Source of the DNA: Pseudomonadota bacterium
GTDB lineage: Bacteria; Pseudomonadota; Gammaproteobacteria; Burkholderiales; Burkholderiaceae_C
NCBI GenBank assembly: GCA_020161065.1
Contig: JAIUPH010000018.1
Location: 372,001 to 436,000, forward strand
Direction: 5' to 3'
Length of the DNA: 64,000 nt
In this document: positions 1 through 64,000 of the stretch, piece after piece
Numbering within the stretch: the first letter of the stretch is position 1
Layout of the letters: the number at the start of each line of letters is the position of its first letter
Notes under the pieces: model-generated
The model's input: the letters and a program-made list of their open reading frames with translations, nothing else
Told to the model about the DNA's origin: nothing
Databases searched by the model: none
Translations under genes and position numbers: made by a program

Positions 1-514
1 GAATCACCACCAGCGCGCACAGCAGGTAGCCCCAGGCCGGCGGGATGTCGAAGGCCAGTTCCAGCGCGTAGGCCATCACGGCCGCTTCCAGCGCGAAGAA
101 GATGAAGGTGAAGCTGGCGTAGATCAGGCTGGTGACGGTGCTGCCGATGTAGCCGAAGCCGGCGCCGCGGGTCAGCAGGTCCATGTCGACGCCGTGGCGC
201 GCGGCGTAGACGCTGATCGGCCAGCCGGCCAGGAAGATCACCGCGCCGGTGACGGCGATGGCCAGCGCCGCGTTGACGAAGCCGTACTGCACCAGCAGCG
301 TGGCGCCCACGGCCTCCAGGATCAGGAACGACGCGGCGCCGAACGCGGTGCTGGCCACGCGCCATTCGCTCCAGCGCCGAAAGCCGTGCGGCGTGAAGCG
401 CAGCGCGTAGTCTTCCATCGTCTCGCGCGCCACCCAGCGGTTGTAGTCGCGCCGCGTCTTGACGACGCGTTGCGGGGCGTTGGGGGCGGTGGCGGGGCTT
501 GCCGAAGCGTGCAT
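1..514 (-). CDS. Permease-like hybrid sensor kinase, N-terminal part only
   Basis: The minus-strand frame opens at an ATG at 514 and runs off the left edge after about 171 codons. A soluble stretch of about 45 residues contains METMEDYALRF-like sequence (RETMEDYALRF) and is followed by at least three hydrophobic segments. The conserved-looking stretch DMDLLTRGAGFGYIGS lies between the second and third. This matches my memory of the N-terminus of Burkholderiales proteins in which a purine/cytosine-permease-like membrane domain is fused to a histidine kinase and receiver. Only the membrane part is visible here, so kinase function is inferred. It is divergent from ureA with about 135 bp between the starts, so a role in sensing urea or a nitrogen compound is possible but unproven. 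A plain permease is the alternative. Confidence 0.6.
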   Translation of the reverse strand, partial: MHASASPATAPNAPQRVVKTRRDYNRWVARETMEDYALRFTPHGFRRWSEWRVASTAFGAASFLILEAVGATLLVQYGFVNAALAIAVTGAVIFLAGWPISVYAARHGVDMDLLTRGAGFGYIGSTVTSLIYASFTFIFFALEAAVMAYALELAFDIPPAWGYLLCALVVI

Positions 515-568
515 GGCAAGGCCGCACTCAAGATCCGCGCCACCGCCGCTAACATGGCCCCGGACGTG

Positions 569-667
569 CTGAGGACGAGCGCATGGAACTGACCCCGCGT
601 GTTCGGCCGGCATTTGCGGCCGCACGCGCTGACTGAGAGCGAAGCGACATGGAATTGACCCCGCGTG
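569..667 (+). repeat. Imperfect direct duplication of the ureA translation start
   Basis: Copy 1 (569-601) and copy 2 (633-667) both read CTGAG, a purine-rich stretch, ATGGAA(C/T)TG and ACCCCGCGTG. Copy 2 is the real ureA start at 649. Copy 1 has its own ATG at 583 and encodes MELTPR, then leaves the ureA sequence and stops at a TGA after 17 codons. The offset between the two ATGs is 66 bp. It looks like a partial duplication that left a short upstream reading frame in the ureA leader. Confidence 0.85.
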
Positions 668-951
668 AGAAGGACAAGCTGCTGATCTTCACCGCCGCCT
701 TGCTGGCCGAGCGGCGCAAGGCCCGCGGCCTGAAGCTCAACGTGCCGGAGGCGGTGGCGCTGATCAGCGCGGCCATCATGGAAGGCGCGCGCGACGGCAA
801 GACGGTGGCGCAGTTGATGAGCGAAGGCAAGCAGGTGCTGACGCGCGCCGAGGTGATGGACGGCGTGCCCGAGATGGTCAGCGAGATCCAGGTGGAAGCC
901 ACCTTCCCCGACGGCACCAAGTTGGTGACCGTGCACCAACCGATTGCATGA
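649..951 (+). CDS. ureA: Urease subunit gamma
   Basis: The 100-residue product is the standard length for the gamma subunit and opens with [14 protein letters not shown]. It also carries the family stretches [11 protein letters not shown] and [18 protein letters not shown]. UreA packs with UreB and UreC in the cytoplasmic nickel urease, which hydrolyses urea to ammonia and carbamate. The start at 649 follows a purine-rich site (GAGAGCGAAG). The stop overlaps a possible ATG at 948, but the better ureB start is at 972. This is the first gene of the rightward urease operon. The leader contains a duplicated copy of its own start region. Confidence 0.97.
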
Positions 952-971
952 GCGGCGGAGAAAGGCACCAG

Positions 972-1276
972 ATGATTCCCGGTGAACTGTTGCCCGAGGC
1001 CGGCGAGTTGGCGTTGAACCCCGGCCGCGCGACGTTGACGATGGTGGTGGAGAACAGCGGCGACCGGCCGATCCAGGTCGGCAGCCACTACCACTTTGCC
1101 GAGACCAACCCGGCGCTGCGCTTCGACCGCCAGGCCGCGCGCGGCATGCGGCTGAACATCGCCAGCGGCACCGCGGTGCGCTTCGAGCCCGGCCAGCAGC
1201 GCACCGTCGAACTGGTGGCTTATGCCGGCGAGCGCCAGGTCTGGGGCTTCCGCGGCGACGTGCAGGGAGCGCTGTG

Positions 1277-1277
<1 letters not shown>
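972..1277 (+). CDS. ureB: Urease subunit beta
   Basis: The 101-residue product begins [13 protein letters not shown] and contains [18 protein letters not shown] and [14 protein letters not shown], typical of UreB. An in-frame ATG at 948 overlaps the ureA stop. I prefer 972 because family members start MIPGE and a GGAG site (957-960) lies at a suitable distance. UreB is the small structural subunit of the (UreABC) trimer. The stop codon shares bases with the ureC ATG (TGATG), so ureB and ureC are probably translationally coupled. Confidence 0.96.
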
Positions 1278-2988
<1,711 letters not shown>

Positions 2989-3004
<16 letters not shown>

Positions 3005-3375
3005 ACGTGCTCGCGCAGCCAGGCGGCGAAGGCGGCTTCGTCCATCTGGCCGGCGGCGACGGCGAGCATCGTCAGCACGCAGGATTCGTCCGACGCCATC
3101 AACTCGTGCCCGTTCAGCAACAGGAACAGCTCCACCGCGACGAAGGCGGTCCGCTTGTTGCCATCGATGAACGGATGGTTGCGCGCCAGGCCGAAGCCGT
3201 AGGCCGCGGCCAGGTCGCACAGGTCGGGCTCGCCATACACCGCCAGATGCTGCGGCCGCGCCAGCGCCGATTCGAACAGGCCTTCGTCGCGGATGCCGGC
3301 GGCACCGCCGTGCTCGGCCAACTGCTCTTCGTGGACCGCGCGCAGCACGGCCGCGTCAAGCCAAGTCCAATTCAC
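2989..3375 (-). CDS. doc: Doc-type Fic-fold toxin of a toxin-antitoxin pair
   Basis: The 128-residue product matches death-on-curing toxins. It opens [19 protein letters not shown], then [13 protein letters not shown], then the Fic/Doc active-site motif [13 protein letters not shown] (about residues 65-77), where the histidine and NKR are the catalytic and phosphate-binding residues. Family members phosphorylate elongation factor Tu. The GTG start overlaps the antitoxin stop (GTGA), a classic coupled arrangement. The gene ends inside the 3-prime end of ureC on the opposite strand. The active-site motif is intact, so it is probably functional. The antitoxin partner is AbrB/MazE-like rather than Phd-like by eye. 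Confidence 0.9.
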
Positions 3376-3602
3376 TTGGCCAACTCGCGCAGCACGTGGC
3401 GCCGCTTCTTCATCACGCGCCGCGCCTCGGCCATCTGCGTTTCGAAAGCCTCGCTGTACGGCGTCAGCATCACCCCGTTGGCCGCATCGGTGACGAACAC
3501 CGTGTCGCCCTTCTCCAGCTTCAGCCGCGCCAGCACCTCCTTGGGCAGGATGAGGCCGACGGAGTTGCCGATCTGGGTGAGCTTGAGCGCGGTCATGGCC
3601 AT
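3372..3602 (-). CDS. AbrB/MazE-type antitoxin
   Basis: The 76-residue protein starts MAMTALKLTQIGNSVGLILP and continues KEVLARLKLEKGDTVFV, the swapped-hairpin DNA-binding domain of the AbrB/MazE/SpoVT class. A basic, helical C-terminus (about residues 45-76) would bind the toxin. It should neutralise the Doc toxin encoded immediately downstream and repress its own promoter. The start at 3602 lies just downstream of a short AT-rich inverted repeat (3611-3630) that is the likely operator. The pair sits on the minus strand between ureC and ureE, splitting the urease operon. Confidence 0.9.
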   Translation of the reverse strand: MAMTALKLTQIGNSVGLILPKEVLARLKLEKGDTVFVTDAANGVMLTPYSEAFETQMAEARRVMKKRRHVLRELAK

Positions 3603-3610
3603 CCAAACAT

Positions 3611-3631
3611 CGTTATAACGAACGTTATACT
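3611..3631. promoter_or_regulatory. Likely toxin-antitoxin operator and divergent promoters
   Basis: This AT-rich patch in a GC-rich region holds the perfect palindrome CGTTATAACG (3611-3620) and the inverted repeat ATAACG-AA-CGTTAT (3615-3628). On the minus strand it offers TATAAC boxes ahead of the antitoxin. On the plus strand it offers TATACT (3626-3631) ahead of ureE. Binding of the antitoxin here is inferred from the family habit of autoregulation. Confidence 0.6.
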
Positions 3632-3664
3632 AACCCACCGTTCCCCAACGCGCCACCACCTGCC

Positions 3665-4252
3665 ATGCTGACGATCAACAAGCTCATCCCCCAGGGCCAG
3701 GGCCTGGCCGCCGCGCTGCTGAAACGAGCGCCCACCATCGAGCTGGACTGGGACGTGCGCAGCAAGAGCCGCTTCGACGCCACCGACAGCAGCGGCCGCG
3801 CGTTGGGCGTGTTCCTGCCGCGCGGCAGCGTGGTGCGCGGCGGCGACGTGCTGGTGGCCGAAGACGGCTCGCTGGTACGCGTGCTGGCCGCGCCGCAGCC
3901 GGTGCTGGTGGTGCGCCATTGCCCGCAGCACGGCAGCCCCTTCGACCTGACGCGCGCGGCCTACCACCTGGGCAACCGCCACGTTCAATTGCAGTTGGCG
4001 CCGGACCACCTGAAGCTGGAGCCCGACCACGTGCTGGCGCAGATGCTCGACGCGATGCACCTGATCGTCAGCGAGGAACGCGCGGCCTTCGAGCCCGAAG
4101 GCGGCGCCTACGCGGCCGGCAGCGGACACGGCCACGCGCACGATCATGCGCATGATCAAGACCACGACCATGCGCACGAGCACGAGCACGAGCACGCTCA
4201 TGGTCACGACCACGGCCACGACCACGACCACGACCACGGCCACGGCCACTGA
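3665..4252 (+). CDS. ureE: Urease accessory protein UreE, nickel metallochaperone
   Basis: The 195-residue protein has the UreE N-terminal domain (MLTINKLIPQGQGLAAALL), the RALGVFLPRGSVVRGGDVL stretch and the metal-site region PDHLKLEPDHVLAQML. It ends in a very histidine-rich tail: about 20 histidines in the last 42 residues, mostly HD, HE, HA and HG pairs. UreE hands nickel to the UreF/UreG/UreD assembly complex on apo-urease, and such tails store extra nickel. The gene restarts the plus-strand urease run after the toxin-antitoxin pair, 10 bp before ureF, and probably has its own promoter at about 3626. Confidence 0.96.
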   Translation: MLTINKLIPQGQGLAAALLKRAPTIELDWDVRSKSRFDATDSSGRALGVFLPRGSVVRGGDVLVAEDGSLVRVLAAPQPVLVVRHCPQHGSPFDLTRAAYHLGNRHVQLQLAPDHLKLEPDHVLAQMLDAMHLIVSEERAAFEPEGGAYAAGSGHGHAHDHAHDQDHDHAHEHEHEHAHGHDHGHDHDHDHGHGH

Positions 4253-4261
4253 CCGCCCGCC

Positions 4262-4972
4262 GTGGACCTCTCCCCGGCCGCGCTGCTGCAGTTGATCTGG
4301 CTGGCTTCGCCGGCGCTGCCGGTGGGCGGCTTCAGCTACTCCGAGGGGCTGGAAGCCGCGGTCGATGCCGGCCTGGCCGACGACGAAACGCGCGCCCGGC
4401 AATGGCTGCTGGACCAGTTGCAGCTGACCCAGGCGCGCAGCGAATGGCCGGCGATGGCGGCCGCTTTCCGCGCCTGGCAGGCGACGGACCTGGCGCGCAT
4501 CGAAGCCCTCAACACCTGGCTGCTGACCAGCCGCGAAAGCGCCGAACTGCGCCAGCAGACGATGCAGATGGGCCGCTCGCTGGCCGACTGGCTGCGCCAG
4601 CGCGCTGCCGCCGACGGTGACGCGGGTGACGACGCCGACCCGCGCGTCGCCCACCTGGCCGCGCTGCGCCCGGCGCCGGCCTGGCCGCTGGTGTTTGCGC
4701 TGGCCGCCGCGCGCAGCGGCGCCGGGCTGCGCGACGCCTTGCTGGCCATGGCCTTCGGCTGGGCCGAGAACCAGGTGCAGGCCGCCGTGAAAGCCGTGCC
4801 GCTGGGCCAGAGCGCCGGCCAGCGCATGCTGGCCGCGCTGGTGCAGGCCATTCCCGCCGCCGTCGACGAAGCGCTGGCGCTGGCCGACGACGACCGCCAG
4901 GCCTTCAGCCCCGGCCTGGCCATCGCTTCGGCACGCCACGAGGCGCAGTATTCGCGGCTGTTCCGGTCCTGA
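4262..4972 (+). CDS. ureF: Urease accessory protein UreF
   Basis: The 236-residue, mainly helical product contains [21 protein letters not shown] near the start, which is the UreF signature region, followed by [11 protein letters not shown]-like sequence ([18 protein letters not shown]). UreF gates UreG GTPase activity and forms the bridge between UreG and the UreD-bound apo-urease. The start is a GTG at 4262, ten bases after ureE. A short acidic insert (about residues 118-126) lies mid-protein. UreF needs UreD, which is not encoded in this window. Confidence 0.95.
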
Positions 4973-5019
4973 GCGGCGCCGCGCGGGCGCGCAGGCCCGC
5001 TTCCTGCATCATCGCGCCG

Positions 5020-5673
<654 letters not shown>

Positions 5674-5700
5674 GCGGTCTGACGTACAGTTGCCAGGTCA

Positions 5701-5721
5701 CTTCTGACTTCTGACTTCTGA
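5701..5721 (+). repeat. Three perfect tandem copies of CTTCTGA upstream of the BON-LysM gene
   Basis: CTTCTGA is repeated at 5701, 5708 and 5715, ending 14 bp before the start codon and just before the AAGGAG ribosome binding site. Loss or gain of a copy would change the spacing of upstream signals without touching the coding sequence. Confidence 0.8.
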
Positions 5722-5735
5722 CCAAGGAGTAGCTC

Positions 5736-6236
5736 ATGGGACTGCTGTCGTTCATCAAGGAAGCCGGCGAGAAGCTGTTCGGCCGGGGCGAGGCCAAGGC
5801 CGCGCAGGAAACTGCGGCCGCCGCGCCGTCGCCGGAGAACATTGCCGCGCTGAGCAAGGCCGCGGGCGACGCCATCGCCACCTACATCCGCGCCCAGGGC
5901 CTGAAGGTCGACGCGCTGGACGTCGGCTTCGAGGCCAGCACCGGCACGGTCACCGTGGCGGGCGTCGTCGAAGACCAGGCCACCCGCGAGAAGGTGGTGC
6001 TGTGCTGCGGCAACGTCGAGCGCGTGGCCGCGGTCAACGACCTGCTGACCGTCAGCGCGCCCGAGCCCGAGTCGCAATGGCACACCGTGGTCTCGGGCGA
6101 CAACCTGTCCAAGATCGCCAAGAAGTTCTACGGCGACCCCAACAAGTACCCGGTGATCTTCGAGGCCAACCGGCCGATGCTGACGCACCCCGACAAAATT
6201 TATCCTGGGCAAATGCTGCGCATCCCGCCGATCTGA
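5736..6236 (+). CDS. BON and LysM domain protein (YgaU/Kbp type)
   Basis: The 166-residue protein has a short charged N-terminus (MGLLSFIKEAGEKLFGRG). A BON domain follows (about 45-110, with VDALDVGFEASTGTVTVAGVV), then a C-terminal LysM domain (about 115-166, WHTVVSGDNLSKIAKKFYG to YPGQMLRIPPI). This is the order of E. coli Kbp (YgaU), a potassium-binding protein. There is no signal peptide, so a cytoplasmic place is likely, as for Kbp. A clear AAGGAG ribosome site precedes the ATG. The gene converges on psd with no gap: the two stop codons are adjacent (6234-6239). Confidence 0.9.
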   Translation: MGLLSFIKEAGEKLFGRGEAKAAQETAAAAPSPENIAALSKAAGDAIATYIRAQGLKVDALDVGFEASTGTVTVAGVVEDQATREKVVLCCGNVERVAAVNDLLTVSAPEPESQWHTVVSGDNLSKIAKKFYGDPNKYPVIFEANRPMLTHPDKIYPGQMLRIPPI

Positions 6237-7088
6237 TCAAGCGCCCGCGGCCATCGCCTCGCCCATGCGGATGGCCGCGCCCGGCGCCCAGCGCGGGTTG
6301 AAGCGCAGCGGCCCGGGCGGCAGCAGCAGCACGACGGTGGAGCCCAGCAGGAAGCGGCCCAGTTCGGCGCCGCGCGCCAGGCGCAGTTCGCGCTCGTCGT
6401 AGCGCCAGTCGCGCAGCCGGCCCGGGCGCGGCGGGTTGACCACGCCGTGCCACACGGTGGCCATGCTGCCGACGATGGTGGCGCCCACCAGCACCACCGC
6501 GAACGGGCCCTGCGCACCATCGAACAAGCAGACCACGCGCTCGTTGCGCGCGAACAGCCCCGGCACGCCGCGCGCCGTGGTGGGGTTGACCGAGAACAGC
6601 GCCCCCGGCACGTGGACCATGCGGCGCAAGCGGCCGGCCGCCGGCATGTGGATGCGGTGGTAGTCGCGCGGGCTCAGGTACAGCGTGGCGAAATGGCCGC
6701 CCTGGAAGGCGCGCGCCAGCTCGGCATCGCCGCCCAGCAGCGCGGTGGCGCTGTAGTCGTGGCCCTTGGCCTGGAAGATGCGATCGCCGGCGATCGCCCC
6801 GAACTGGCTGATCGCGCCGTCCACCGGGCACAGCCAGTCGGCATCGGCCAGCGGCCGCGCGCCGGGCTTGAGCACGCGGGTGAAGAAATCGTTGAAGCGC
6901 TCGAAGGCCGCCGGGTCGCCTTGCTCGGCTTCGGCCATGTCGACGCCGTAGCGACCGATGAACCAGCGGATCACCGCGGTCGTCAGCGCCCCGCCGCTGG
7001 CGTTGGCCAGGCGGCCCATCAGCACCGTCAGCGCCTGCTTGGGCAGCAGGTATTGCGGCAGGACCGCGAGGCGATCGCGAACGCTCAC
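6237..7088 (-). CDS. psd: Phosphatidylserine decarboxylase proenzyme
   Basis: The 283-residue protein contains FERFNDFFTRVLKPGARPL, the CPVDGAISQFG stretch, SPRDYHRIHMP (catalytic Asp/His region) and the self-cleavage site LGST (FLLGSTVVLLLP). Cleavage there makes the pyruvoyl group. The enzyme converts phosphatidylserine to phosphatidylethanolamine at the inner membrane. The GTG start overlaps the stop of the upstream S49 peptidase gene (GTGA), so the two are coupled. The length is in the normal bacterial range. Confidence 0.95.
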   Translation of the reverse strand: MSVRDRLAVLPQYLLPKQALTVLMGRLANASGGALTTAVIRWFIGRYGVDMAEAEQGDPAAFERFNDFFTRVLKPGARPLADADWLCPVDGAISQFGAIAGDRIFQAKGHDYSATALLGGDAELARAFQGGHFATLYLSPRDYHRIHMPAAGRLRRMVHVPGALFSVNPTTARGVPGLFARNERVVCLFDGAQGPFAVVLVGATIVGSMATVWHGVVNPPRPGRLRDWRYDERELRLARGAELGRFLLGSTVVLLLPPGPLRFNPRWAPGAAIRMGEAMAAGA

Positions 7089-8134
7089 TGCAGCCGCGGC
7101 AACTCGCGCAGCGCCTTGATCGCGCCTTGCCCGATGGCGGCGCCGAAGCGCTTGGCCAGGCGCTCGGCCACGTTGTCGCGCGGCGTGTAGTCGACCACGT
7201 CCTCGGCCTTCACCACCTCGCGCGCCACGTAGTCCAGGTTGCCCAGCTTGTCGGCCAGGCCCAGCCGGATGGCCTGCTCGCCGTTCCAGAACAGGCCCGA
7301 GAAGGTCTCGGGCGTTTCCTTCAGGCGCTGGCCGCGGCCCTTCTTGACGACGGCGATGAACTGCTGGTGCACCTGCTCGATCATCGCCTGCGCATAGGCG
7401 GTCTGCTGCTCGTTCTGCGGCGAGAACGGGTCGAGCATGCCCTTGTTCTCGCCGGCGGTCAGCAGCCGGCGCTCGATGCCCAGCTTCTGCATCGCGCCGA
7501 CGAAGCCGAAGCCGTCCATCAGCACGCCGATGCTGCCCACGATGCTGGCCTTGTCGACGTAGATCTCGTCGGCCGCCACCGCGATGTAGTAGGCGCCCGA
7601 GGCGCACATCTCTTCCACCACCGCGTAGACCTTCTTCTTGTGCAGCGCCTTCAGGCGGTGGATCTCGTCGTTGATGATGCCGCTTTGCACCGGGCTGCCG
7701 CCGGGCGAGTTGATGCGCAGCACGATGGCCTGCGCGGTGCTGTCCTCGAAGGCCGATTTCAGCGCCGAGACCAGTTGCTCGGCGCTGGCCTCGTTGCCGG
7801 CGGCGATCTCGCCGCGCACCTCCACCAGCGCGGTGTGCGGCTTGGCGCTGGCCGTGGCGTGCTGGCGCTGCGACACCACGCCCCAGACCACCGCCACCAC
7901 CAGGCCCAGCCAGGCCAGGCGGAAGAAGATGCGCCAGCGGCGGTCGCTGCGCTGCTGGCGGAGCAGCTCGCGCGCCAGGGTCTCGAAGCCGGCCAGGCTG
8001 GCGCGCAGCTCCGACGGCGCCGCCGCGTTGGCCGGCGCGGCAGGCGCGGCGGCGGGCGTCGCGGCCGCCGGCGCCGGCGCAGCCGCGGGCTCCGGCGGCA
8101 GCGCCGGCGGATTCGTTTCGTCTTGGGGGTTCAT
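7085..8134 (-). CDS. S49 family signal peptide peptidase (SppA/SohB type)
   Basis: The 349-residue protein has a long Ala/Pro-rich N-terminus, one membrane segment (about residues 71-90, FFRLAWLGLVVAVVWGV), then the S49 peptidase domain. It shows INSPGGSPVQSG, the nucleophile serine in CASGAYYIAVAADEI, and VGSIGVLMDGFGF followed by the lysine in TAGENKGMLDPF, the serine/lysine dyad of short bacterial SppA. It probably cleaves leftover signal peptides or other membrane peptides at the periplasmic face. The start ATG overlaps the Rieske gene stop (ATGA). Confidence 0.92.
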   Translation of the reverse strand: MNPQDETNPPALPPEPAAAPAPAAATPAAAPAAPANAAAPSELRASLAGFETLARELLRQQRSDRRWRIFFRLAWLGLVVAVVWGVVSQRQHATASAKPHTALVEVRGEIAAGNEASAEQLVSALKSAFEDSTAQAIVLRINSPGGSPVQSGIINDEIHRLKALHKKKVYAVVEEMCASGAYYIAVAADEIYVDKASIVGSIGVLMDGFGFVGAMQKLGIERRLLTAGENKGMLDPFSPQNEQQTAYAQAMIEQVHQQFIAVVKKGRGQRLKETPETFSGLFWNGEQAIRLGLADKLGNLDYVAREVVKAEDVVDYTPRDNVAERLAKRFGAAIGQGAIKALRELPRLQ

Positions 8135-8544
8135 CAGGGGCTCCGCGGCGCGGCGGCCGCATCGTCGGAAGGCTTGGGGCCGATGTCGCGGGAAGGATAC
8201 CAATAGACCTGCCCGTCCTGCTCGTCCACGCGCACCGGCCACAGCCGGCCGCGGCCGCAGGGCCCGCCGATGCAGCGGCCGTCGGCCGGCTCGTACATCG
8301 CGCCGTGCAGCGAGCACAGGATCCAGCGCCGCTCCAGGTCGAGAAACTCGCCGGGCTGCCAGTCCATCTGCGTCGGCACGTGGGCACAACGGTTGACGTA
8401 AGCCACCACGGCACCGTCGAAGCGCAGCGCGAAGGCGGTGGCCGGTCGGCCCCACTGCAGGATGTCCCAGACATGCGCCTTGCCGCGCTCGGCCAGCTCG
8501 GCCGACGGGCACAGCGGCAGCCGCGGCGCCGGCGCCTCAGCCAT
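8134..8544 (-). CDS. Rieske [2Fe-2S] ferredoxin-like protein
   Basis: This 136-residue single-domain protein has the two Rieske cluster motifs: CAHVPTQMDW (Cys-x-His) and, about 20 residues on, CSLHGAMYEP (Cys-x2-His). There is no membrane anchor or signal peptide, so it is a soluble ferredoxin-like protein. Its redox partner cannot be told from here. It overlaps the HAD phosphatase gene before it and the S49 peptidase gene after it, so it belongs to the rluC-side minus-strand run. This neighbour order is familiar from Burkholderiales. Confidence 0.92.
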   Translation of the reverse strand: MAEAPAPRLPLCPSAELAERGKAHVWDILQWGRPATAFALRFDGAVVAYVNRCAHVPTQMDWQPGEFLDLERRWILCSLHGAMYEPADGRCIGGPCGRGRLWPVRVDEQDGQVYWYPSRDIGPKPSDDAAAAPRSP

Positions 8545-9199
8545 GCCGCAGCAGCCAGTCGTGCAGTTCGCGCGTGGAATGGGCGACGAACAGCGGCTCG
8601 AAGGGCTCGAAGCTCGAATGGTCGTGCGCGCCGAAGCTCACGCCCACGCGCGGCGTGCCGGCGTTGACGGCCAGCTGCAGGTCGTGCGTGGTGTCGCCGA
8701 TCATCAGCGTGCGCGCCGGGGCCACGCCGAACTCGGCCATCAGCTCCTGCAGCATGCGCGGGTGCGGCTTGCTGGCGGTCTCGTCGGCGGTGCGCGTGGC
8801 GTCGAACAGCGGCCCCAGCTGGGACTGCGCCAGCGCCTGGTCGAGTCCGCGCCGGCCCTTGCCGGTGGCCACCGCCAGCCAGTGGTTGCGCGCCTTCAGG
8901 TCCTGCAGCATCGACAAGGTGCCGTCGAACAGCAGCAACTCGTCCTGGCGCGCCAGGTAGTGGTGGCGGTAGCGCGCGCCCAGTTCGGGGTAGCGCGCCG
9001 GGTCCAGCCCCGGCGCCGCGTGCTTGAGCGCGTCGTGCAGGCCGAGGCCGATCACGTAGGCGGCATCAGCGTCGCTGGGCACCGGCACGCCCAAGTCGCT
9101 GCAGGCATCCTGGATGCAGCGGGTGATCAGCGCCGTCGAATCGAACAGCGTGCCGTCCCAGTCGAAGGCGATCAGGTCGAAGCGGCGGGTGCGGCTCAT
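8537..9199 (-). CDS. gph: HAD hydrolase, phosphoglycolate phosphatase-like
   Basis: The 220-residue protein has HAD motif I (FDWDGTLFDS, about residues 12-21), motif II (VATGKGRRGLD), motif III lysine (SKPHPRMLQE) and motif IV (MIGDTTHDLQLA), with the helical cap of subclass IA between I and II. It should dephosphorylate a small phosphometabolite. Phosphoglycolate is the usual annotation, but the true substrate is unknown. It sits seven bases after rluC and overlaps the Rieske gene by 8 bp. Confidence 0.88.
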   Translation of the reverse strand: MSRTRRFDLIAFDWDGTLFDSTALITRCIQDACSDLGVPVPSDADAAYVIGLGLHDALKHAAPGLDPARYPELGARYRHHYLARQDELLLFDGTLSMLQDLKARNHWLAVATGKGRRGLDQALAQSQLGPLFDATRTADETASKPHPRMLQELMAEFGVAPARTLMIGDTTHDLQLAVNAGTPRVGVSFGAHDHSSFEPFEPLFVAHSTRELHDWLLRHG

Positions 9200-9206
9200 T
9201 CAGCGC

Positions 9207-10169
9207 TCATGATGCGGCCAGCAGTGTCGCGCACTCGGCGGGCAGCGGCGCGCGCAGGGTGATGCGCTGGCCGTCGGCCGGGTGGTCGAAGGCCAGCTCG
9301 GCGGCGTGCAGGAACATGCGCGCAAAGCGCTGCGGGCCGCGCGCCAGCTCGCGGTTGAGCGCGAAGTCGCCGTACTTCGGATCGCCGACGATGGGGTGCC
9401 CGGCATGCGCCAGGTGCACGCGGATCTGGTGCGTGCGGCCGGTCTTCAGGCCGATCTCCAGCAGCGTGAAAGGGCCGTGCGGATCGGCCTTGCGGATCAG
9501 CGTGATCGAGCGCCGGCCCTGCTCGTGCGCCGGCGAAACCACGCGCACGTGGCGCTCGCCGGCGGCGTCCTGCGTCTTGTGCAGCGGCTGGTCGATCACC
9601 TTCAGGCTCTTCGGCCACGCGCCCTGCACCAGCGCGAGGTAGATCTTGGCCGTGTCGCGGGCGCGGAACTGGTCCTGCAAGGCCGTCAGCGCGCTGCGCT
9701 TCTTGGCCAGCAGCAGCACGCCCGAGGTCTCCTTGTCGAGGCGGTGCACCAGTTCCAGGAAGCGGGCCTGCGGGCGCGCCTGGCGCAACTGCTCGATCAC
9801 GCCGAAGCTGACGCCGCTGCCGCCGTGCACCGCCACGCCGGCGGGCTTGGCGATGGCCAGCAGGTGGTCGTCCTCGTACAGCAGCGGGAACTCGCGCGCC
9901 GGCGGCGGCGCCGCGTCGGCGCGCCGCTCGGCCACGCGCACCGGCGGCACGCGCAACTCGTCGCCCGTGGCCAGCCGCGTGTCGGCGCTGGCGCGGCCCT
10001 TGTTGACGCGCACCTCGCCGGAGCGGATGACGCGGTAGACATGCGTCTTGGGCACGCCCTTGAGCAGCCGCAGCAGGAAGTTGTCCAGCCGCTGGCCGTC
10101 GGACGCTTCGTCCACCACCACCTGCCTGACCGCCGGCGCGGCTTTGGCCTCTATAATCCGGCGCTCCAC
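9207..10169 (-). CDS. rluC: 23S rRNA pseudouridine synthase, RluC type
   Basis: The 320-residue protein begins with an S4 RNA-binding domain (DGQRLDNFLLRLLKG to RSGEVRVNKGRA, about 25-75). The RluA-family catalytic domain follows, with the active aspartate in HRLDKETSGVLLLAKK and the GRTHQIRVHLAHAGHPIVGDPKYG motif. It modifies large-subunit rRNA uridines. I chose the GTG at 10169 (VERRIIEAKAAPAVRQ), giving the usual short leader before the S4 domain. It diverges from rne, an arrangement also seen in E. coli. The likely rne -10 box lies inside its first codons on the other strand. Confidence 0.93.
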   Translation of the reverse strand: MERRIIEAKAAPAVRQVVVDEASDGQRLDNFLLRLLKGVPKTHVYRVIRSGEVRVNKGRASADTRLATGDELRVPPVRVAERRADAAPPPAREFPLLYEDDHLLAIAKPAGVAVHGGSGVSFGVIEQLRQARPQARFLELVHRLDKETSGVLLLAKKRSALTALQDQFRARDTAKIYLALVQGAWPKSLKVIDQPLHKTQDAAGERHVRVVSPAHEQGRRSITLIRKADPHGPFTLLEIGLKTGRTHQIRVHLAHAGHPIVGDPKYGDFALNRELARGPQRFARMFLHAAELAFDHPADGQRITLRAPLPAECATLLAAS

Positions 10170-10776
10170 GTTCGTGTGATAAGTGCTTGATTCTTCGAAG
10201 TTTAGCCGGCACTGAACAAACGGCGTGGCAGCGCACGGGGGCTTCAAGCCCGCGTGTTCGAGGTGATGCAACGCTGGCGGCAGCTTGCAGGCCGGGGCCC
10301 CAAAGCGGCCCGGCGGCAGGTTGCAGCCGGCGGCAGAGAACGACGAAGAACCCAGCGGTCCGCACACGATGCCCAGGCGTCGCAGCGGCCGCACCGAAAA
10401 GATTCGAAGGGCCAGACGGCATCCCAGATGCCGGCCTGGCCCGCCAGCGACCGGCAACGTTTTCCGGCCCAAGCCCCTTGTCCATCTTGCTCCAACCCGC
10501 CCCGCTGAGGCCCCGGCAGACCGCCGGTGCGGCCCGCGGCGTTGCCGGGTGTGCGCCGCGCGGCTCGCGGCTGGAGCACGGTGCCGGGGTGCGCGGCCCC
10601 AGCGTCGCCGGCTCGCCAGCGCCAACGCTGCGGGCCTGAGCCTCGACCCTCGCGGTCGCGGCTGCGGCTTGCAGTCCAGGGCATTTCGCGCCAACGGTTC
10701 TGCGCCTTTCTCGTGCATCGGTTGATGGAGACCGGCGCGCCGCCGCGTGCGGCAGCGCCGTTTTGGAGCGCACGAG
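10152..10776 (+). promoter_or_regulatory. rne promoter and long 5-prime leader
   Basis: A perfect TATAAT (10152-10157) on the plus strand has no strong -35 partner and would start transcription near 10164, about 610 nt ahead of the rne ATG. The stretch is very GC-rich, and the open frames in it look like composition artefacts. It holds two related blocks (GGCGGCAGCTTGCAGGCCGG and GGCGGCAGGTTGCAGCCGG, about 10271-10330) able to form structure. In E. coli the long rne leader mediates feedback control of RNase E; the same role here is inference. It also contains the rluC upstream region. Confidence 0.55.
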
Positions 10777-13737
10777 ATGAAAAGAATGCTGATCAATGCC
10801 ACGCAGCCCGAAGAGCGGCGGCTGGCGATCGTCGACGGCCAGAAGCTGCTCGACTTCGAGACCGAGATCGAGGGGCGCGAGCAGCGCAAGGGCAACATCT
10901 ACAAGGCGGTGATCACGCGCGTCGAGCCTTCGCTCGAAGCCTGCTTCGTCGACTACGGCGAAGACCGCCACGGCTTCCTGCCGTTCAAGGAGATCTCGCG
11001 CAACTACTTCCGCGACGGCGCCGACGTCAAGAACGCGCGCATCCAAGACGCCGTGAAGGAAGGCGACAACCTGCTCGTGCAGGTGGAAAAGGAAGAGCGC
11101 GGCAACAAGGGCGCGGCGCTGACCACCTTCGTCAGCCTGGCCGGGCGCTACCTGGTGCTGATGCCCAACAACCCGCGCGGCGGCGGCGTCAGCCGGCGCA
11201 TCGAGGGCGAGGACCGCGAGGACCTGAAGGAAGCGCTGGACCAGCTCGAATACCCCAAGGGCATGAGCCTGATCGCGCGCACCGCCGGCATCGGCCGCAG
11301 CGCGGCCGAGCTGCAGTGGGACCTGAACTACATGCTCAAGCTGTGGGACGCCATCGACGGCGCTTCCAAGGCGGGCAAGGGCGCGTTCCTGATCTACCAG
11401 GAATCGTCGCTGGTCATCCGCGCCATCCGCGACTACTTCACCGCCGACATCGGCGAGATCCTGATCGACACCGACGACATCTACGATCAGGCGCAGCAGT
11501 TCATGAACCACGTGATGCCCGAGACTGCGGCTCGCGTGAAACGTTATCGCGACGACGCGCCGCTGTTCAGCCGCTTCCAGATCGAGCACCAGATCGAGAC
11601 CGCGTTCAGCCGCACCGTCAACCTGCCCAGCGGCGGCGCCATCGTCATCGACCACACCGAGGCGCTGGTGTCGGTGGACGTCAACAGCGCACGCGCCACG
11701 CGCGGCGGCGACATCGAGGAGACCGCCACCCGCACCAACCTCGAAGCCGCCGACGAGATCGCGCGCCAGATGCGGCTGCGCGACCTCGGCGGGCTGATCG
11801 TCGTCGACTTCATCGACATGGAGGAGAGCAAGAACCGCCGCGAGGTCGAACAGCGCCTGCGCGACGCGCTGCGCAACGACCGCGCGCGCGTGCAGTTCAG
11901 CTCGATCAGCAAGTTCGGCCTGCTGGAGATGAGCCGCCAGCGGCTGCGCCCGGCGCTGTCCGAAGGCAACCACATCACCTGCCCGCGCTGCAACGGCACC
12001 GGCCACATCCGCGACACCGAAAGCAGCGCGCTGCAGATCCTGCGCATGGTGCAGGAAGAGTCGATGAAGGACAACACCGCCGCCGTGCACGTGCAGGTGC
12101 CGGTGGAGGTGACCAGCTTCCTGCTCAACGAGAAGCGCACCGAAATCACCAAGATCGAGCTCAAGCAGCGCTGCACCGTGCTGCTGGTGCCCAACAAGCA
12201 CCTGGAGACGCCTAACTACAAGCTCGAGCGGCTGCGCCACGACGACCCGAGGCTGGAGAACCTGCAGGCCAGCTACACGATGATCGAGGAGCCCGACGAC
12301 GAGGTCGGCATCACCCGCCGCCGCGACGCCAACGACCGCGCCAAGGCGCGCCAGGAGCCGCTCATCAAGGGCGTGCTGCCCGACCAGCCGGCCCCGCCGG
12401 CACCGGCCCCCGCGCCGGTGGCCGCGGCGCCGGCCATCGCGCCGCCCGTGGCGCCGCCCCCGGCGCCGGCGCCGGCGGCTGCCGGCAGCGGCTTCTTCTC
12501 CTGGGTGCGCAAGCTCTTCGGCGGCGAACCGCCGGCGCCGGCGCCCATGCCGGCGGCAGCCGCCGCCGCCGAGGCCAAGACGGCGCCCGCCGCGGCGGAC
12601 AAGCGCGAAGGCCGCGGGGAACGCGGCGAGCGTTCCGAGCGCGGCGAACGTGGTGAACGTGGTGAACGTGGAGAGGGCCGGCGCGGCGAGCGCGGTGCCA
12701 ACCGCGGCGGCCGCGGCGAACGTGGCGAGCGTGGTGAACGTAGCGGCGAACGCAGCAGCGAAGGCCGCAGCGAAGGCCGCGGCAACCGCCCGCCGCGCGA
12801 CGAGGCCGGCCCCGGCGAGGCACGCGAGGCACGCGAGGCGCGCGAGGCTCGTGAAGGACGTGACGCCCGCGCCGGCGACGAACGCGGCGCGCGCGGCGAC
12901 CGCCGCGGCACGCGGCCCGAGCGCAACGGCGCCCCGCGCAGCGAAGCCGGCACGGCGGCCGGCGCCGAGTTGGCGCCTTCGGACGCGCTGCCGCTGGCCG
13001 CTGCCGAAGGCGGCCTGCCGGTGAGCGATGACGCCGAGCGCGACGGCCGGCGCCGCCGCCGGCGCGGCGGCCGCGACCGCGGCGAAGGCCGGGCCGACGA
13101 GGCGACTTCGACCGTGCCCGCCGAGGCCGGCGACGACGCGGCGCCTGCCGCCGATGCCACCGCGCCCGAAGGCGCGCCAGCCGGCGACGACGCCAACGCC
13201 GGCGAGCGCGACGGTGCCCGCCGCCGCGGCCGCGGTGGCCGCGACCGCGTGCGCCGCGAACCGCGCGATGGCGACGCCCCGCCGTTGAACGGCGAGGCCG
13301 AAGCCGTGGCCGGTGACGCCGAAGCCGCGGTGCCGGTGACCGCGGTGGCGGCGGTGGCGGTGACCGCGGTGGCGGCGGTGACGCCGACGACACCGGCGAC
13401 GCCCGTGCCCCCCATGAGGCCCGAGCCCGTGGCTGCCGCCGCGGCGCCCATCGCGCTGCCGCCGGCGCCGCCCGTCGTCGAGCCCTACGACCTGCCGATC
13501 GAACAGCTGCGCGGCCTGGCGGCCGGCGTCGGGCTGGAGTGGGTGAACAGCGACGCCGACAAGATCCGCGCCGCGCAGGAGGCGATGGCCGCCGAGCCGC
13601 GGCCGGTGCGCGTGCCGCGCGTGCCGCGGCCGGTGGTCATCGTCGACGAAGGTCCGCTGGTGCTGGTGGAAACGCGCAAGGACCTGTCGCAGATGCAGCT
13701 GCCGTTCGAGCAGCAGGCCGGCGGCCGCGCCGGCTAA
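10777..13737 (+). CDS. rne: Ribonuclease E
   Basis: The 986-residue protein starts [13 protein letters not shown] after a GGAG site. Its N-terminal catalytic half (about 1-510) holds the S1 domain ([23 protein letters not shown]), the metal-binding acidic motif [13 protein letters not shown] with FIDMEE, and the zinc link CPRCNGTGH. The C-terminal half (about 525-935) is disordered: Pro/Ala-rich, then long arginine-rich GER/EAR-type repeats, then acidic and Ala/Val-rich repeats. It ends in a conserved-looking tail ([12 protein letters not shown] to [10 protein letters not shown]). RNase E initiates mRNA decay and processes rRNA and tRNA as the degradosome scaffold. It converges on nagZ with a 10-bp gap. 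Confidence 0.96.
12646..13383 (+). repeat. Coding tandem repeats in the RNase E C-terminal region
   Basis: Three in-frame arrays are visible. GAACGTGG(T/A) nonamers at about 12646-12672 encode GER repeats, GAGGC(A/G)CGC nonamers at 12817-12852 encode EAR repeats, and a 24-bp unit at 13336-13383 is present twice (encoding VTAVAAVA). All are multiples of three and keep the frame. They vary the length of the disordered arm that binds RNA and partners. Confidence 0.8.
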
Positions 13738-13747
13738 CGCTCAAAGC

Positions 13748-14806
13748 TTACGGCAGGCGTTCCAGCGCATGCTGGTACGCCGGGTCCTGCATCAGCTCGT
13801 CCCAGGGCAGCGGCGGGCTGGTCGGCAGCAAGGCCAGGCGGCGCGCCTCGCTGTCGGGGTCGCTTTGCCACAGGCCGCGCGCCGCGGCGTCGTCCAGGCC
13901 GTCGAGCAAGGCGTCGACCGCCGCGCCGCCATCCAGCGACTGGTTGCACAGCAGCACGAGGTCGCAGCCGGCCGACAGCGCCAGGGCGGCGGCTTCGGCG
14001 TAGCTCAGCTCGCGGCCGTGCAGGCGGCGCGCGCCAGCCATGCTGAGGTCGTCGCTGAACACCGCGCCGGTGAAGCCCAGTTCGCCGCGCAGGATCTCTT
14101 TCAGCCAGCGCTCGGAGAAGCCGGCCGGCCGGTCGTCGACGCGCGGGTAGATCACGTGCGCCGGCATCACCGAGCTGAGCGTGGTGCTCAGCCATTCGTA
14201 GGGCTTGCCATCGTCGGCCAGGATCGCGCGCAGCGCGCGACGGTCGACCGGCACCTCGTGGTGGCTGTCAGCCTTGACGAAGCCGTGCCCCGGAAAGTGC
14301 TTGCCGCAGTTGGCCATGCCGGCGCGCAGCAGGCCGTGCATCAGGCTCTTGGCCAACATGGTGACGACGCGCGGGTCGCGGTGGAAGGCGCGGTCGCCGA
14401 TCACGCGGCTGCCGCCGTGGTCGAGGTCGAGCACCGGCGTGAAGCTCAGGTCCACGCCGCAGGCGCGCAGCTCGGCGCCCAGCACGTGGCCGGCGGCGGT
14501 GGCGGCGTCGGTGGCGGCCAGCGCGTCGCGCATCCAGGCCTCGCCCAGCACGCGCATCGGCGGCAGCGCGGTGAAGCCGTCGCTGCGAAAGCGCTGCACG
14601 CGGCCGCCCTCGTGGTCGACGCAGATCAGCAGGTCGTCGCGGATGGCCTTGATCGCGGCCGTCAGCGCGACGAGTTGGCGGCGGTCTTCCCAGTTGCGCG
14701 CGAAGAGGATGAGGCCGCCGACCAGCGGATGCTGCAGGCGGCGGCGGTCGTCGGCGGTCAGTTCGAGGCCGGCGATGTCGATGATCACCGGCGCGTGTTC
14801 CGTCAT
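13748..14806 (-). CDS. nagZ: Beta-N-acetylhexosaminidase NagZ
   Basis: The 352-residue glycoside hydrolase family 3 enzyme shows [12 protein letters not shown], the family signature GKHFPGHG with the following DSHHEVP (general acid/base histidine), and the nucleophile aspartate in [11 protein letters not shown]. In the cytoplasm it removes GlcNAc from anhydromuropeptides during cell-wall recycling. The start ATG overlaps the acpS stop, so it is the last gene of the lepA-side operon. The length is close to that of E. coli NagZ. Confidence 0.96.
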
Positions 14807-15207
14807 GGCGCAGTCTCCAGGGTTTCGACGACGACGAAGGATGCCGCGTAGTCCGTCTCGTCGCTGACCGTGACGTGGGCGCGCAGGCGGCGCGCCTCGA
14901 ACCACGCGGCCAGCTCGCCGCTCAGGCGCAGGTAGGGCTTGCCGCTGGGCTCGTTGAGGATCTCGCAGGCGCTCCAGGTCATCGGCATGCGGATGCCCAA
15001 GCCGATGGCCTTGGAGAACGCCTCCTTGGCCGAGAAGCGCGTGGCGAGGTAGGCAACGCCGCGCACCTCGGCGCGCGCGCGGCGGGCGCGGAAGACGGCC
15101 AGTTCGCGCTCGCCCAGCACGCGCTCGGCGAAACGCTCGCCGCGGCGCTGCAGCGCGGCGCGGACGCGCCGCACGTCGCAGACGTCGGTGCCGATGCCGT
15201 AGATCAT
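14803..15207 (-). CDS. acpS: Holo-[acyl-carrier-protein] synthase
   Basis: The 134-residue AcpS has the N-terminal [14 protein letters not shown] (metal-binding aspartate at about residue 8) and the [14 protein letters not shown] motif with its conserved glutamate. It transfers 4-phosphopantetheine from coenzyme A to AcpP, whose gene is also in this window (27862-28101). It overlaps pdxJ and nagZ by 4 bp each and is therefore translationally coupled in the row pdxJ-acpS-nagZ. The pdxJ-acpS pairing is conserved in many proteobacteria. Confidence 0.96.
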
Positions 15208-16100
15208 CGAGTGCCGGTGGCGCGAATGCAGCGCTGGTACTCGCGCACGGTCTCGGCCATGCCCAGCTCCAGCGCGTCGGCCACCAGCGCGTGGCCGATC
15301 GAGACCTCCAGCACGCCGGGCACGGCGCGCAGGAAGTCGCCCAGGTTGTCGCGGTTGAGGTCGTGCCCGGCGTTGACGCCCAGGCCCGCCGCCTGCGCGG
15401 CGCGGGCGGCGGCGGCAAAACGCGCCAATTGAGCGGATTGCTGCGGCGTGCCGTGTGCCGCCGCCGGATCAGTCGATGCGGCGGCATGCGCCGCCGCTGG
15501 ATCAGTCGATGCGGCGGCATGCGCCGCCGCTGGATCAGTCGATGCGGCGGCATGCGCCGCCGCGTAGGGCTCGGTGTACAGCTCGACGCGATCGGCGCCG
15601 ACGGCGCGCGCCAGTGCCATCGCCTCGGGCAGCGGGTCCATGAAGAGGCAGACGCGAACGCCGAGCGACTGGATCTCGGCGATCAGCGGCCGCAGCCGTT
15701 CGCCGTCCGCCGCCAGGTCCCAGCCGTGGTCGGAGGTGAACTGGCCTTCGCCGTCGGGCACCAGGGTCAGCTGCTGCGGGCGCAGTTCGCGGGCAAAGGG
15801 CAGCAGGTTGTGGAAGGGGTTGCCTTCGATGTTGAACTCGGCCTGCGGCCAGTCCTTCAGCAGCGCGGCCAGCTCGCGCACGTCCTGCGCGCGGATGTGG
15901 CGCTCGTCGGGCCGCGGGTGCACGGTGATGCCGTCGGCCCCGGCCTGCAGCGCCAGCGTGGCGGCGCGCAGTACGCTGGGAATGCCCAGGTGGCGGCTGT
16001 TGCGCAGCAGCGCGACCTTGTTGACGTTGACCGACAGCGCGGTGCGCCCGTCGTGGCGCGGGCCGCCGGATCCGGCCTCGTCGGCCACCAGGGGGTTCAT
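15204..16100 (-). CDS. pdxJ: Pyridoxine 5-phosphate synthase with a repeat insertion
   Basis: PdxJ condenses 1-deoxyxylulose 5-phosphate with aminoacetone 3-phosphate in vitamin B6 synthesis. The key motifs are intact: [23 protein letters not shown] (catalytic histidines and arginine), [27 protein letters not shown] and GVNAGHDLN. At 298 residues it is about 50 longer than E. coli PdxJ. Most of the excess is an in-frame block (about residues 180-215) of three 11-residue repeats, [11 protein letters not shown] type, inserted just after VELYTEPYA. The frame is kept, so the enzyme may still work with an extra surface loop. It overlaps recO and acpS by 4 bp each. Confidence 0.95.
15467..15565. 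repeat. 33-bp tandem repeat, three copies, inside pdxJ
   Basis: Units start with GATCAGTCGATG at 15467, 15500 and 15533, are 33 bp each and are identical or nearly so. Each contains a 20-bp perfect stem-loop: GCGGCGGC, loop ATGC, GCCGCCGC. The unit length keeps the pdxJ frame (11 codons). There are no unique spacers, so this is a minisatellite and not a CRISPR array. Confidence 0.93.
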
Positions 16101-16894
16101 GAGCGGACGGCCTCGCGGTCGATGAGCTTGCGCAGGTCCTGCATCACCTGGCGGGTGCGCAGCAGGGGCGAGCCCAGATGATAGTGAAGCACCTGGCGCA
16201 AAGGCCCGCGCAGGCCGCCGGTGGCCGTGGCGGCGGCGGCGCGCAGCGCGTCGATGCGGCCCGACTGCAGCGCCGCCTCGATCGACACCAGCACGTGGCC
16301 GGCGATGCCGGGCTCGCCGGCCGCCGCGGCGACGACGCCCGACTCGGCGTGCAGCCCGTAGCGCGCACTCGGCGCCAGCGCCTGCTGCGTCAGCGTGACG
16401 CAGCCCAGCTCGGGCAGCACGCCCAGTTCGCGCAGCAGCAGCAGCTCGAAGCAGCGCAGCGTGAGCTGCACGCCGGGCTCGTCGGCGCCCTGCAGCGCGG
16501 CCACGGCCTGCGCATAAGCGTCGAACAGCGCGGCATGCGGATCGTGCCGGGCCAGCAGCTTGAGCAGCAGCTCGTTCAGATAGAAGCCGGCGAACAGCGC
16601 GCCGCCGCCCGGCATCGGCGGGCCTTCGGCGCGCTCGGCGCTGCGCAGCAGGTGGACCTCGGCGGATTCGTCGGCCGGCGCCTTGCCGAGCTGCACCGAG
16701 AGCCGCTGGAACGGGATCAGCACCGGGCGCAGTTGCGAGTAAGGCCGCTTGGCGCCCTTGGCCGCCACCGCGAGGCGACCGCGCTCGCGCGTGAACAGCT
16801 CGACGATCAGGCTGGACTCGCTCCAGTCCCAGCGGTGCAGCACGTAGGCCGCCAGCGGCGCCGCGGCCGGCTTGCGCGCGGCGGTGCTGGCCAC
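16097..16894 (-). CDS. recO: DNA repair protein RecO
   Basis: The 265-residue protein starts with an OB-fold-like region ([36 protein letters not shown], here quoted as [12 protein letters not shown] and [13 protein letters not shown]). It continues with the helical RecO domain, including [19 protein letters not shown] and [21 protein letters not shown]. RecO loads RecA on single-stranded DNA with RecR. It lies directly after era and overlaps pdxJ, the usual era-recO-pdxJ order of proteobacteria. Confidence 0.95.
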
Positions 16895-16895
16895 G

Positions 16896-17798
16896 CTATT
16901 CGTAGCCGTAGCTGCGCAGGTGGGCCTCGTCGTCGGCCCAGCCCGAGCGCACCTTGACCCACAGTTCGAGGAAGACCTTGGCGTCGAGCAGCGTCTCCAG
17001 CTCTTGCCGCGCCTCGCTGCCGATGCGCTTGAGCCGCTCGCCGCCTTCGCCGATCACCATGCCCTTGTGCGCCTCGCGCTCGACGATGATGGTGGCGCCG
17101 ATGCGCCTGAGCTTGCCTTCCTCTTCGTACTGGTCGATCACGACGGTGGAGGCATAGGGCAACTCGTCGCCGGTCAGGCGGAACAGCTTCTCGCGCACGA
17201 TCTCGGCGGCCAGGAAGCGGTCGCTGCGGTCGGTCAGCGCGTCTTCTTCGTGCAGCCAGGGCTGTTCGGGCAGGTACTTTTCGAGGATGCCCAGCAGGCG
17301 CTGCACGTCGGCCTCGCGCGTGGCCGACATCGGCACGAACTCGGCGAAGGCGTGGCGCTCCTGCATGCTCTTGAGCCAGGGCAGCAGGTCGTTGCGGCGC
17401 TTGACGGCGTCGAGCTTGTTGGCGATCAGCAGCGTCGGCTTGTCCGGCGGCAGCAGCGCCAGCACCTTGGCGTCGTCGAGCCCGAAGCGGCCGGCCTCCA
17501 CCAGGAACAGCACGGCGTCGACGTCGCCCAGCGCCGCCTGCACGGTCTTGTTGAGGTTGCGGTTCAGCGCGCTGGCGTGGCCGGTCTGGAAGCCCGGCGT
17601 GTCGACGAAGACGAACTGCGCCTGGCCCAGCGTGCGCACGCCGGTGATGCGGTGGCGCGTGGTCTGCGCCTTGCGCGAGGTGATGCTGATCTTCTGCCCG
17701 ACCAGCGCGTTGAGCAGCGTCGACTTGCCGACGTTGGGCCGGCCGACGATGGCGACGAGGCCGCAGCGCTGCGGCGGCACGGCGGCCGCTTCGCTCAT
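16896..17798 (-). CDS. era: GTPase Era
   Basis: The 300-residue GTPase has G1 [12 protein letters not shown], the G2 region [10 protein letters not shown]3 DTPGF and G4 NKLD. A C-terminal KH RNA-binding domain carries [19 protein letters not shown]. It binds the 3-prime end of 16S rRNA during small-subunit assembly. The start ATG at 17798 overlaps the rnc stop (ATGA). The length equals that of E. coli Era within one residue. Confidence 0.97.
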
Positions 17799-18499
17799 GA
17801 TCGGAGCGGGCCGCCGGGGCGGTCGCTGGCTTTCAGCGCTTCCAGCATGCGGCGCGCCGCTTCCTGCTCGGCCGCGCGGCGCGACTTGCCTTCGCCCTTC
17901 TCGCTCATGCCGAGCGCGGCGACGGCGCATTCGACCTCGAAGGTCTGCGCATGCGCCTGGCCGCGGGTGGCCGTGATGCGGTAGGCCGGCACCGCGATGC
18001 GGCGCGCCTGCAGCCATTCCTGCAGCTCGGTCTTGGCGTCCTTGGTCCAGGCGTCGACCTCGCTGCCGCCGATCAGCTCGCCCAGCAGGCGCTGCACCAC
18101 GGCTTGCGCCGGCTCGAAGCCGCCGTCGAGGTAGACCGCGCCGATGATGGCTTCCAGCGCATCGGCCAGGATCGAGGCGCGCTGCGCGCCGCCGCCGCGC
18201 TGCTCGCCGTCGGACAGGCGCAGCACCTCGGGCAGGCCGAGCTGCAGCGCCAGGCGGTGCAGGCTTTCCTCGCGCACGAGGTGCGCGCGCACGCGGGTGA
18301 GGTCGCCTTCGTCGGAGCCCGAGAAGCGCTCGTACAGCAGGCCGGAGACCGCGAGGTTGAGCACCGCGTCGCCGAGGAACTCGAGCCGCTCGTTGTGCTC
18401 GGCGCTGCCGCTGCGGTGCGTCAGCGCGCGGGTCAGCAGCCGGGGCTGGCTGAAGCGGTGGCCCAGGCGCTGCTGCAACGCGTCGATGCGGGGGTCCAT
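17795..18499 (-). CDS. rnc: Ribonuclease III
   Basis: The 234-residue enzyme has the RNase III signature [15 protein letters not shown] (about residues 36-50), the second acidic site [17 protein letters not shown], and a C-terminal double-stranded RNA-binding domain (about 155-225, beginning [11 protein letters not shown]). It cuts double-stranded RNA in rRNA precursors and some mRNAs. It is coupled to era by a 4-bp overlap and follows lepB and the DUF4845 gene. Confidence 0.97.
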
Positions 18500-18526
18500 G
18501 CGGGCGAACGATCGGCGCGCGGCGCC

Positions 18527-18895
18527 TTACTTCGAGCGGCCTTCGTACTTGATCAGCAGGAAGACCGGGCCGTAGATCGGAATCTCCTTGTCGTAGGCGA
18601 AGCCGATCACGATCTTGTCGTTCTCCTTGGTCACCTCGAGGTCCTTGCCGCTGATGGAGCTGATCGAGTACTCGATCTCCTTCTGGCGGTCGAAGGCGGC
18701 GCGCACCTCGGCCACCGTGTTGGGGCTGGCGGCGGCCACCTTTTCGATCGAGCGCTTGATCGTCAGGTACTCGTTGACGGTGGGGAACACGCGCAGCACC
18801 AGGTAGGCGACCGCGCCGACGACGATGGCCCAGAACAGCAGGCCGAACAGCGTGAGGCCGCGCTGGCGGCTTGGACGGGGCGAAGGCATCGTCAT
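18527..18895 (-). CDS. DUF4845 membrane protein
   Basis: This is a small protein of 122 residues. A positively charged N-terminus ([10 protein letters not shown]) is followed by one membrane segment (about residues 17-37, [20 protein letters not shown]). A periplasmic domain with [10 protein letters not shown] and [16 protein letters not shown] follows. The [11 protein letters not shown] start resembles a prepilin-like leader. Proteins of this family sit between lepB and rnc in betaproteobacteria, and their function is unknown. I chose the ATG at 18895, after GGAGACGGAA; an ATG two codons downstream is also possible. Confidence 0.85.
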
Positions 18896-18921
18896 CTTGG
18901 TTCCGTCTCCTGCAAGGCCCT

Positions 18922-19890
18922 TCAATGGAAGGAGCCGATGCGCCCGAGGTTGCCGAAGTTCATCCACACGAAGAAGGCACGGCCGACGATATTCTCATCG
19001 GGCACGAAGCCCCAGAAGCGGGAGTCCTGCGAATTGTCGCGGTTGTCTCCCATCATGAAGTAGTGCCCCGGCGGCACCTTGCAGGTCACGCCTTCGGCGC
19101 TGTAGCGGCAATTCTCGTGCATCGGAAAGCTCTTGGGGTCGGGCCCATAGTAGGCCTGCCGGCGCGGGTCGACCAGGATGTTGTGCTCGACGGCGCCCAG
19201 CTTCTCGCTGAACTGCGGGCTGTAGCGCAGGCTGTCCTCGTCGTAGAACTCGCCCTTGGGCACGGTCACCACCTTCTGGCCGTTGATGGTGAGCGTCTGG
19301 TTGGCGTAGGTCACCTCGTCGCCGGGGATACCGACCACGCGCTTGATGTAGTCCTGCCGCGGGTCCACCGGGTAGCGGAAGACCATCACGTCGCCGCGCT
19401 GCGGGTCGTGGTTGGCGATGATCTTCTTGTTGATCACCGGCAAGCGCACGCCGTAGTGGAATTTGTTGACGAGGATGAGGTCGCCGACCAGCAGCGTGGG
19501 GATCATCGAGCCCGAGGGGATCTTGAAAGGCTCGAACAAGAAGCTGCGCAGCAGGAAGACGATCAGGATCACCGGGAACAGGCCCGCGGTCCAGTCCAGC
19601 CACCAGGGCTGCATCAGCAGCCGCGACTTGGCCTCCTGCACGTTGCCGTCGACCTTGTCGATGCCCATCTTGGCCAGGCCGGCGCGGCGCTCGGCGTCCT
19701 GGCGCTCCAGTTCGGCGGCCGCGGCCTCGCGCGCGGGCCGGAAGCGCAGGCGCTCGGCCAGCCAGTAGGCCAGCGTGATCACCGTCAGCAGCATCAGCAG
19801 CAGCGCGAAGTTGCCGGTCCAGTAGCCGAGGAACCAGCCACCCAGGTAGACGATCAGCGCGCCGTACAGCGCGGCAGTGATTGAGCTCAT
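18922..19890 (-). CDS. lepB: Signal peptidase I
   Basis: The 322-residue membrane enzyme has two N-terminal hydrophobic segments (about 5-45). A charged loop and a third hydrophobic stretch (about 97-117) precede the catalytic serine motif [14 protein letters not shown]. The catalytic lysine is in [12 protein letters not shown], and box E is [16 protein letters not shown]. It cleaves Sec and Tat signal peptides of exported proteins, including those encoded at 45-58 kb. It lies 17 bp after lepA in the same operon. Confidence 0.96.
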
Positions 19891-19907
19891 GCGGTCTCGT
19901 GGATGGT

Positions 19908-21716
19908 TTAGTCGTCGACCTGCAGGATGGCGAGGAAGGCCTCCTGCGGCACCTCGACGGTGCCGATCTGCTTCATGCGCTTCTTGCCGGCCTTTTGTTT
20001 TTCAAGCAGCTTGCGCTTGCGCGTGATGTCTCCGCCGTAGCATTTTGCCAGCACGTTCTTGCGCAGCGCCTTGACGTCTTCGCGGGCGATGATGTTGGCG
20101 CCGATCGAGGCCTGGATCGCCACGTCGTACATTTGGCGCGGGATCAGGGTGCGCATCTTGGCCACCACCGCGCGGCCGCGGAACTGGCTTTGCGCGCGGT
20201 GCACGATCATCGCCAGCGGGTCGACGCGGTCGCCGTTGATCAGGATGTCGACCTTCACGACATCGGCGGCGCGGTACTCCTTGAACTCGTAGTCCATGCT
20301 GGCGTAGCCGCGGCTCACCGACTTCAGCTTGTCGAAGAAGTCCAGCACGATCTCGGCCAGCGGCAGCTCGTAGGTCAGCATCACCTGCTTGCCGTGGTAG
20401 GCCATGTTCATCTGCACGCCGCGCTTGAGGTTGGCCAGCGTCATCACCGGGCCCACGCTGTCCTGCGGCATGTACAGGTGCACGGTGACGATGGGCTCGC
20501 GGATCTCGCGGATGCGGCCCTGGTCGGGCATCTTGCTGGGGTTCTCCACCTGCAGCACGGTGCCGTCGTTGAGCTCGACCTCGTAGACGACCGAGGGCGC
20601 GGTGGTCACCAGGTCCTGGTCGAACTCGCGCTCCAGCCGCTCCTGCACGATCTCCATGTGCAGCAGCCCGAGGAAGCCGCAGCGGAAGCCGAAGCCTAAA
20701 GCCTGGCTGACCTCGGGCTCGAAGCGCAGGCTGCTGTCGTTGAGCTTCAACTTCTCCAGCGCGTCGCGCAGCGAGTCGTACTCGCTGGCCTCGGTCGGGT
20801 ACAGCCCGGCGAAGACCTGCGGCTTGATCTCCTTGAAGCCCGGCAGCGGCTCCGTCGCCGGCCCGGCGTTGTTGGGCAGCTTTTTTTCCAGCGTGATCGT
20901 GTCGCCGACCTTGGCCGCGTGCAGTTCCTTGATGCCGCTGATGATGAAGCCCACCTCGCCGGCGGCCAGCCGCTCGCGCGGCTCTGACTTGGGCGTGAAC
21001 ACGCCCATCTGCTCGATGCCGTAGACCGCATCGGTGGCCATCAGCCGGATGCGCTCGCCCTTGGCCAGCGCGCCGTCGACCACGCGCACCAGCATCACGA
21101 CGCCGACGTAGTTGTCGAACCAGCTGTCGATGATCATCGCGCGCGGCGGCCCGTCGGGGTTGCCGCGCGGCGCGGGAATGCGCTCGATCACCGCCTCCAG
21201 GATCTCGTCGATGCCCATGCCGGTCTTCGCCGAGCAGGGGATGGCGTGGCTGGCGTCGATGCCGATCACGTCCTCGATCTCGGCCTTGGCGTTCTCGGGG
21301 TCGGCCTGCGGCAGGTCCATCTTGTTGAGGACCGGCACCACCTCCACGCCGAGTTCGAGCGCGGTGTAGCAGTTGGCCACCGTCTGCGCTTCGACGCCCT
21401 GGCTGGCGTCGACCACCAGCAGCGCGCCTTCGCAGGCCGAGAGCGAGCGGCTGACTTCGTACGAGAAGTCCACGTGCCCCGGCGTGTCGATCAGGTTGAG
21501 GTTGTAGACCTGCCCGTCGCGCGCGGTGTACTGCAACGCCGCGGTCTGCGCCTTGATGGTGATGCCGCGCTCGCGCTCGATGTCCATCGAGTCGAGCACC
21601 TGCGCTTCCATCTCGCGATCGCTCAAGCCGCCGCAGCGCTGGATGATCCGATCGGCCAACGTGCTCTTGCCGTGGTCGATGTGGGCAATGATCGAGAAGT
21701 TTCGGATGTGGTTCAT
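19908..21716 (-). CDS. lepA: Elongation factor 4 (LepA)
   Basis: The 602-residue translational GTPase starts [23 protein letters not shown], with G3 [11 protein letters not shown] and G4 [10 protein letters not shown]. The LepA-specific C-terminal region ends with [27 protein letters not shown]. LepA affects ribosome assembly and elongation under stress. I use the ATG at 21716 because family members begin exactly there; an open frame extends 12 codons further upstream. It is the first gene of an eight-gene or longer operon, and its leader contains a series of hairpins and an intrinsic terminator. Confidence 0.97.
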
Positions 21717-22206
21717 GAGGATCGGATGCGGGCTTCGCTTGCGGGCTGGCAAAGCGGCGAAGCCGCTTCAGCGAAAGCTCACATCGCGCAGCGATGTGAA
21801 GGCGCGAGGCGCCGTGCTGCAGCTAAAAAAAAGGCACGTCGAAGTGGTGACGTGCCTTCCAACAGAACGTTTGGCAACTGCTTGTTGGGACTTCATTGTA
21901 GCCAAAAGGACTCGCCGAAAAGCCGCGCCAGTGCTTGTTTTCCGGCCGTTGCAGCCCTCCAACAATGAAAACCATCCACAGCTTATCCACATGTTGACCG
22001 ACGCCATGCCGGGCCAGCCGACGGGTTAGATCTCCGCGGTCGAAATGCAGCTAAAAGCAGACTGCAAGCCCTGGATTCTAGACTGAAGGATTACTAATCC
22101 CGAAGAACCAGCGCATTGAAGTAAACGACAGCTAACTTATTCCCGACAAGGCATGCCAGGCATCGACCCTGGCCCGGAACTTGCCGAATTTCGTCTGGCG
22201 AAAAGA
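21717..22206 (-). promoter_or_regulatory. Structured non-coding region between mucD and lepA
   Basis: No convincing gene lies in these 490 bp. On the minus strand, towards lepA, it holds a TACAAT -10-like box (21900-21895) and a hairpin with arms CCAACA/TGTTGG (21859-21888). A strong intrinsic terminator follows (21825-21858). Three more hairpins come next: 21801-21813 (GGCGC/GCGCC), 21779-21799 (TCACATCGC/GCGATGTGA) and 21752-21768 (AAGCGGC/GCCGCTT). A perfect DnaA-box sequence TTATCCACA is at 21983-21991, with a near match at 21972-21980. The region may be an attenuator-controlled lepA leader, a small RNA gene, or both. Confidence 0.55.
21825..21858 (-). terminator. Strong intrinsic terminator upstream of lepA
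   Basis: On the minus strand a 10-bp perfect stem (AAGGCACGTC, loop of 8, GACGTGCCTT) is followed immediately by a run of eight T. It lies about 110 bp before the lepA start, so it either ends a short upstream transcript or attenuates lepA. Confidence 0.85.
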
Positions 22207-22238
22207 CCCGCCGCCGCACTAGGCTAGTCGGCGGCGGG
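22207..22238 (-). terminator. Probable mucD terminator
   Basis: A 10-bp GC stem (CCCGCCGCCG/CGGCGGCGGG) with a 12-base loop begins 9 bp after the mucD stop. It is followed on the minus strand by TCTTTTC, a weak U-rich tract. It probably ends the rpoE-rseA-rseB-mucD transcript. Confidence 0.7.
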
Positions 22239-22246
22239 CACCGGCT

Positions 22247-23710
22247 TCACCGCACCGGCCGGATCACCAGGTAGTTGACGGCGTCGCCGCGGCGCACCAG
22301 CACGCTGACGGTGCGTGCCTTCTCGACCCGCGCGGCCACCGTCGCGAACTGCTTGCTGTCGCTGATGTCGGTGTTGTCCAGCGACAGGATCACGTCGCCT
22401 TCGCGTAGCCCGGCGCGCGCGGCAGCGCCATCCACCGCCTCGACGCGCACGCCGCCGCGCACGCGCAGTTCCTTCTTCTGCGCGTCGCTCAAGTCGGCCA
22501 CCGTGAGACCCAGCGCGCTCTTGGCCGGCGGCGCGGCGCCCGGCTGGCTTTGCTGCGCCTTGCGCGTCGGCTGCTCGGCTTCGAGTTCGCCGATGCTCAC
22601 CGTCAAGTCGCGCGTGCTGCCGCGGCGGAAGACCTGCAGCGAAGTCTTCGAGCCCGGCTTGAGGTTGCCGATGATGCGCGGCAGGTCGCCCGACTTCTCC
22701 ACCGGCTTACCGTCGACCTTGACGATGATGTCGCCGGCCTCGACGCCGGCCTTCTCGGCCGGCTGGCCCGACTCCACGCTCTGCACCAGCGCGCCGGCCG
22801 GCTTGCCCAGGCCGATCGCCTCGGCCACGTCCTTGGTGACGGGGGCGATCTGCACGCCGATGCGGCCGCGGATCACGCGGCCGTTGGTGCGCAACTGGTC
22901 GGACACGCGCATCGCCTCTTCCATCGGGATCGCGAACGAGATGCCCATGAAGCCGCCCGAGCGGCTGTAGATCTGCGAGTTGATGCCCACCACCTCGCCG
23001 CGCAGGTTGATCAGCGGGCCGCCGGAGTTGCCGGGGTTGATCGCCACGTCGGTCTGGATGAAGGGCACGTAGTCGCCGGTGTCGCGCGCCTTGGCGCTGA
23101 CGATGCCGGCGGTCACGCTGTTGTCCAGCCCGAAGGGCGAGCCGATGGCCATCACCCATTCGCCGACCTTGACCTTGTTGCTGTCGCCGATCTTCACGAA
23201 CGGCAGCCCGGTGGCTTCGATCTTCACCAGCGCGACGTCGGTGCGCTTGTCGGCGCCGATGATGCGGGCCTTGAACTCGCGCTTGTCGGTCAGCGTGACC
23301 AGCACTTCATCGGCGCCGTCGACGACGTGCGCGTTGGTCATGATGTAGCCGTCGGCACTGAGCACGAAGCCCGAGCCCACGCCGCGCTGCTGCGGCTCGT
23401 CGTCGCTGTCGCTGCGCGGCGTGCGGCGCTGGTCGCCGCGCCCGCCGGGCAGCGGAATGCCGAAGCGGCGGAAGAACTCTTCGACGCTGGGGTCGAGCCC
23501 GCCGCCGGACGCCGTGCGGCCACGCTCCAGCGTGCGGATGTTCACCACCGCGGGGCCGACCCGCTCGACCAGTTCGCTGAAGTCAGGCAGTTGCGCGATG
23601 CTGCCGCCGCCCTGGGCGTGGGCCGCCGGCACCGGGCCCAGGCTCAGCGCGGCCAGCAGCACGGCCATCGAAGTCCACAGGTGCAGCGAACGAGAGGGCA
23701 AGGAAGGCAT
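22247..23710 (-). CDS. mucD: Periplasmic serine protease DegP/MucD
   Basis: The 487-residue protein has a signal peptide (cut after about AAHA) and a trypsin-like domain with triad histidine TNAHVVDG, aspartate KRTDVALVK and serine NPGNSGGPL. Two PDZ domains follow (about 285-375 and 395-487). It degrades or holds misfolded periplasmic proteins. I take the ATG at 23710, which has GGAG nine bases upstream; an ATG at 23725 is in frame. It is the last gene of the sigma-E set, 19-35 bp after rseB, which is the MucD position in algU-type operons. Confidence 0.95.
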   Translation of the reverse strand: MPSLPSRSLHLWTSMAVLLAALSLGPVPAAHAQGGGSIAQLPDFSELVERVGPAVVNIRTLERGRTASGGGLDPSVEEFFRRFGIPLPGGRGDQRRTPRSDSDDEPQQRGVGSGFVLSADGYIMTNAHVVDGADEVLVTLTDKREFKARIIGADKRTDVALVKIEATGLPFVKIGDSNKVKVGEWVMAIGSPFGLDNSVTAGIVSAKARDTGDYVPFIQTDVAINPGNSGGPLINLRGEVVGINSQIYSRSGGFMGISFAIPMEEAMRVSDQLRTNGRVIRGRIGVQIAPVTKDVAEAIGLGKPAGALVQSVESGQPAEKAGVEAGDIIVKVDGKPVEKSGDLPRIIGNLKPGSKTSLQVFRRGSTRDLTVSIGELEAEQPTRKAQQSQPGAAPPAKSALGLTVADLSDAQKKELRVRGGVRVEAVDGAAARAGLREGDVILSLDNTDISDSKQFATVAARVEKARTVSVLVRRGDAVNYLVIRPVR

Positions 23711-23744
23711 CGGGACGAACTCCATCTCTAAGCAAACGAATGAT

Positions 23745-24782
23745 TCAAGGCCGGCGCTTGAGCGCGTCGATGAACTGGCGCAGCGTGGCCGGCGGCACGT
23801 CGCCCATCGCGGTGACCCAGTGGTCGCCCTTGCGCCCCGTCATCGAATGGGTGGCGCCGAACTGGGCCTGGATGTCCTTGCGGTGGCGCGCCGGATCGAA
23901 CGGCTCGATGAACAGCGAGACATGCGTCAGCCCGTCGCTGAACACGGCCTGCGTGACCTCGGCCACCGGCTCGGCGCCGGCCGCCACGCTGGCCTGCAGG
24001 TCGGCCGGCCGCTTGACGCAGTGCGCCAGGCGAAAGCCCACCACCGGCTGGTTGAGTTCCCAGCCCTGGTCTTCCAGCCGCGTGGGCTGGTAGGCCGGTC
24101 GCAGCACGCGCAGGGCTTCGAGCTTGCGGATGGGTTCTTCCACGCTGCGCGGCTGCGCCCGTACGCCGATCTCCACCTCGGTGAAGGCGGCCGATTCCAG
24201 CACCTTGCGCGATGGGTCGATCACTTCGGAGCGCAGCATCAGCCCGCTGGCCGTGTCGGCCCACACGCGCTGCGCGTAGCGCCACTCGTCGCGCGGCTGC
24301 AGCAGGAAGACGAAGGCCTGGCGGTTGGCCACGCGCTCCTGGCCCTCGGCGCGCAACTCGTATTGCTCCAGCGCCCGCGGCTCCACCGACTGCGTGGACG
24401 ACGGCAGGTTGGTCAGCATGCTGCGCGTCTCCACCACCGCCAGCCCCGACTGCGGCCACACGGTGTGCACCTTGTCGTTGAGCCGATAGACCTGCCGCTG
24501 CTTGCCGTCCAGCGCCTCGATGCGCTCGTAGACGTTGCTGGCCACGCTGAAGTGCGCCACCCGCGAACTGGAGAACACGCCTTCGGTGCTGAAGACCATC
24601 ACGCCCTGGTAGTTGAGCGCGTTGGCCGCCGTGTGGATGCGCGCCAGCCAGACCCTGGCGTCGGTGGCCGGCGCCGGCCCGGGGCGGGTGTCGGCCAGCG
24701 GGCCGGCCCAGGCCGGCAGCAACGCGGCCAGCAGCCAGCACGGCGCCAGCCCGTAGCGCAGTGGGCGCACCCAGCGCCTCAC
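23745..24782 (-). CDS. rseB: Sigma-E regulator RseB/MucB
   Basis: The 345-residue exported protein has a signal peptide (WLLAALLPAWAG). A LolA-like N-terminal lipid-binding domain (about 40-215) includes NYQGVMVFSTEGVFSSSRVAHF and YRLNDKVHTVWP. A smaller C-terminal domain (LFIEPFDPARHRK to THSMTGRKGDHWVTAMG) binds RseA. RseB protects the anti-sigma factor from proteolysis and is released by envelope lipid signals. It overlaps rseA by 4 bp. Confidence 0.94.
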   Translation of the reverse strand: MRRWVRPLRYGLAPCWLLAALLPAWAGPLADTRPGPAPATDARVWLARIHTAANALNYQGVMVFSTEGVFSSSRVAHFSVASNVYERIEALDGKQRQVYRLNDKVHTVWPQSGLAVVETRSMLTNLPSSTQSVEPRALEQYELRAEGQERVANRQAFVFLLQPRDEWRYAQRVWADTASGLMLRSEVIDPSRKVLESAAFTEVEIGVRAQPRSVEEPIRKLEALRVLRPAYQPTRLEDQGWELNQPVVGFRLAHCVKRPADLQASVAAGAEPVAEVTQAVFSDGLTHVSLFIEPFDPARHRKDIQAQFGATHSMTGRKGDHWVTAMGDVPPATLRQFIDALKRRP

Positions 24783-25420
24783 CGCTGCGGCACCAGGATC
24801 TCGACGCTGCGCGGGGCGCCGCCGGGCACGGCCGAGGGCACGACGCCGGTGACGCCGCGATGGGCTTCGAAGTAGGCGTCGAGCCGGGCATCGCGGATCA
24901 ACTGCCGGTCGATCACCAGCGCCTGGGCCGAGGCCGGCACGGCCGCGCGTTCGACGCGCTGCACCGCCAGTTGCCCGGCCGGCGGCGTGGCCGCGATGCG
25001 CTGGTCCCAGCCGCTGGGCCCCGTGGCCTCGGGCCGCAGCGCGACGATGGTCACGCCCACCGCCATCACGCCGGCCGCCGCGGCGACCGGTCGCAGCCAG
25101 CGCCGCGCGTGGCGCGCTTCGCGCTGCGGCGCCTTCGGCAAGGGGGCCGGCGCCAGCGTCACCGGTTCGGCCGCCAGGCGCACGCGCAGCGCCGCCAGGA
25201 AGGCCGCATCGCCCCGCCGCGAGGCGTGCAGGTCATCGGCGCGCAGCACGTCGCCGATCAGGTGATAGGCATGCCATTGGCGTCGGCAGTCGGCATCGTC
25301 GCGCCAGCGGCGGCAGGTCTCGTCGGCCGCCGCCGACAGGCATTCGCCGTCGACGAAGCTGGACAACTGCTCGCGCAGCGGCTGGCGCTCGGCCGGATCC
25401 GGGGTGAGAGAGGCAGTCAT
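24779..25420 (-). CDS. rseA: Anti-sigma-E factor RseA
   Basis: The 213-residue protein has a cytoplasmic N-terminal domain (REQLSSFVDGECLSAAADETCRRW and RRQWHAYHLIGDVLRADDL) typical of RseA/MucA, and one membrane segment at about residues 113-131 (VAAAAGVMAVGVTIVAL). A periplasmic tail follows, ending APRSVEILVPQR. It holds RpoE inactive until regulated proteolysis. The ATG at 25420 is chosen because the family domain begins right after it. It lies 35 bp after rpoE and is coupled to rseB. Confidence 0.92.
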   Translation of the reverse strand: MTASLTPDPAERQPLREQLSSFVDGECLSAAADETCRRWRDDADCRRQWHAYHLIGDVLRADDLHASRRGDAAFLAALRVRLAAEPVTLAPAPLPKAPQREARHARRWLRPVAAAAGVMAVGVTIVALRPEATGPSGWDQRIAATPPAGQLAVQRVERAAVPASAQALVIDRQLIRDARLDAYFEAHRGVTGVVPSAVPGGAPRSVEILVPQR

Positions 25421-25455
25421 GCGCAAGGGGCTTTCAAGGACGGGGGACCGGCGGC

Positions 25456-26064
25456 TTACCAGCGTTCGCCGTCGCGGGTGTCGAGCAAGGGCCGCAGGCG
25501 GGCGGCGATCGCTTCGCGGGCGCGGAAGATGCGGGAGCGGACGGTGCCGATGGGGCAATTCATCACGTCGGAAATCTCTTCGTAGCTCAGGCCTTCGATC
25601 TCGCGCAGCGTGATCGCCTGCCGCAGATCCTCAGACAGCGCCTCGATGGCCGAGTTCACCGCGGCGGCGATTTCCTTGCTCGCCATCAAGGCCTCGGGGG
25701 TTTCGCCGTCGGTTAGTTCGTTCTCGACACGGGAAGTTTCCTCGCCATCCTCCCCTCGAACGAGGCTTGACTCGGACACCAGCGGGTCGCGCTTGAGCTC
25801 GACCAGCGTCTTCTTGGCGGTGTTGATCGCAATGCGGTACAGCCACGTGTAGAAGGCGCTCTCGCCGCGGAACTGCGGCATCGCGCGGTAGGCGCGGATG
25901 AAGGTCTCCTGCGCGACATCCTGCACCAGGTCGGTGTCGCGCACCATGCGCGAGATCAGCCGCTCGATGCGCCGCTGGTACTTGACCACCAGCATCTCGA
26001 AGGCCGCCGTGTCGCCGCGGCGCGCGCGGTCGACCAGCAGGGCGTCGGCATCGTTGTCGGCCAT
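25456..26064 (-). CDS. rpoE: RNA polymerase sigma factor RpoE (extracytoplasmic stress)
   Basis: The 202-residue group 4 sigma factor has region 2 (DTDLVQDVAQETFIRAYR and FRGESAFYTWLYRIAINTAKK) and region 4 with a helix-turn-helix (LSYEEISDVMNCPIGTVRSRIFRAREAI). It directs the response to misfolded envelope proteins and normally transcribes its own operon. The ATG at 26064 is the only sensible start for the domain. The next three genes encode its anti-sigma factor, co-regulator and effector protease. The gene before it encodes a His-tailed membrane protein that ends 8 bp upstream. Confidence 0.96.
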   Translation of the reverse strand: MADNDADALLVDRARRGDTAAFEMLVVKYQRRIERLISRMVRDTDLVQDVAQETFIRAYRAMPQFRGESAFYTWLYRIAINTAKKTLVELKRDPLVSESSLVRGEDGEETSRVENELTDGETPEALMASKEIAAAVNSAIEALSEDLRQAITLREIEGLSYEEISDVMNCPIGTVRSRIFRAREAIAARLRPLLDTRDGERW

Positions 26065-26072
26065 TGCAAGCT

Positions 26073-26600
26073 TCAGGCGGCGTGGCCGCCATGCCCGGCA
26101 TGGCCGGCGTGGCCGCCATGCCCGGCATGGCCGGCGTGCCCGGCGTGCGCCAGCAGCGCCGCGCGGCACAGGTGGCGGGCCGACGAAGCGGGCGCCGCCG
26201 CGCCGCCGCGGCCCAGGCTTGGACCCAGGCTTGGCCCCAGGCTCAAGGGCAGCCAATGGGCGTGGGCGCGGCCGTCGGCGGTGGTGGTCACGCGCAGCAG
26301 CAGCCAGTTTCCGAGATCGATCATCAGTTCCACGTCGGCCGCCGCCTCATCCAGGGTCCAGGCACTGCCGTTCCAAATCAGCCGCCGCTCGGGTTGCTGC
26401 TGCAGCCGGCGCCAGGCCAGGCCGCCCAGCAGCACGGCAGCCGCCGGCGCCAGCGTCCAGCGCAGCGCCGGCGGCGCCGCCGACTGCCACAGCGCCCAGG
26501 CCAGCCCCGTGGCCGACGACAAGGCCGTCAGCGCCGCGACGCCGGCGCTCCAGCGCGGATCGCGGCCGCAGGCCATCTGCACCGGCGGCGCGGTGCGCAT
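26073..26600 (-). CDS. Hypothetical membrane protein with a repeated His/Gly/Ala tail
   Basis: I do not recognise the family by sequence. The 175-residue product has two hydrophobic segments (about 19-39 and 47-65). A small domain follows with RRLIWNGSAWTL, ADVELMIDLGNWLLLRV and AHAHWLPLSL. This resembles the short YgfX-like membrane proteins with a two-helix anchor found near rpoE, but that is only an impression. The C-terminus is built from nine-residue repeats of GHAGHAGHG type and holds about eight histidines, which could bind metal. It sits between fabF (5 bp) and rpoE (8 bp) and probably shares their transcript. Confidence 0.75.
   Translation of the reverse strand: MRTAPPVQMACGRDPRWSAGVAALTALSSATGLAWALWQSAAPPALRWTLAPAAAVLLGGLAWRRLQQQPERRLIWNGSAWTLDEAAADVELMIDLGNWLLLRVTTTADGRAHAHWLPLSLGPSLGPSLGRGGAAAPASSARHLCRAALLAHAGHAGHAGHGGHAGHAGHGGHAA
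26081..26143. repeat. 27-bp coding tandem repeat, two copies plus a partial
   Basis: The unit CGTGGCCGCCATGCCCGGCA (first 20 of 27 bases) occurs at 26081 and 26108, with a shortened remnant from 26135. It encodes nine residues per copy at the C-terminus of the protein upstream of rpoE and keeps the frame. Confidence 0.88.
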
Positions 26601-26605
26601 GCTGA

Positions 26606-27853
26606 TCAGGCGCGCTTGAACAGCAGCGTACCGTTGGTGCCGCCGAAGCCGAAGTTGTTCTTCATCGCCACCTCGATCTTCAGGCTGCGCGCTTCGTTGG
26701 CGCAGTAGTCGAGGTCGCACTCGGGGTCGGGGTCGGTCAGGTTGATGGTCGGCGGCGACACCTGGTGGTGCAAGGCCAGCACGGTGAACACCGATTCGAT
26801 GCCGCCGGCGCCGCCCAGCAGGTGGCCGGTCATCGACTTGGTGGAGTTGACCACCAGGCTCTTCTTGGCCGCATCGCCGAAGGCCGCCTTGATGGCGTTG
26901 GTCTCGTTGACGTCGCCCAACGGCGTGGAGGTGCCGTGGGCGTTGAGGTACTGCACCGCGTCGGGCGCCAAGCCGGCATCGCGCAGCGCCGCCTGCATCG
27001 AGCGCCGCGGACCGTCGACGTTGGGCGCGGTGATGTGAAACGCGTCGCCGCTCATGCCGAAGCCGGCCAGTTCGGCATAGATGCGCGCGCCGCGGCGCAG
27101 CGCGTATTCGCGCTCTTCGAGCACCAGCACGCCGGCGCCCTCGCCGATCACGAACCCGTCGCGCCCGCGGTCCCAGGGGCGCGAGGCGCCGACCGGGTCG
27201 TCGTTGCGCGTGGACAGCGCGCGCGCCGCGGCGAAGCCGCCGACGCCCAGCGCCGAGATGGTCGATTCGGCGCCGCCGGCCAGCATCGCGTCGGCGTCGC
27301 CGTATTGAATGAGGCGGGCCGCCAGGCCAATGCCGTGCAGGCCGGTGGTGCAGGCCGTCACCACGCCCAGGTTGGGGCCGGTGTAGCCGAAGCGGATGGA
27401 GACGTGGCCCGAGATCATGTTGATGATCGAGGCCGGAATCAGGAACGGCGAGATGCGGCGCGCACCGCGCTCGTGGTATTCCTTGTAGTTGGCTTCGATG
27501 ATCGGCAGCCCGCCGATGCCCGAGCCGATCAGGCAACCGATGCGCTGCGCGCCCTCTTCGCCCAGCGCCTCGCCGTGCGGCAGCCCGGCATCGGCTACGG
27601 CCTGCAGCGCCGCCGCCACGCCGTAGTGGATGAAGGTGTCGACGTGGCGCGCTTCCTTGGCCGGAAAGACGCCTTCGACGTTGAAGTTCTTCACCTCGCC
27701 GGCGATGCGCGAGTTCATCGCCGACACGTCGTACTTGGTCACCGGGCCCACGCCGGAGCGGCCGGCGACGAGGTTGGCCCAGGCTTCGGCCACCGTGTTG
27801 CCGACCGGGCTGATGATGCCCAGCCCGGTGACGACCACGCGGCGCTTGGTCAT
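26606..27853 (-). CDS. fabF: 3-oxoacyl-[acyl-carrier-protein] synthase II
   Basis: The 415-residue condensing enzyme shows the catalytic cysteine in VTACTTGLHGIG and the two active histidines in NAHGTSTPLGD and KSMTGHLLGGAGG. The N-terminus is standard (RRVVVTGLGIISPVGN). It elongates acyl-ACP with malonyl-ACP in type II fatty acid synthesis. It follows acpP by 8 bp and ends the fab cluster. The length is typical. Confidence 0.97.
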   Translation of the reverse strand: MTKRRVVVTGLGIISPVGNTVAEAWANLVAGRSGVGPVTKYDVSAMNSRIAGEVKNFNVEGVFPAKEARHVDTFIHYGVAAALQAVADAGLPHGEALGEEGAQRIGCLIGSGIGGLPIIEANYKEYHERGARRISPFLIPASIINMISGHVSIRFGYTGPNLGVVTACTTGLHGIGLAARLIQYGDADAMLAGGAESTISALGVGGFAAARALSTRNDDPVGASRPWDRGRDGFVIGEGAGVLVLEEREYALRRGARIYAELAGFGMSGDAFHITAPNVDGPRRSMQAALRDAGLAPDAVQYLNAHGTSTPLGDVNETNAIKAAFGDAAKKSLVVNSTKSMTGHLLGGAGGIESVFTVLALHHQVSPPTINLTDPDPECDLDYCANEARSLKIEVAMKNNFGFGGTNGTLLFKRA

Positions 27854-27861
27854 GAACGCGC

Positions 27862-28101
27862 TCAGGCCTTCTGGTGGGCGACCGCGTAGTCGATCGCGAG
27901 CTGCACGGTGGTGATCTTCTCGGCTTCTTCGTCGGGGATCTCGATGCCGAACTCGTCTTCGAGGGCCATCACCAGTTCGACCGTGTCGAGCGAGTCGGCA
28001 CCGAGGTCGGCGACGAAAGCCTTCTCGTTGCTGACGTCGGCCTCGGGCACGCCGAGTTGTTCGGCGATGATCTTCTTGACTCGTGCTTCGATGTCGCTCA
28101 T
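27862..28101 (-). CDS. acpP: Acyl carrier protein
   Basis: The 79-residue acidic protein has the phosphopantetheine attachment serine in [17 protein letters not shown] and the usual flanks ([23 protein letters not shown]). It carries growing acyl chains for FabD, FabH, FabG and FabF, all encoded next to it. A good AGGAG site precedes the start. An 85-bp gap separates it from fabG and could hold a separate promoter for this highly expressed gene. Confidence 0.98.
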
Positions 28102-28186
28102 GACTCCTCCAGGAGTGGGTATCGGAAAAACAGCGCGCGATTCTACCGATGCGACCCTGGCGGGCCGCCCGGCCGGCGGCAGGCGC

Positions 28187-28930
28187 TCAACTCATGTACA
28201 TGCCGCCGTTGACGTGCAGTTCGGCGCCGGTGATGTAGCCGGCCTCGCGCGAGGCCAGGAACGCCACCGCGTGCGCCACGTCGTCCGGGCTGCCCAGCCG
28301 CGCCAGCGGGATCACGCCCAGCAGCGCGGTCTTCTGGGCCTCGGTCAGTGCATCGGTCATGTCGGTGGCGATGAAGCCCGGCGCAATGCAGTTCACCGTG
28401 ATGCTGCGCGGCCCCAGCTCGCGCGCCAGCGCCCGCGTCAGCCCGGCCACGCCGGCCTTGGCGGCGGCGTAATTGGCCTGCCCGGCGTTGCCGCTGGCCC
28501 CGACCACCGAGGTGATGTTGACGATGCGCCCGTAGCGCTGCTTCATCATCTGGCGCATGGCGGCGCGGCAGGTGCGGAACACGGCCTTGAGGTCGGTGTC
28601 GAGCACGGCGTCCCAGTCGTCGTCGCGCATGCGCATCGACAAGCCGTCGCGCGTGATGCCGGCGTTGTTCACCAGCACGTGCAAGCCGCCGTGCTGCTTG
28701 ATCGCGGCGTCGAGCGCGGCATCGACCGCCGCGCCGTCGTTGACGTTGAGGCAGATGCCCGAACAGCCCGGATGCGCGGCCAGCGCCGCGCTGATGGCGG
28801 CGGCGCCCGCTTCGCTGGTGGCGGTGCCGATGACCCGGAAACCGCGCGCCGCCAGCGCCGCCGCGATGGCGCGGCCGATGCCGCGCGATGCGCCGGTGAC
28901 GAAGGCGACCTGTGCCTCGGTGCTACTCAC
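28187..28930 (-). CDS. fabG: 3-oxoacyl-[acyl-carrier-protein] reductase
   Basis: The 247-residue short-chain dehydrogenase has the NADPH motif [21 protein letters not shown], and the catalytic serine, tyrosine and lysine in [23 protein letters not shown]. It ends [12 protein letters not shown], typical of FabG. It reduces 3-ketoacyl-ACP in fatty acid elongation. The GTG start overlaps the fabD stop (GTGA), so the two are coupled. Confidence 0.97.
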
Positions 28931-29865
28931 GACAGCAGTCCCCTGGTTTCGGCCAGCGAGGCCGGATCGAACAAGGCGCCGGCCACCATCTCCGGCACGA
29001 TGCGCGGCACCATGCGCGACAGCACCTTGCCCGGCCCGCATTCCACCACATGGCCGATGCCGCGTGCCTGCAGCGCCTGCATCACTTCCACCCAGCGCAC
29101 CGGGCCGAAGGCCTGGCGGTACAGCGCATCGCGGATGCGCTGCGGGTCGGTCTCGACGGCGACGTCGATGTTGTTGACCACGGCGATGGCCGGCGGCTGG
29201 ATCGCCACGTCCTTCAGCCGCTCGGCCAGGCGCTCGGCGGCCGGCTTCATCAGCACCGAGTGGAACGGCGCTGACACCGGCAGCGGCAGCGCGCGCTTGG
29301 CGCCGGCGGCCTTGAGCAACTCGCTCGCCCGCGCGACCGCGGCCTTGGTGCCGGCGATCACGATCTGTTTGGGTTCGTTGAAGTTGGCGGCCGACACCGG
29401 CTCGCCGACCTCGGCACTGGCCTGGGTGCAGGCGGCGCGCACGGCGTCGGCCTCCAGCCCCAGCACCGCCACCATCGCGCCGGCGCCCACCGGCACCGCG
29501 GCCTGCATGGCCTGGGCGCGCAGGCGCACCAGCGGCACGGCATCGGCCAGGCTGAAAGCCCCGGCGGCCACCAGCGCGCTGTATTCGCCCAGCGAATGCC
29601 CGGCCACTGCGGCCGGCGCGGCGCCGCCTTCGGCGATCCAGGCGCGGTAGCAGGCCACGCCGGCCGTGAGCATCACGACCTGCGTGTTCTCGGTCAGGCC
29701 CAGCTTGTCGGCCGGGCCGTCGTGGATCAACGCGGCCACGTCTTCGCCCAGCGCCTGGCTGGCCTCGGCCAGCACCGCGCGCACGGCGGGATGGTCGCCC
29801 CAGGCGTCGAGCATGCCCACGCTTTGCGAGCCCTGGCCGGGAAAGACGAATGCGAACGAAGGCAT
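28927..29865 (-). CDS. fabD: Malonyl-CoA:ACP transacylase
   Basis: The 312-residue enzyme begins with FVFPGQGSQSVGML. It carries the nucleophile serine in VAGHSLGEYSALVA, the malonate-binding arginine region LVRLRAQAMQ, and the active histidine in SAPFHSVLM. It loads malonyl groups onto AcpP. It lies 23 bp after fabH and overlaps fabG by 4 bp. All motifs are intact and the length is standard. Confidence 0.97.
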   Translation of the reverse strand: MPSFAFVFPGQGSQSVGMLDAWGDHPAVRAVLAEASQALGEDVAALIHDGPADKLGLTENTQVVMLTAGVACYRAWIAEGGAAPAAVAGHSLGEYSALVAAGAFSLADAVPLVRLRAQAMQAAVPVGAGAMVAVLGLEADAVRAACTQASAEVGEPVSAANFNEPKQIVIAGTKAAVARASELLKAAGAKRALPLPVSAPFHSVLMKPAAERLAERLKDVAIQPPAIAVVNNIDVAVETDPQRIRDALYRQAFGPVRWVEVMQALQARGIGHVVECGPGKVLSRMVPRIVPEMVAGALFDPASLAETRGLLS

Positions 29866-29888
29866 GGTTGGCGAGGAGTTGAAGTCCG

Positions 29889-30878
29889 TCAGAAGTCGAG
29901 CAGCACCGCGCCCCAGGTGAAGCCGCCGCCCACACCTTGCAGCAGCACCGAGTGGCCGCGGCGGATGCGCCCGTCGCGCACCGCGCAGTCCAGCGCCAGC
30001 GGGATCGACGCCGCCGAGGTGTTGCCGTGCTCGTTGACGGTGACCACCAGCCGTTCGGCCGGCAGCCCCAGCTTGCGCGCCGCGCTGCTCATGATGCGGA
30101 TGTTGGCCTGGTGCGGAATCAGCCAGGCCACGCTGTCGGCCGCGCGGCCGGCCCTGGCCAGCACCGAGCGCGAGACGCTGTCGAGCACACCGACCGCCAG
30201 CTTGAACACCGCCTGGCCGTCCATGCGCAGGAAGGGGTCGCCGGTCACCGCGCCGCCGCGCACCTGGCCGGGCACGCACAGGATGCCGGCGTGGCGGCCG
30301 TCGGCGTGCAGTTCGCTGGCCAGCAGGCCCGGCTGGTCGCTGCCTTCCAGCACCACGGCGCCGGCGCCGTCGCCGAACAGCACGCAGGTGCCGCGGTCCT
30401 TGAAGTCGAGGATGCGCGAGAACACTTCCGAGCCGATCACCAGCGCGCGCGTCGCCAGGCCACTGCGGATCATCGAATCGGCCGTCGCCAGCGCGTAGAC
30501 GAAGCCGGTGCACACGGCCTGCAGGTCGAAGGCCGCGCCGCCGTGCATGCCCAGCTTGCGCTGCACGATGCAGGCGGTGGACGGGAAGATCATGTCCGGC
30601 GTCGAGGTCGCGACGATGATCAGGTCGATCTCGTCGGGCCGGCGGCCGGCGGCTTGCAGCGCTTGTTGCGCGGCGATCACCGCCAGGTCGCTGGCGAGCT
30701 GGCCTTCGGCGGCGAAGTGGCGGGCGCGGATGCCGGTGCGCTCGACGATCCAGGCGTCGCTGGTCTCGATGCCATCGGCCGCCAGTCGCGCGGCCAACGC
30801 CGCATTGTCGAGGCGCGTTTCGGGCAGGTGGCTGCCGGTGCCGGTGATTCGCGAGTACTTCGCTGGGCTGGGATTCAT
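29889..30878 (-). CDS. fabH: 3-oxoacyl-[acyl-carrier-protein] synthase III
   Basis: The 329-residue KAS III has the catalytic triad cysteine [12 protein letters not shown], histidine [10 protein letters not shown] and asparagine [12 protein letters not shown], and starts [12 protein letters not shown]. It performs the first condensation of acetyl-CoA with malonyl-ACP. It overlaps plsX by 4 bp, the common plsX-fabH order that ties phospholipid and fatty acid synthesis. Confidence 0.97.
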
Positions 30879-31963
30879 GCGGCGCGGCGGGCCGGATCGA
30901 CGGGCGGCAGGCCTTCGGTCACGGCGGGGATCGATTGCATGGTCTCGGCGATCCGATCGTGCACACGATCGAGCAGCCGGTTGCGCGCCGCATCATACGC
31001 GCGGCGCAAGGCCTGCTCGAACGACAGTGCATCGGCCGAGCCATGGCTCTTGAAGACCAGGCCGCGCAGCCCCAGCAGGGCCGCGCCGTTGTAGCGCCGC
31101 GGGTCGACCCGCTTCTTGAAGCGCTTGAGCACCGGCAGCGCCGCCAGCGCCGCCAGCTTGGACAGCGGCCCGCGGGTGAACTCCTGGCGCATGAACTCGG
31201 TGATCATCGTCGCCAGGCCTTCCGACGTCTTCAGCAGCACGTTGCCGACGAAGCCGTCGCAGACCACCACGTCGGAGGTGCCCTTGTAGATGTCGTTGCC
31301 CTCGACGTTGCCGATGAAGTTGAGGTGGCCGGCCGCCTGCGCCGCGCGCAGCAGTTCGCCGGCGCGGCGGATGGTCTCGCCGCCCTTGATCATCTCCTCG
31401 CCGATGTTGAGCAGGCCGACCGTGGGCTCGATCTCGCCTTCGTCGGCGTGCATCGCGGCGGCCAGCGCGCTGCCCATCACCGCGAACTGCAGCAGGTGTT
31501 CGGCCGTGCAGTCGACGTTGGCGCCGAGGTCCAGCACGGTGGTGGTGCCGTCGGCCTGGTTGGGCATGGCGTAGGCGATGGCCGGCCGCTCGATGCCTTC
31601 CATCGTCTTGAGCACGTAGCGCGCCACCGCCATCAGCGCGCCGGTGTTGCCGGCCGAGACGCAGGCCTGCGCCGCGGGCACTCCGCCGTCCTTGGCCTTG
31701 AGCTGGCTGATCGCCACCCGCATCGACGAATCGCGCTTGTGGCGCATCGCGGTCTCGATGGGGTCGTCCATCAGCACCACCTGCGAGGCCGTCACCTGCG
31801 TGCAGCGCGGCCAGCCGGCGGTCGGCGCCAAGGCCTCGGCCGAGCCCACCAGCACCAGGCTTGCGTCGGGATGGTGGTCAAGAAAGGCGCGGCAGGCCGG
31901 CAGGGTGACGGCGGGACCGTGATCCCCCCCCATGCAGTCGACCGCGAGACACGTCGGTGTCAT
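30875..31963 (-). CDS. plsX: Phosphate acyltransferase PlsX
   Basis: The 362-residue protein starts [12 protein letters not shown] and contains [44 protein letters not shown] and [14 protein letters not shown], all PlsX signatures. It makes acyl-phosphate from acyl-ACP for phospholipid synthesis at the membrane. I use the ATG at 31963; a GTG eight codons upstream (31987) is also open. It sits between rpmF and fabH in the conserved yceD-rpmF-plsX-fab row. Confidence 0.96.
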
Positions 31964-32030
31964 CGAATCACGGGCCCAGCGCCGCACCTGCGAAGGCAGG
32001 CGCCGGCAGCAGGCGCCGCAGCGCCGCGGC

Positions 32031-32213
32031 TCAGGCGTCGGCCTTGGTCTTCAGGACCTTGCGGCCGCGATAAAAGCCGGTCGGGCTGATGTGGTGGCGC
32101 AGGTGCACTTCGCCGGTGGTCGGCTCGATCGCGGTGCCGGGGGCGGCAATCGCATTGTGCGAGCGGTGCATGCCGCGCTTGGACGGCGACTTCTTGTTCT
32201 GCTGAACGGCCAT
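32031..32213 (-). CDS. rpmF: 50S ribosomal protein L32
   Basis: The 60-residue basic protein starts [19 protein letters not shown] and contains [21 protein letters not shown], typical of bacterial L32. It lacks the zinc-binding cysteines that some L32 forms have, so it is the zinc-free type. A strong AGGAG site precedes the ATG. It lies between yceD and plsX as in most proteobacteria. Confidence 0.98.
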
Positions 32214-32259
32214 GATGATCTCCTGGGAGCGCGGCGCAAAGCCTTCGAGTATATCAGCG

Positions 32260-32832
32260 CTAGCTTTGCGGACGCCGCAGCGCGGCCAGCGCCGCGAAGG
32301 GATGCGCGTCCTGCGGCTCGGCGGCGTCGGCCGCCACCGGCAAGGGCTGCGGGCAGACCTCGTGGCGCGGCACCAGCGGCAGGTCGAGCAGCAGTTCGTC
32401 TTCCAGCAGGGCGTGGACGTCGAGGTCGTGCGTCAGCGGCAGCACCTCGTGCTCGACCTCGCCGTCGAGCTTGGCCGCGGCGTCCTCGCCCGGCACGAAC
32501 TGGAACTGTCGCTGCAGCGCCAGCGGCTGCTGCAGCGGCTGCAGGCAGCGCTGGCAGATCAGCGGCAACACGGCATCCGCCGCCAGATACAGCCAGACCT
32601 GCGGCGGCTGCCCGGCGCGCGCCGGGCGCTCTTCGCCGCGCAAGCTCCAGTGCACCTCGGGCGGCGGCTCGCCCTCGGCCGCCGTCGGCGTCGGCGTTGG
32701 CGTTGGCGTTGGCGCCAGCAGGTCGCGCAGCCGCCGGAACCCCTGCAGCGGCCAAGCCCCCTCGCGCTGCGCCGCCGCCTTGGCGAACGCCGGCACGTCC
32801 AGCCGACGGACATCGAAATCGCGCGCTGTCAT
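32260..32832 (-). CDS. yceD: YceD family (DUF177) protein
   Basis: The 190-residue protein is the usual partner upstream of rpmF. It shows a CxxC pair in [14 protein letters not shown], then [10 protein letters not shown], and acidic [23 protein letters not shown]. The family has been linked to 23S rRNA accumulation in plants and bacteria; the exact role is uncertain. A run of five PT dipeptides (about residues 40-50) comes from a hexanucleotide repeat at 32684-32713. The ATG at 32832 is chosen because family homology starts there ([11 protein letters not shown]). It is divergent from maf. Confidence 0.9.
32684..32713. repeat. Hexanucleotide repeat inside yceD
   Basis: GTCGGC twice and then GTTGGC three times on the plus strand encode five Pro-Thr pairs in YceD. 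The unit is a multiple of three, so slippage changes length and not frame. Confidence 0.85.
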
Positions 32833-32887
32833 GAAGCCAGTGTAGCGGGGCGCCCAACTGGCAGCGGCGATGGAACAATTGCCACCG

Positions 32888-33487
32888 ATGAGCGCCCCTG
32901 CCCTGATCCTCGCTTCCACCTCGCGCTACCGGCACGAGTTGCTGTCGCGGCTGCGCTTGGCCTTCACGGTGGTGGCGCCGCAGGTCGACGAGACGCCGCG
33001 GCCGCGCGAGGCGCCGGCGGCGCTGGCGCTGCGGCTGGCGCTGGAAAAGGCGCGCGACGTGGCGGCGCGCCATCCCGAGGCCATCGTCATCGGTGCCGAC
33101 CAGGTGGCCGACCTCGACGGCCAGGCCATCGGCAAGCCGGGCAGCCATGCGCGCGCGGTGGAGCAGCTTCGGCGCATGAGCGGGCGGCGCCTCGTCTTCC
33201 AGACGGCGGTGGCGGTGCTGCGGCCGTCCACCGGTTTCGAGCAGGCGCAACTGGCGCCGGTGTGGGTGAGCGTGCGCCGGCTCGCTGACGCTGAGATCGA
33301 GCGTTATCTCGAACTGGAGCAACCGTACGACTGCGCCGGCAGCGCCAAGTCCGAGACGCTGGGCATTGCGCTGCTGGAGGCGATCGACAGCGACGACCCG
33401 ACGGCCTTGGTCGGGCTGCCGCTGATCCGCACCTGCGAGATGCTGCGCCAGGCCGGGCTCGATCCGGTCGCCCACGCCCGTCGATGA
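32888..33487 (+). CDS. maf: Maf/YceF-type nucleotide pyrophosphatase
   Basis: The 199-residue protein starts PALILASTSRYRHELLSRL, the Maf signature. It has VDETPRP, VIGADQVADLDGQAIGKPG and a C-terminal GIALLEAIDSDDPTALVGLPL. It probably hydrolyses non-canonical or modified nucleoside triphosphates; the YceF subgroup, linked to 7-methyl-GTP, is the closest by feel and by its place next to yceD-rpmF-plsX. An ATG six codons earlier (32870) is also possible. It overlaps the next methyltransferase gene by 4 bp. Confidence 0.92.
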   Translation: MSAPALILASTSRYRHELLSRLRLAFTVVAPQVDETPRPREAPAALALRLALEKARDVAARHPEAIVIGADQVADLDGQAIGKPGSHARAVEQLRRMSGRRLVFQTAVAVLRPSTGFEQAQLAPVWVSVRRLADAEIERYLELEQPYDCAGSAKSETLGIALLEAIDSDDPTALVGLPLIRTCEMLRQAGLDPVAHARR

Positions 33488-34254
33488 GCGACGCCCAGCC
33501 CCTGGGCCGGCTGCTGCTGGTGCCCAACACGCTGGACCACGGCAGCGAGCCGCAGCCGATCGACGCCGTCGTCGCCCACGGCGTGCTGCGGCAGGCCGCC
33601 GCGCTGGCGCACTGGGTGGTGGAAGACGCCCGCAGCGCGCGCGCCTTCCTCAAGCGCGTGGCCGATCACGTGCCGCTGGCGCTGCCGCTGCAGCAGATCG
33701 GCATCAGCGAGTTGCCGCGACCGCGCAAGGGCAGCCGCGAGGGCATCGCCGCGGCGCAGTGGACGGCGCTGCTGCAACCCGCGCTGCAAGGTCATGACCT
33801 GGGCCTGCTGTCGGAAGCCGGCCTGCCGGCGGTGGCCGACCCGGGCTCGGCGCTGGTCGCGGCGGCCCATGCCGCCGGCCTGCCGGTGCTGCCGCTGGCG
33901 GGCGCCAGTGCACTGCTGCTGGCGCTGGCGGCGAGCGGGCTGAACGGCCAGAGCTTCGCGTTCGTAGGCTATCTGCCGCAGGAAACGGAGGCTCGCACGC
34001 GCCGTCTGCGCGAGCTGGAAGCACTGTCCAGGCAGTGGCAGCAGACGCAGCTTTTCATCGAGACGCCGTATCGCAACGGCGCCCTGGCGACCGCCTTGCT
34101 GGCGACGCTGCAGCCGGCGACCCGGCTGTCGATCAGCTCGGGGCTGACGCTGGCCGGCGGCTGGAGCCGCACGCTGACCGTGGCGCAATGGCGGCGCGCG
34201 CCGCCGCTGCTGTCGGACCGGCTGCCGGCGGTGTTCGCCTTGCTGGCCGGTTGA
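33484..34254 (+). CDS. RsmI-like SAM-dependent methyltransferase
   Basis: The 256-residue protein belongs to the tetrapyrrole (corrin/porphyrin) methylase superfamily. It opens with LGRLLLVPNTLDHG and has LGLLSEAGLPAVADPGSALVAAAHAAG and VLPLAGASALLLALAASGLNGQSFAFVGYLP, which parallel RsmI (16S rRNA 2-O-methylase of C1402). The first loop differs from the classical RsmI TPIGNLGD, so it is likely the RsmI paralogue often found beside maf. The substrate is unknown. It is coupled to maf by an ATGA overlap. Confidence 0.85.
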   Translation: MSDAQPLGRLLLVPNTLDHGSEPQPIDAVVAHGVLRQAAALAHWVVEDARSARAFLKRVADHVPLALPLQQIGISELPRPRKGSREGIAAAQWTALLQPALQGHDLGLLSEAGLPAVADPGSALVAAAHAAGLPVLPLAGASALLLALAASGLNGQSFAFVGYLPQETEARTRRLRELEALSRQWQQTQLFIETPYRNGALATALLATLQPATRLSISSGLTLAGGWSRTLTVAQWRRAPPLLSDRLPAVFALLAG

Positions 34255-34304
34255 ACGCACGCGGTGGCGCGGGCGATTGTCCAGGCGGCTGGGCGCGGGC
34301 GGCT

Positions 34305-35726
34305 TCAGTGCCCGCCGAGCAGCGAGGCCAGCTTCTTCTTGGGCCTGATGTTGGGCGCCTTGCCGGGCCGCGGCTCGGCCTTGGCGCGCTCCCAGACCGG
34401 CGCCGCGTCGGCCGCCGCTTCGTAGGGCTTGTCGAAGAACGGGTCGGCCGACACGGCCGGCGTCGGCATGCGGTAGCGCGGCGCCGGCTCGAAGCGCTCG
34501 GCGGCCGGTTCGCGGTCGTCGTCGTCGCGGCTGCGGCGCGGCGGGCGGCGCGGGCGCAGGTCTTCCAGTTCGAAAGGCTCGATCTCCAGCTTCTTCTTGA
34601 TCAGGCGCTCGATGTCGCCGATCAGCCGCGCGTCGTCGCGCGTCACCAGCGTGACGGCCAGGCCGGAGGCCCCAGCACGGCCGGTGCGGCCGATGCGGTG
34701 TACATAGTCTTCGGCGTTGAAGGGCACGTCGAAATTGAACACCGCCGGCAGGTCGGCGATGTCCAGGCCGCGCGCCGCTACGTCGGTGGCCACCAGCAGG
34801 TCGACCTCGCCCTTCTTGAAGGCGTCCAGCGACTTCAGGCGTTCGTCCTGCGACTTGTCGCCGTGAAGCGCGGCGGTCTTCAGGCCATCGCGCTCGAAAG
34901 ACCGCGCCAGCCGCGCCGCGCCCAGCTTGGAGTTGACGAAGACGATGGCCTGCGACAGCTCGCGCTGGCGCAGGATCTGGCGCACCGCGGCGCGCTTGTC
35001 GTCGTCGGTCACGTTGTAGAAGCGCTGCTCGACGTTGGTCGCGGTGGCGTTGGGCCGCGCCACCTCGACGGTCACCGGCTCGCGCAGGTAGCTTTCGGCC
35101 AGGCGACGGATCTCGGGCGAGAAGGTGGCCGAGAACAACAGCGTCTGCCGATCGCGGGGCAGGTACGACAGGATGCGCTGCAGGTCGGGCAGGAAGCCGA
35201 TGTCGAGCATGCGGTCGGCTTCGTCGAGCACCACGTACTCGACCTGATTGAGCACCGCGTTCTTGGCCTCGATGTGGTCCAGCAAGCGCCCCGGGGTGGC
35301 GATCAGCACCTCGACGCCGGCCTTCAGCGCCAGCGTCTGCGGCTTCATGTCGATGCCGCCGAACACCACGGTCGAGCGCAACTGGGTGAACTTGGCGTAG
35401 TTCTTGACGTTGGCGGCCACCTGGTCGGCCAGTTCGCGCGTGGGCGCCAGCACCAGCGCCCGTACCGGGTGGCGCGCCGGCGACATGCTGGCGTTCTCGT
35501 GCTTGAGCATCTTCTGCAGCAGCGGCAGCGAGAAGGCGGCCGTCTTGCCGGTGCCGGTCTGGGCGGCGCCCATCACGTCGCGGCCCGCCAGCACGATGGG
35601 GATCGCCTTGGCCTGGATCGGCGTCATCGACTCGTAGCCCGATTCGGCGACGGCGCGCAACAGTTTGGGATCGAGCGCCAGGCTGTCGAAGCGTGCCGGC
35701 GGCGCAGTTTCTGGGGTTGGGTTCAC
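34305..35726 (-). CDS. rhlE: DEAD-box RNA helicase, RhlE type
   Basis: The 473-residue helicase has the Q motif region (YESMTPIQAKAIP), motif I AQTGTGKTAAF, Ia PTRELADQ, II VLDEADRML, III LFSATFSPEI, V ATDVAARGLDI and VI HRIGRTGRAG, then an Arg/Asp-rich and Pro-rich tail. RhlE-class enzymes remodel ribosomal or messenger RNA. I use the GTG at 35726, just before the conserved start; a GTG at 35762 is also open. It diverges from the glycosyltransferase island across about 240 bp holding a small hairpin (35796-35813). Confidence 0.93.
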   Translation of the reverse strand: MNPTPETAPPARFDSLALDPKLLRAVAESGYESMTPIQAKAIPIVLAGRDVMGAAQTGTGKTAAFSLPLLQKMLKHENASMSPARHPVRALVLAPTRELADQVAANVKNYAKFTQLRSTVVFGGIDMKPQTLALKAGVEVLIATPGRLLDHIEAKNAVLNQVEYVVLDEADRMLDIGFLPDLQRILSYLPRDRQTLLFSATFSPEIRRLAESYLREPVTVEVARPNATATNVEQRFYNVTDDDKRAAVRQILRQRELSQAIVFVNSKLGAARLARSFERDGLKTAALHGDKSQDERLKSLDAFKKGEVDLLVATDVAARGLDIADLPAVFNFDVPFNAEDYVHRIGRTGRAGASGLAVTLVTRDDARLIGDIERLIKKKLEIEPFELEDLRPRRPPRRSRDDDDREPAAERFEPAPRYRMPTPAVSADPFFDKPYEAAADAAPVWERAKAEPRPGKAPNIRPKKKLASLLGGH

Positions 35727-35968
35727 TTCGCGATTATCGTGCAGCGCCTTCGCCGGCGGCACCCGGCCTCGTGCAGAGCGTTTCCGGCGACAGGGCGTTG
35801 CGAATCAGCAACGTCTCCCGCCGTGGATTGACGAGCGGACGCAATTCCTAACCGCACAAGGGCCAGACTTCGAGAACGATTCGGCACTCCACGGCTGCTG
35901 CGATGCACAAAACACTGTAACAGCCGACCTCGGGAAAACCACGGCGCTGCCCTAGAATCCAACACAAC

Positions 35969-37048
35969 ATGGCTGTGACAACAGAAAAGGCCCCCGAGCC
36001 TTCGCAAGCCCGCAGTAACCGCGCCAGGCGGTCGACGGTCGACCAGCTTCTCGCGCCTTGGGAGGAGTTCCGGCGCGTCATCCCGCTGGTCTCGCTGAAG
36101 TCGCTGCGCCTTGGCACGAACCCCGCGGTGCCCAAGGTGGCGGTGCTGATGTGCACCATGCAAGGGCAGCATTTTCTGGCCGAGCAGCTCAATTCGATCG
36201 CCACGCAGACGCATCCGCGCTGGGCGATCTGGGCCTCCGACGACGGCTCCGACGACCACACGCACGCCATCCTGGAGTACTACCAGTCGCACTGGGGCGA
36301 AGACCGCATTTCCATCCACGCCGGGCCGGCGGAAGGGTCGACGGCCAACTTCCTGTCGCTGAGCTGCCGCGCCGACATCGACGCCGACTTCTTCGCCTAC
36401 GCCGACCAGGACGACGTGTGGGAAGCCGACAAGCTCGAGCGTGCCGTCAACTGGCTCAAGACGGTGCCCGACGACGTGCCGGCGCTGTACGGTTCGCGCA
36501 CGCTGCTGGTCGACGCGCGCAACCAGCACATCGGCTATTCGCCGCTGTTCGAGCGCGAGCCCGACTTCCGCAACGCGCTGGTGCAAAGCATCGCCGGCGG
36601 CAACACGATGGTCTTCAACCGCGCCGCGCGCGACCTGCTGCGCCGGGCCGGCGAGAACGTCGAAGCCGTCACCCACGACTGGTGGGCCTACATGCTGGTC
36701 ACCGGCTGCGGCGGCCAGGTGCACTACGACCCCTACCCCACGGTGCGCTACCGCCAGCACGGCGCCAACCAGTTCGGCTCCAACGCCGACCCGGTGGCCC
36801 AGTTGCGGCGCGCCAAGCTGCTGTTGCAAGGGCGCTTCCGCGACTGGGTCGACCGCAACCTGCGCGCGCTGGAGCGCGTGCGCCCGCTGATGACGGCCGA
36901 CAACCAGCGCGTGCTGGACGAGTTCATCGGCGCCCGCCGCCGCCACGCGCTGGGCCGCTGGCTCGGCCTGCGCAAGGCCGGCATCTTCCGCCAGACGGCG
37001 CTGGGCAACCTGGGCCTGGCAGTGGCCGCGTTGATCAACCGGCTGTAG
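35969..37048 (+). CDS. Family 2 glycosyltransferase
   Basis: The 359-residue GT-A type enzyme has, after a 55-residue N-terminal extension, VAVLMCTMQGQHFLAEQLNSI, the nucleotide-binding WASDDGSDDHT, the DxD-like FAYADQDDVWEADKLE and GGNTMVFNR. It adds a sugar to a lipid-linked surface glycan. The TDP-rhamnose class is suggested by the ADQDDVW motif, but that is uncertain. It has a TAGAAT -10-like box at 35952. It opens the plus-strand island of glycan genes. Confidence 0.88.
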   Translation: MAVTTEKAPEPSQARSNRARRSTVDQLLAPWEEFRRVIPLVSLKSLRLGTNPAVPKVAVLMCTMQGQHFLAEQLNSIATQTHPRWAIWASDDGSDDHTHAILEYYQSHWGEDRISIHAGPAEGSTANFLSLSCRADIDADFFAYADQDDVWEADKLERAVNWLKTVPDDVPALYGSRTLLVDARNQHIGYSPLFEREPDFRNALVQSIAGGNTMVFNRAARDLLRRAGENVEAVTHDWWAYMLVTGCGGQVHYDPYPTVRYRQHGANQFGSNADPVAQLRRAKLLLQGRFRDWVDRNLRALERVRPLMTADNQRVLDEFIGARRRHALGRWLGLRKAGIFRQTALGNLGLAVAALINRL

Positions 37049-37150
37049 CACACGTCCCGCCACCGCCGCGTCCGCGGCCGCTCGCCGGCAGTGCTGTAGT
37101 ACGCTCGCGCCCCGCGTCCCGCTGATGGGCGCGCGACGCGCTAGCCTCTC

Positions 37151-38083
37151 TTGCCAGATTCCGGGCCGCCTTCCATCCCGCCGCCGGCGTCCATCGCCGC
37201 GGTCCTCGTGCTCCATGGTGGCGGCGCTGAGCTTGGGCTGCCGCTGCAAGGCCTGCGGCAAGCGGTCGATCGGCTGGTGGTGGTCGACAACAACGCCGAG
37301 CCCCTGGCCTGGCCCGCCGACCCCGGCGTGATCCTGCTGCGCAACGCCAACCGCGGCGGCCTGGCCGGCGCCTACAACCTGGCGGTGCAGACGCTGCAGG
37401 CGCAACCCGAAGGCTTGCCGGCGGCCGTCGTCTTCGTCGACCAGGATTCCGATCCCGCCGTGCTGCTGCGCTTCCTGGCCGATGCGCAGGTGCAGTCGCT
37501 GCTCGGCCGCGCCGACGTGGCCGCCGTCTCGCCCGCCTATTGCGACCGCGCCACCGGGCTGCGCGGCCGCTACATCGAGCTGGGCCGCTGGCGGTTGCGC
37601 CACCTGCCGCGGCGCTTTGCCGGTCTGCGGCCGGTGGCCTTCGTGATCAACTCGATGTCGGTCTGGCGGGGCGCGGCCTTGCAGCGCATCGGCCCCTTCA
37701 ACGAGGTGCTGGCGGTCGACCATGTCGACACCGAGTACTGCCTGCGCGCCCGCGCGCTGGGGCTTTCGGTCTGGGTGCACGGCGACCACGAGTTCGCGCA
37801 CTCGATCGGCGAGCGCCGCCGCTACCGGCTGCTGGGCCGCGAGCTGCAGGCCGGCGGCCACGGGCCGCAGCGGCGGCGCCTGATCGGCCGCAACACCATG
37901 TGGCTGGCACGCGGCTGGGCCTGGCGCGAGCCTGCCTTCGCCGCGCTGTGCCTGCTGCGCCTGGCTTACGAGGCGGTGGGCATCACGATTGCCGAGGACC
38001 GCAAGGCGTCGAAGCTGGCCGCGCTGCTGCGCGGCATCGGCCAAGGACTGGCGATGCCGGTGCGGGTCGCCGTCCGTCGATGA
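37151..38083 (+). CDS. Family 2 glycosyltransferase, rhamnosyltransferase-like
   Basis: The 310-residue enzyme has LVVVDNNAEP, NRGGLAGAYNLAV, the DxD-type motif VFVDQDSDPA, and VINSMSVWRGAALQRIGPFNEVLAVDHVDTEYCLRAR (quoted in parts: GPFNEVLAVDHVD, EYCLRARALG). This pattern is seen in bacterial rhamnosyltransferases. The start is probably the TTG at 37151, since no ATG or GTG lies ahead of the domain in frame. Its stop overlaps the ATG of the next gene (ATGA). Confidence 0.85.
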   Translation: MPDSGPPSIPPPASIAAVLVLHGGGAELGLPLQGLRQAVDRLVVVDNNAEPLAWPADPGVILLRNANRGGLAGAYNLAVQTLQAQPEGLPAAVVFVDQDSDPAVLLRFLADAQVQSLLGRADVAAVSPAYCDRATGLRGRYIELGRWRLRHLPRRFAGLRPVAFVINSMSVWRGAALQRIGPFNEVLAVDHVDTEYCLRARALGLSVWVHGDHEFAHSIGERRRYRLLGRELQAGGHGPQRRRLIGRNTMWLARGWAWREPAFAALCLLRLAYEAVGITIAEDRKASKLAALLRGIGQGLAMPVRVAVRR

Positions 38084-39342
38084 CGCCCGCCGTCGCCACG
38101 GCGCCGCCGGCCACCGCCGCGCCGGTCCAAGGGCTGTTGCCCTGGCTGCTGATCGCGGCCGCCTGGACGCCTTACCTGCCGCTGGGCTGCCAGTACTTCG
38201 CCTACTTGTTATGCGGGCTGCTGGCCTTGCGCAGCCTGCACCGCGCCGGCCACTTGCACGCGGTGGCGGCCGATCCGGTGTTCAAGGCGGCCGCGCTGCT
38301 GTGGGGCTGGCTGGCGCTGTCCAGCGCCTGGTCGAGTGCGCCGGCGTCGGCGCTGGCTTCGCACCTGTGGACCTACAGCCTGATGCTGTGGGTGGCGCCG
38401 ATCGCCCTGGCCTGCCACGCCGCCACCGGCCGCCGCGCGCTCGGCCACTTCGTCGTTGCGTCGTGCCTGCTGGCCTTGCTGGTCACGCTCAATGCCGCCG
38501 GCGCGCTGCCGGCCGGCTGGACGTGGCGGCCGTTCGTCGACGTCAGCGGCAACCAGCGCATCGCGTTCTCGCTGCAGCTGGCGCTGGGCGCGGCGCTGGC
38601 GCTGCACCTGGGCATGCAGCAGCGCGACCGCCGCGCCTGGTGGGTGGCCGCCGCGGGGCTGTGCCTGGTCGGCCTGGCGCTGCAGGACCGCCGCACCGGC
38701 ATGCTGGCCGCGCCGGTGCTGCTGGCGGCATTGAGCCTGGCGCATCTGCGCCGCGGCTGGCAGCGCGCGCTGCTGCTCATGCTGATCGCCGTCGCGGCCG
38801 TCGCCGCCTGGCACTGGGTGCCCACGGTGCAGCAGCGGTTCGCCGAAGGCCTGGGCGAGTTGCAGGCCTATCACTCCGATGGCGACGTGACCACGAGCTG
38901 GGGCATGCGTGCGCGCATGTTCGAAGTCACGATGCGCATGGCCGCCGAGCACCCCATCGCCGGCCACGGCGTCGGCAGCTGGGTCAGCCAATGGCGTCCG
39001 CGCGTGGCCGGCAGCGCCGCACTGGAGATCAACACCACGCCGCACAACGAATATCTGCTGCTGCTGGTGCAAGGCGGTTTGGTGGCCTGGGCCGCGGCGC
39101 TGCTGCTGGTGCTGCGCGCGGCGCGCGGCGTGGCGCGCCGCGGCAAGGCCGGCGTGCCGGCGCTGCTGCTGTTGACCGCGTTGTGCTGGGCCGGCCTGTT
39201 CAACGTGGTGCTGCGCGACGCCAAGTTCGCGCTGCCGCTGCTGCTGCTGTCGGCGCTGGCCTGGGGCGCCGGCGGCGCGGACGGCCGGTGCGCCACGCGC
39301 ACAATGGCGCCGCCCCGCCACCCGTCCGATCCCGCTGCGTGA
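38080..39342 (+). CDS. O-antigen ligase/polymerase-type membrane protein (Wzy_C family)
   Basis: The 420-residue polytopic protein has about ten hydrophobic segments and one large loop (about 285-330) with the Wzy_C features GHGVGSWVSQWRP and TPHNEYLLLLVQGG. This family includes WaaL O-antigen ligases, Wzy polymerases and PglL-type protein O-oligosaccharyltransferases, which cannot be separated by eye. It joins or transfers lipid-linked sugars at the periplasmic face. It is coupled to the glycosyltransferase before it (ATGA) and to the large fusion gene after it (GTGA). Confidence 0.87.
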   Translation: MTPAVATAPPATAAPVQGLLPWLLIAAAWTPYLPLGCQYFAYLLCGLLALRSLHRAGHLHAVAADPVFKAAALLWGWLALSSAWSSAPASALASHLWTYSLMLWVAPIALACHAATGRRALGHFVVASCLLALLVTLNAAGALPAGWTWRPFVDVSGNQRIAFSLQLALGAALALHLGMQQRDRRAWWVAAAGLCLVGLALQDRRTGMLAAPVLLAALSLAHLRRGWQRALLLMLIAVAAVAAWHWVPTVQQRFAEGLGELQAYHSDGDVTTSWGMRARMFEVTMRMAAEHPIAGHGVGSWVSQWRPRVAGSAALEINTTPHNEYLLLLVQGGLVAWAAALLLVLRAARGVARRGKAGVPALLLLTALCWAGLFNVVLRDAKFALPLLLLSALAWGAGGADGRCATRTMAPPRHPSDPAA

Positions 39343-42300
39343 ATCCAGAAGACCCAGGCCTCGCCGCCTTGCAAGCCCAGTCCGACGCCTTGAGCCAGGA
39401 TCCGCGCTTTCGCGCCCTGCTGCACACGCATTGGCCGCAGCTCGGCCGCAACGGCGGCGGCCGGCCTTTGAGCACGCGCATCCACCCGGCCGACCAGATG
39501 CTGCTGCATTCGCTGCGCCACCACGGCGACCCGAATGCCGCCTTGAGCCAGTACTTCAACGTCGCGCTGCAGCAGTACCACGCGGCGCGGCAGGTGCTCG
39601 ACGCGTTGCTGCCGCCCGCGCACGGTCGCGTCGAGGTGCTGGACTTCGCCTGCGGCTTCGGGCGGCTGATCCGTTTCCTGTGCTGCTGCGAGCGCGAGCT
39701 GTCGATCAGCGCTTCGGAAATCCAGGACGAGGCGCTGCAGTTCGTGGCCGCCGAGTTCGGCGTGCAGACCCTGCCCTCGGCAATGCAGCCCGAAGCCTTC
39801 CAGCCGGGCCGGCGCTTCGACTTCATCTGGGTCGCCTCGCTGTTCTCGCACCTGCCCGAAGGCCTGTTCCACCGTTGGCTGCAACGCCTGCTGGGCCTGC
39901 TGACGCCCGACGGCGTGCTGTGCTTCAGCGTGCACGACGAGCGGCTGGCGCCGCCGGGCGAGCGGCTGCCGGCCGGCGGCCTGCTGTTCAAGGGCCACAG
40001 CGAGAACGCCGACCTCGACCCCGACGCCTACGGCACCACCTACGTCAGCGAAGCCTTCGTGCGCGCCGCCGTGCAGCGCGCCGCCGGCGGGCCGACCGCG
40101 CTGCACCGCATCCCCAAGGCGCTGGCGCACGAGCAGGATCTCTACGTCGTGCCGGCCAACGCGCGACGTGACCTGGCCGTGCTGGCCGGCTTCCGCCGCG
40201 GCCCCTGGGGCTGGGCCGACGAGCGCCGCATCGACGAGCACGGCCGCCTGGTCGTGCGCGGCTGGGCCGCATCGATCGACGATGGCGCGCTGGCGTCGGT
40301 GCAACTGCGCGTCGACGACGCGACCATCGATTGCCCGACCGGCCAACAGCGCCTGGACGTGCGCGACGCCTTCGACGACGCGCGGCTGTCGCACCCCGGC
40401 TGGTCGTTCATGCGCGAGCTGCCGGCCGGCCAGCGCCAGCCCTGGGTGCAGGTGACGGCGCAGACGGCGCGCGGCGAATGCGCGCTGCTCTATGCCGGCT
40501 GGCCCGGCGGGCGACCAGTAACGGCAGCGGCAGCCACGACGTCGACCGCGCAGCATGTCTACCGCCGCGAAATCGACATGGCCCAGCGCTCGTCGCTGTC
40601 GGTGCTGGCCGCGCTGGTGGCCGCCGGCTCGCGCGTGCTCGACCTCGGCACGGGCAGCGGCTCGCTGGGCCGGCTGCTGCAGCAGCGCGGGTGCCGGGTC
40701 GACGGCGTGACGTTGAGCCCCGCCGAGCGCGAGGCCGCGCAGGACGGCTACGAACGCCTGGAACTGCTGGACCTGGAGCAGCCCGGCTGGGAGCAGCGCT
40801 TCGAGCGCGCGGCCTACGACTACGTGATCTGCGCCGACGTGCTGGAACACCTGCGCGAGCCCGAGCGCGTGCTGCAGGCCTGCCACGGCCTGCTGCGCGC
40901 CGACGGCTGGCTGCTGGCCTCGGTGCCTAACGTCGCTTATGCGGGCATGGTGCTGGAGCTGATGCACGGCGACTGGAAGTACGGCCCCGAGGGCCTGCTC
41001 GACCGCACCCACCTGCGCTTCTACACGCGGCGCTCCTTCGGGCGGCTGCTGGCCGCGCAGGGCTGGCGCGTCGAACGCGTCGAGCCGATCGACCTGACCT
41101 GGTACTACACCGAGTTCTGGACGCCGTTCGACCGCTTGCCGCCGGCCGTCGCGCGTTACCTGCTGGCACAGCCCGACGCCTCGGCGTACCAACTCGTGTT
41201 CGCGGCGCGGCAGGCCGATGCCGCGGCCACGGCGCATCCGCAACAAGCCGCGGTGCCGGCCGCCGACCCCGCCGTGCACGTGGCGGTGTTCGCCAGCACG
41301 CTGGAAGCGGTCGACGCCGAACAGCGGCCCCTGCGCATCGCCCGCCTGGGCCGTGTCGGCGAACCGGCGCAGACGCTGTCGTTCGAGATCCCGGCGCAGG
41401 CGATGCCGGCCGCCGGCCTGCGCTGGCATGCCGCCGACCGACCAGGTTATGTGCACCTGCGGGCCCTCGCGCTGCGCGACCGCGAGGGGCGCACGGTCTG
41501 GCAATGGCAGGCCGGCCAAGGCGCCGACGAGCGCATCCGCACCGCCGACCGCCGGCAGGTCGACTTCGGCCAGCTCGACGCCGAGGGCCGGGCGCTGGTG
41601 CTGCGCCTGACCGGCGACGACCCCAGCCTGCGCCTCCCGGTCGACGCCGATCAAGCGTTAGGCCACGGCCCCTGGCGGCTGGACATCGTCTGCGGCTGGC
41701 CGCTCTCGGCCGACTACCGGGCGGTGCAGGCGGCGCTGCCGCGCGAGGCGGTGGTCGAGGTGATCGTCCCCGTCTACGGCGGCCTGTCGCACCTGCAAGC
41801 CTGCCTGGCCAGCGTGCTGGCCGCCCGCTGCCGCAGCGCCTGGCACCTGACGGTGATCGACGACGCCAGCCCCGGCGCCGCGGTGGGCCGCTGGCTGCGC
41901 GAGTTTGCCGCGCTGCACCCCGAAGTGAGCGTGCTGACCAACGCCCGCAACCTGGGCTTCACCGGCACGGTGAACCTGGGCATGCGCTTGGCCGGGCGCC
42001 GCGACGTGCTGCTGCTCAACAGCGACACCGAGGTGGCCGACGGCTGGATCGACCGCCTGCGCCACGCCGCCGACAGCGGCTCGCGCGTCGGCACCGTCAC
42101 GCCTTTCTCGAACAACGCGACCATCTGCTCGTTCCCGAACTTCTGCGAGGCCAACGCGCTGCCCGCGGGCCAGAGCACGGCCACGCTGGACCGCTTGTTC
42201 GCGAGCCTGAATGCCGAGCGCACGATCGACGTGCCGACCGCGGTGGGCTTTTGCATGTACATCCGCCGCGACTGCCTGGACGAGACCGGCGCTTTCGACG

Positions 42301-42578
42301 CCGAGGCCTTCGGCGCCGGCTACGGCGAAGAGAACGACTTCTGCCTGCGCGCCAGCGCGCGCGGCTGGCGCCACCTGCATGCGCTGGACGTCTTCGTTCA
42401 GCACGCCGGCGGCGTGAGCTTCAGCAGCCGCCAGCAGGCGCTGCAGGCCCAGGCGCTGGCGCAGATGCGGCGGCTGCATCCGCAGTACGAAGCGCTGGTG
42501 CGCGCCTACGTGCTGCGCGACCCGGCGCGGCCTTATCGCGACGCGGTGGCTCAGGCGCTGGCGTCGTCGGCCGCGTAG
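39339..42578 (+). CDS. Fusion protein: two methyltransferase domains plus family 2 glycosyltransferase
   Basis: The 1079-residue protein starts at a GTG overlapping the previous stop. Domain 1 (about 95-260) is a class I SAM methyltransferase with VLDFACGFGRLIRF. A linker (about 285-400) of beta type with LVVRGWAASID and GWSFMRELP follows. Domain 2 (about 405-625) is a second SAM methyltransferase with SRVLDLGTGSGSLGRLL, YVICADVLEHLREPE and DRTHLRFYT. A further beta-rich region (about 645-795) precedes the C-terminal GT2 domain (about 803-1075) with VEVIVPVYGG, VIDDASPG, NLGFTGTVNLGM and LLLNSDTEV. It probably builds and methylates a surface glycan, possibly capping chain ends. Its 3-prime end overlaps the next, opposite gene by 28 bp. 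Confidence 0.9.
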   Translation: MNPEDPGLAALQAQSDALSQDPRFRALLHTHWPQLGRNGGGRPLSTRIHPADQMLLHSLRHHGDPNAALSQYFNVALQQYHAARQVLDALLPPAHGRVEVLDFACGFGRLIRFLCCCERELSISASEIQDEALQFVAAEFGVQTLPSAMQPEAFQPGRRFDFIWVASLFSHLPEGLFHRWLQRLLGLLTPDGVLCFSVHDERLAPPGERLPAGGLLFKGHSENADLDPDAYGTTYVSEAFVRAAVQRAAGGPTALHRIPKALAHEQDLYVVPANARRDLAVLAGFRRGPWGWADERRIDEHGRLVVRGWAASIDDGALASVQLRVDDATIDCPTGQQRLDVRDAFDDARLSHPGWSFMRELPAGQRQPWVQVTAQTARGECALLYAGWPGGRPVTAAAATTSTAQHVYRREIDMAQRSSLSVLAALVAAGSRVLDLGTGSGSLGRLLQQRGCRVDGVTLSPAEREAAQDGYERLELLDLEQPGWEQRFERAAYDYVICADVLEHLREPERVLQACHGLLRADGWLLASVPNVAYAGMVLELMHGDWKYGPEGLLDRTHLRFYTRRSFGRLLAAQGWRVERVEPIDLTWYYTEFWTPFDRLPPAVARYLLAQPDASAYQLVFAARQADAAATAHPQQAAVPAADPAVHVAVFASTLEAVDAEQRPLRIARLGRVGEPAQTLSFEIPAQAMPAAGLRWHAADRPGYVHLRALALRDREGRTVWQWQAGQGADERIRTADRRQVDFGQLDAEGRALVLRLTGDDPSLRLPVDADQALGHGPWRLDIVCGWPLSADYRAVQAALPREAVVEVIVPVYGGLSHLQACLASVLAARCRSAWHLTVIDDASPGAAVGRWLREFAALHPEVSVLTNARNLGFTGTVNLGMRLAGRRDVLLLNSDTEVADGWIDRLRHAADSGSRVGTVTPFSNNATICSFPNFCEANALPAGQSTATLDRLFASLNAERTIDVPTAVGFCMYIRRDCLDETGAFDAEAFGAGYGEENDFCLRASARGWRHLHALDVFVQHAGGVSFSSRQQALQAQALAQMRRLHPQYEALVRAYVLRDPARPYRDAVAQALASSAA

Positions 42579-44023
42579 CGCAGCGCGGTGAGCTTGTCGG
42601 CCTCGGCGATCGCCGGCGCCGGATGGCCCAAGGCGGCGCGGCGGACCAGCCTTGAAGGCCGCGCCGGCGGCGGCTCAGCCGACAGCCGCCGCCCGGCATG
42701 CAGGCGATGCGCTTCGTGCGCGCGACTGGCCGGCGCGTCGATCAGCCAGACCAGTCCGCAGGCGGCGTCGGCCTGGCGGTCGATGGCGGTCTGCAGCAGC
42801 ACCTCCACGTGGTCGGCGTACAGGCGGTGGCGGGCCTCTTCGGCCAGCAGCACCCAGTCGCCACGTGCCACGTCGGTGGCCAGCGCCGCCAGCGGCGTGC
42901 CTGGCGGCACCGTGGCCCATTCGATCGCCAGCGCGGCCTGCCAAGGCTCGCACAGCGCGCGCAGCGCGGGCCGGCTGCCGTCGTCGACCACCACGGTCTG
43001 CAAGGGCCGGTGGGTCTGGTTCGCCAGGCCGCGCAGCCAGTGCCGCACATCGTCGTCGCTGCCCTCGGGCCGCAACAGCACGCTGACCAGCGGCCGCGGC
43101 TGGACTTGCTCGGCTTGCGACTGGAAGGGATGGAAAGAACCTTCGCGCCGCTGTTCGTAGTCCCAACCATTGAAGCAAGGCTCGAAGCCCGGCCCCGCGG
43201 TGCGCGTGCGGCGGAAGTAGGGGTAGTGGCGCGCGAACTTCAGCCCGGCCCGCAGCAGCCCACGGCGGTGGCCGGCAAAAGCCTGCGGGCCGCGGACCTG
43301 TCGCCACAGCTGGCCCAGTCCGTCCAGCACATGGCGGCGACCGGCAAAACGCGTGCGCAGGCACAGGTTGGCGAAGGCGCCGCCCAGCGCGGCCAGCGGC
43401 TTCATTTCGCCGGCTTCGCTGTAGGTGCGGTGCACGACCGCGCAGCGCGGCAGGTAGCGCAGCCGCCAGCCGCGGCAGCGCAAACGCCACGACAGGTCCA
43501 CGTCTTCGCAGTACATAAAGAAGCGCGGCTCGAAGCCCTGCACCTCGCGCAGCGCCTGCGTGCGCAGCAGGACCGCGGCACCGCTGCACCAGCCGGTGTC
43601 GCCGGTCGCCGGATCGTAGTCCTTGGGATGCTCGTACGGGATCTGGCGCAGCTCCCAAGCGGCGACTTGCGCGTCGTCGTCGCGGGCGCTGTCCCACAAG
43701 CGCTGCAGCGCGCCGGGCTCGGGAATGGCGTCCTGGTTGAGCAGCAGCAGATGCGACGCGGCCACGTCCGGCAGCACGGCATTGATCGCGCGGCCGAAGC
43801 CGAGGTTGCCGCGGCCGCCGCCGATGCGAACGGCAACACCGCCAGCGCGCAGCCGGTCCACCACGGCGGCCAGCCCGGGCGTGGTCTGTGGACCTTCGTC
43901 GTTATGCCAGAGGTGAACGGTGACGACCGAGCCCGGCGTGCAGGCCTGCGCGATGGCTTCGAGCCCGGCCTGCAGCTCGGCCAGCCGCGGCCGATAGACG
44001 ACGATCACGACGTCCAGCCGCAT
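42551..44023 (-). CDS. Family 2 glycosyltransferase with a second GT-like half
   Basis: The 490-residue protein has an N-terminal rhamnosyltransferase-like GT2 domain (LDVVIVVYRP, GNLGFGRAINAVLP, LLLNQDAIPEPGAL, RFFMYCEDVDLSWRLR). Its C-terminal half (about 300-420) resembles a second, shortened GT-A start (PLVSVLLRPEG, LANQTHRPLQTVVVDDGSRP, DWVLLAEEARHRLYADHV). The second half lacks a clear DxD, so it may be inactive. An ATG at 44023 precedes the domain; a GTG five codons earlier is also open. It converges on the fusion gene and lies 29 bp after the foldase gene. Confidence 0.85.
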   Translation of the reverse strand: MRLDVVIVVYRPRLAELQAGLEAIAQACTPGSVVTVHLWHNDEGPQTTPGLAAVVDRLRAGGVAVRIGGGRGNLGFGRAINAVLPDVAASHLLLLNQDAIPEPGALQRLWDSARDDDAQVAAWELRQIPYEHPKDYDPATGDTGWCSGAAVLLRTQALREVQGFEPRFFMYCEDVDLSWRLRCRGWRLRYLPRCAVVHRTYSEAGEMKPLAALGGAFANLCLRTRFAGRRHVLDGLGQLWRQVRGPQAFAGHRRGLLRAGLKFARHYPYFRRTRTAGPGFEPCFNGWDYEQRREGSFHPFQSQAEQVQPRPLVSVLLRPEGSDDDVRHWLRGLANQTHRPLQTVVVDDGSRPALRALCEPWQAALAIEWATVPPGTPLAALATDVARGDWVLLAEEARHRLYADHVEVLLQTAIDRQADAACGLVWLIDAPASRAHEAHRLHAGRRLSAEPPPARPSRLVRRAALGHPAPAIAEADKLTALRYAADDASA

Positions 44024-44052
44024 CGGCTCGCGGCGCACGCAGTCGGCCCGGA

Positions 44053-44973
44053 TCAGGGCTTGGCGGCGGTCTTCTTGGCGTACTCGGCCGCCATCGCCTC
44101 CAGGCCCGGCACATCGACCTTGGCGCCGCGCGAGATGGCCTCGACGCGGGTCTGCCGCGCTTCGTTCTGAGCCTTGGCGCGCACTTCGTTCTCCAAGGTC
44201 TCGCGCACGTCCTCGAACGGCTGGATCCCGGCCTCGCGACGGTTGACCAGTTGGATGATGTGGAAGCCGAACTGAGTCTCGACCAGGTTGGGGTCGATCT
44301 CGCCAGGCTTCGTGAGCTTGCCCACCGCATCCTCGAAAGGCTTGACCATGGTACCGGCCGAGAACCAGCCCAGATCACCGCCCTTGGCGGCACTGGCATA
44401 GTCGCCTGAGAACTTGCGGGCTGCGTCTTCGAACGGCAGCCCGCCCTTGATCTTGGCCAGCAGGTCGGCGGCCCGCTCCTTGGCTTTGCCGTCAGCGCTG
44501 TGGCCGATCAGGATGTGGCGGGCCCGCGTCTGCGCCGGCGCTTCGAAGCGCTTCGGGTTGCTGCGATAGACGTCTCTCGCGTACGCCGCCAGCGTTTCAT
44601 CGCTGAGCTTGACGCTCTGCTGAATGGCGCCCAACTGCGCGTCGGACAGGATTCTTTCCCGCGCTTGCGCCAGCGCGGCGGCGACCTCGGGATTCTTGTC
44701 GAGGCCGGACTTCAAGGCATCCGCGGCGAGTACGCGGCGGATGTAGACCTGCTCGGCCTGGCGGGACAGGTTGTCGATGCGCGCCATCACGGCGGCACGC
44801 GAAGCTTCGGGAACGCGCTCCATGGCCGCTTCGATATCGGCACGGGTGACGACGATGGCGCCGTTTTCACCCGTCACCAGCGGCGCGGAGGATTGTGCAG
44901 CGGCTGGCAGCGCGAGGGCCGCGAGCATGACGAGGGTGGTGGCGGCGAGGGAGCGGGAGCGGATGGACACCAT
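44053..44973 (-). CDS. Parvulin-type peptidyl-prolyl isomerase (periplasmic foldase)
   Basis: The 306-residue exported protein has a signal peptide (LVMLAALALPAAAQS, cut near residue 27). A helical N-terminal SurA/PrsA-like part (about 35-145) is followed by a parvulin domain (about 150-250: RARHILIGHSADGK, FSGDYASAAKGGDLGWFSAGTMVKPFED split, GFHIIQLVNRRE). It should assist folding of exported proteins. It is transcribed away from the big secreted-protein gene's terminators and precedes the glycosyltransferase at 42.5-44 kb. EpsD-like foldases of polysaccharide loci are the closest match I recall. Confidence 0.9.
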   Translation of the reverse strand: MVSIRSRSLAATTLVMLAALALPAAAQSSAPLVTGENGAIVVTRADIEAAMERVPEASRAAVMARIDNLSRQAEQVYIRRVLAADALKSGLDKNPEVAAALAQARERILSDAQLGAIQQSVKLSDETLAAYARDVYRSNPKRFEAPAQTRARHILIGHSADGKAKERAADLLAKIKGGLPFEDAARKFSGDYASAAKGGDLGWFSAGTMVKPFEDAVGKLTKPGEIDPNLVETQFGFHIIQLVNRREAGIQPFEDVRETLENEVRAKAQNEARQTRVEAISRGAKVDVPGLEAMAAEYAKKTAAKP

Positions 44974-45058
44974 GGGTCAAGCGGAAGAAAGTGGACAAGC
45001 CGGACTTTGACGGCTTGGTTCGGCAGGGGTTCGGTGGCAGGCCGAAGAAAACAAAAAG

Positions 45059-45089
45059 GGCCACAGGCGGCACTGCGCCGGCTGCGGCC
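45059..45089 (-). terminator. Second terminator after the exported-protein gene
   Basis: On the minus strand, arms GGCCGCAG and CTGTGGCC (one G-U pair) enclose a 15-base loop and are followed by CTTTTTGTTTTC. It lies 20 bp beyond the first terminator and would catch readthrough. Confidence 0.65.
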
Positions 45090-45108
45090 TTGCGTCGGCT
45101 TGGGACGC

Positions 45109-45133
45109 AAAAAGGGGCGGGTTGCCCCGCCCC
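45109..45133 (-). terminator. First terminator after the exported-protein gene
   Basis: A perfect 8-bp stem GGGGCGGG with loop GCAA closes with CCCGCCCC and is followed on the minus strand by a run of five T. It begins 22 bp after the stop codon at 45155. Confidence 0.9.
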
Positions 45134-45154
45134 ATTGCTACCCCAAAAAACCGA

Positions 45155-46957
45155 TCAGAAACGCGTCGTGCGGTGCGGGAAGGTGATCCCGTAGTTGCCC
45201 GACACGCCGGCCGCAACTTGGCCGTTCGTCAGCTGCATGAACGAGCCGCCGACGATCGGCAGACCCAATTGCGGGGCGACGGGACCCGGAGCCGTACCGG
45301 CCAAGCCAGGCGTCGACAGACGAGCCCAACCGTTGACGTTGGTACCCGTCAGATCCTTCTTGGTCAGTTGCGCGCCCAGGGCACCGCCACCGCTGGCGTT
45401 GTTGAAGGTCAGCACGCTGACTTCACCGCAGATGGTCAGCGGCGCGGTCGGCGTTCCCGGAGAGATCACGAACTGGCTGGTCGAACCGACGAAGGTTTCT
45501 TCGCGGTCGGCGTTGACAGCCGTCTTCCGGTTGTTCGGCACCGGGCTCGTCAGACCAGCAGCCGTACCCACGCCGGTGACGCAGATCAGGTTGCCTTCGG
45601 CCGTGGTGTTCGCCTTCGCGTAGCGATTGCTGGCGCCGCCGACGGAGGCGTTCGTGTCGCTGAACTCCAGGTCAGTGAACACCGTCGTCGCCGTAGCGGC
45701 GCTCGTGCCGTAGTTGCGCGCAACGTTGTAGCGACGGGAGGCCGACGAGAACACCCAGTCGGTCTTGGCCAGCAGGCCCGCGTCAGAAACGAATTCGTTC
45801 ATCACCGAACTCACCGCATACGCATCCGTCAGACGCGACGCTTGACGCTTGGTGGCAACACCCGCGGCCAAAGCACCGAGATCGCCATTCAGGTACGGCG
45901 TGGACAGATCCGGGAAGTCGTACAGCGCGGCGGCGACATAGCTCGAGGCCGTCGTCGGGAGTTGCGGGACGCCGCGCAAAGCCGGAGCGACGACGGACTC
46001 ACTGTCCGCCACCGCGCCACGCAGCAACGGATCGGCAGTCATTGTCTGCGCCTCGGCGTAGGGGACAGGCGTCGACAGCTGCGGCGAGAACACGATGTTG
46101 CCGTAGGCAGGCATCGAAACCGCGGTGTCATAGGCCTCAACGGCATCGCCCAGGCCAGCATACGAAGTGGCGAGCGGCACATTGATGATGGTCCAAGTGG
46201 CAGTCAGGCCACCCGTCGGGACGTCCAGACCCATCTGCACCGCAGCGGTACCAGCCGGCGCGGTATTGCGCGAAACCGGGACGGTCGCCAGCGCGGCGAT
46301 GGCGGGGTTGGACTCGGCGCAGTTCTTCGGCACACCGGCGGAGTGCTTGATCGAGTCGTACAGCGGGTTGATATCAGCCGTGGCCGGCAACAGACGCGCC
46401 GTGAACGCGTCGCCGATGGCGGGGACGTCACCAGGGTAAATGTCGGCCATGTTGAGGATTTCAACGTAGCCTTCCAGCGTTTCCTTGGCTTGCGCGTCGA
46501 CCGACTGGTACGAAGCCAGGCGACCCGTGACGAAGGTGGAACCGTCGATCGCGTTGGGGATCGTGCAGCTCTTGTCCTTGGTCAGCAGCTTGGCCTTGCC
46601 CGAGGTCGCGTCCTTCGTGACGGTGCCGGTCCAGACATCACCGGGCGACATCAGCAGCGTGAAGTCGAACACGTCGTCGGAGTTGGACGCGCCGCGGAAG
46701 CGAACCTTCACCGCCTTGCCGTTGCGCATGTCGGTGTTGGTGATGCTGAGGTACGTATCGTTGCCGCTGGCTGCCGTGTAGTAGGGGACGACGACGATGT
46801 GGCCGATGCCCTCCTTGTTGGCGTACAAGAGATCGGCGGCGGTGACATTGTCGATCGCGGGCGCACCAGCCGGTCCGACCACGGCAGCGTTCGCGCCGAC
46901 GAAGGCGGCTCCGGTGAGCACGGCCGCGGCGCACTGGGCAACAAGGGTTCTCTTCAT
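45155..46957 (-). CDS. Large exported surface-type protein, family unknown
   Basis: The 600-residue protein has a clear signal peptide (MKRTLVAQCAAAVLTGAAFVGANA, 24 residues, given as MKRTLVAQCAAA to FVGANA), cut before AVVGPAG. The mature part is rich in Thr, Ser, Ala, Gly and Val. It has few lysines, no repeats and no membrane helix. It ends in an aromatic residue (RTTRF), as outer-membrane proteins often do. I count four cysteines after the signal (SCTIP, NCAES, ICVTG, ICGEV). I do not recognise the family; similar unnamed surface proteins exist in Leptothrix-like bacteria. Codon use is less GC-extreme than its neighbours, and a GGAG site, a long leader and two terminators suggest high expression. 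The foldase and type II secretion genes flank it. Confidence 0.8.
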   Translation of the reverse strand: MKRTLVAQCAAAVLTGAAFVGANAAVVGPAGAPAIDNVTAADLLYANKEGIGHIVVVPYYTAASGNDTYLSITNTDMRNGKAVKVRFRGASNSDDVFDFTLLMSPGDVWTGTVTKDATSGKAKLLTKDKSCTIPNAIDGSTFVTGRLASYQSVDAQAKETLEGYVEILNMADIYPGDVPAIGDAFTARLLPATADINPLYDSIKHSAGVPKNCAESNPAIAALATVPVSRNTAPAGTAAVQMGLDVPTGGLTATWTIINVPLATSYAGLGDAVEAYDTAVSMPAYGNIVFSPQLSTPVPYAEAQTMTADPLLRGAVADSESVVAPALRGVPQLPTTASSYVAAALYDFPDLSTPYLNGDLGALAAGVATKRQASRLTDAYAVSSVMNEFVSDAGLLAKTDWVFSSASRRYNVARNYGTSAATATTVFTDLEFSDTNASVGGASNRYAKANTTAEGNLICVTGVGTAAGLTSPVPNNRKTAVNADREETFVGSTSQFVISPGTPTAPLTICGEVSVLTFNNASGGGALGAQLTKKDLTGTNVNGWARLSTPGLAGTAPGPVAPQLGLPIVGGSFMQLTNGQVAAGVSGNYGITFPHRTTRF

Positions 46958-47163
46958 GATTACGTTGACTCCGGGGTAGATATTGAATAGCGCAACGGAA
47001 GCAATCACGCTCCCGTCAATGTAGCACAGGGTTTTGGGGTCACTATCCGGGAAGCACCCCGAATGCCCTGCATGTTGAGATTTCGCAACAGACGTCTGTC
47101 CTGTTCACCTCGATAGGCGGGGTCCTCCTGATTTATAGACAAACGAACGGTGAGCATGGGGCT
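46958..47163 (-). promoter_or_regulatory. Upstream region of the exported-protein gene with a 12-bp palindrome
   Basis: The 206-bp non-coding stretch carries a perfect palindrome ACAGACGTCTGT at 47088-47099, a candidate operator. It also carries AT-rich -10-like sequences on the minus strand (CTACATTG near 47020 and GCTATTCAATATC near 46985) and a GGAG ribosome site (46968-46971). It is less GC-rich than the flanking genes. Which box is the true promoter is not clear. Confidence 0.5.
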
Positions 47164-47607
47164 TCAAAGCGTCTGCGGCAGCCACCACTGGCCCGCCTCC
47201 AGCAGCCAAGTTTCGTCGACACTGGTCTCGGTGACACCGATGTTACCGCGAGGCATCGCGGGCTGATAGGTGACTTTGATCGTCGCGATGCAACGATCGG
47301 CTTGTTCGCACACCACCTTGAACACCTCGGCCGACTTCCACGCGACCACGTTGCCGAAGCGGGCGCGGAATTTTTCGAAGCTGATCACGGCGCGGCTGCC
47401 CGGGCTGAGGAACTGGTAGGCCTGTTGCTGGTCGCCGGCCAGCATGGCGTTCCAGCGCGCCTGCGCGCGGGCACGCACGGCGTCTTCGCGGGTGGCGGGC
47501 GCCAGACCGGCGCAGGCCGTCAGCAGCGACAACAGGCCCAGCAGCATCGCGTGGCGGACGAGCGGGCGACGCAGAGGCCTAGAGGAAAGGGCAGTCATCT
47601 TCGACAT
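47164..47607 (-). CDS. Small lipoprotein next to the type II secretin
   Basis: The 147-residue protein has a basic start (SSRPLRRPLVRH) and a lipoprotein signal ending LLSLLTACAG, with the lipobox cysteine at about residue 32. A compact domain of about 110 residues follows (ARWNAMLAGDQQQAYQFLSPGSRAVISFEKF split as ARWNAMLAGDQQQAY and SRAVISFEKFRARFG; TSVDETWLLEAGQWWLP). It is the last gene of the secretion run, 53 bp after gspD. A pilotin-like or outer-membrane assembly role is an attractive guess from its position only. The ATG at 47607 has GGAG four bases upstream; an ATG three codons later is possible. Confidence 0.8.
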   Translation of the reverse strand: MSKMTALSSRPLRRPLVRHAMLLGLLSLLTACAGLAPATREDAVRARAQARWNAMLAGDQQQAYQFLSPGSRAVISFEKFRARFGNVVAWKSAEVFKVVCEQADRCIATIKVTYQPAMPRGNIGVTETSVDETWLLEAGQWWLPQTL

Positions 47608-47660
47608 CGATCTCCGGGTGATGGATAAGCACACGAACAGGCACAAGGCAGCCGGGCATG

Positions 47661-49883
47661 TCACGGCGGGGCATGGCCGCCAGGCGACAGCGATTCTGGC
47701 ACCGGGTTCATCTGCGGCGGCTCCACGCGCGGCGGCTCCAGGCCGCGCAGGCGCTCCTTCAGGTCGCGGCTGATCGCGCGCGCGTCCTCGTCGGAACGCG
47801 CGACGCGCGGCGTGATCACCACCAGCAGTTCGGTGCGGTTCTGGTTGCGCGACTTGGTGCCGAACAGCGCGCCGAACACCGGGATCTCGCTGAGCAGCGG
47901 CACGCCGGCTGAACCATTGGTGTTGTTCTCGCGGATCAGCCCGCCCAGCACCACCGCTTCGCCGGAGCGCACCGCCACCTTGCTGGCGATCTGGCGTTGC
48001 AGGAAGCGCCGCTGGCCGCTCACCGCATCTTCGGCGCCGACGTCGGTGACGGCCTGGTTGATGTCCATCGTCACCATGTCGCCGGCACCGACCGACGGCG
48101 TGACCGACAGCGCGACGCCGGTGTCCTTGTACTGGATGGTCGTCGTCCGCGTCGTGCTCTCGGCGCTGATGGTCTCGCTGGTCTGCACCGGCACCTGGTC
48201 GCCGACGGCGATCTGCGCCGTGTGGTTGTCCAGCACCATCAGCGACGGCGACGACAGCACGCGCACCAGCGATTTCTCGGCCATCGCGTTGAGCACCGCA
48301 CGCACGTTGCCGACCGAGTTCTTGATGGTGTACGAGAAGCCGGCCAGCGGCCCGCCCAGCACGCCGCCGGCCGCCGTGCTGAGCACGCTGGTGCCGGTGC
48401 CGCCGCTGGCGCGCCGGTCACTGAAGGTCCACTGCAGGCCGTAGTTGGTCTCGTCGGTCAGCGTCACCTCGACGATGCTCGCTTCGATCAGCACCTGAGT
48501 GGGCGGCAGGTCCAGGCGGCGCAGCGCGTCCTCGATGCGCTCGAACTGCGCCGTGGTGCCGTAGACCAGGATGGCGTTGTTCAACTCGTCGGCCACGACA
48601 CGCAGGTTGCCCTCGAAAGGCACCGCGCTAACGGTCTGTCCCGACGTACCGCCGCGGGCCGTCTGGCTGGTGGCCTGGGGGTTGACCGTCAACCCGCCGC
48701 TCGACGTGCCGGACGTGCCCGACGTACCGGTGCTGCGCAAGGCACTGCTGCTGGTGACGCTGGCCAGCCCGGGCGCCACGCCGGTGGCCGCCGTGGCCGT
48801 GGTCTGCTGGCCGCCGCCGAAGATGTTGGCCAGCACCTGGCCCAGGTGACGCGCCGAGCCGTTGCGCACCGGGTAGACGTGCAGCCGCTGCTCCGACGCG
48901 CTGCTGCCCGGCCGGTCCAGCCGCTCGATCCAGCGTCGCGCTTCGTCGAGGTAGGCAGCGCGCGAGGTGACGACGATCACGCTGTTCAACCGCTCGATCG
49001 GCAGCACGCGCAAGGCGCCAAACAAGGGCTGCGATTCGGCAGCGGTGGCAGCGGCCGCGGCCGCCGCCGCCTGCTGCTGCGCCGGCGTGCCGGTGCGCGG
49101 CGCGGCGGCCGCCGGCGTGAAGAGCTGCATCGCCGCCTCGACGTCGCGCACGGTCACGTACTTGAGCGGGAACACGCCCACCGACATGCCGGCCAGCATG
49201 TTGACGTCGAAGGTCGAGACCAGGCTCAGCCAGCCTTCGGCCTGGGCGCGGCTGCCGGCCAGCACCAACAGGTTGCGCACGTTGTCCACGCGCACAATGG
49301 CCTCGGGCGGCGCCACGGGGCGCAGGATGGCCGCCATCTCGGCCGCGCCGATGTAGCGCAGCGGCACGATGATGGCGCCGTAGCCCGGCGGCAGCGGCTC
49401 GCCGGCCGCGGCCTGCCGGATGCCGGGCACGATGGACTTCAGCGCATCGGGCCGGCCGACATGGAACACGCCGCGCGCATCGCGCGCCATCACCAGGCCG
49501 TTGGCCTGCAGCGCCGATTCGAGCAGGAAGACCGCGGTGTCGGGCGTCACCTGCGACGAGGTGACCAGCGTCACGCGACCATCGACCGGCGGGTGCAGCA
49601 TGTAGTCGAGCTTGAGCAGGTCGCCGAGGATGGCGTGCACCACCTCGCGCACCGGCGTGTCCTCGAAGCGCAGGTCGAGCGGCGCGCCTTGCAGCGCTGG
49701 CGGTGCGGCCGGCGTGGCGTAGACGCGGTCGTTGCCCTTCATCAGCCGCGGCTCGCCATCGGCTGTCGACGACGCCGACGAAGCCGCGGCCGAGGGCGCC
49801 GGCACGGCGCTCGGCTGCGCCGGCACGGCCAGTGGCAACAGCAGGACCAGCAGGGTGGCAAGGCGTTTTCGGAGATCGGGCAT
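47661..49883 (-). CDS. gspD: Type II secretion system secretin GspD
   Basis: The 740-residue protein has a signal peptide (LATLLVLLLPLAVPAQ), then an N-terminal ring region (LDLRFEDTPVREVVHAILGDLL, about 65-85). N1-N3 domains follow (VPLRYIGAAEMAAILRPV, VFPLKYVTVRDVEAAMQLF, HVYPVRNGSARHLGQVLANIF), with Ala/Gln- and Gly/Ser/Thr-rich insertions. The C-terminal secretin barrel (about 525-710) carries VLSSPSLMVLDNHTAQIAVGDQVPV, quoted in part, and VPLLSEIPVFGALFG. It forms the outer-membrane channel for folded exoproteins. A Pro/Arg-rich tail ends the protein. It follows the GspC-like gene by 10 bp. Confidence 0.95.
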   Translation of the reverse strand: MPDLRKRLATLLVLLLPLAVPAQPSAVPAPSAAASSASSTADGEPRLMKGNDRVYATPAAPPALQGAPLDLRFEDTPVREVVHAILGDLLKLDYMLHPPVDGRVTLVTSSQVTPDTAVFLLESALQANGLVMARDARGVFHVGRPDALKSIVPGIRQAAAGEPLPPGYGAIIVPLRYIGAAEMAAILRPVAPPEAIVRVDNVRNLLVLAGSRAQAEGWLSLVSTFDVNMLAGMSVGVFPLKYVTVRDVEAAMQLFTPAAAAPRTGTPAQQQAAAAAAAATAAESQPLFGALRVLPIERLNSVIVVTSRAAYLDEARRWIERLDRPGSSASEQRLHVYPVRNGSARHLGQVLANIFGGGQQTTATAATGVAPGLASVTSSSALRSTGTSGTSGTSSGGLTVNPQATSQTARGGTSGQTVSAVPFEGNLRVVADELNNAILVYGTTAQFERIEDALRRLDLPPTQVLIEASIVEVTLTDETNYGLQWTFSDRRASGGTGTSVLSTAAGGVLGGPLAGFSYTIKNSVGNVRAVLNAMAEKSLVRVLSSPSLMVLDNHTAQIAVGDQVPVQTSETISAESTTRTTTIQYKDTGVALSVTPSVGAGDMVTMDINQAVTDVGAEDAVSGQRRFLQRQIASKVAVRSGEAVVLGGLIRENNTNGSAGVPLLSEIPVFGALFGTKSRNQNRTELLVVITPRVARSDEDARAISRDLKERLRGLEPPRVEPPQMNPVPESLSPGGHAPP

Positions 49884-49893
49884 CACGGTCAGG

Positions 49894-50565
49894 TCAGGGT
49901 TCCGGCAAAGGAGGCAGGCCATTGCGCACGCGCAGCGCATTGACGCGCCGCATGTTCTGCCGGGCCTCGTCGACCTGGCGCTGCACCAGCGGGTTGACGC
50001 CAGCCGGCCGCGCCGCCGGCTCGCTGCCGGGCTTCGCATTGTCTGCTGTCGCCGGCGGCTCGTCGGGCGCCGGCCGACGAAGCGGATACGCCTGTTCGGT
50101 GTCGCCAAGCGCCAGCACCGCCTCGCCGGGGCGCAAGGCCTTCAGCGTCCAGCGGCCCACGGCCTCGCCGATGCGCACGCGCTTCACCTGCCCGTCGACG
50201 CGGGCGATCATGCCGCCGCTGCTGCCCGCCGCGCCCTCGCCTTCGGCGCGCCGGCCGTACAGGCCCAGCACGCGCAGATCGGGCGGGGTGTCGACCACCA
50301 CCGGCGTCGACGGCGGTGGTGGTGGCGGCGGCGGCGGCCGCCGCGACGGCACGAACAGCGGCCGGTCGAGCGTGGCGACATAACGTCCGAGATCAACGTC
50401 TGCTACGACCAAGGGCGCAGCGGCTTCGAGCGAAGGCCGCAGCGGTGGCGGTGCCTGCCAGCGCAGCGCCGCACCGTGGCCGTCGGGTCGCAGCCACAGC
50501 CAGGCCAGCGCGGCGGCCAGGCCCAGCACCAGCAGCGCCAGCAGCAGCAGCGACCAACGTCTCAC
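49894..50565 (-). CDS. GspC/GspN-like inner membrane component of type II secretion
   Basis: The 223-residue protein has one N-terminal membrane helix (about 4-25). A periplasmic part follows with LDRPLFVPSRRPPPPP (a run of nine prolines) and a small beta domain LRVLGLYGRR to VGRWTLKALRPGEAVLALGDTEQAYPLRRP (parts quoted). It resembles the homology region of GspC that binds GspD, without a PDZ domain. In Burkholderiales-type clusters such a gene is often named gspN. It likely links the inner-membrane platform to the secretin. It lies between gspM and gspD. Confidence 0.75.
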   Translation of the reverse strand: MRRWSLLLLALLVLGLAAALAWLWLRPDGHGAALRWQAPPPLRPSLEAAAPLVVADVDLGRYVATLDRPLFVPSRRPPPPPPPPPSTPVVVDTPPDLRVLGLYGRRAEGEGAAGSSGGMIARVDGQVKRVRIGEAVGRWTLKALRPGEAVLALGDTEQAYPLRRPAPDEPPATADNAKPGSEPAARPAGVNPLVQRQVDEARQNMRRVNALRVRNGLPPLPEP

Positions 50566-50575
50566 GAAACCGCCC

Positions 50576-51121
50576 TCATGGCCGCACCCGCAGCACGAAG
50601 AGCTGCAGCTCGCCGACCACGCGCGCCGGCGCGTTGTCGCCGGTGCTGGCGCCGCTGAAGCTGAAGCCTTCGACGAACAGGCTCGGGCTCAGGCTGGGTA
50701 GCGCCGCCAGCGTGGCCTGCATCGCGGCCAGTTCGCCATCGGCACGCAGGCTGATGGGGATGCGGTCGAACTGCTGCTGCACGCGCGCCGGCAGCACCTG
50801 AATGCTGACGACGTCGAGCCCGCCCTTGCTGAACACTTCACGCACGCGCTGCTGGGCATCGTTGCCGGCCTGCGTGGCGTCGCGGGTCGACGGGTAGGCA
50901 TGGCGCTCGACGATGCGGCCGGCCGCCGCCGCGGCGTCCTTCAGCCGGCCGCCATCGGCCGCCAGTCCGGCCAGGCGGGCATAGCGCGGCTCGGCGGTCT
51001 CCAGCCGCTGCTGTGCCGAGCGGTGCCGGTCCAGCACCGCCTGCACGCCAAACGCCAGCAGCGCGGCGATCAACAACAGCCAGAAGGCCGCGGCCCAACG
51101 GCCGGCACGTTCGGGCGTCAC
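50576..51121 (-). CDS. gspM: Type II secretion protein GspM
   Basis: The 181-residue protein has one membrane helix (about 10-30, AAAFWLLLIAALLAFGVQAVL). A coiled region follows (RHRSAQQRLETAEPRYARL), then a ferredoxin-like periplasmic domain (VSIQVLPARVQQQFDRIPISLRADGELAAMQATLAAL, quoted as IPISLRADGELAAMQATL). It matches the PilO-like GspM type b. It pairs with GspL in the inner-membrane platform, and the gene overlaps gspL by 4 bp. Confidence 0.85.
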   Translation of the reverse strand: MTPERAGRWAAAFWLLLIAALLAFGVQAVLDRHRSAQQRLETAEPRYARLAGLAADGGRLKDAAAAAGRIVERHAYPSTRDATQAGNDAQQRVREVFSKGGLDVVSIQVLPARVQQQFDRIPISLRADGELAAMQATLAALPSLSPSLFVEGFSFSGASTGDNAPARVVGELQLFVLRVRP

Positions 51122-52350
51122 CGGCGCGCTCCGCTCGCAGCAGGCGGCGCGGCCGAGGCGGCTGCAGCCGGCGCAGGAACTGGGGCAGCCGCTGGCGCTG
51201 AAGCTGCGGCAGCAGGCGCAGAAGCTGCGGCAGCAGCAGGCGCAGAAGCCGCAGCCGCAGCCGCAGGCGCGGAAGGCACTGCCGTCGGTGCCGCCACCGC
51301 CCCCGCCGGCGCCACCGCCACGGGCCGCAGCGCCTCGGGCGCCAAGCTGAACTCGATCGTGAAGTTCTCGCGGCCGCCCATCGCCCGCGTCGCCGGCGCC
51401 GGTGCCTTGACCTCGCGCACCTGGGGCTGGCTGCTCAGGCGGTTCATCAGGGCCGCGGTGTTGGGCGTCTGGCCGCTGATCGTCACGCGCGCGCCCTGCA
51501 GTTGCAGGCGCTGCAGCCAGGTGTCGTCGGGCACGGCCTGAGTCACGAGGTCCAGCACCGACAGCAGGTCGACGCGCTCGGCCATCAGCCCGCGCAAGGC
51601 CTCCACGCGCGCCTGCGCCTTGGCCAGCGCCTCGCGCTGCGCCAGCACCGGCGCCAGACGTTGCTGCAGTTCGGCTTCAGCTTGTTCGGCTTGTTGCGCC
51701 TTGAAGCGAAGTTGCAACGTCGGCGTGACCGCCGCCGCCAGCAGCAGCAGCAAGGCCAGCAGCAGCAGCGCCAACGCCAGGCCGCGGCCACGGCCGCTGC
51801 GCCGCTGGCGTGCCGCTTCGCCGAAGCCGCGCAGCACCACCGGCCGGCCCTGGCCATCGAAGGCCCACACTTCGGGCGCGGCGCCGCGGCCGACATCGGC
51901 CGCCACCGCATCGAGCCGCGCTTGCACGGCGCGGCGCGAGGCCAGCAGCGCCACCCATTCGCCGGGCGCGTCACCAGGCCGCGCGCCCCACACCAAGTCG
52001 GCCGGATCGAAAGGGCTGGCCATGCGCACCTGCAGCGCCAGCGCATCGTCGCGGTCGGTGGCGGCCAGCGTCGGCGGCAGCGTGACGCGGCTTTCCAGCA
52101 CCTGCTCGGCCGGCAGTTCGACGGCCGTGAAAGGCGCGGCCCGCCATTCGCGCTCGGCGGCGGCGGCGCGGCGGCGCTCGCCGATCCACAGCGACGAGGC
52201 GCCGTCGGCCTGCAGCAGCCGCACCGCCGGCTGCGGCGCCAGCCAGGCGAAGGCCGGCAGGCGCTGCAGGTCGCGCCAGGGCTGCAGCAGCAAGGCGCCC
52301 AGCGCCGCCGCCTCGAAGCCGCCGGGCGCCGCCGAATCAGCCACCGTCAT
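51118..52350 (-). CDS. gspL: Type II secretion protein GspL (PilN-like C-terminus)
   Basis: The 410-residue protein has a cytoplasmic actin-like part (about 1-185), one membrane helix (about 190-210, GLALALLLLALLLLLAAAV), a coiled stretch, and a PilN-like periplasmic domain (LLSVLDLVTQAVPDDTWLQRLQLQG, quoted as LDLVTQAVPDDTWLQRL; ISGQTPNTAALMNRL). About 60 residues of Ala/Pro/Ser repeats end the protein. It anchors the GspE ATPase to the membrane. The low-complexity tail comes from GCAGAAGCTGCGGCAGCAG-type repeats near 51190-51290. Confidence 0.85.
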   Translation of the reverse strand: MTVADSAAPGGFEAAALGALLLQPWRDLQRLPAFAWLAPQPAVRLLQADGASSLWIGERRRAAAAEREWRAAPFTAVELPAEQVLESRVTLPPTLAATDRDDALALQVRMASPFDPADLVWGARPGDAPGEWVALLASRRAVQARLDAVAADVGRGAAPEVWAFDGQGRPVVLRGFGEAARQRRSGRGRGLALALLLLALLLLLAAAVTPTLQLRFKAQQAEQAEAELQQRLAPVLAQREALAKAQARVEALRGLMAERVDLLSVLDLVTQAVPDDTWLQRLQLQGARVTISGQTPNTAALMNRLSSQPQVREVKAPAPATRAMGGRENFTIEFSLAPEALRPVAVAPAGAVAAPTAVPSAPAAAAAASAPAAAAASAPAAAASAPAAAPVPAPAAAASAAPPAASGARR

Positions 52351-52359
52351 GCGCGGCGC

Positions 52360-53193
52360 TCACGGCGTCGGCAGGCGGCGCACCGAGGCGCGCAGCGTGC
52401 GCCAGGGCGGACCACCGGGCACGGCCATGCGCAGGTCGACGTCGCGCTGCACGGCCCACGGCGCGCCGCCGGGCTCGGGCACGAGAGCGGTGATTCGGTA
52501 GCGGCTGCTGACCGTGGCATCGATGTAGTTGCCCTCGAGTCGGGTGGTGTCGATGGCGCCGGCTTCGCGTTGATCGGCGATGCGCTGGGCCAGAACGGCG
52601 TCGCCACGGGCCAGCACGAACAGGACCTCGGGCGGAGCGGCGAGCGGATTGACCTTGCCGCTGCCGGCGGAATCGGTGGTCAAGAGGGGCGCGATCTTAG
52701 CAAACAGGTCCGCGTCGACCCCCGGCAGCGACAGGAGTTCCTCGATCAGCTCGAAGCGCGCCGGCTGCTCGCCCATGGGCGGGCGCAGCCGGCGTTCCTG
52801 CACCGCGGCGGCGAGGCCGCGCGCGGCCGCCTCGTCCAGCCCGCCGGCCAGGCGAAAGACATCGGCCAGCAGCGCCGGCGGCGCGCTGTTGAGGTCGACC
52901 AGGCCCGACAGCGGCATCAGCAGCACGTCGATCGCCTGGCCGTCGACGGCGACGCTACGCCGGCTGACGCGGTCGGGCGGCGGCGCCACGCCGGCGAGTT
53001 GCTGCAGCGCCAGCTGCACCGCCGCCTGCCCGCTGGCGGCGGCCAGCACCTGCGCGCGCGCCACGCCGGCCAGGCGCAGTTCGCTGCGCTGCGTGGCCAC
53101 GAGGCCGGTGACCAGGATGGTCAGCGCCGCCACCATCCACAACACGATGACCAGCGTGACGCCTCGCGTCGAACGTTGGGCGTCGTGCGTCAT
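52360..53193 (-). CDS. gspK: Type II secretion minor pseudopilin GspK
   Basis: The 277-residue protein starts MTHDAQRSTRGVTLVIVLWMVAAL, a prepilin leader with cleavage after glycine and without the usual glutamate at +5, which is typical of GspK. A large helical domain includes DLNSAPPALLADVFRLAGG, LSLPGVDADLFAKIAPLLTT and GKVNPLAAPPEVL. It caps the tip of the pseudopilus with GspI and GspJ. The start at 53193 overlaps gspJ by 4 bp. Confidence 0.92.
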   Translation of the reverse strand: MTHDAQRSTRGVTLVIVLWMVAALTILVTGLVATQRSELRLAGVARAQVLAAASGQAAVQLALQQLAGVAPPPDRVSRRSVAVDGQAIDVLLMPLSGLVDLNSAPPALLADVFRLAGGLDEAAARGLAAAVQERRLRPPMGEQPARFELIEELLSLPGVDADLFAKIAPLLTTDSAGSGKVNPLAAPPEVLFVLARGDAVLAQRIADQREAGAIDTTRLEGNYIDATVSSRYRITALVPEPGGAPWAVQRDVDLRMAVPGGPPWRTLRASVRRLPTP

Positions 53194-53849
53194 GGCTGCG
53201 CACCGCCGCCGACCGTGAAGCGCCCGCCCGGCGGCAGCGGCGTGCGCACGCTCAGCACCAGCGGCGGCCAGTCCATGGCCGCGATGCTCAGGTCGAGCCG
53301 CAGGCGCGGCGGCATGCGGTCGAGCTCGGTCCACGGCGCCTGCCAGCCGGCGGCCAGGCCCTCGCCGCCGTAGCCCAGGCTCAGCGTCTCGACGCGGCGG
53401 GCCAGCACGCGGTGCTCGGCCTGCGCCCAGTCCGGAAAGCGACCGGCCGGCACGCCCAGCGGCGCATAGCGCAGCACCAGCGACTGGCTGCCGTCGTCGG
53501 CCGGCTCCAGGCCCAGGCGGAAGGCGAAGCGCCCGGCGGCGCCGAAGCGCGCCGGCATCACCGCCGCCCAGGCCACGGCCTGCGGCTGGCCGTCGAACAG
53601 CAAGCGCCGCCCGCCTTCGGCGACGCGCAGCGGCAGCGTGCGCTCGAACACCTCGTGCAGAAAGGCCGCGCCGACGCGCAGCTCGTCGATGGCTTCGACG
53701 CGATCGTCGACACGGGTCGCCGATTGCGCCAGGCCGCGCAGCGAGGCGCCCAGCGCCAGCACCACCAGCGACAGCACCGCCAGCGCGACGACCACCTCCA
53801 CCAGCGTCAGGCCGGCCGCCCGGCGCGCCGGCGCCTGCACGCGCGTCAC
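53190..53849 (-). CDS. gspJ: Type II secretion minor pseudopilin GspJ
   Basis: The 219-residue pseudopilin has the leader ARRAAG/LTLVEVVVALAVLSLVVLAL, with glutamate at +5, followed by a globular domain containing RFAFRLGLEPADDGSQSLVLRY (quoted in part) and TELDRMPPRLRLDL, typical of GspJ. It assembles with GspK and GspI at the pseudopilus tip. It overlaps gspI and gspK by 4 bp each, so translation is coupled. Confidence 0.92.
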   Translation of the reverse strand: MTRVQAPARRAAGLTLVEVVVALAVLSLVVLALGASLRGLAQSATRVDDRVEAIDELRVGAAFLHEVFERTLPLRVAEGGRRLLFDGQPQAVAWAAVMPARFGAAGRFAFRLGLEPADDGSQSLVLRYAPLGVPAGRFPDWAQAEHRVLARRVETLSLGYGGEGLAAGWQAPWTELDRMPPRLRLDLSIAAMDWPPLVLSVRTPLPPGGRFTVGGGAQP

Positions 53850-54253
53850 GGCAGCTTGTCCCCGGCCTGCGGCAGGGCCTGCGGCAGCAGCGTGCCGAGG
53901 TCGATCTGCCGCGGCCCGGCGCGGCCCTGCCAGCGCACCGCGATGCGCACCTCGTGCAGCAGCGGCGTCTTCAAGTCCAGCCCCGGCGGCAACGGCAGCG
54001 GCCGGCTGGACACGCTCCAGTCGAAGCCGGCGGCCTGGCCCTGCTCGGCCCAGCCGGTGGCGGGCACGGCCTCGCGCGCGTCCAGCAGCGACTGCGCCAG
54101 CACGGTGGCGCGCGCCTGCTGCGACTGGTCGCCCAAACCGCGCAGCACGCCGGCATCCACCTGGTACAGCAGCGTCAGCGACAGCGCCAGCACGGCCATC
54201 GCGACCAGCAGTTCCAGCAGCGAGAAGCCGCGCGGGGCCCGGTGGCGCGTCAT
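53846..54253 (-). CDS. gspI: Type II secretion minor pseudopilin GspI
   Basis: The 135-residue protein starts MTRHRAPRG/FSLLELLVAMAVLALSLTLLY, a class III leader with glutamate at +5. A small domain with ARATVLAQSLLDAREAVPATG and HEVRIAVRWQGR follows, matching GspI. It is the hub of the minor pseudopilin complex. The ATG at 54253 overlaps the gspH stop. Confidence 0.92.
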   Translation of the reverse strand: MTRHRAPRGFSLLELLVAMAVLALSLTLLYQVDAGVLRGLGDQSQQARATVLAQSLLDAREAVPATGWAEQGQAAGFDWSVSSRPLPLPPGLDLKTPLLHEVRIAVRWQGRAGPRQIDLGTLLPQALPQAGDKLP

Positions 54254-54777
54254 CGCTCGATCGCGGTCTGCGACACCGCGGCCGACAGCCAATCCACCGT
54301 GATGCGCACGCCGCTGCCGTCGGCGCGCAGCACGTCCACGCTGCCGCCGGTGGCGCCGCCCTGCGGCAGGAAGCGGATCGCGCCCACCTGCTCGGGCCGC
54401 CACTCGATGCCGGCCACGATCAGGCGCAGTTGCAGCGGCAGCGGCAGCGGGTGCAGCGTGGCGTCGGGGCCGGCATCGAGGCCGAAGCGCCGGCCGGCCA
54501 GGTCGACCAGGTAGCGCACCTCGCGGCCTTGCGTCAGCGCCTGTTCGCGCGCCGCGCGCAGCCCAGTGACGATGGCGCGCACGGTGTCGCGGTAGTGCAT
54601 GCCGTCGCGCAGCTTCTCCAGCGCCGGCGGCACCAGGGCCACCATCAGCGCCGCCAGCGCCAGCGCCACCACCAGTTCGATGAGCGTGAAGCCGCGCGCG
54701 CCGCCGCCGCCGCGCGGCCGCGGCTCAGCGGGTGTTGCGCAGATCGGCGTTCTCGCCGTCGCCGCCCGGGGCTCCAT
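54250..54777 (-). CDS. gspH: Type II secretion minor pseudopilin GspH
   Basis: The 175-residue protein has a type IV pilin-like leader (GGGGARG/FTLIELVVALALAAL) followed by TVRAIVTGLRAAREQALTQGREV and IRFLPQGGATGGSVDV, typical of GspH. The only good start is an ATG at 54777, inside the gspG coding region, so the two genes overlap by 53 bp and the leader is about 29 residues long, longer than usual. An uncommon start nearer the leader cannot be excluded. Confidence 0.85.
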   Translation of the reverse strand: MEPRAATARTPICATPAEPRPRGGGGARGFTLIELVVALALAALMVALVPPALEKLRDGMHYRDTVRAIVTGLRAAREQALTQGREVRYLVDLAGRRFGLDAGPDATLHPLPLPLQLRLIVAGIEWRPEQVGAIRFLPQGGATGGSVDVLRADGSGVRITVDWLSAAVSQTAIER

Positions 54778-55165
54778 CGGCACCCAAGGAGATGATTTCG
54801 GTCGTGCCGTCGGCCTTCAGCCCGTACTTGTAGGCCCGGCCCCAGGGGTCGTTGGGCACGCCGCCCTTGAGGTAGGGCCCGTTCCAGCCCGAGGCCACGC
54901 TGGCCGGCTTCGCCACCAGCGCCTGCAGGCCTTCCTCGGGGCTGGGGAAGCGGCCGACGTCGAGCTTGAACAGCTCCAGCGTCTTGTCGAGGTCGGCGAT
55001 CTGCACCTGCGCCGTCTTGGACTTGGCGCCGCCCAGCTGGCTGAGCACGCGCGGCCCCACCAGCCCGGCCAGCAGCGCCAGGATGGCCAGCACCACCAGC
55101 AGTTCGATCAGCGTGAAACCCGCGCGGCGCGAACGGGCGGTGGGGGCGAAAACGGTGGAAGACAA
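54725..55165 (-). CDS. gspG: Type II secretion major pseudopilin GspG
   Basis: The 146-residue protein has the leader RSRRAG/FTLIELLVVLAILALLAGLV and the hallmarks of GspG: ALDKTL-like DLDKTLELFKLDVGRFPSPEEGLQALV (quoted as DVGRFPSPEEGLQALV), WNGPYLKGGVPNDPWGRAYKY and the C-terminal loop with SLGADGAPGGDGENADL, a calcium-site type. It builds the shaft of the pseudopilus. It lies 46 bp after gspF. Confidence 0.96.
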   Translation of the reverse strand: MSSTVFAPTARSRRAGFTLIELLVVLAILALLAGLVGPRVLSQLGGAKSKTAQVQIADLDKTLELFKLDVGRFPSPEEGLQALVAKPASVASGWNGPYLKGGVPNDPWGRAYKYGLKADGTTEIISLGADGAPGGDGENADLRNTR

Positions 55166-55211
55166 AGCGCTTGAGGCCTGCCGAACGGCGGCCGGGAAAA
55201 AGGGCTGCGGA

Positions 55212-56459
55212 TTATGCCGCGATCTCGTTGACCGACAGGATGCCCAGCAGGATGGAGACGATGATGCCGGCGATCAACACGCCCAGCACGACGATGAGCA
55301 GCGGCTCCAGCAGCGCCAGCATGCGCTTCAAGCCCGTCTCCACGCGCTGGTCGGCGATGCGCGCCAGCTCCAGCAGCAGCGGGCCCAGGCGGCCGGTCTC
55401 CTCGCCCACGCGCACCAGGTTGACGGCCAGCGGCTCGAACTGCCTGGTGTCGGCCATCGCCTGCGCGAGGCGCGTGCCCGATTTCACCGGCATCACCATG
55501 CCGCGCAGCGCCTGCCGCACCGGCTGGCTGGAGACCGTGTCGACCGCGATGTCCAGCGACGACAGCAGCGGCACGCCGCTGGTGGCCAGCGTGCCCAGCG
55601 TGCGCGCGAACAGCCCGAGCTGGAAGCCGTGCAGCAGCCGCCCCAGCAGCGGCAGCCGCAGCAGCAGCGCCTGCCAGCGCACCTGGCCGGCCGGCGTGCG
55701 CCGCCAGGCGACAAAGGCCACGGCCAGCAGCAGCAGCACGCCAATCCAGACCAGCCCCCAGTCGCGCGCGTGGTGGCTCAAGGCCAGCACCATGCGCGTG
55801 GGCAGCGGCACGGCGTCGCCCATGTCGGCGAACAGCTTCTCGAACTGCGGCACGACGAAGCCGATCATCCCCACCAGCGACAGCAGCGCCACCACCAGCA
55901 GGATGGCCGGGTAGGTGGCCGCCGAGATCACGCTTTCGCGCAAGGCGGCCGAGCGCGCCAGGTGCTCGGCCAGCCGCTCCAGCGTGGCCGGCAACTGGCC
56001 CGCGGCCTCGCCGGCGCGCACCATCTGCACGTAGAAGTCGCCGAACACGTCGCCCTGGCGGGCCAGCGCGCGGCTCAGCGGCGCGCCGCCCTTGACGTCG
56101 TCCAGCACCTGCTGCAGCAAGGCCTGCACCGGTGGCTTGGCGCTCATCTCGACGAGGATGCGCAAGGCATACGCGAGCGGCAGGCCGGCGCGCAGCATCA
56201 CCGCCAGCTCGTGGGTGGCGGCCAGCACGTCGGCGCGCGTCACACCGCGGCTGCGGCTCCACCAGGGCGCGCGGCGTGCCGTCGGCGCGTCGGCCAGCGC
56301 CGCGGCGCTGGCGCCGGCGCCGGCCGGCTGCACCGCCACCGGCACCAGGCCGCGCTGCTGCAACTGGCGCAGCGCCTGCTCTTGGCTGGTGGCTTCCAGC
56401 CGGCCGCTGGTCATGCGGCCGCCGGCGGCTTCGACGGCGCGCCAGTCGTACTCAGGCAT
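55212..56459 (-). CDS. gspF: Type II secretion inner membrane platform protein GspF
   Basis: The 415-residue protein has two repeated GspF domains (about 75-200 and 280-405), each with a helical part and membrane helices: SAATYPAILLVVALLSLVGMIGFVV (shown as TYPAILLVVALLSLVG), VWIGVLLLLAVAFVAW, and LLEPLLIVVLGVLIAGIIVS. Motifs include VLAATHELAVMLRAGLPL and RVGEETGRLGPLL. It is the membrane rotor-like core engaged by GspE. The 3-prime end of gspE overlaps its start by 8 bp. Confidence 0.95.
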   Translation of the reverse strand: MPEYDWRAVEAAGGRMTSGRLEATSQEQALRQLQQRGLVPVAVQPAGAGASAAALADAPTARRAPWWSRSRGVTRADVLAATHELAVMLRAGLPLAYALRILVEMSAKPPVQALLQQVLDDVKGGAPLSRALARQGDVFGDFYVQMVRAGEAAGQLPATLERLAEHLARSAALRESVISAATYPAILLVVALLSLVGMIGFVVPQFEKLFADMGDAVPLPTRMVLALSHHARDWGLVWIGVLLLLAVAFVAWRRTPAGQVRWQALLLRLPLLGRLLHGFQLGLFARTLGTLATSGVPLLSSLDIAVDTVSSQPVRQALRGMVMPVKSGTRLAQAMADTRQFEPLAVNLVRVGEETGRLGPLLLELARIADQRVETGLKRMLALLEPLLIVVLGVLIAGIIVSILLGILSVNEIAA

Positions 56460-58158
56460 CGCCGGCGTCCTGGGTGGCGCGCAGCACTTCCTCGATGGTC
56501 GTCAGCCCGGCGGCCACGCGGCGCAGGCCGTCCTCGTGCAGCGACAGCATGCCGCCCTTGACCGCCAGCGCCTGCAGCGCGCCGGCGTCGGCCCCTTCGG
56601 CGATGGCGCGGCGCAGCGCGTCGTCGACCACCAGCAGCTCGTAGATGCCCAGCCGGCCGCGGTAGCCGCTGCCGCGGCACTGCGCGCAGCCCACCGCGCG
56701 GTAGATCGGCGCGCCGGGGCTTGCATAACGCTGCAAGCCGGTGCGGCGCAGCCACGCGGGGTCGGGCGTCTCCGGTGCCTTGCAGTGCTCGCACAGCATG
56801 CGCACCAGGCGCTGGGCGACCACGCCGTTGACGGTTGACGTGATCAGGAAGCGCTCGACGCCCATGTCGACCATGCGGATCACCGCGCTGGCGGCGTCGT
56901 TGGTGTGCAGCGTGGACAGCACGAGGTGGCCGGTCAGCGCCGCCTGCACGGCGATCTGCGCGGTCTCGCCGTCGCGCATCTCGCCGATCATCACCACGTC
57001 GGGGTCTTGCCGCAGGATGGAGCGCAGCGCGTTGGCAAACGTCAGGCCGATCTGTGCGTGCACCTGGATCTGCACGATGCCCGGCAACTGGTATTCCACC
57101 GGGTCTTCGACGGTGACGATCTTCTGCGTGCCGGCGTCCAGCCGCGCGAGGCCCGCATACAGCGTGGTGGTCTTGCCGGCGCCGGTGGGGCCGGTGACCA
57201 GCAGGATGCCGTGCGGCCGCGCCAGCATCTCGGCAAAGCGCGCCAGCGTGTCGGGCGGCACGCGCATGTCTTCCAGGCTCAGGCGCACGGCGGTGCGGTC
57301 GAGCACGCGCATCACCACGCTCTCGCCGTGCACGCTGGGCACGGTGGAGACGCGCAGGTCCAGCTCGCGCCCCTTCACGCGGGTGCGGATGCGGCCGTCC
57401 TGCGGCAGCCGGCGCTCGGCGATGTCGAGATGCGCCAGCAGCTTGATGCGCGAGGCCACCGCGGCGCCCTGGCGCGGCGGGATCACCTCGGCGGTGTCGA
57501 GCGCGCCGTCGACGCGGTAGCGCAGGTGCAGGCCGTCTTCGAAGGGCTCGAGGTGGATGTCCGACGCGCGCAGCTCGATCACGCGGCCGATCAGCGTGTT
57601 GACCATGCGGATCACCGGCGCCTCGCTCGCCAGGTCGCGCAGGTGCTCGACGAACTCGCCGCTGTCGACGTCGTCGTCGGCCGCGCCGTCGTCGTCGGCC
57701 GCGGCTTCGGCGGCGCGGTCGGCCAGCGCCTTGTCGATCTCGCCCGGCGCCGCCACCGCCACCTGCAGCGGCAAGCCGGTGGCCAGGCGCAAGGCCTTCT
57801 GCACGAAGGCGTCGTCGGGGTCGGGCAGCGCGACGCTCAAGCCGCGCTCGTCCACCGCCAACGGCAGCACGTGGTGGCCGAGCAGGAAGCCGCGCTGCAG
57901 CCCGGGCACGTCAGGCAGTTCGGCCGGGAAGTCGTCGCTGGCCAGCAGGCGCAGGCCGTGCATCTGCGCGCGCGCGGCAGCGATGTCGGCCTCCGACACC
58001 AGGCCGAGTTGCACCAGCACGTCGGGCAGCCGCTTGCCCAGCTCGGCGCTGGCGGCCTGCGCGCGCTCGAGGTCGCGCGGCGCCAGCTTGGCCGCGGCGA
58101 CCAGGCTGTCGCCCAGGCGCTGGTCGGCGGGGTGGAGGATCGCGGCGTCAGTGGACAT
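56452..58158 (-). CDS. gspE: Type II secretion ATPase GspE
   Basis: The 568-residue ATPase has an N-terminal GspE/PilB domain (LGDSLVAAAKLAPRDLERAQ, about 15-150), ASDIHLEPFEDGLHLRYRVDG, Walker A GPTGAGKTTTLYAGL, an Asp box and Walker B (DPDVVMIGEMRDGETAQIAV, shown as VVMIGEMRDGETA), the His box (TLHTNDAASAV) and the tetracysteine zinc motif (CEHCK and CAQCRG). It powers pseudopilus assembly. An acidic insert (about 153-165) is unusual. It overlaps the acyltransferase gene before it by 11 bp. Confidence 0.96.
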   Translation of the reverse strand: MSTDAAILHPADQRLGDSLVAAAKLAPRDLERAQAASAELGKRLPDVLVQLGLVSEADIAAARAQMHGLRLLASDDFPAELPDVPGLQRGFLLGHHVLPLAVDERGLSVALPDPDDAFVQKALRLATGLPLQVAVAAPGEIDKALADRAAEAAADDDGAADDDVDSGEFVEHLRDLASEAPVIRMVNTLIGRVIELRASDIHLEPFEDGLHLRYRVDGALDTAEVIPPRQGAAVASRIKLLAHLDIAERRLPQDGRIRTRVKGRELDLRVSTVPSVHGESVVMRVLDRTAVRLSLEDMRVPPDTLARFAEMLARPHGILLVTGPTGAGKTTTLYAGLARLDAGTQKIVTVEDPVEYQLPGIVQIQVHAQIGLTFANALRSILRQDPDVVMIGEMRDGETAQIAVQAALTGHLVLSTLHTNDAASAVIRMVDMGVERFLITSTVNGVVAQRLVRMLCEHCKAPETPDPAWLRRTGLQRYASPGAPIYRAVGCAQCRGSGYRGRLGIYELLVVDDALRRAIAEGADAGALQALAVKGGMLSLHEDGLRRVAAGLTTIEEVLRATQDAGDA

Positions 58159-59254
58159 GGGCAGGGGCGACGGCAGCCCGCGGCTTGCGGGTCATGAAGG
58201 GCAGTTCGATCAGATGGTAAGAGACGATGGCCACCGCGAAGGTCAGCGGCAGCCCGACCAGCACGCGCGTGGCCAGGCCGAGCTTCAGATGGTCTTCCAT
58301 GATCAGGAAGATCGGGTGGTGCCAGATGTACAGGCCATAGCAGATGCTGCCCAGAAAGACGGTGGGCCGCGCCTCCAGCAGCGGGTGCAGCCAGCCGCGC
58401 CGGCCCAGCACCAGGCCGGCCACGAGCAGCAGCGACAGCAGCATGCACACCTGCGACTGCCACAGGTACCAGGCGCGGTCGTAGTAGCTGGCGGAAAAGC
58501 CCCAAACGAACAGCACCGCGGCCACCGGCGGCGTGGCCCAGCCGAGCGCCGCGCGCAGGCGCGGCGACACGCCGTCGGCATGCGCGCGGCGGTAGAAGGC
58601 CAGCGCGGCGCCCAGGCACAGGCCGCCCAGCCGCACGTCGGTGCCGTTGTACAGCCGCGCGAAGCCGGCGCCCTGCGTGGCCAGCCACCAGCGCCAGGCG
58701 GCCGAGGCGATGGCCCCGCCCACCAGCAGCGCCGCCAGCGGCAGCCAGCGGCGGCCGCGGCGGCCCAGCCGCACCACCAGCAGCGTGAACAGCAGCGGCC
58801 ACAGCGCGTAGAACTGTTCCTCGATCGACAGCGACCAGGCGTGCCCGAGGTAGGGCGACATCGGCCACTCGAAAGCGCGCGCCCAGTTCATGAAATAGAA
58901 CAGCGTGGCGCCGATGGCCCTGAACTCCAGCGTGCGCGGCCGCTGCAGCAGCAGGATGACCACGGTGTAGACCAGCAGCATGGCCAGCAGCGCCGGGAAC
59001 AGCCGGCGCACGCGGCGCTCGTAGAAGCGGCGAAAGTCGACGCGGCCGGCGGCGTCCTGGTCCTTGATGAGCAGCGAGGTGATGAGGTACGAGCTCATCA
59101 GGAAGAAGGTGTCCATGAAGATGATGGCACCCGGGTACCAGTAGTAGTGCAGGTGCGCGGCCAGCACGCCCAGCGTCATCAGCCCGCGCGCGCCGTCGAG
59201 CGAGGCCGAGTAGCCGAGCGGAAACTCGCGCTGGCGCAAGCTCAGTCCGGCCAT
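58148..59254 (-). CDS. Membrane acyltransferase (acyltransferase 3, OafA/YrhL type)
   Basis: The 368-residue protein has about ten membrane segments. It carries the family features SLDGARGLMTLGVLAAHL (catalytic-type histidine), FFLMSSYLITSLL, RRVRRLFPALLAML, YLGHAWSLSIEEQFYALWP and CYGLYIWHHPIF. Such proteins O-acylate surface sugars or lipids. It overlaps the gspE start and the hydroxylase stop, so it is co-translated with both the secretion machine and a glycan/lipid gene. The sugar target is unknown. Confidence 0.9.
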   Translation of the reverse strand: MAGLSLRQREFPLGYSASLDGARGLMTLGVLAAHLHYYWYPGAIIFMDTFFLMSSYLITSLLIKDQDAAGRVDFRRFYERRVRRLFPALLAMLLVYTVVILLLQRPRTLEFRAIGATLFYFMNWARAFEWPMSPYLGHAWSLSIEEQFYALWPLLFTLLVVRLGRRGRRWLPLAALLVGGAIASAAWRWWLATQGAGFARLYNGTDVRLGGLCLGAALAFYRRAHADGVSPRLRAALGWATPPVAAVLFVWGFSASYYDRAWYLWQSQVCMLLSLLLVAGLVLGRRGWLHPLLEARPTVFLGSICYGLYIWHHPIFLIMEDHLKLGLATRVLVGLPLTFAVAIVSYHLIELPFMTRKPRAAVAPAHVH

Positions 59255-60093
59255 CGCTCACCCGCCTGGGCGCGCCTGAACGGCCGCCACTGCGCCGCCC
59301 ACACCGTGGCCGGCGGGGTCCCCGCCGTGCCGACGGCGGGCCATTGCCCGGCGGACGGCGCGGCATAGGTGCCGAACAGCACGTCCCAGAAGCTGAAGTA
59401 GGCCGCGAAGTTCTTGTCGTGGTGCTCGGGCTGCACCGAGTGGTGCACCCGGTGCACGGCGGGGCTGACCAGCACCCGGTTCAGCGGACCGAACGAGATG
59501 CGCGCGTTGGCGTGGATGAAGAACAGCCAGGCCGCGCCGATCCAGCCCAGCACCAGCGGCACGCCGGCCGGCGCCTGCACCAGCAGCGACGCCGGGATCA
59601 GGACCGTGGCCAGCTTCATCAAGTCCTCCAGCCAATGCACGCGCAGCGTCGTCGTGACGTTGAAGCTGGGATCGGAATGGTGCAGCTCGTGGATGCGCCA
59701 CAGCGGCGCGAAGCGATGCTGTGCACGATGCGTCCAGTAGTAGAAGAAGTCGAGCACCGCCACCTGCAGCAGCATCTGCAGCCACGCCGGCACCTGCTGC
59801 ACGGCGGCGCGCCAGGGCGCGAACCAGGCGGCCAGCGGCGTCACCACCGGCTGCGCAAGCTGCCATCCCGCGGCCACCTGCAGCAGGCTGATGGCGATGC
59901 CGATGCCGATGAAGCGCAGGTTGAACCAGACGGCTGCGGCATCGGGCTGGCGAGCGCGGAGCAGCCGTTCGAGCACGAAAACCAGCAACATCCAGGGTGC
60001 ATAGGCTTTGACCTGCTCCCACCAGGGCGATGCCAGCCGATGCGTGAACAGATCGAACAAGGTGTCCACGGGCAGGCGGGTGGGCAACGACAA
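59242..60093 (-). CDS. Sterol desaturase/fatty acid hydroxylase superfamily protein
   Basis: The 283-residue membrane protein has at least three hydrophobic segments and the diiron histidine clusters THRAQHR (HxxxH), HELHHSD (HxxHH) and HRVHHS with HHDKNF, in the family order. Family members hydroxylate or desaturate lipids with oxygen. In this glycan/secretion neighbourhood it may modify an acyl chain or lipid carrier, but the substrate cannot be read from sequence. It overlaps the acyltransferase by 13 bp. Confidence 0.9.
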   Translation of the reverse strand: MSLPTRLPVDTLFDLFTHRLASPWWEQVKAYAPWMLLVFVLERLLRARQPDAAAVWFNLRFIGIGIAISLLQVAAGWQLAQPVVTPLAAWFAPWRAAVQQVPAWLQMLLQVAVLDFFYYWTHRAQHRFAPLWRIHELHHSDPSFNVTTTLRVHWLEDLMKLATVLIPASLLVQAPAGVPLVLGWIGAAWLFFIHANARISFGPLNRVLVSPAVHRVHHSVQPEHHDKNFAAYFSFWDVLFGTYAAPSAGQWPAVGTAGTPPATVWAAQWRPFRRAQAGERWPD

Positions 60094-60144
60094 GGATAGG
60101 GGCGGCCGGCGGCGCCAGCCACCGGGCGGAAGCGGCCTGCGATT

Positions 60145-62040
60145 CTAGGAGGCGGGCGCCGGCGACCTGAACTCGGGCAGCGCGCGCGCCAGCGCTGCGC
60201 GCACCTCGTCATCGCCCGGCAAGGGCTGGGCGCGCGCGGCCAGCGCCAGCAGCTCGGCCATCGAGCCCTGCTGCGGCGCCAGCCGCGCGATGCGCAGCCG
60301 CTCGAAGGGCGTGGCGATGGTGGTTTCGGCGTCGGACAGCAGCTCCTCGTACAGCTTCTCGCCCGGGCGCAGGCCGGAGTAGACGATGGCGATCTCGTCC
60401 GTCGTGTGGCCGGCCATGCGGATGAGGTCGCGCGCCAGGTCGACGATGCGCACCGGCTTGCCCATGTCGAGCACCAGCACCTGGCCGCTTTCGCCGATGG
60501 CCGCGGCCTGCAGCACCAGGCGCGCCGCCTCGGGGATGGTCATGAAATAACGAATGATGTCGGGGTGCGTCACCGTCACCGGGCCGCCGCGCGCGATCTG
60601 CTCCTTGAACTTGGGGATCACGCTGCCGCTGGAACCCAGCACGTTGCCGAAGCGCACGGCCATGAAGCGCGTCTGCGGGTGCAGCGGCACCAGCGTCGAC
60701 AAGGCCAGCTCGGCGGCGCGCTTGCTGGCGCCCATCACGTTGGTCGGGTTGACCGCCTTGTCGGTGCTGATCAGCACGAAGCGCTCGACCGCCACCTCGG
60801 CCGACGCCAGCGCCGCGTTCCAGGTGCCCAGCGTGTTGTTGCGCAGCGCGGCCCAGGCGTTGTGGTCTTCCATCAGCGGCACGTGCTTGTAGGCCGCGGC
60901 GTGGAACACCACCTGCGGCCGCCAGGCGGCGAACGCGGCGCGCAACGCGGCCAGGTCCTTCACGTCGCCGATCAGCCGCACCAGCTCGACCTGCGGGTGG
61001 CTTTGCGACAGCTCCTGCTCGATCGAGTAGAGGTTGAACTCGCTTTGCTCCAGCAGCACCAGCCGCGCCGGGCCGTAACGCAGCACCTGGCGGCACAGCT
61101 CGCTGCCGATGCTGCCGCCGGCGCCGGTGATCAGCACCGCCTTGCCGCGCAGCGTCTCGCCGATGCCGGCTTCGTCCAGCTGCACCGGCGCGCGGCCCAG
61201 CAGGTCGTCGGGCTCGATGTCGCGCAGGCGCTCGATGCGGCTCTTGCCTTCGCGCAGCTCGTCCACCGTCGGCACGGTCAGCACCGGCAGCCCGGTGCTG
61301 CCGGCGAGGTCCAACGCACGCCGCCGCTCGTCGGGCGTGGCCGAAGGCAGCGCGACGACGACGTGCGTCGCCGCGCCGCGCACCGCCTTGTCGCGGATGG
61401 CCTCCAGCGGCCCCAGCACGCGCACCGAGCCGATGCGCGTGCGACGCTTGGCTGGGTCGTCGTCGAGCAGGCCCAGCACGGTCCAGCCCTGTTCGTGGAT
61501 GCCGGCCAGCAGCATGCGGCCGGCGGCGCCGGCGCCCATCACGATGGCCCGCCGCGCATCGGCGCCGCTGCCGCTGATGCGCGAACGCGCATGCTCGTAG
61601 ACCATGCGGTAGACGATGCGCACCAGCGTCAGCCCCATCAGCGTGACGATGGGGTGCAGCGCCAGCACCGCGCGCGGCACCTTGCGCAGTTCCAGCCCCA
61701 TGACGATGGCGGCCGCGGCCAGGCCGGCTGCGGCGCAGGCCAGCGTCAGCCGCTTGACCTCGCCGAAGCCCGAGAAGCGCCACAGGCTTTGCGGCATGCG
61801 CCAGGCGCTCAAGGCCGCCAGGTACAGCGCGACGACGCCCAGCAGCACCCAGCCGTCGTACGACGGCCGCGCGCTGATCCAGCGCTCGAAGCCCAGGCGG
61901 AACAGGTAGGTGGCGTTCCAGCACAGCGCCACCACCGCGGCGTCGATCAGCAGCGACAGCGGCACGCGGTGCGGCCGCGCCTTTGCCAGCAGGCGGTCCA
62001 GCCGCTGCCAGACGCTTCGGTGGTCGCGCGCCGTCGTCAC
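60145..62040 (-). CDS. Membrane-bound nucleotide-sugar 4,6-dehydratase (CapD/WbpM/PglF type)
   Basis: The 631-residue protein has about four N-terminal membrane helices (about 25-155) and an intermediate nucleotide-binding domain (AIVMGAGAAGRMLLAGI). A C-terminal short-chain dehydrogenase domain carries ITGAGGSIGSELCRQ, VFHAAAYKHVPLME (replacing the normal YxxxK by the MxxxK-type set of this group), STDKAVNPTNVMGASKR and RPGEKLYEEL. It makes UDP-4-keto-6-deoxy-GlcNAc, the first step to QuiNAc, FucNAc or bacillosamine. The GTG start overlaps the upstream phosphoglycosyl transferase stop. Confidence 0.92.
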   Translation of the reverse strand: MTTARDHRSVWQRLDRLLAKARPHRVPLSLLIDAAVVALCWNATYLFRLGFERWISARPSYDGWVLLGVVALYLAALSAWRMPQSLWRFSGFGEVKRLTLACAAAGLAAAAIVMGLELRKVPRAVLALHPIVTLMGLTLVRIVYRMVYEHARSRISGSGADARRAIVMGAGAAGRMLLAGIHEQGWTVLGLLDDDPAKRRTRIGSVRVLGPLEAIRDKAVRGAATHVVVALPSATPDERRRALDLAGSTGLPVLTVPTVDELREGKSRIERLRDIEPDDLLGRAPVQLDEAGIGETLRGKAVLITGAGGSIGSELCRQVLRYGPARLVLLEQSEFNLYSIEQELSQSHPQVELVRLIGDVKDLAALRAAFAAWRPQVVFHAAAYKHVPLMEDHNAWAALRNNTLGTWNAALASAEVAVERFVLISTDKAVNPTNVMGASKRAAELALSTLVPLHPQTRFMAVRFGNVLGSSGSVIPKFKEQIARGGPVTVTHPDIIRYFMTIPEAARLVLQAAAIGESGQVLVLDMGKPVRIVDLARDLIRMAGHTTDEIAIVYSGLRPGEKLYEELLSDAETTIATPFERLRIARLAPQQGSMAELLALAARAQPLPGDDEVRAALARALPEFRSPAPAS

Positions 62041-62636
62041 GCGCGTTGCACCAGCAGCTTGAGCGTGCGCGCGATCACCTGCAGGTCGGTCCACAGGCTG
62101 GCGCGCTCGGCATAGTCGGCCGCCGCCTGCAGCTTGCGCGGCAGGATGGTCTCGATGTACTCGCGTTCGGGGTCGGCGGCGGCGGCCAGCAGCGTGCTCT
62201 CGTCCAGGTGGGCCAGCGACGAGGGGTCGGTGATGCCCGGCCGCACGGCCAGCGCACGCTCGCGCAGGCCCGGCGGGTAGTGCGCCACATAACGCGGCAC
62301 TTCGGGACGCGGGCCGACCAGGCTCATGCGGCCCTGCAGCACGTCGATGAGCTGCGGCAGCTCGTCCAGCCGCGTGCGCCGCAGCCAGGCGCCGCTGCGC
62401 GTGATGCGCGGGTCGGCGCCCACCGTCAGCGCCGGGCCGCGCTGCGGCGCGTCGGCCACCATGGTGCGGAACTTGTGGATGCGAAACGGCCGCCCGCCGC
62501 GGCCCACGCGCTGCTGGCGGAAGAACACCGGCCCCGGCGAATCGAGCTTGATGCGCAGCGCGATCAACGCGAACAGCGGCGCCAGCAGCAGCAGGGCCAG
62601 CGCGGCGCCGGCCAGGTCGAACAAGCGCTTGCCCAT
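62037..62636 (-). CDS. Short phosphoglycosyl transferase (PglC/WcaJ C-terminal type)
   Basis: The 199-residue protein has one N-terminal membrane segment (about 4-28). The monotopic phosphoglycosyl transferase signatures KRLFDLAGAALAL, FRIHKFRTMVADA, RTRLDELPQLIDVLQG and SLVGPRPEVPRYV follow. It is the minimal PglC-like form, lacking the extra N-terminal membrane domain of WcaJ or WbaP. It attaches the first sugar phosphate to undecaprenyl phosphate. It is coupled to the dehydratase (overlap) and to the Uma2-type gene (TGATG). Confidence 0.93.
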   Translation of the reverse strand: MGKRLFDLAGAALALLLLAPLFALIALRIKLDSPGPVFFRQQRVGRGGRPFRIHKFRTMVADAPQRGPALTVGADPRITRSGAWLRRTRLDELPQLIDVLQGRMSLVGPRPEVPRYVAHYPPGLRERALAVRPGITDPSSLAHLDESTLLAAAADPEREYIETILPRKLQAAADYAERASLWTDLQVIARTLKLLVQRA

Positions 62637-63202
62637 CAGGACGAGGGCGGCGGGTCCAGCCCGTCGAAGACCTCGGCCAGCGGCACGCTGCAGCCGATGC
62701 TGGGCGCGTCGAGCGTGGGGCCTTCGCTCATGTCGAAGAACAGCCACTGGTCCTGCTCGGTGCGGCGATAGCCTTCGACGCGGCGCGCGTCGGGGTCGAC
62801 GAGGATGAACTCCTTCAACGACGGCAGCCGCCGGTAGGTGGCGAACTTCAGGCCGCGGTCGTAGGCCTGGGTGCTGGGCGACAGCACCTCGATCACCACG
62901 GTGGGGGAGCGGAAGACCATCTCGGTGGACAAGTCGGCCTTGTCGCAGGTGATTAGCAGGTCGGGGTAGAAGATCGCGTCGTCGGCAATCTGCAGCTTCA
63001 TGCCTTCGGTGAACACGCGGCAGGGCGTTCCATCCAACTGCTCGGCCACGCGGCGGTTGAGGTTGGACACGATGCAGCCATGCACCCGCCGCGCCCCCAC
63101 CATCGCGAACACCTCGCCGCGATAGAACTCGTTCCTGTCGGGCTGCTGGTTCTCCCAGTCCAGGTACTCGGTCAAGCTGAGCTGGGTTGCCGGCACGGCC
63201 AT
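62636..63202 (-). CDS. Uma2/DUF820 family nuclease-fold protein
   Basis: The 188-residue protein has the Uma2 pattern: LSLTEYLDWENQQPDRNEFYRGEVFAM (shown as RNEFYRGEVFAMVG), the acidic residue in IFYPDLLITCDK, and VVIEVLSPSTQAYDRGLKFATYRRLPSLKEFILVDP (shown as VVIEVLSPSTQAYDRG), with the PD-(D/E)XK-like core intact. The biological role of these proteins is unclear. The start at 63202 follows a perfect GGAGGTGA site. It is odd inside a glycan operon: it sits between the aminotransferase and the phosphoglycosyl transferase and is coupled to the latter. Confidence 0.9.
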   Translation of the reverse strand: MAVPATQLSLTEYLDWENQQPDRNEFYRGEVFAMVGARRVHGCIVSNLNRRVAEQLDGTPCRVFTEGMKLQIADDAIFYPDLLITCDKADLSTEMVFRSPTVVIEVLSPSTQAYDRGLKFATYRRLPSLKEFILVDPDARRVEGYRRTEQDQWLFFDMSEGPTLDAPSIGCSVPLAEVFDGLDPPPSS

Positions 63203-63234
63203 CGCAATCACCTCCGTGGCGCCGATTGTGCCGC

Positions 63235-64000
63235 TCAGGCCTGCAGCGCCCGCCGCACCGCGGCGATCACGCGCTCGACGTCGGCGTCGCTCATGCGCGT
63301 GTAGATCGGCAGGCTGACCAGCCGTTCGTAGGCCCGCTGGCTGTGCGGGAACTGTGCCGGCTGCAGGCCGTAGCGGTCGCGCCAGTAGGGGTGCAGGTGC
63401 AGCGGGATGTAGTGCACGCTGCAGCCGATGCCTTGCTCGAACATCGATTCGATGAAGCGGTCGCGCGCAATGCCGGCGCCATCGCCCAGGCGCAGCGGGT
63501 ACAGGTGCCAGGCGTGCAGGTCGCTGGGCGCCGGCAGCGGCGGCGTGACGAGCGGCAGCCCGGCAAAGGCCTCGTCGTAGCGCGCCGCGATCTGCGCGCG
63601 CCGCTGCTGGAAGCCGCGTGCGCGCTTGAGCTGATGGATGCCCAAGGCCGCGGCGATGTCGGTCAGGTTGTACTTGAAGCCCGGCGCGACGATCTCGTAG
63701 TACCAGCTCGGCACCTTGGCGGTGAAGCGGTCGAAGGCGTCGCGGCTCATGCCGTGCAAGCGCATCACGCGCGCGCGATTCGCCAGCGCCGCGTCGCGCG
63801 TGACCAGCATGCCGCCCTCGCCGGTGGTCATGGTCTTGTTGGCGTAGAAGCTGAAGACCGTGGCGTCGCTGTCCAGCGTGCCGACCAGGCGGCCGCCCGT
63901 GGTGGTGGGCAGCGCGTGGGCGGCGTCTTCCACCACCTTCAGCCCGTGGCGGCGGGCGATGGCCAGCAGCGCCGGCAGGTCGGCCGCCAGCCCGCCGTAG
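63235..64000 (-). CDS. DegT/DnrJ/EryC1 sugar aminotransferase, N-terminus outside the window
   Basis: The visible 254 or so C-terminal residues show [12 protein letters not shown], the PLP-binding lysine in [40 protein letters not shown] and [10 protein letters not shown], all DegT-family motifs. Family members aminate UDP-4-keto sugars; the C4 aminotransferase PglE is the natural partner of the dehydratase and phosphoglycosyl transferase encoded downstream. The 5-prime end continues past 64000. It is followed by the Uma2-type gene after 32 bp. Confidence 0.92.

Follow-up and report, generated by a model that had tools for sequence, protein, structure and literature searches.

The window, meaning the whole 64,000-nucleotide stretch of DNA that was analysed, contains a module of type II secretion system (T2SS) genes and an S-layer protein gene, with polysaccharide genes on both sides. 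The features are listed below in order of position.

36128..37048, plus: GT2 glycosyltransferase (Pfam; alternative ATG at 35969)
37151..38083, plus: GT2-like protein by reading, without Pfam match; homologs in genomes G159 and G200
38080..39342, plus: Wzy_C-family membrane protein (60.3 bits, cut-off 31.7); WaaL-like by a weak model
39369..42578, plus: large methyltransferase and GT2 protein (Pfam), with the domain kinds of a Comamonas 1236-aa protein
42551..44038, minus: GT2 glycosyltransferase, after PpiC (Pfam)
44053..44973, minus: PpiC-type peptidyl-prolyl isomerase (foldase, rotamase; Pfam)
45114..45133, minus: intrinsic-terminator-like hairpin, eight G-C pairs then T5, just 3′ of the S-layer gene
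45155..46957, minus: NpdA-family S-layer protein, 600 aa (homology, gene order, composition, AF2 model)
47164..47664, minus: small gene between gspD and the S-layer gene, without Pfam match; lipoprotein-like by reading
47661..49883, minus: GspD secretin of the T2SS (Pfam Secretin, 168.7 bits; start taken from the sequence)
49894..50565, minus: GspC-like/Orf2-like T2SS gene, by position and homology to relatives, without Pfam match
50576..56459, minus: gspM, L, K, J, I, H, G and F (T2SSM_b, PilN for GspL, and T2SSF by Pfam)
56452..58158, minus: GspE ATPase (Pfam T2SSE, 460.9 bits)
58148..59254, minus: acyltransferase family 3 membrane protein (Pfam, 93.6 bits)
59242..60087, minus: fatty acid hydroxylase-like protein (Pfam, 101.2 bits)
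60145..62040, minus: UDP-HexNAc 4,6-dehydratase of PglF/WbpM type (Polysacc_synt_2, 376.6 bits)
62037..62636, minus: small phosphoglycosyl transferase of PglC type (Bac_transf, 196.9 bits)
62636..63202, minus: Uma2-family gene within the sugar operon (Pfam), also in G159 and G153
63235..64000, minus: DegT aminotransferase, continuing to 64425 outside the window; closest models ArnB/PseC, cut-offs not reached

Domain searches recovered the genes listed in a preliminary description of this DNA, namely the GT2s, Wzy_C, PpiC, the gsp genes, acyltransferase 3, PglF, PglC and DegT. The fatty-acid-hydroxylase-like gene (59242-60087), the Uma2 gene (62636-63202) and the sugar genes right of the window, which extend as far as a lysS-like gene, are additions to that list. 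A Wzx candidate scores 22.1 bits against Polysacc_synt_3, just under the cut-off of 23. The genome has two Bac_transf matches, of which the PglC-type gene is one. Pfam covered GspD, M, F, E and L; the names gspG-K follow gene order and homology between loci. The rfb names used below were taken from a Comamonas record, while rhlE, lysS, rsmI, maf, the Wbp names and the label XrtA are putative assignments.

The best start of the S-layer protein gene is the ATG at 46957, and the resulting N-terminus is, by eye, what we take to be a signal peptide. Without its first 25 residues the protein has a mass of about 59.0 kDa, with four Cys. It shares 38-40% identity with Paracidovorax citrulli and Delftia acidovorans proteins, and the gene order gsp, S-layer, PpiC is common to them; the match to the homolog of P. 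citrulli DSM 17060 (L129) spans query residues 4-603 at 40% identity. L129 minus 25 residues amounts to 52,399 Da, and the NpdA literature gives 52,394 Da and a 25-residue signal for NpdA of P. citrulli AAC00-1 (PMC10765051, PMC3110197). Since the computed mass lies within 5 Da of the value published for this other strain, we equate L129 with NpdA. Judged by this kinship, the exported protein is an NpdA-family S-layer ('nanopod') protein that probably forms a crystalline lattice over the cell surface. It had been described as a Thr/Ser-rich exported protein, but Ser and Thr make up 18.3% after residue 25, not above 62 relatives (quartiles 17.5, 18.7 and 20.3%), so that the content is ordinary for the family. 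Intrinsic-terminator-like sites number five in the region, not clearly more than in shuffles (mean 3.9, sd 1.9).

Conservation of the module was assessed in 80 named loci, retained out of 130 confirmed ones. The S-layer homolog and gspD occur together in 63 of them, which places the clustering of S-layer and T2SS genes beyond chance; seven loci have no S-layer gene called, and three S-layer loci have some gsp gene and no gspD. PpiC accompanies the pair in 61 of the 63 core loci, mostly as the next gene, and the small lipoprotein-like gene is also found in many relatives' loci. In the window the gsp cluster likewise adjoins the S-layer gene in the conserved order, and the adjacent T2SS probably exports the S-layer protein. 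The export half of the preliminary proposal, a surface-layer protein placed beside a T2SS and a foldase, is well supported and known in kind.

Wzm (phmmer > 100 bits) and Wzt (> 150 bits) are both present in 53 of the 63 core loci and Wzy_C in three, and one core locus (L110) carries PpiC and sequence past it with no polysaccharide label. Neither Wzm nor Wzt lies near any of the seven S-layer homologs without any gsp gene, two of which are on very short contigs. It is important to point out that the neighbourhood labels are not curated but come from the best phmmer matches among window and Comamonas proteins, and that absences in the neighbourhood strings are weak because the gene caller overlooks AT-rich genes (15 kb of G153 showed none before its ORFs were listed). 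Across 150 family genomes, Wzm orthologs of at least 53% identity occur in 15 of the 19 S-layer genomes versus 0 of the 131 others (Fisher p = 2.4e-17); an S-layer match in G212 (33%, four stops) was dropped, and one in G009 (28%, 142 residues) counts among the 19. The 80 loci overlap these genomes (e.g. L105 = G159, L107 = G200), so the two samples are not independent.

The genome studied here is among the four S-layer genomes without the Wzm ortholog. Its S-layer locus holds no ABC-2 (Wzm/Wzt) exporter, the only Wzm being a 34% match elsewhere, on contig C5; where most relatives carry Wzm-Wzt, this locus has a Wzx candidate and a Wzy_C gene. Outside Rubrivivax, rfb genes lie near 12 of 13 loci whose sequence covers the gspE flank, G086 (a lone gspE-like gene, no rfb) being excluded. 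The gspD tree groups the four Wzy_C-type loci into a single clade inside the ABC-type ones (SH-aLRT 99 and 98); the S-layer tree needs two changes. In eight members of the genus that lack the S-layer protein, the genes next to rhlE differ from genome to genome and bear polysaccharide labels.

Taken together, the locus is best read as an S-layer locus variant with a swapped polysaccharide pathway: an NpdA-type S-layer, secreted by the T2SS, would probably share its locus with the genes for the O-polysaccharide by which it is anchored. The module of T2SS genes, small lipoprotein-like gene, S-layer protein and PpiC would sit within an O-antigen-type locus running from rhlE to lysS. The signal peptide would take the S-layer protein across the inner membrane, PpiC would aid its folding, and the protein would exit via the adjacent T2SS and then crystallise on the cell surface. 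On either side, the sugar genes would make an O-polysaccharide with PglC-type initiation from PglF/DegT amino-sugar and WbpB/E/D-like diamino-uronic-acid precursors, the chain being handled by GT2 and GT4 transferases, a Wzx flippase and a Wzy_C ligase or polymerase. LPS carrying this O-polysaccharide would hold the S-layer on the cell. Co-location does not by itself prove such anchoring; NpdA assembly is reported to require LPS (PMC3110197, citing Engelhardt et al.).

The preliminary description instead tentatively assigned the sugar genes to glycosylation of the exported protein. In such a scheme they would make a lipid-linked oligosaccharide, which the Wzy_C protein or a PglL-type protein encoded on contig C8 would transfer to the S-layer protein prior to secretion by the T2SS. 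In favour of this scheme, the genes from the sugar block to gspE lie on one strand and overlap (gspE begins inside the acyltransferase gene, an 11-bp overlap), a PglL-type protein is encoded in the genome, and Gram-positive S-layer glycoproteins are known (PMC2943079). The enzyme kinds of the suggested bacillosamine-like pathway (PglF, aminotransferase, PglC) are present at the domain level; equivalog cut-offs are not reached, and the PglF/WbpM-type dehydratase attains none of those in NCBIfam. No PglD was found in the locus: in the right flank, followed to the end of the contig, the two hexapeptide acyltransferases score 92.3 and 27.0 bits against NeuD/PglB/VioB (TIGR03570, cut-off 160.8), the left part of the window being covered by gene calling only. 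Nor does the Wzy_C protein (38080..39342) fit the PglL-type oligosaccharyltransferase that was raised as a possibility: Pfam found neither PglL_A nor Wzy_C_2 in it, and both domains occur in the 584-aa protein on C8, the one PglL_A match of the genome. Its predicted model best matches WaaL, in a weak model (pLDDT 62.9, three sequences) for which Foldseek alone gave no WaaL among the 50 matches listed; the protein may be a ligase or polymerase of the O-polysaccharide. Of the 81 genomes of the genus, 18 carry a strong Wzx ortholog (E <= 1e-70), and 15 of these 18 (11 at least 90% complete, four under 90%) have no S-layer match. One complete genome without the S-layer protein, G153, is the single case in which the whole block PglF-PglC-Uma2-DegT-methyltransferase-GT4-GT4-LbH-Wzx-WbpE-WbpD-WbpB was seen, beside lysS and at 59-86% identity to the block described here. 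In Aeromonas, according to PMC4413209 and PMC4483657, loss of the equivalent sugar genes abolishes O-antigen and a vapA mutant retains it. Given Wzx orthologs without an S-layer, a Wzy_C protein without PglL domains, a locus in which PglD was not found, the Aeromonas mutants and an unexceptional Ser+Thr content, glycosylation by the sugar genes is unsupported and the least probable reading; the neighbouring genes more likely build a surface polysaccharide under the S-layer than sugars on the protein.

Scarcely more probable is a chance or transfer-driven association, with the S-layer/T2SS module inserted at a hot spot for polysaccharide genes and functionally unconnected to them. The rhlE flank varies within the genus, and in A. 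hydrophila AH-1 the insertion point is reported to be a truncated Wzm gene (PMC4413209, PMC4483657); against this, one Wzm subtype is exclusive to S-layer genomes across many genera, and the LPS dependence of assembly speaks for a tie. Somewhat less remote, though still unlikely, is that the glycan belongs to a capsule or an exopolysaccharide instead of LPS, the S-layer being either tied to it or independent; this reading partly overlaps the others, and the likelihoods given do not sum to one. In G153 the corresponding interval includes an export gene of Wza-like type (SLBB/Poly_export), but no Wza-like family match was found among the Pfam-searched locus proteins, a set without the two GT4-like genes, the methyltransferase and one of the hexapeptide proteins beyond the right edge of the window, and the weakly predicted WaaL-like model also favours LPS. 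With two more polysaccharide loci in the genome (Wzm/Wzt and GTs on C5; an EPS-like one on C14, with its own Wzy_C and Bac_transf), an LPS O-antigen role of the S-layer locus is not proven.

We tentatively propose, with rather less confidence than the anchored S-layer itself, that this Rubrivivax lineage kept its T2SS and S-layer protein while, as the anchoring polysaccharide, an ABC-exported O-antigen of rhamnose type gave way to an amino-sugar glycan of Wzx/Wzy_C type; exchange of the whole polysaccharide around a retained module would imply paired evolution of NpdA-family lattices with O-antigen chemistry. An NpdA-type S-layer paired with one O-antigen exporter subtype, replaced in one lineage, makes S-layer/glycan matching a directly testable comparison. 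Such matching in Gram-negatives is known in molecular detail for Caulobacter, and the literature consulted describes no other at that detail. For annotators, sugar genes like these should not be equated with S-layer glycosylation by default.

WbpB/E/D-like, PglF/WbpM-like and PglC-like kinds presumably also occur together in the Bordetella wlb and Pseudomonas wbp LPS clusters, as they do here. The locus resembles the NpdA S-layer/nanopod locus of Delftia, Paracidovorax and other genera in its homologous S-layer protein and the gsp cluster directly upstream (PMC10765051, PMC3110197), with 11 gsp genes against 12 in the published locus; unlike most NpdA relatives, which are flanked by rfb and Wzm-Wzt, it is flanked by Wzx/Wzy_C-type sugar genes. 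It also resembles the Aeromonas vapA A-layer, where T2SS and S-layer genes lie inside the O11 or wb-salmo O-antigen cluster, in AH-1 reportedly as sps E-F-G-H-I-J-K-L-M-Orf2-D followed by the S-layer gene (PMC4413209, PMC4483657); this likeness is one of layout, and the ABC-2 transporter pathway is a feature of Aeromonas and not of this locus. The RsaA S-layer of Caulobacter binds the LPS O-antigen, according to PMC6978808, and the S-layer studied here would likewise be a Gram-negative lattice held by LPS O-antigen, with RsaA, as cited, secreted by a type I system and the NpdA-family protein probably by its adjacent T2SS.

The locus is best read as one of a known kind, in which an S-layer protein exported by a type II secretion system (T2SS) is encoded within an O-antigen cluster; here the polysaccharide pathway differs, which makes it a variant. 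The preliminary description had proposed a locus for the glycosylation and secretion of a surface protein, and the gene kinds that it listed are all present in Pfam and NCBIfam scans. The source genome (6.29 Mb) is 98.7% complete; the window spans bases 372001-436000 of its contig C4, which ends at window position 73036. All genes called between 42.5 kb and 72.1 kb are in minus orientation, with an 11-bp overlap between the acyltransferase gene and the start of gspE, and the sugar genes continue to the right as listed below. The names WbpE, WbpD and WbpB are readings of domain content, with no equivalog cut-off reached, and rhlE and lysS are presumed names that come from our reading of the proteins.

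Sugar genes and flanking gene to the right of the window (window positions)
to 64425, minus strand: remainder of the DegT gene beyond the window
64422-65108, minus strand: methyltransferase
65101-66333, minus strand: first GT4-like gene
66330-67427, minus strand: second GT4-like gene
67427-68011, minus strand: hexapeptide acyltransferase
68011-69300, minus strand: Wzx-like protein
69335-70486, minus strand: second DegT, WbpE type
70468-71061, minus strand: hexapeptide protein, WbpD type
71064-72122, minus strand: oxidoreductase, WbpB type
beyond the WbpB-type gene, plus strand: lysS-like gene

A Uma2-family gene (62636-63202) sits within the sugar operon and holds the same position in genomes G153 and G159. 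Elsewhere in the window, an Rfam 5_ureB_sRNA match (113.5 bits, 1438-1736, minus strand) lies on the strand opposite a called gene (1274-3004) that we take to resemble urease; the match possibly reflects coding conservation instead of an RNA. The same genome has a second polysaccharide locus (G000:C5:118894-131402; L214 and L215) with Wzm/Wzt-like and several glycosyltransferase-like genes.

The exported protein, present as one copy in its genome, has no Pfam or NCBIfam match; its AF2 model is fair (pLDDT 79.9, pTM 0.87, alignment of 38 sequences), and a PDB structural search with this model found no convincing relative. Of 150 family genomes, 19 carry a homolog, as do 3 of 81 genus genomes once one broken partial match is dropped; both counts include the window's own genome. 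Scanning named genomes with a degenerate pattern confirmed 130 loci, 80 of which were kept, including Paracidovorax citrulli and Delftia acidovorans. Minus 25 residues, the homolog of P. citrulli DSM 17060 has a mass of 52,399 Da; PMC10765051 gives a signal peptide of 25 residues and a mass of 52,394 Da for NpdA of strain AAC00-1, and already tabulates Rubrivivax ('species') among npdA holders. Exactly four cysteines past residue 25 are found in the exported protein and in 61 of the 62 relatives counted. At G018:C1:3193778-3200346 (L095) and in genome G035 (L094, L120, L121, L123), several S-layer homologs stand in tandem or scattered, and neither a gsp nor a Wzm label lies nearby.

The S-layer protein occurs together with gspD in 63 of the 80 named loci, and these carry PpiC (61/63), Wzt above 150 bits (57/63), the pair of Wzm above 100 bits and Wzt above 150 bits (53/63) and a large methyltransferase-glycosyltransferase (48/63), with Wzy_C in 3/63. 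Among the ten loci without the Wzm and Wzt pair, L105-L107 are of the Wzy_C type, L108, L109, L111 and L150 have a strong Wzt and a Wzm under threshold, L172 has Wzm alone at a contig end, the contig of L182 ends just past the S-layer gene, and both are missing from L110. S-layer homologs without any gsp gene have Wzm/Wzt in none of seven cases, two of which lie on very short contigs. In the wider family neighbourhoods, 12 of the 13 non-Rubrivivax loci with sequence on the gspE side have rfb genes near the cluster, G135 being the exception and G086 (a lone gspE-like gene, no rfb) being left out of the count. A reverse-strand protein of 520-610 aa, which looks like a glycoside hydrolase, recurs between rfbC and gspE in family neighbourhoods (e.g. 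G147, G018, G010). An unlabelled protein of 760-790 aa lies beside the large methyltransferase-glycosyltransferase in L105 (14492-16774) and likewise in L106; a gene of this kind was not called at the corresponding window position.

The same 150 family genomes were searched with Comamonas Wzm, and the best matches split in two: 15 genomes, each of which carries the S-layer protein, reach 53-73% identity, and a further 45 genomes match at no more than 36%. A close Wzm is found in 15 of 19 S-layer genomes versus 0 of 131 others (Fisher p = 2.4e-17, a value that does not count independent events, since the genomes are related). The four S-layer genomes without one are the window's, G009 (a weak S-layer match), G012 (its contig stops right beside the S-layer gene, and Wzm has no match elsewhere) and G063 (an adjoining Wzm of 30%).

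That the sugar genes glycosylate the S-layer protein, as had been proposed, is a minority hypothesis that we regard as improbable. Wzx and Wzy_C are both present in each of the genus's three S-layer genomes. Of the 81 genus genomes, 18 carry a strong Wzx ortholog (E <= 1e-70), 15 of which lack an S-layer match (11 of these at least 90% complete), and nine carry a strong Wzy_C homolog (E <= 1e-60), six of them without the S-layer protein; each of these two genes, one from either end of the sugar cluster, therefore occurs without the S-layer. The rhlE flank toward lysS was examined in ten members of the genus that lack the S-layer protein and was readable in eight, G224 and G155 beginning at a contig end; gene sets differ, with polysaccharide labels in all, few in G223. 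It is covered up to lysS only in G153 and G180. In G153, PglF through WbpB adjoin lysS, and rfbBDAC plus one unlabelled gene stand at the position of the window's T2SS; G180 has PglF, PglC, DegT and the methyltransferase, and different genes adjoin lysS. Part of the G153 interval (L198:8000-20000) is AT-richer, at 52-56% GC; it carries genes of sugar and acyl-activation-like kinds and looks horizontally acquired.

As to the variant polysaccharide pathway, the gspD tree (59 rows) unites the window with L105-L107 in one clade (99), next to L108/L109 (98) and amid loci of the ABC type. The tree of the S-layer protein (63 rows) joins L107 to L108/L109 (97/83), a placement that requires two changes; both trees have midpoint roots only. 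For the secretion genes, these phylogenies make it likely that the export route was replaced once; for the S-layer protein this is less clear.

The gsp neighbourhood of npdA is described in PMC10765051, the accessible main text of which mentions no O-antigen, LPS, lipopolysaccharide, polysaccharide or rhamnose. The portion of PMC12175726 available does not mention NpdA, and that of PMC12827227 does so only in connection with predation resistance; no earlier report linking NpdA to O-antigen was found in the partial texts searched, a search that was not exhaustive. NpdA assembly required LPS, as stated in PMC3110197, citing Engelhardt et al. In known systems, A. hydrophila AH-1 and A. salmonicida carry their vapA and T2SS genes within O-antigen clusters, as shown in work that included mutants (PMC4413209, PMC4483657), O-antigen has been suggested as the anchor of the S-layers of both species (PMC3835674), and RsaA is bound to O-antigen (PMC6978808).
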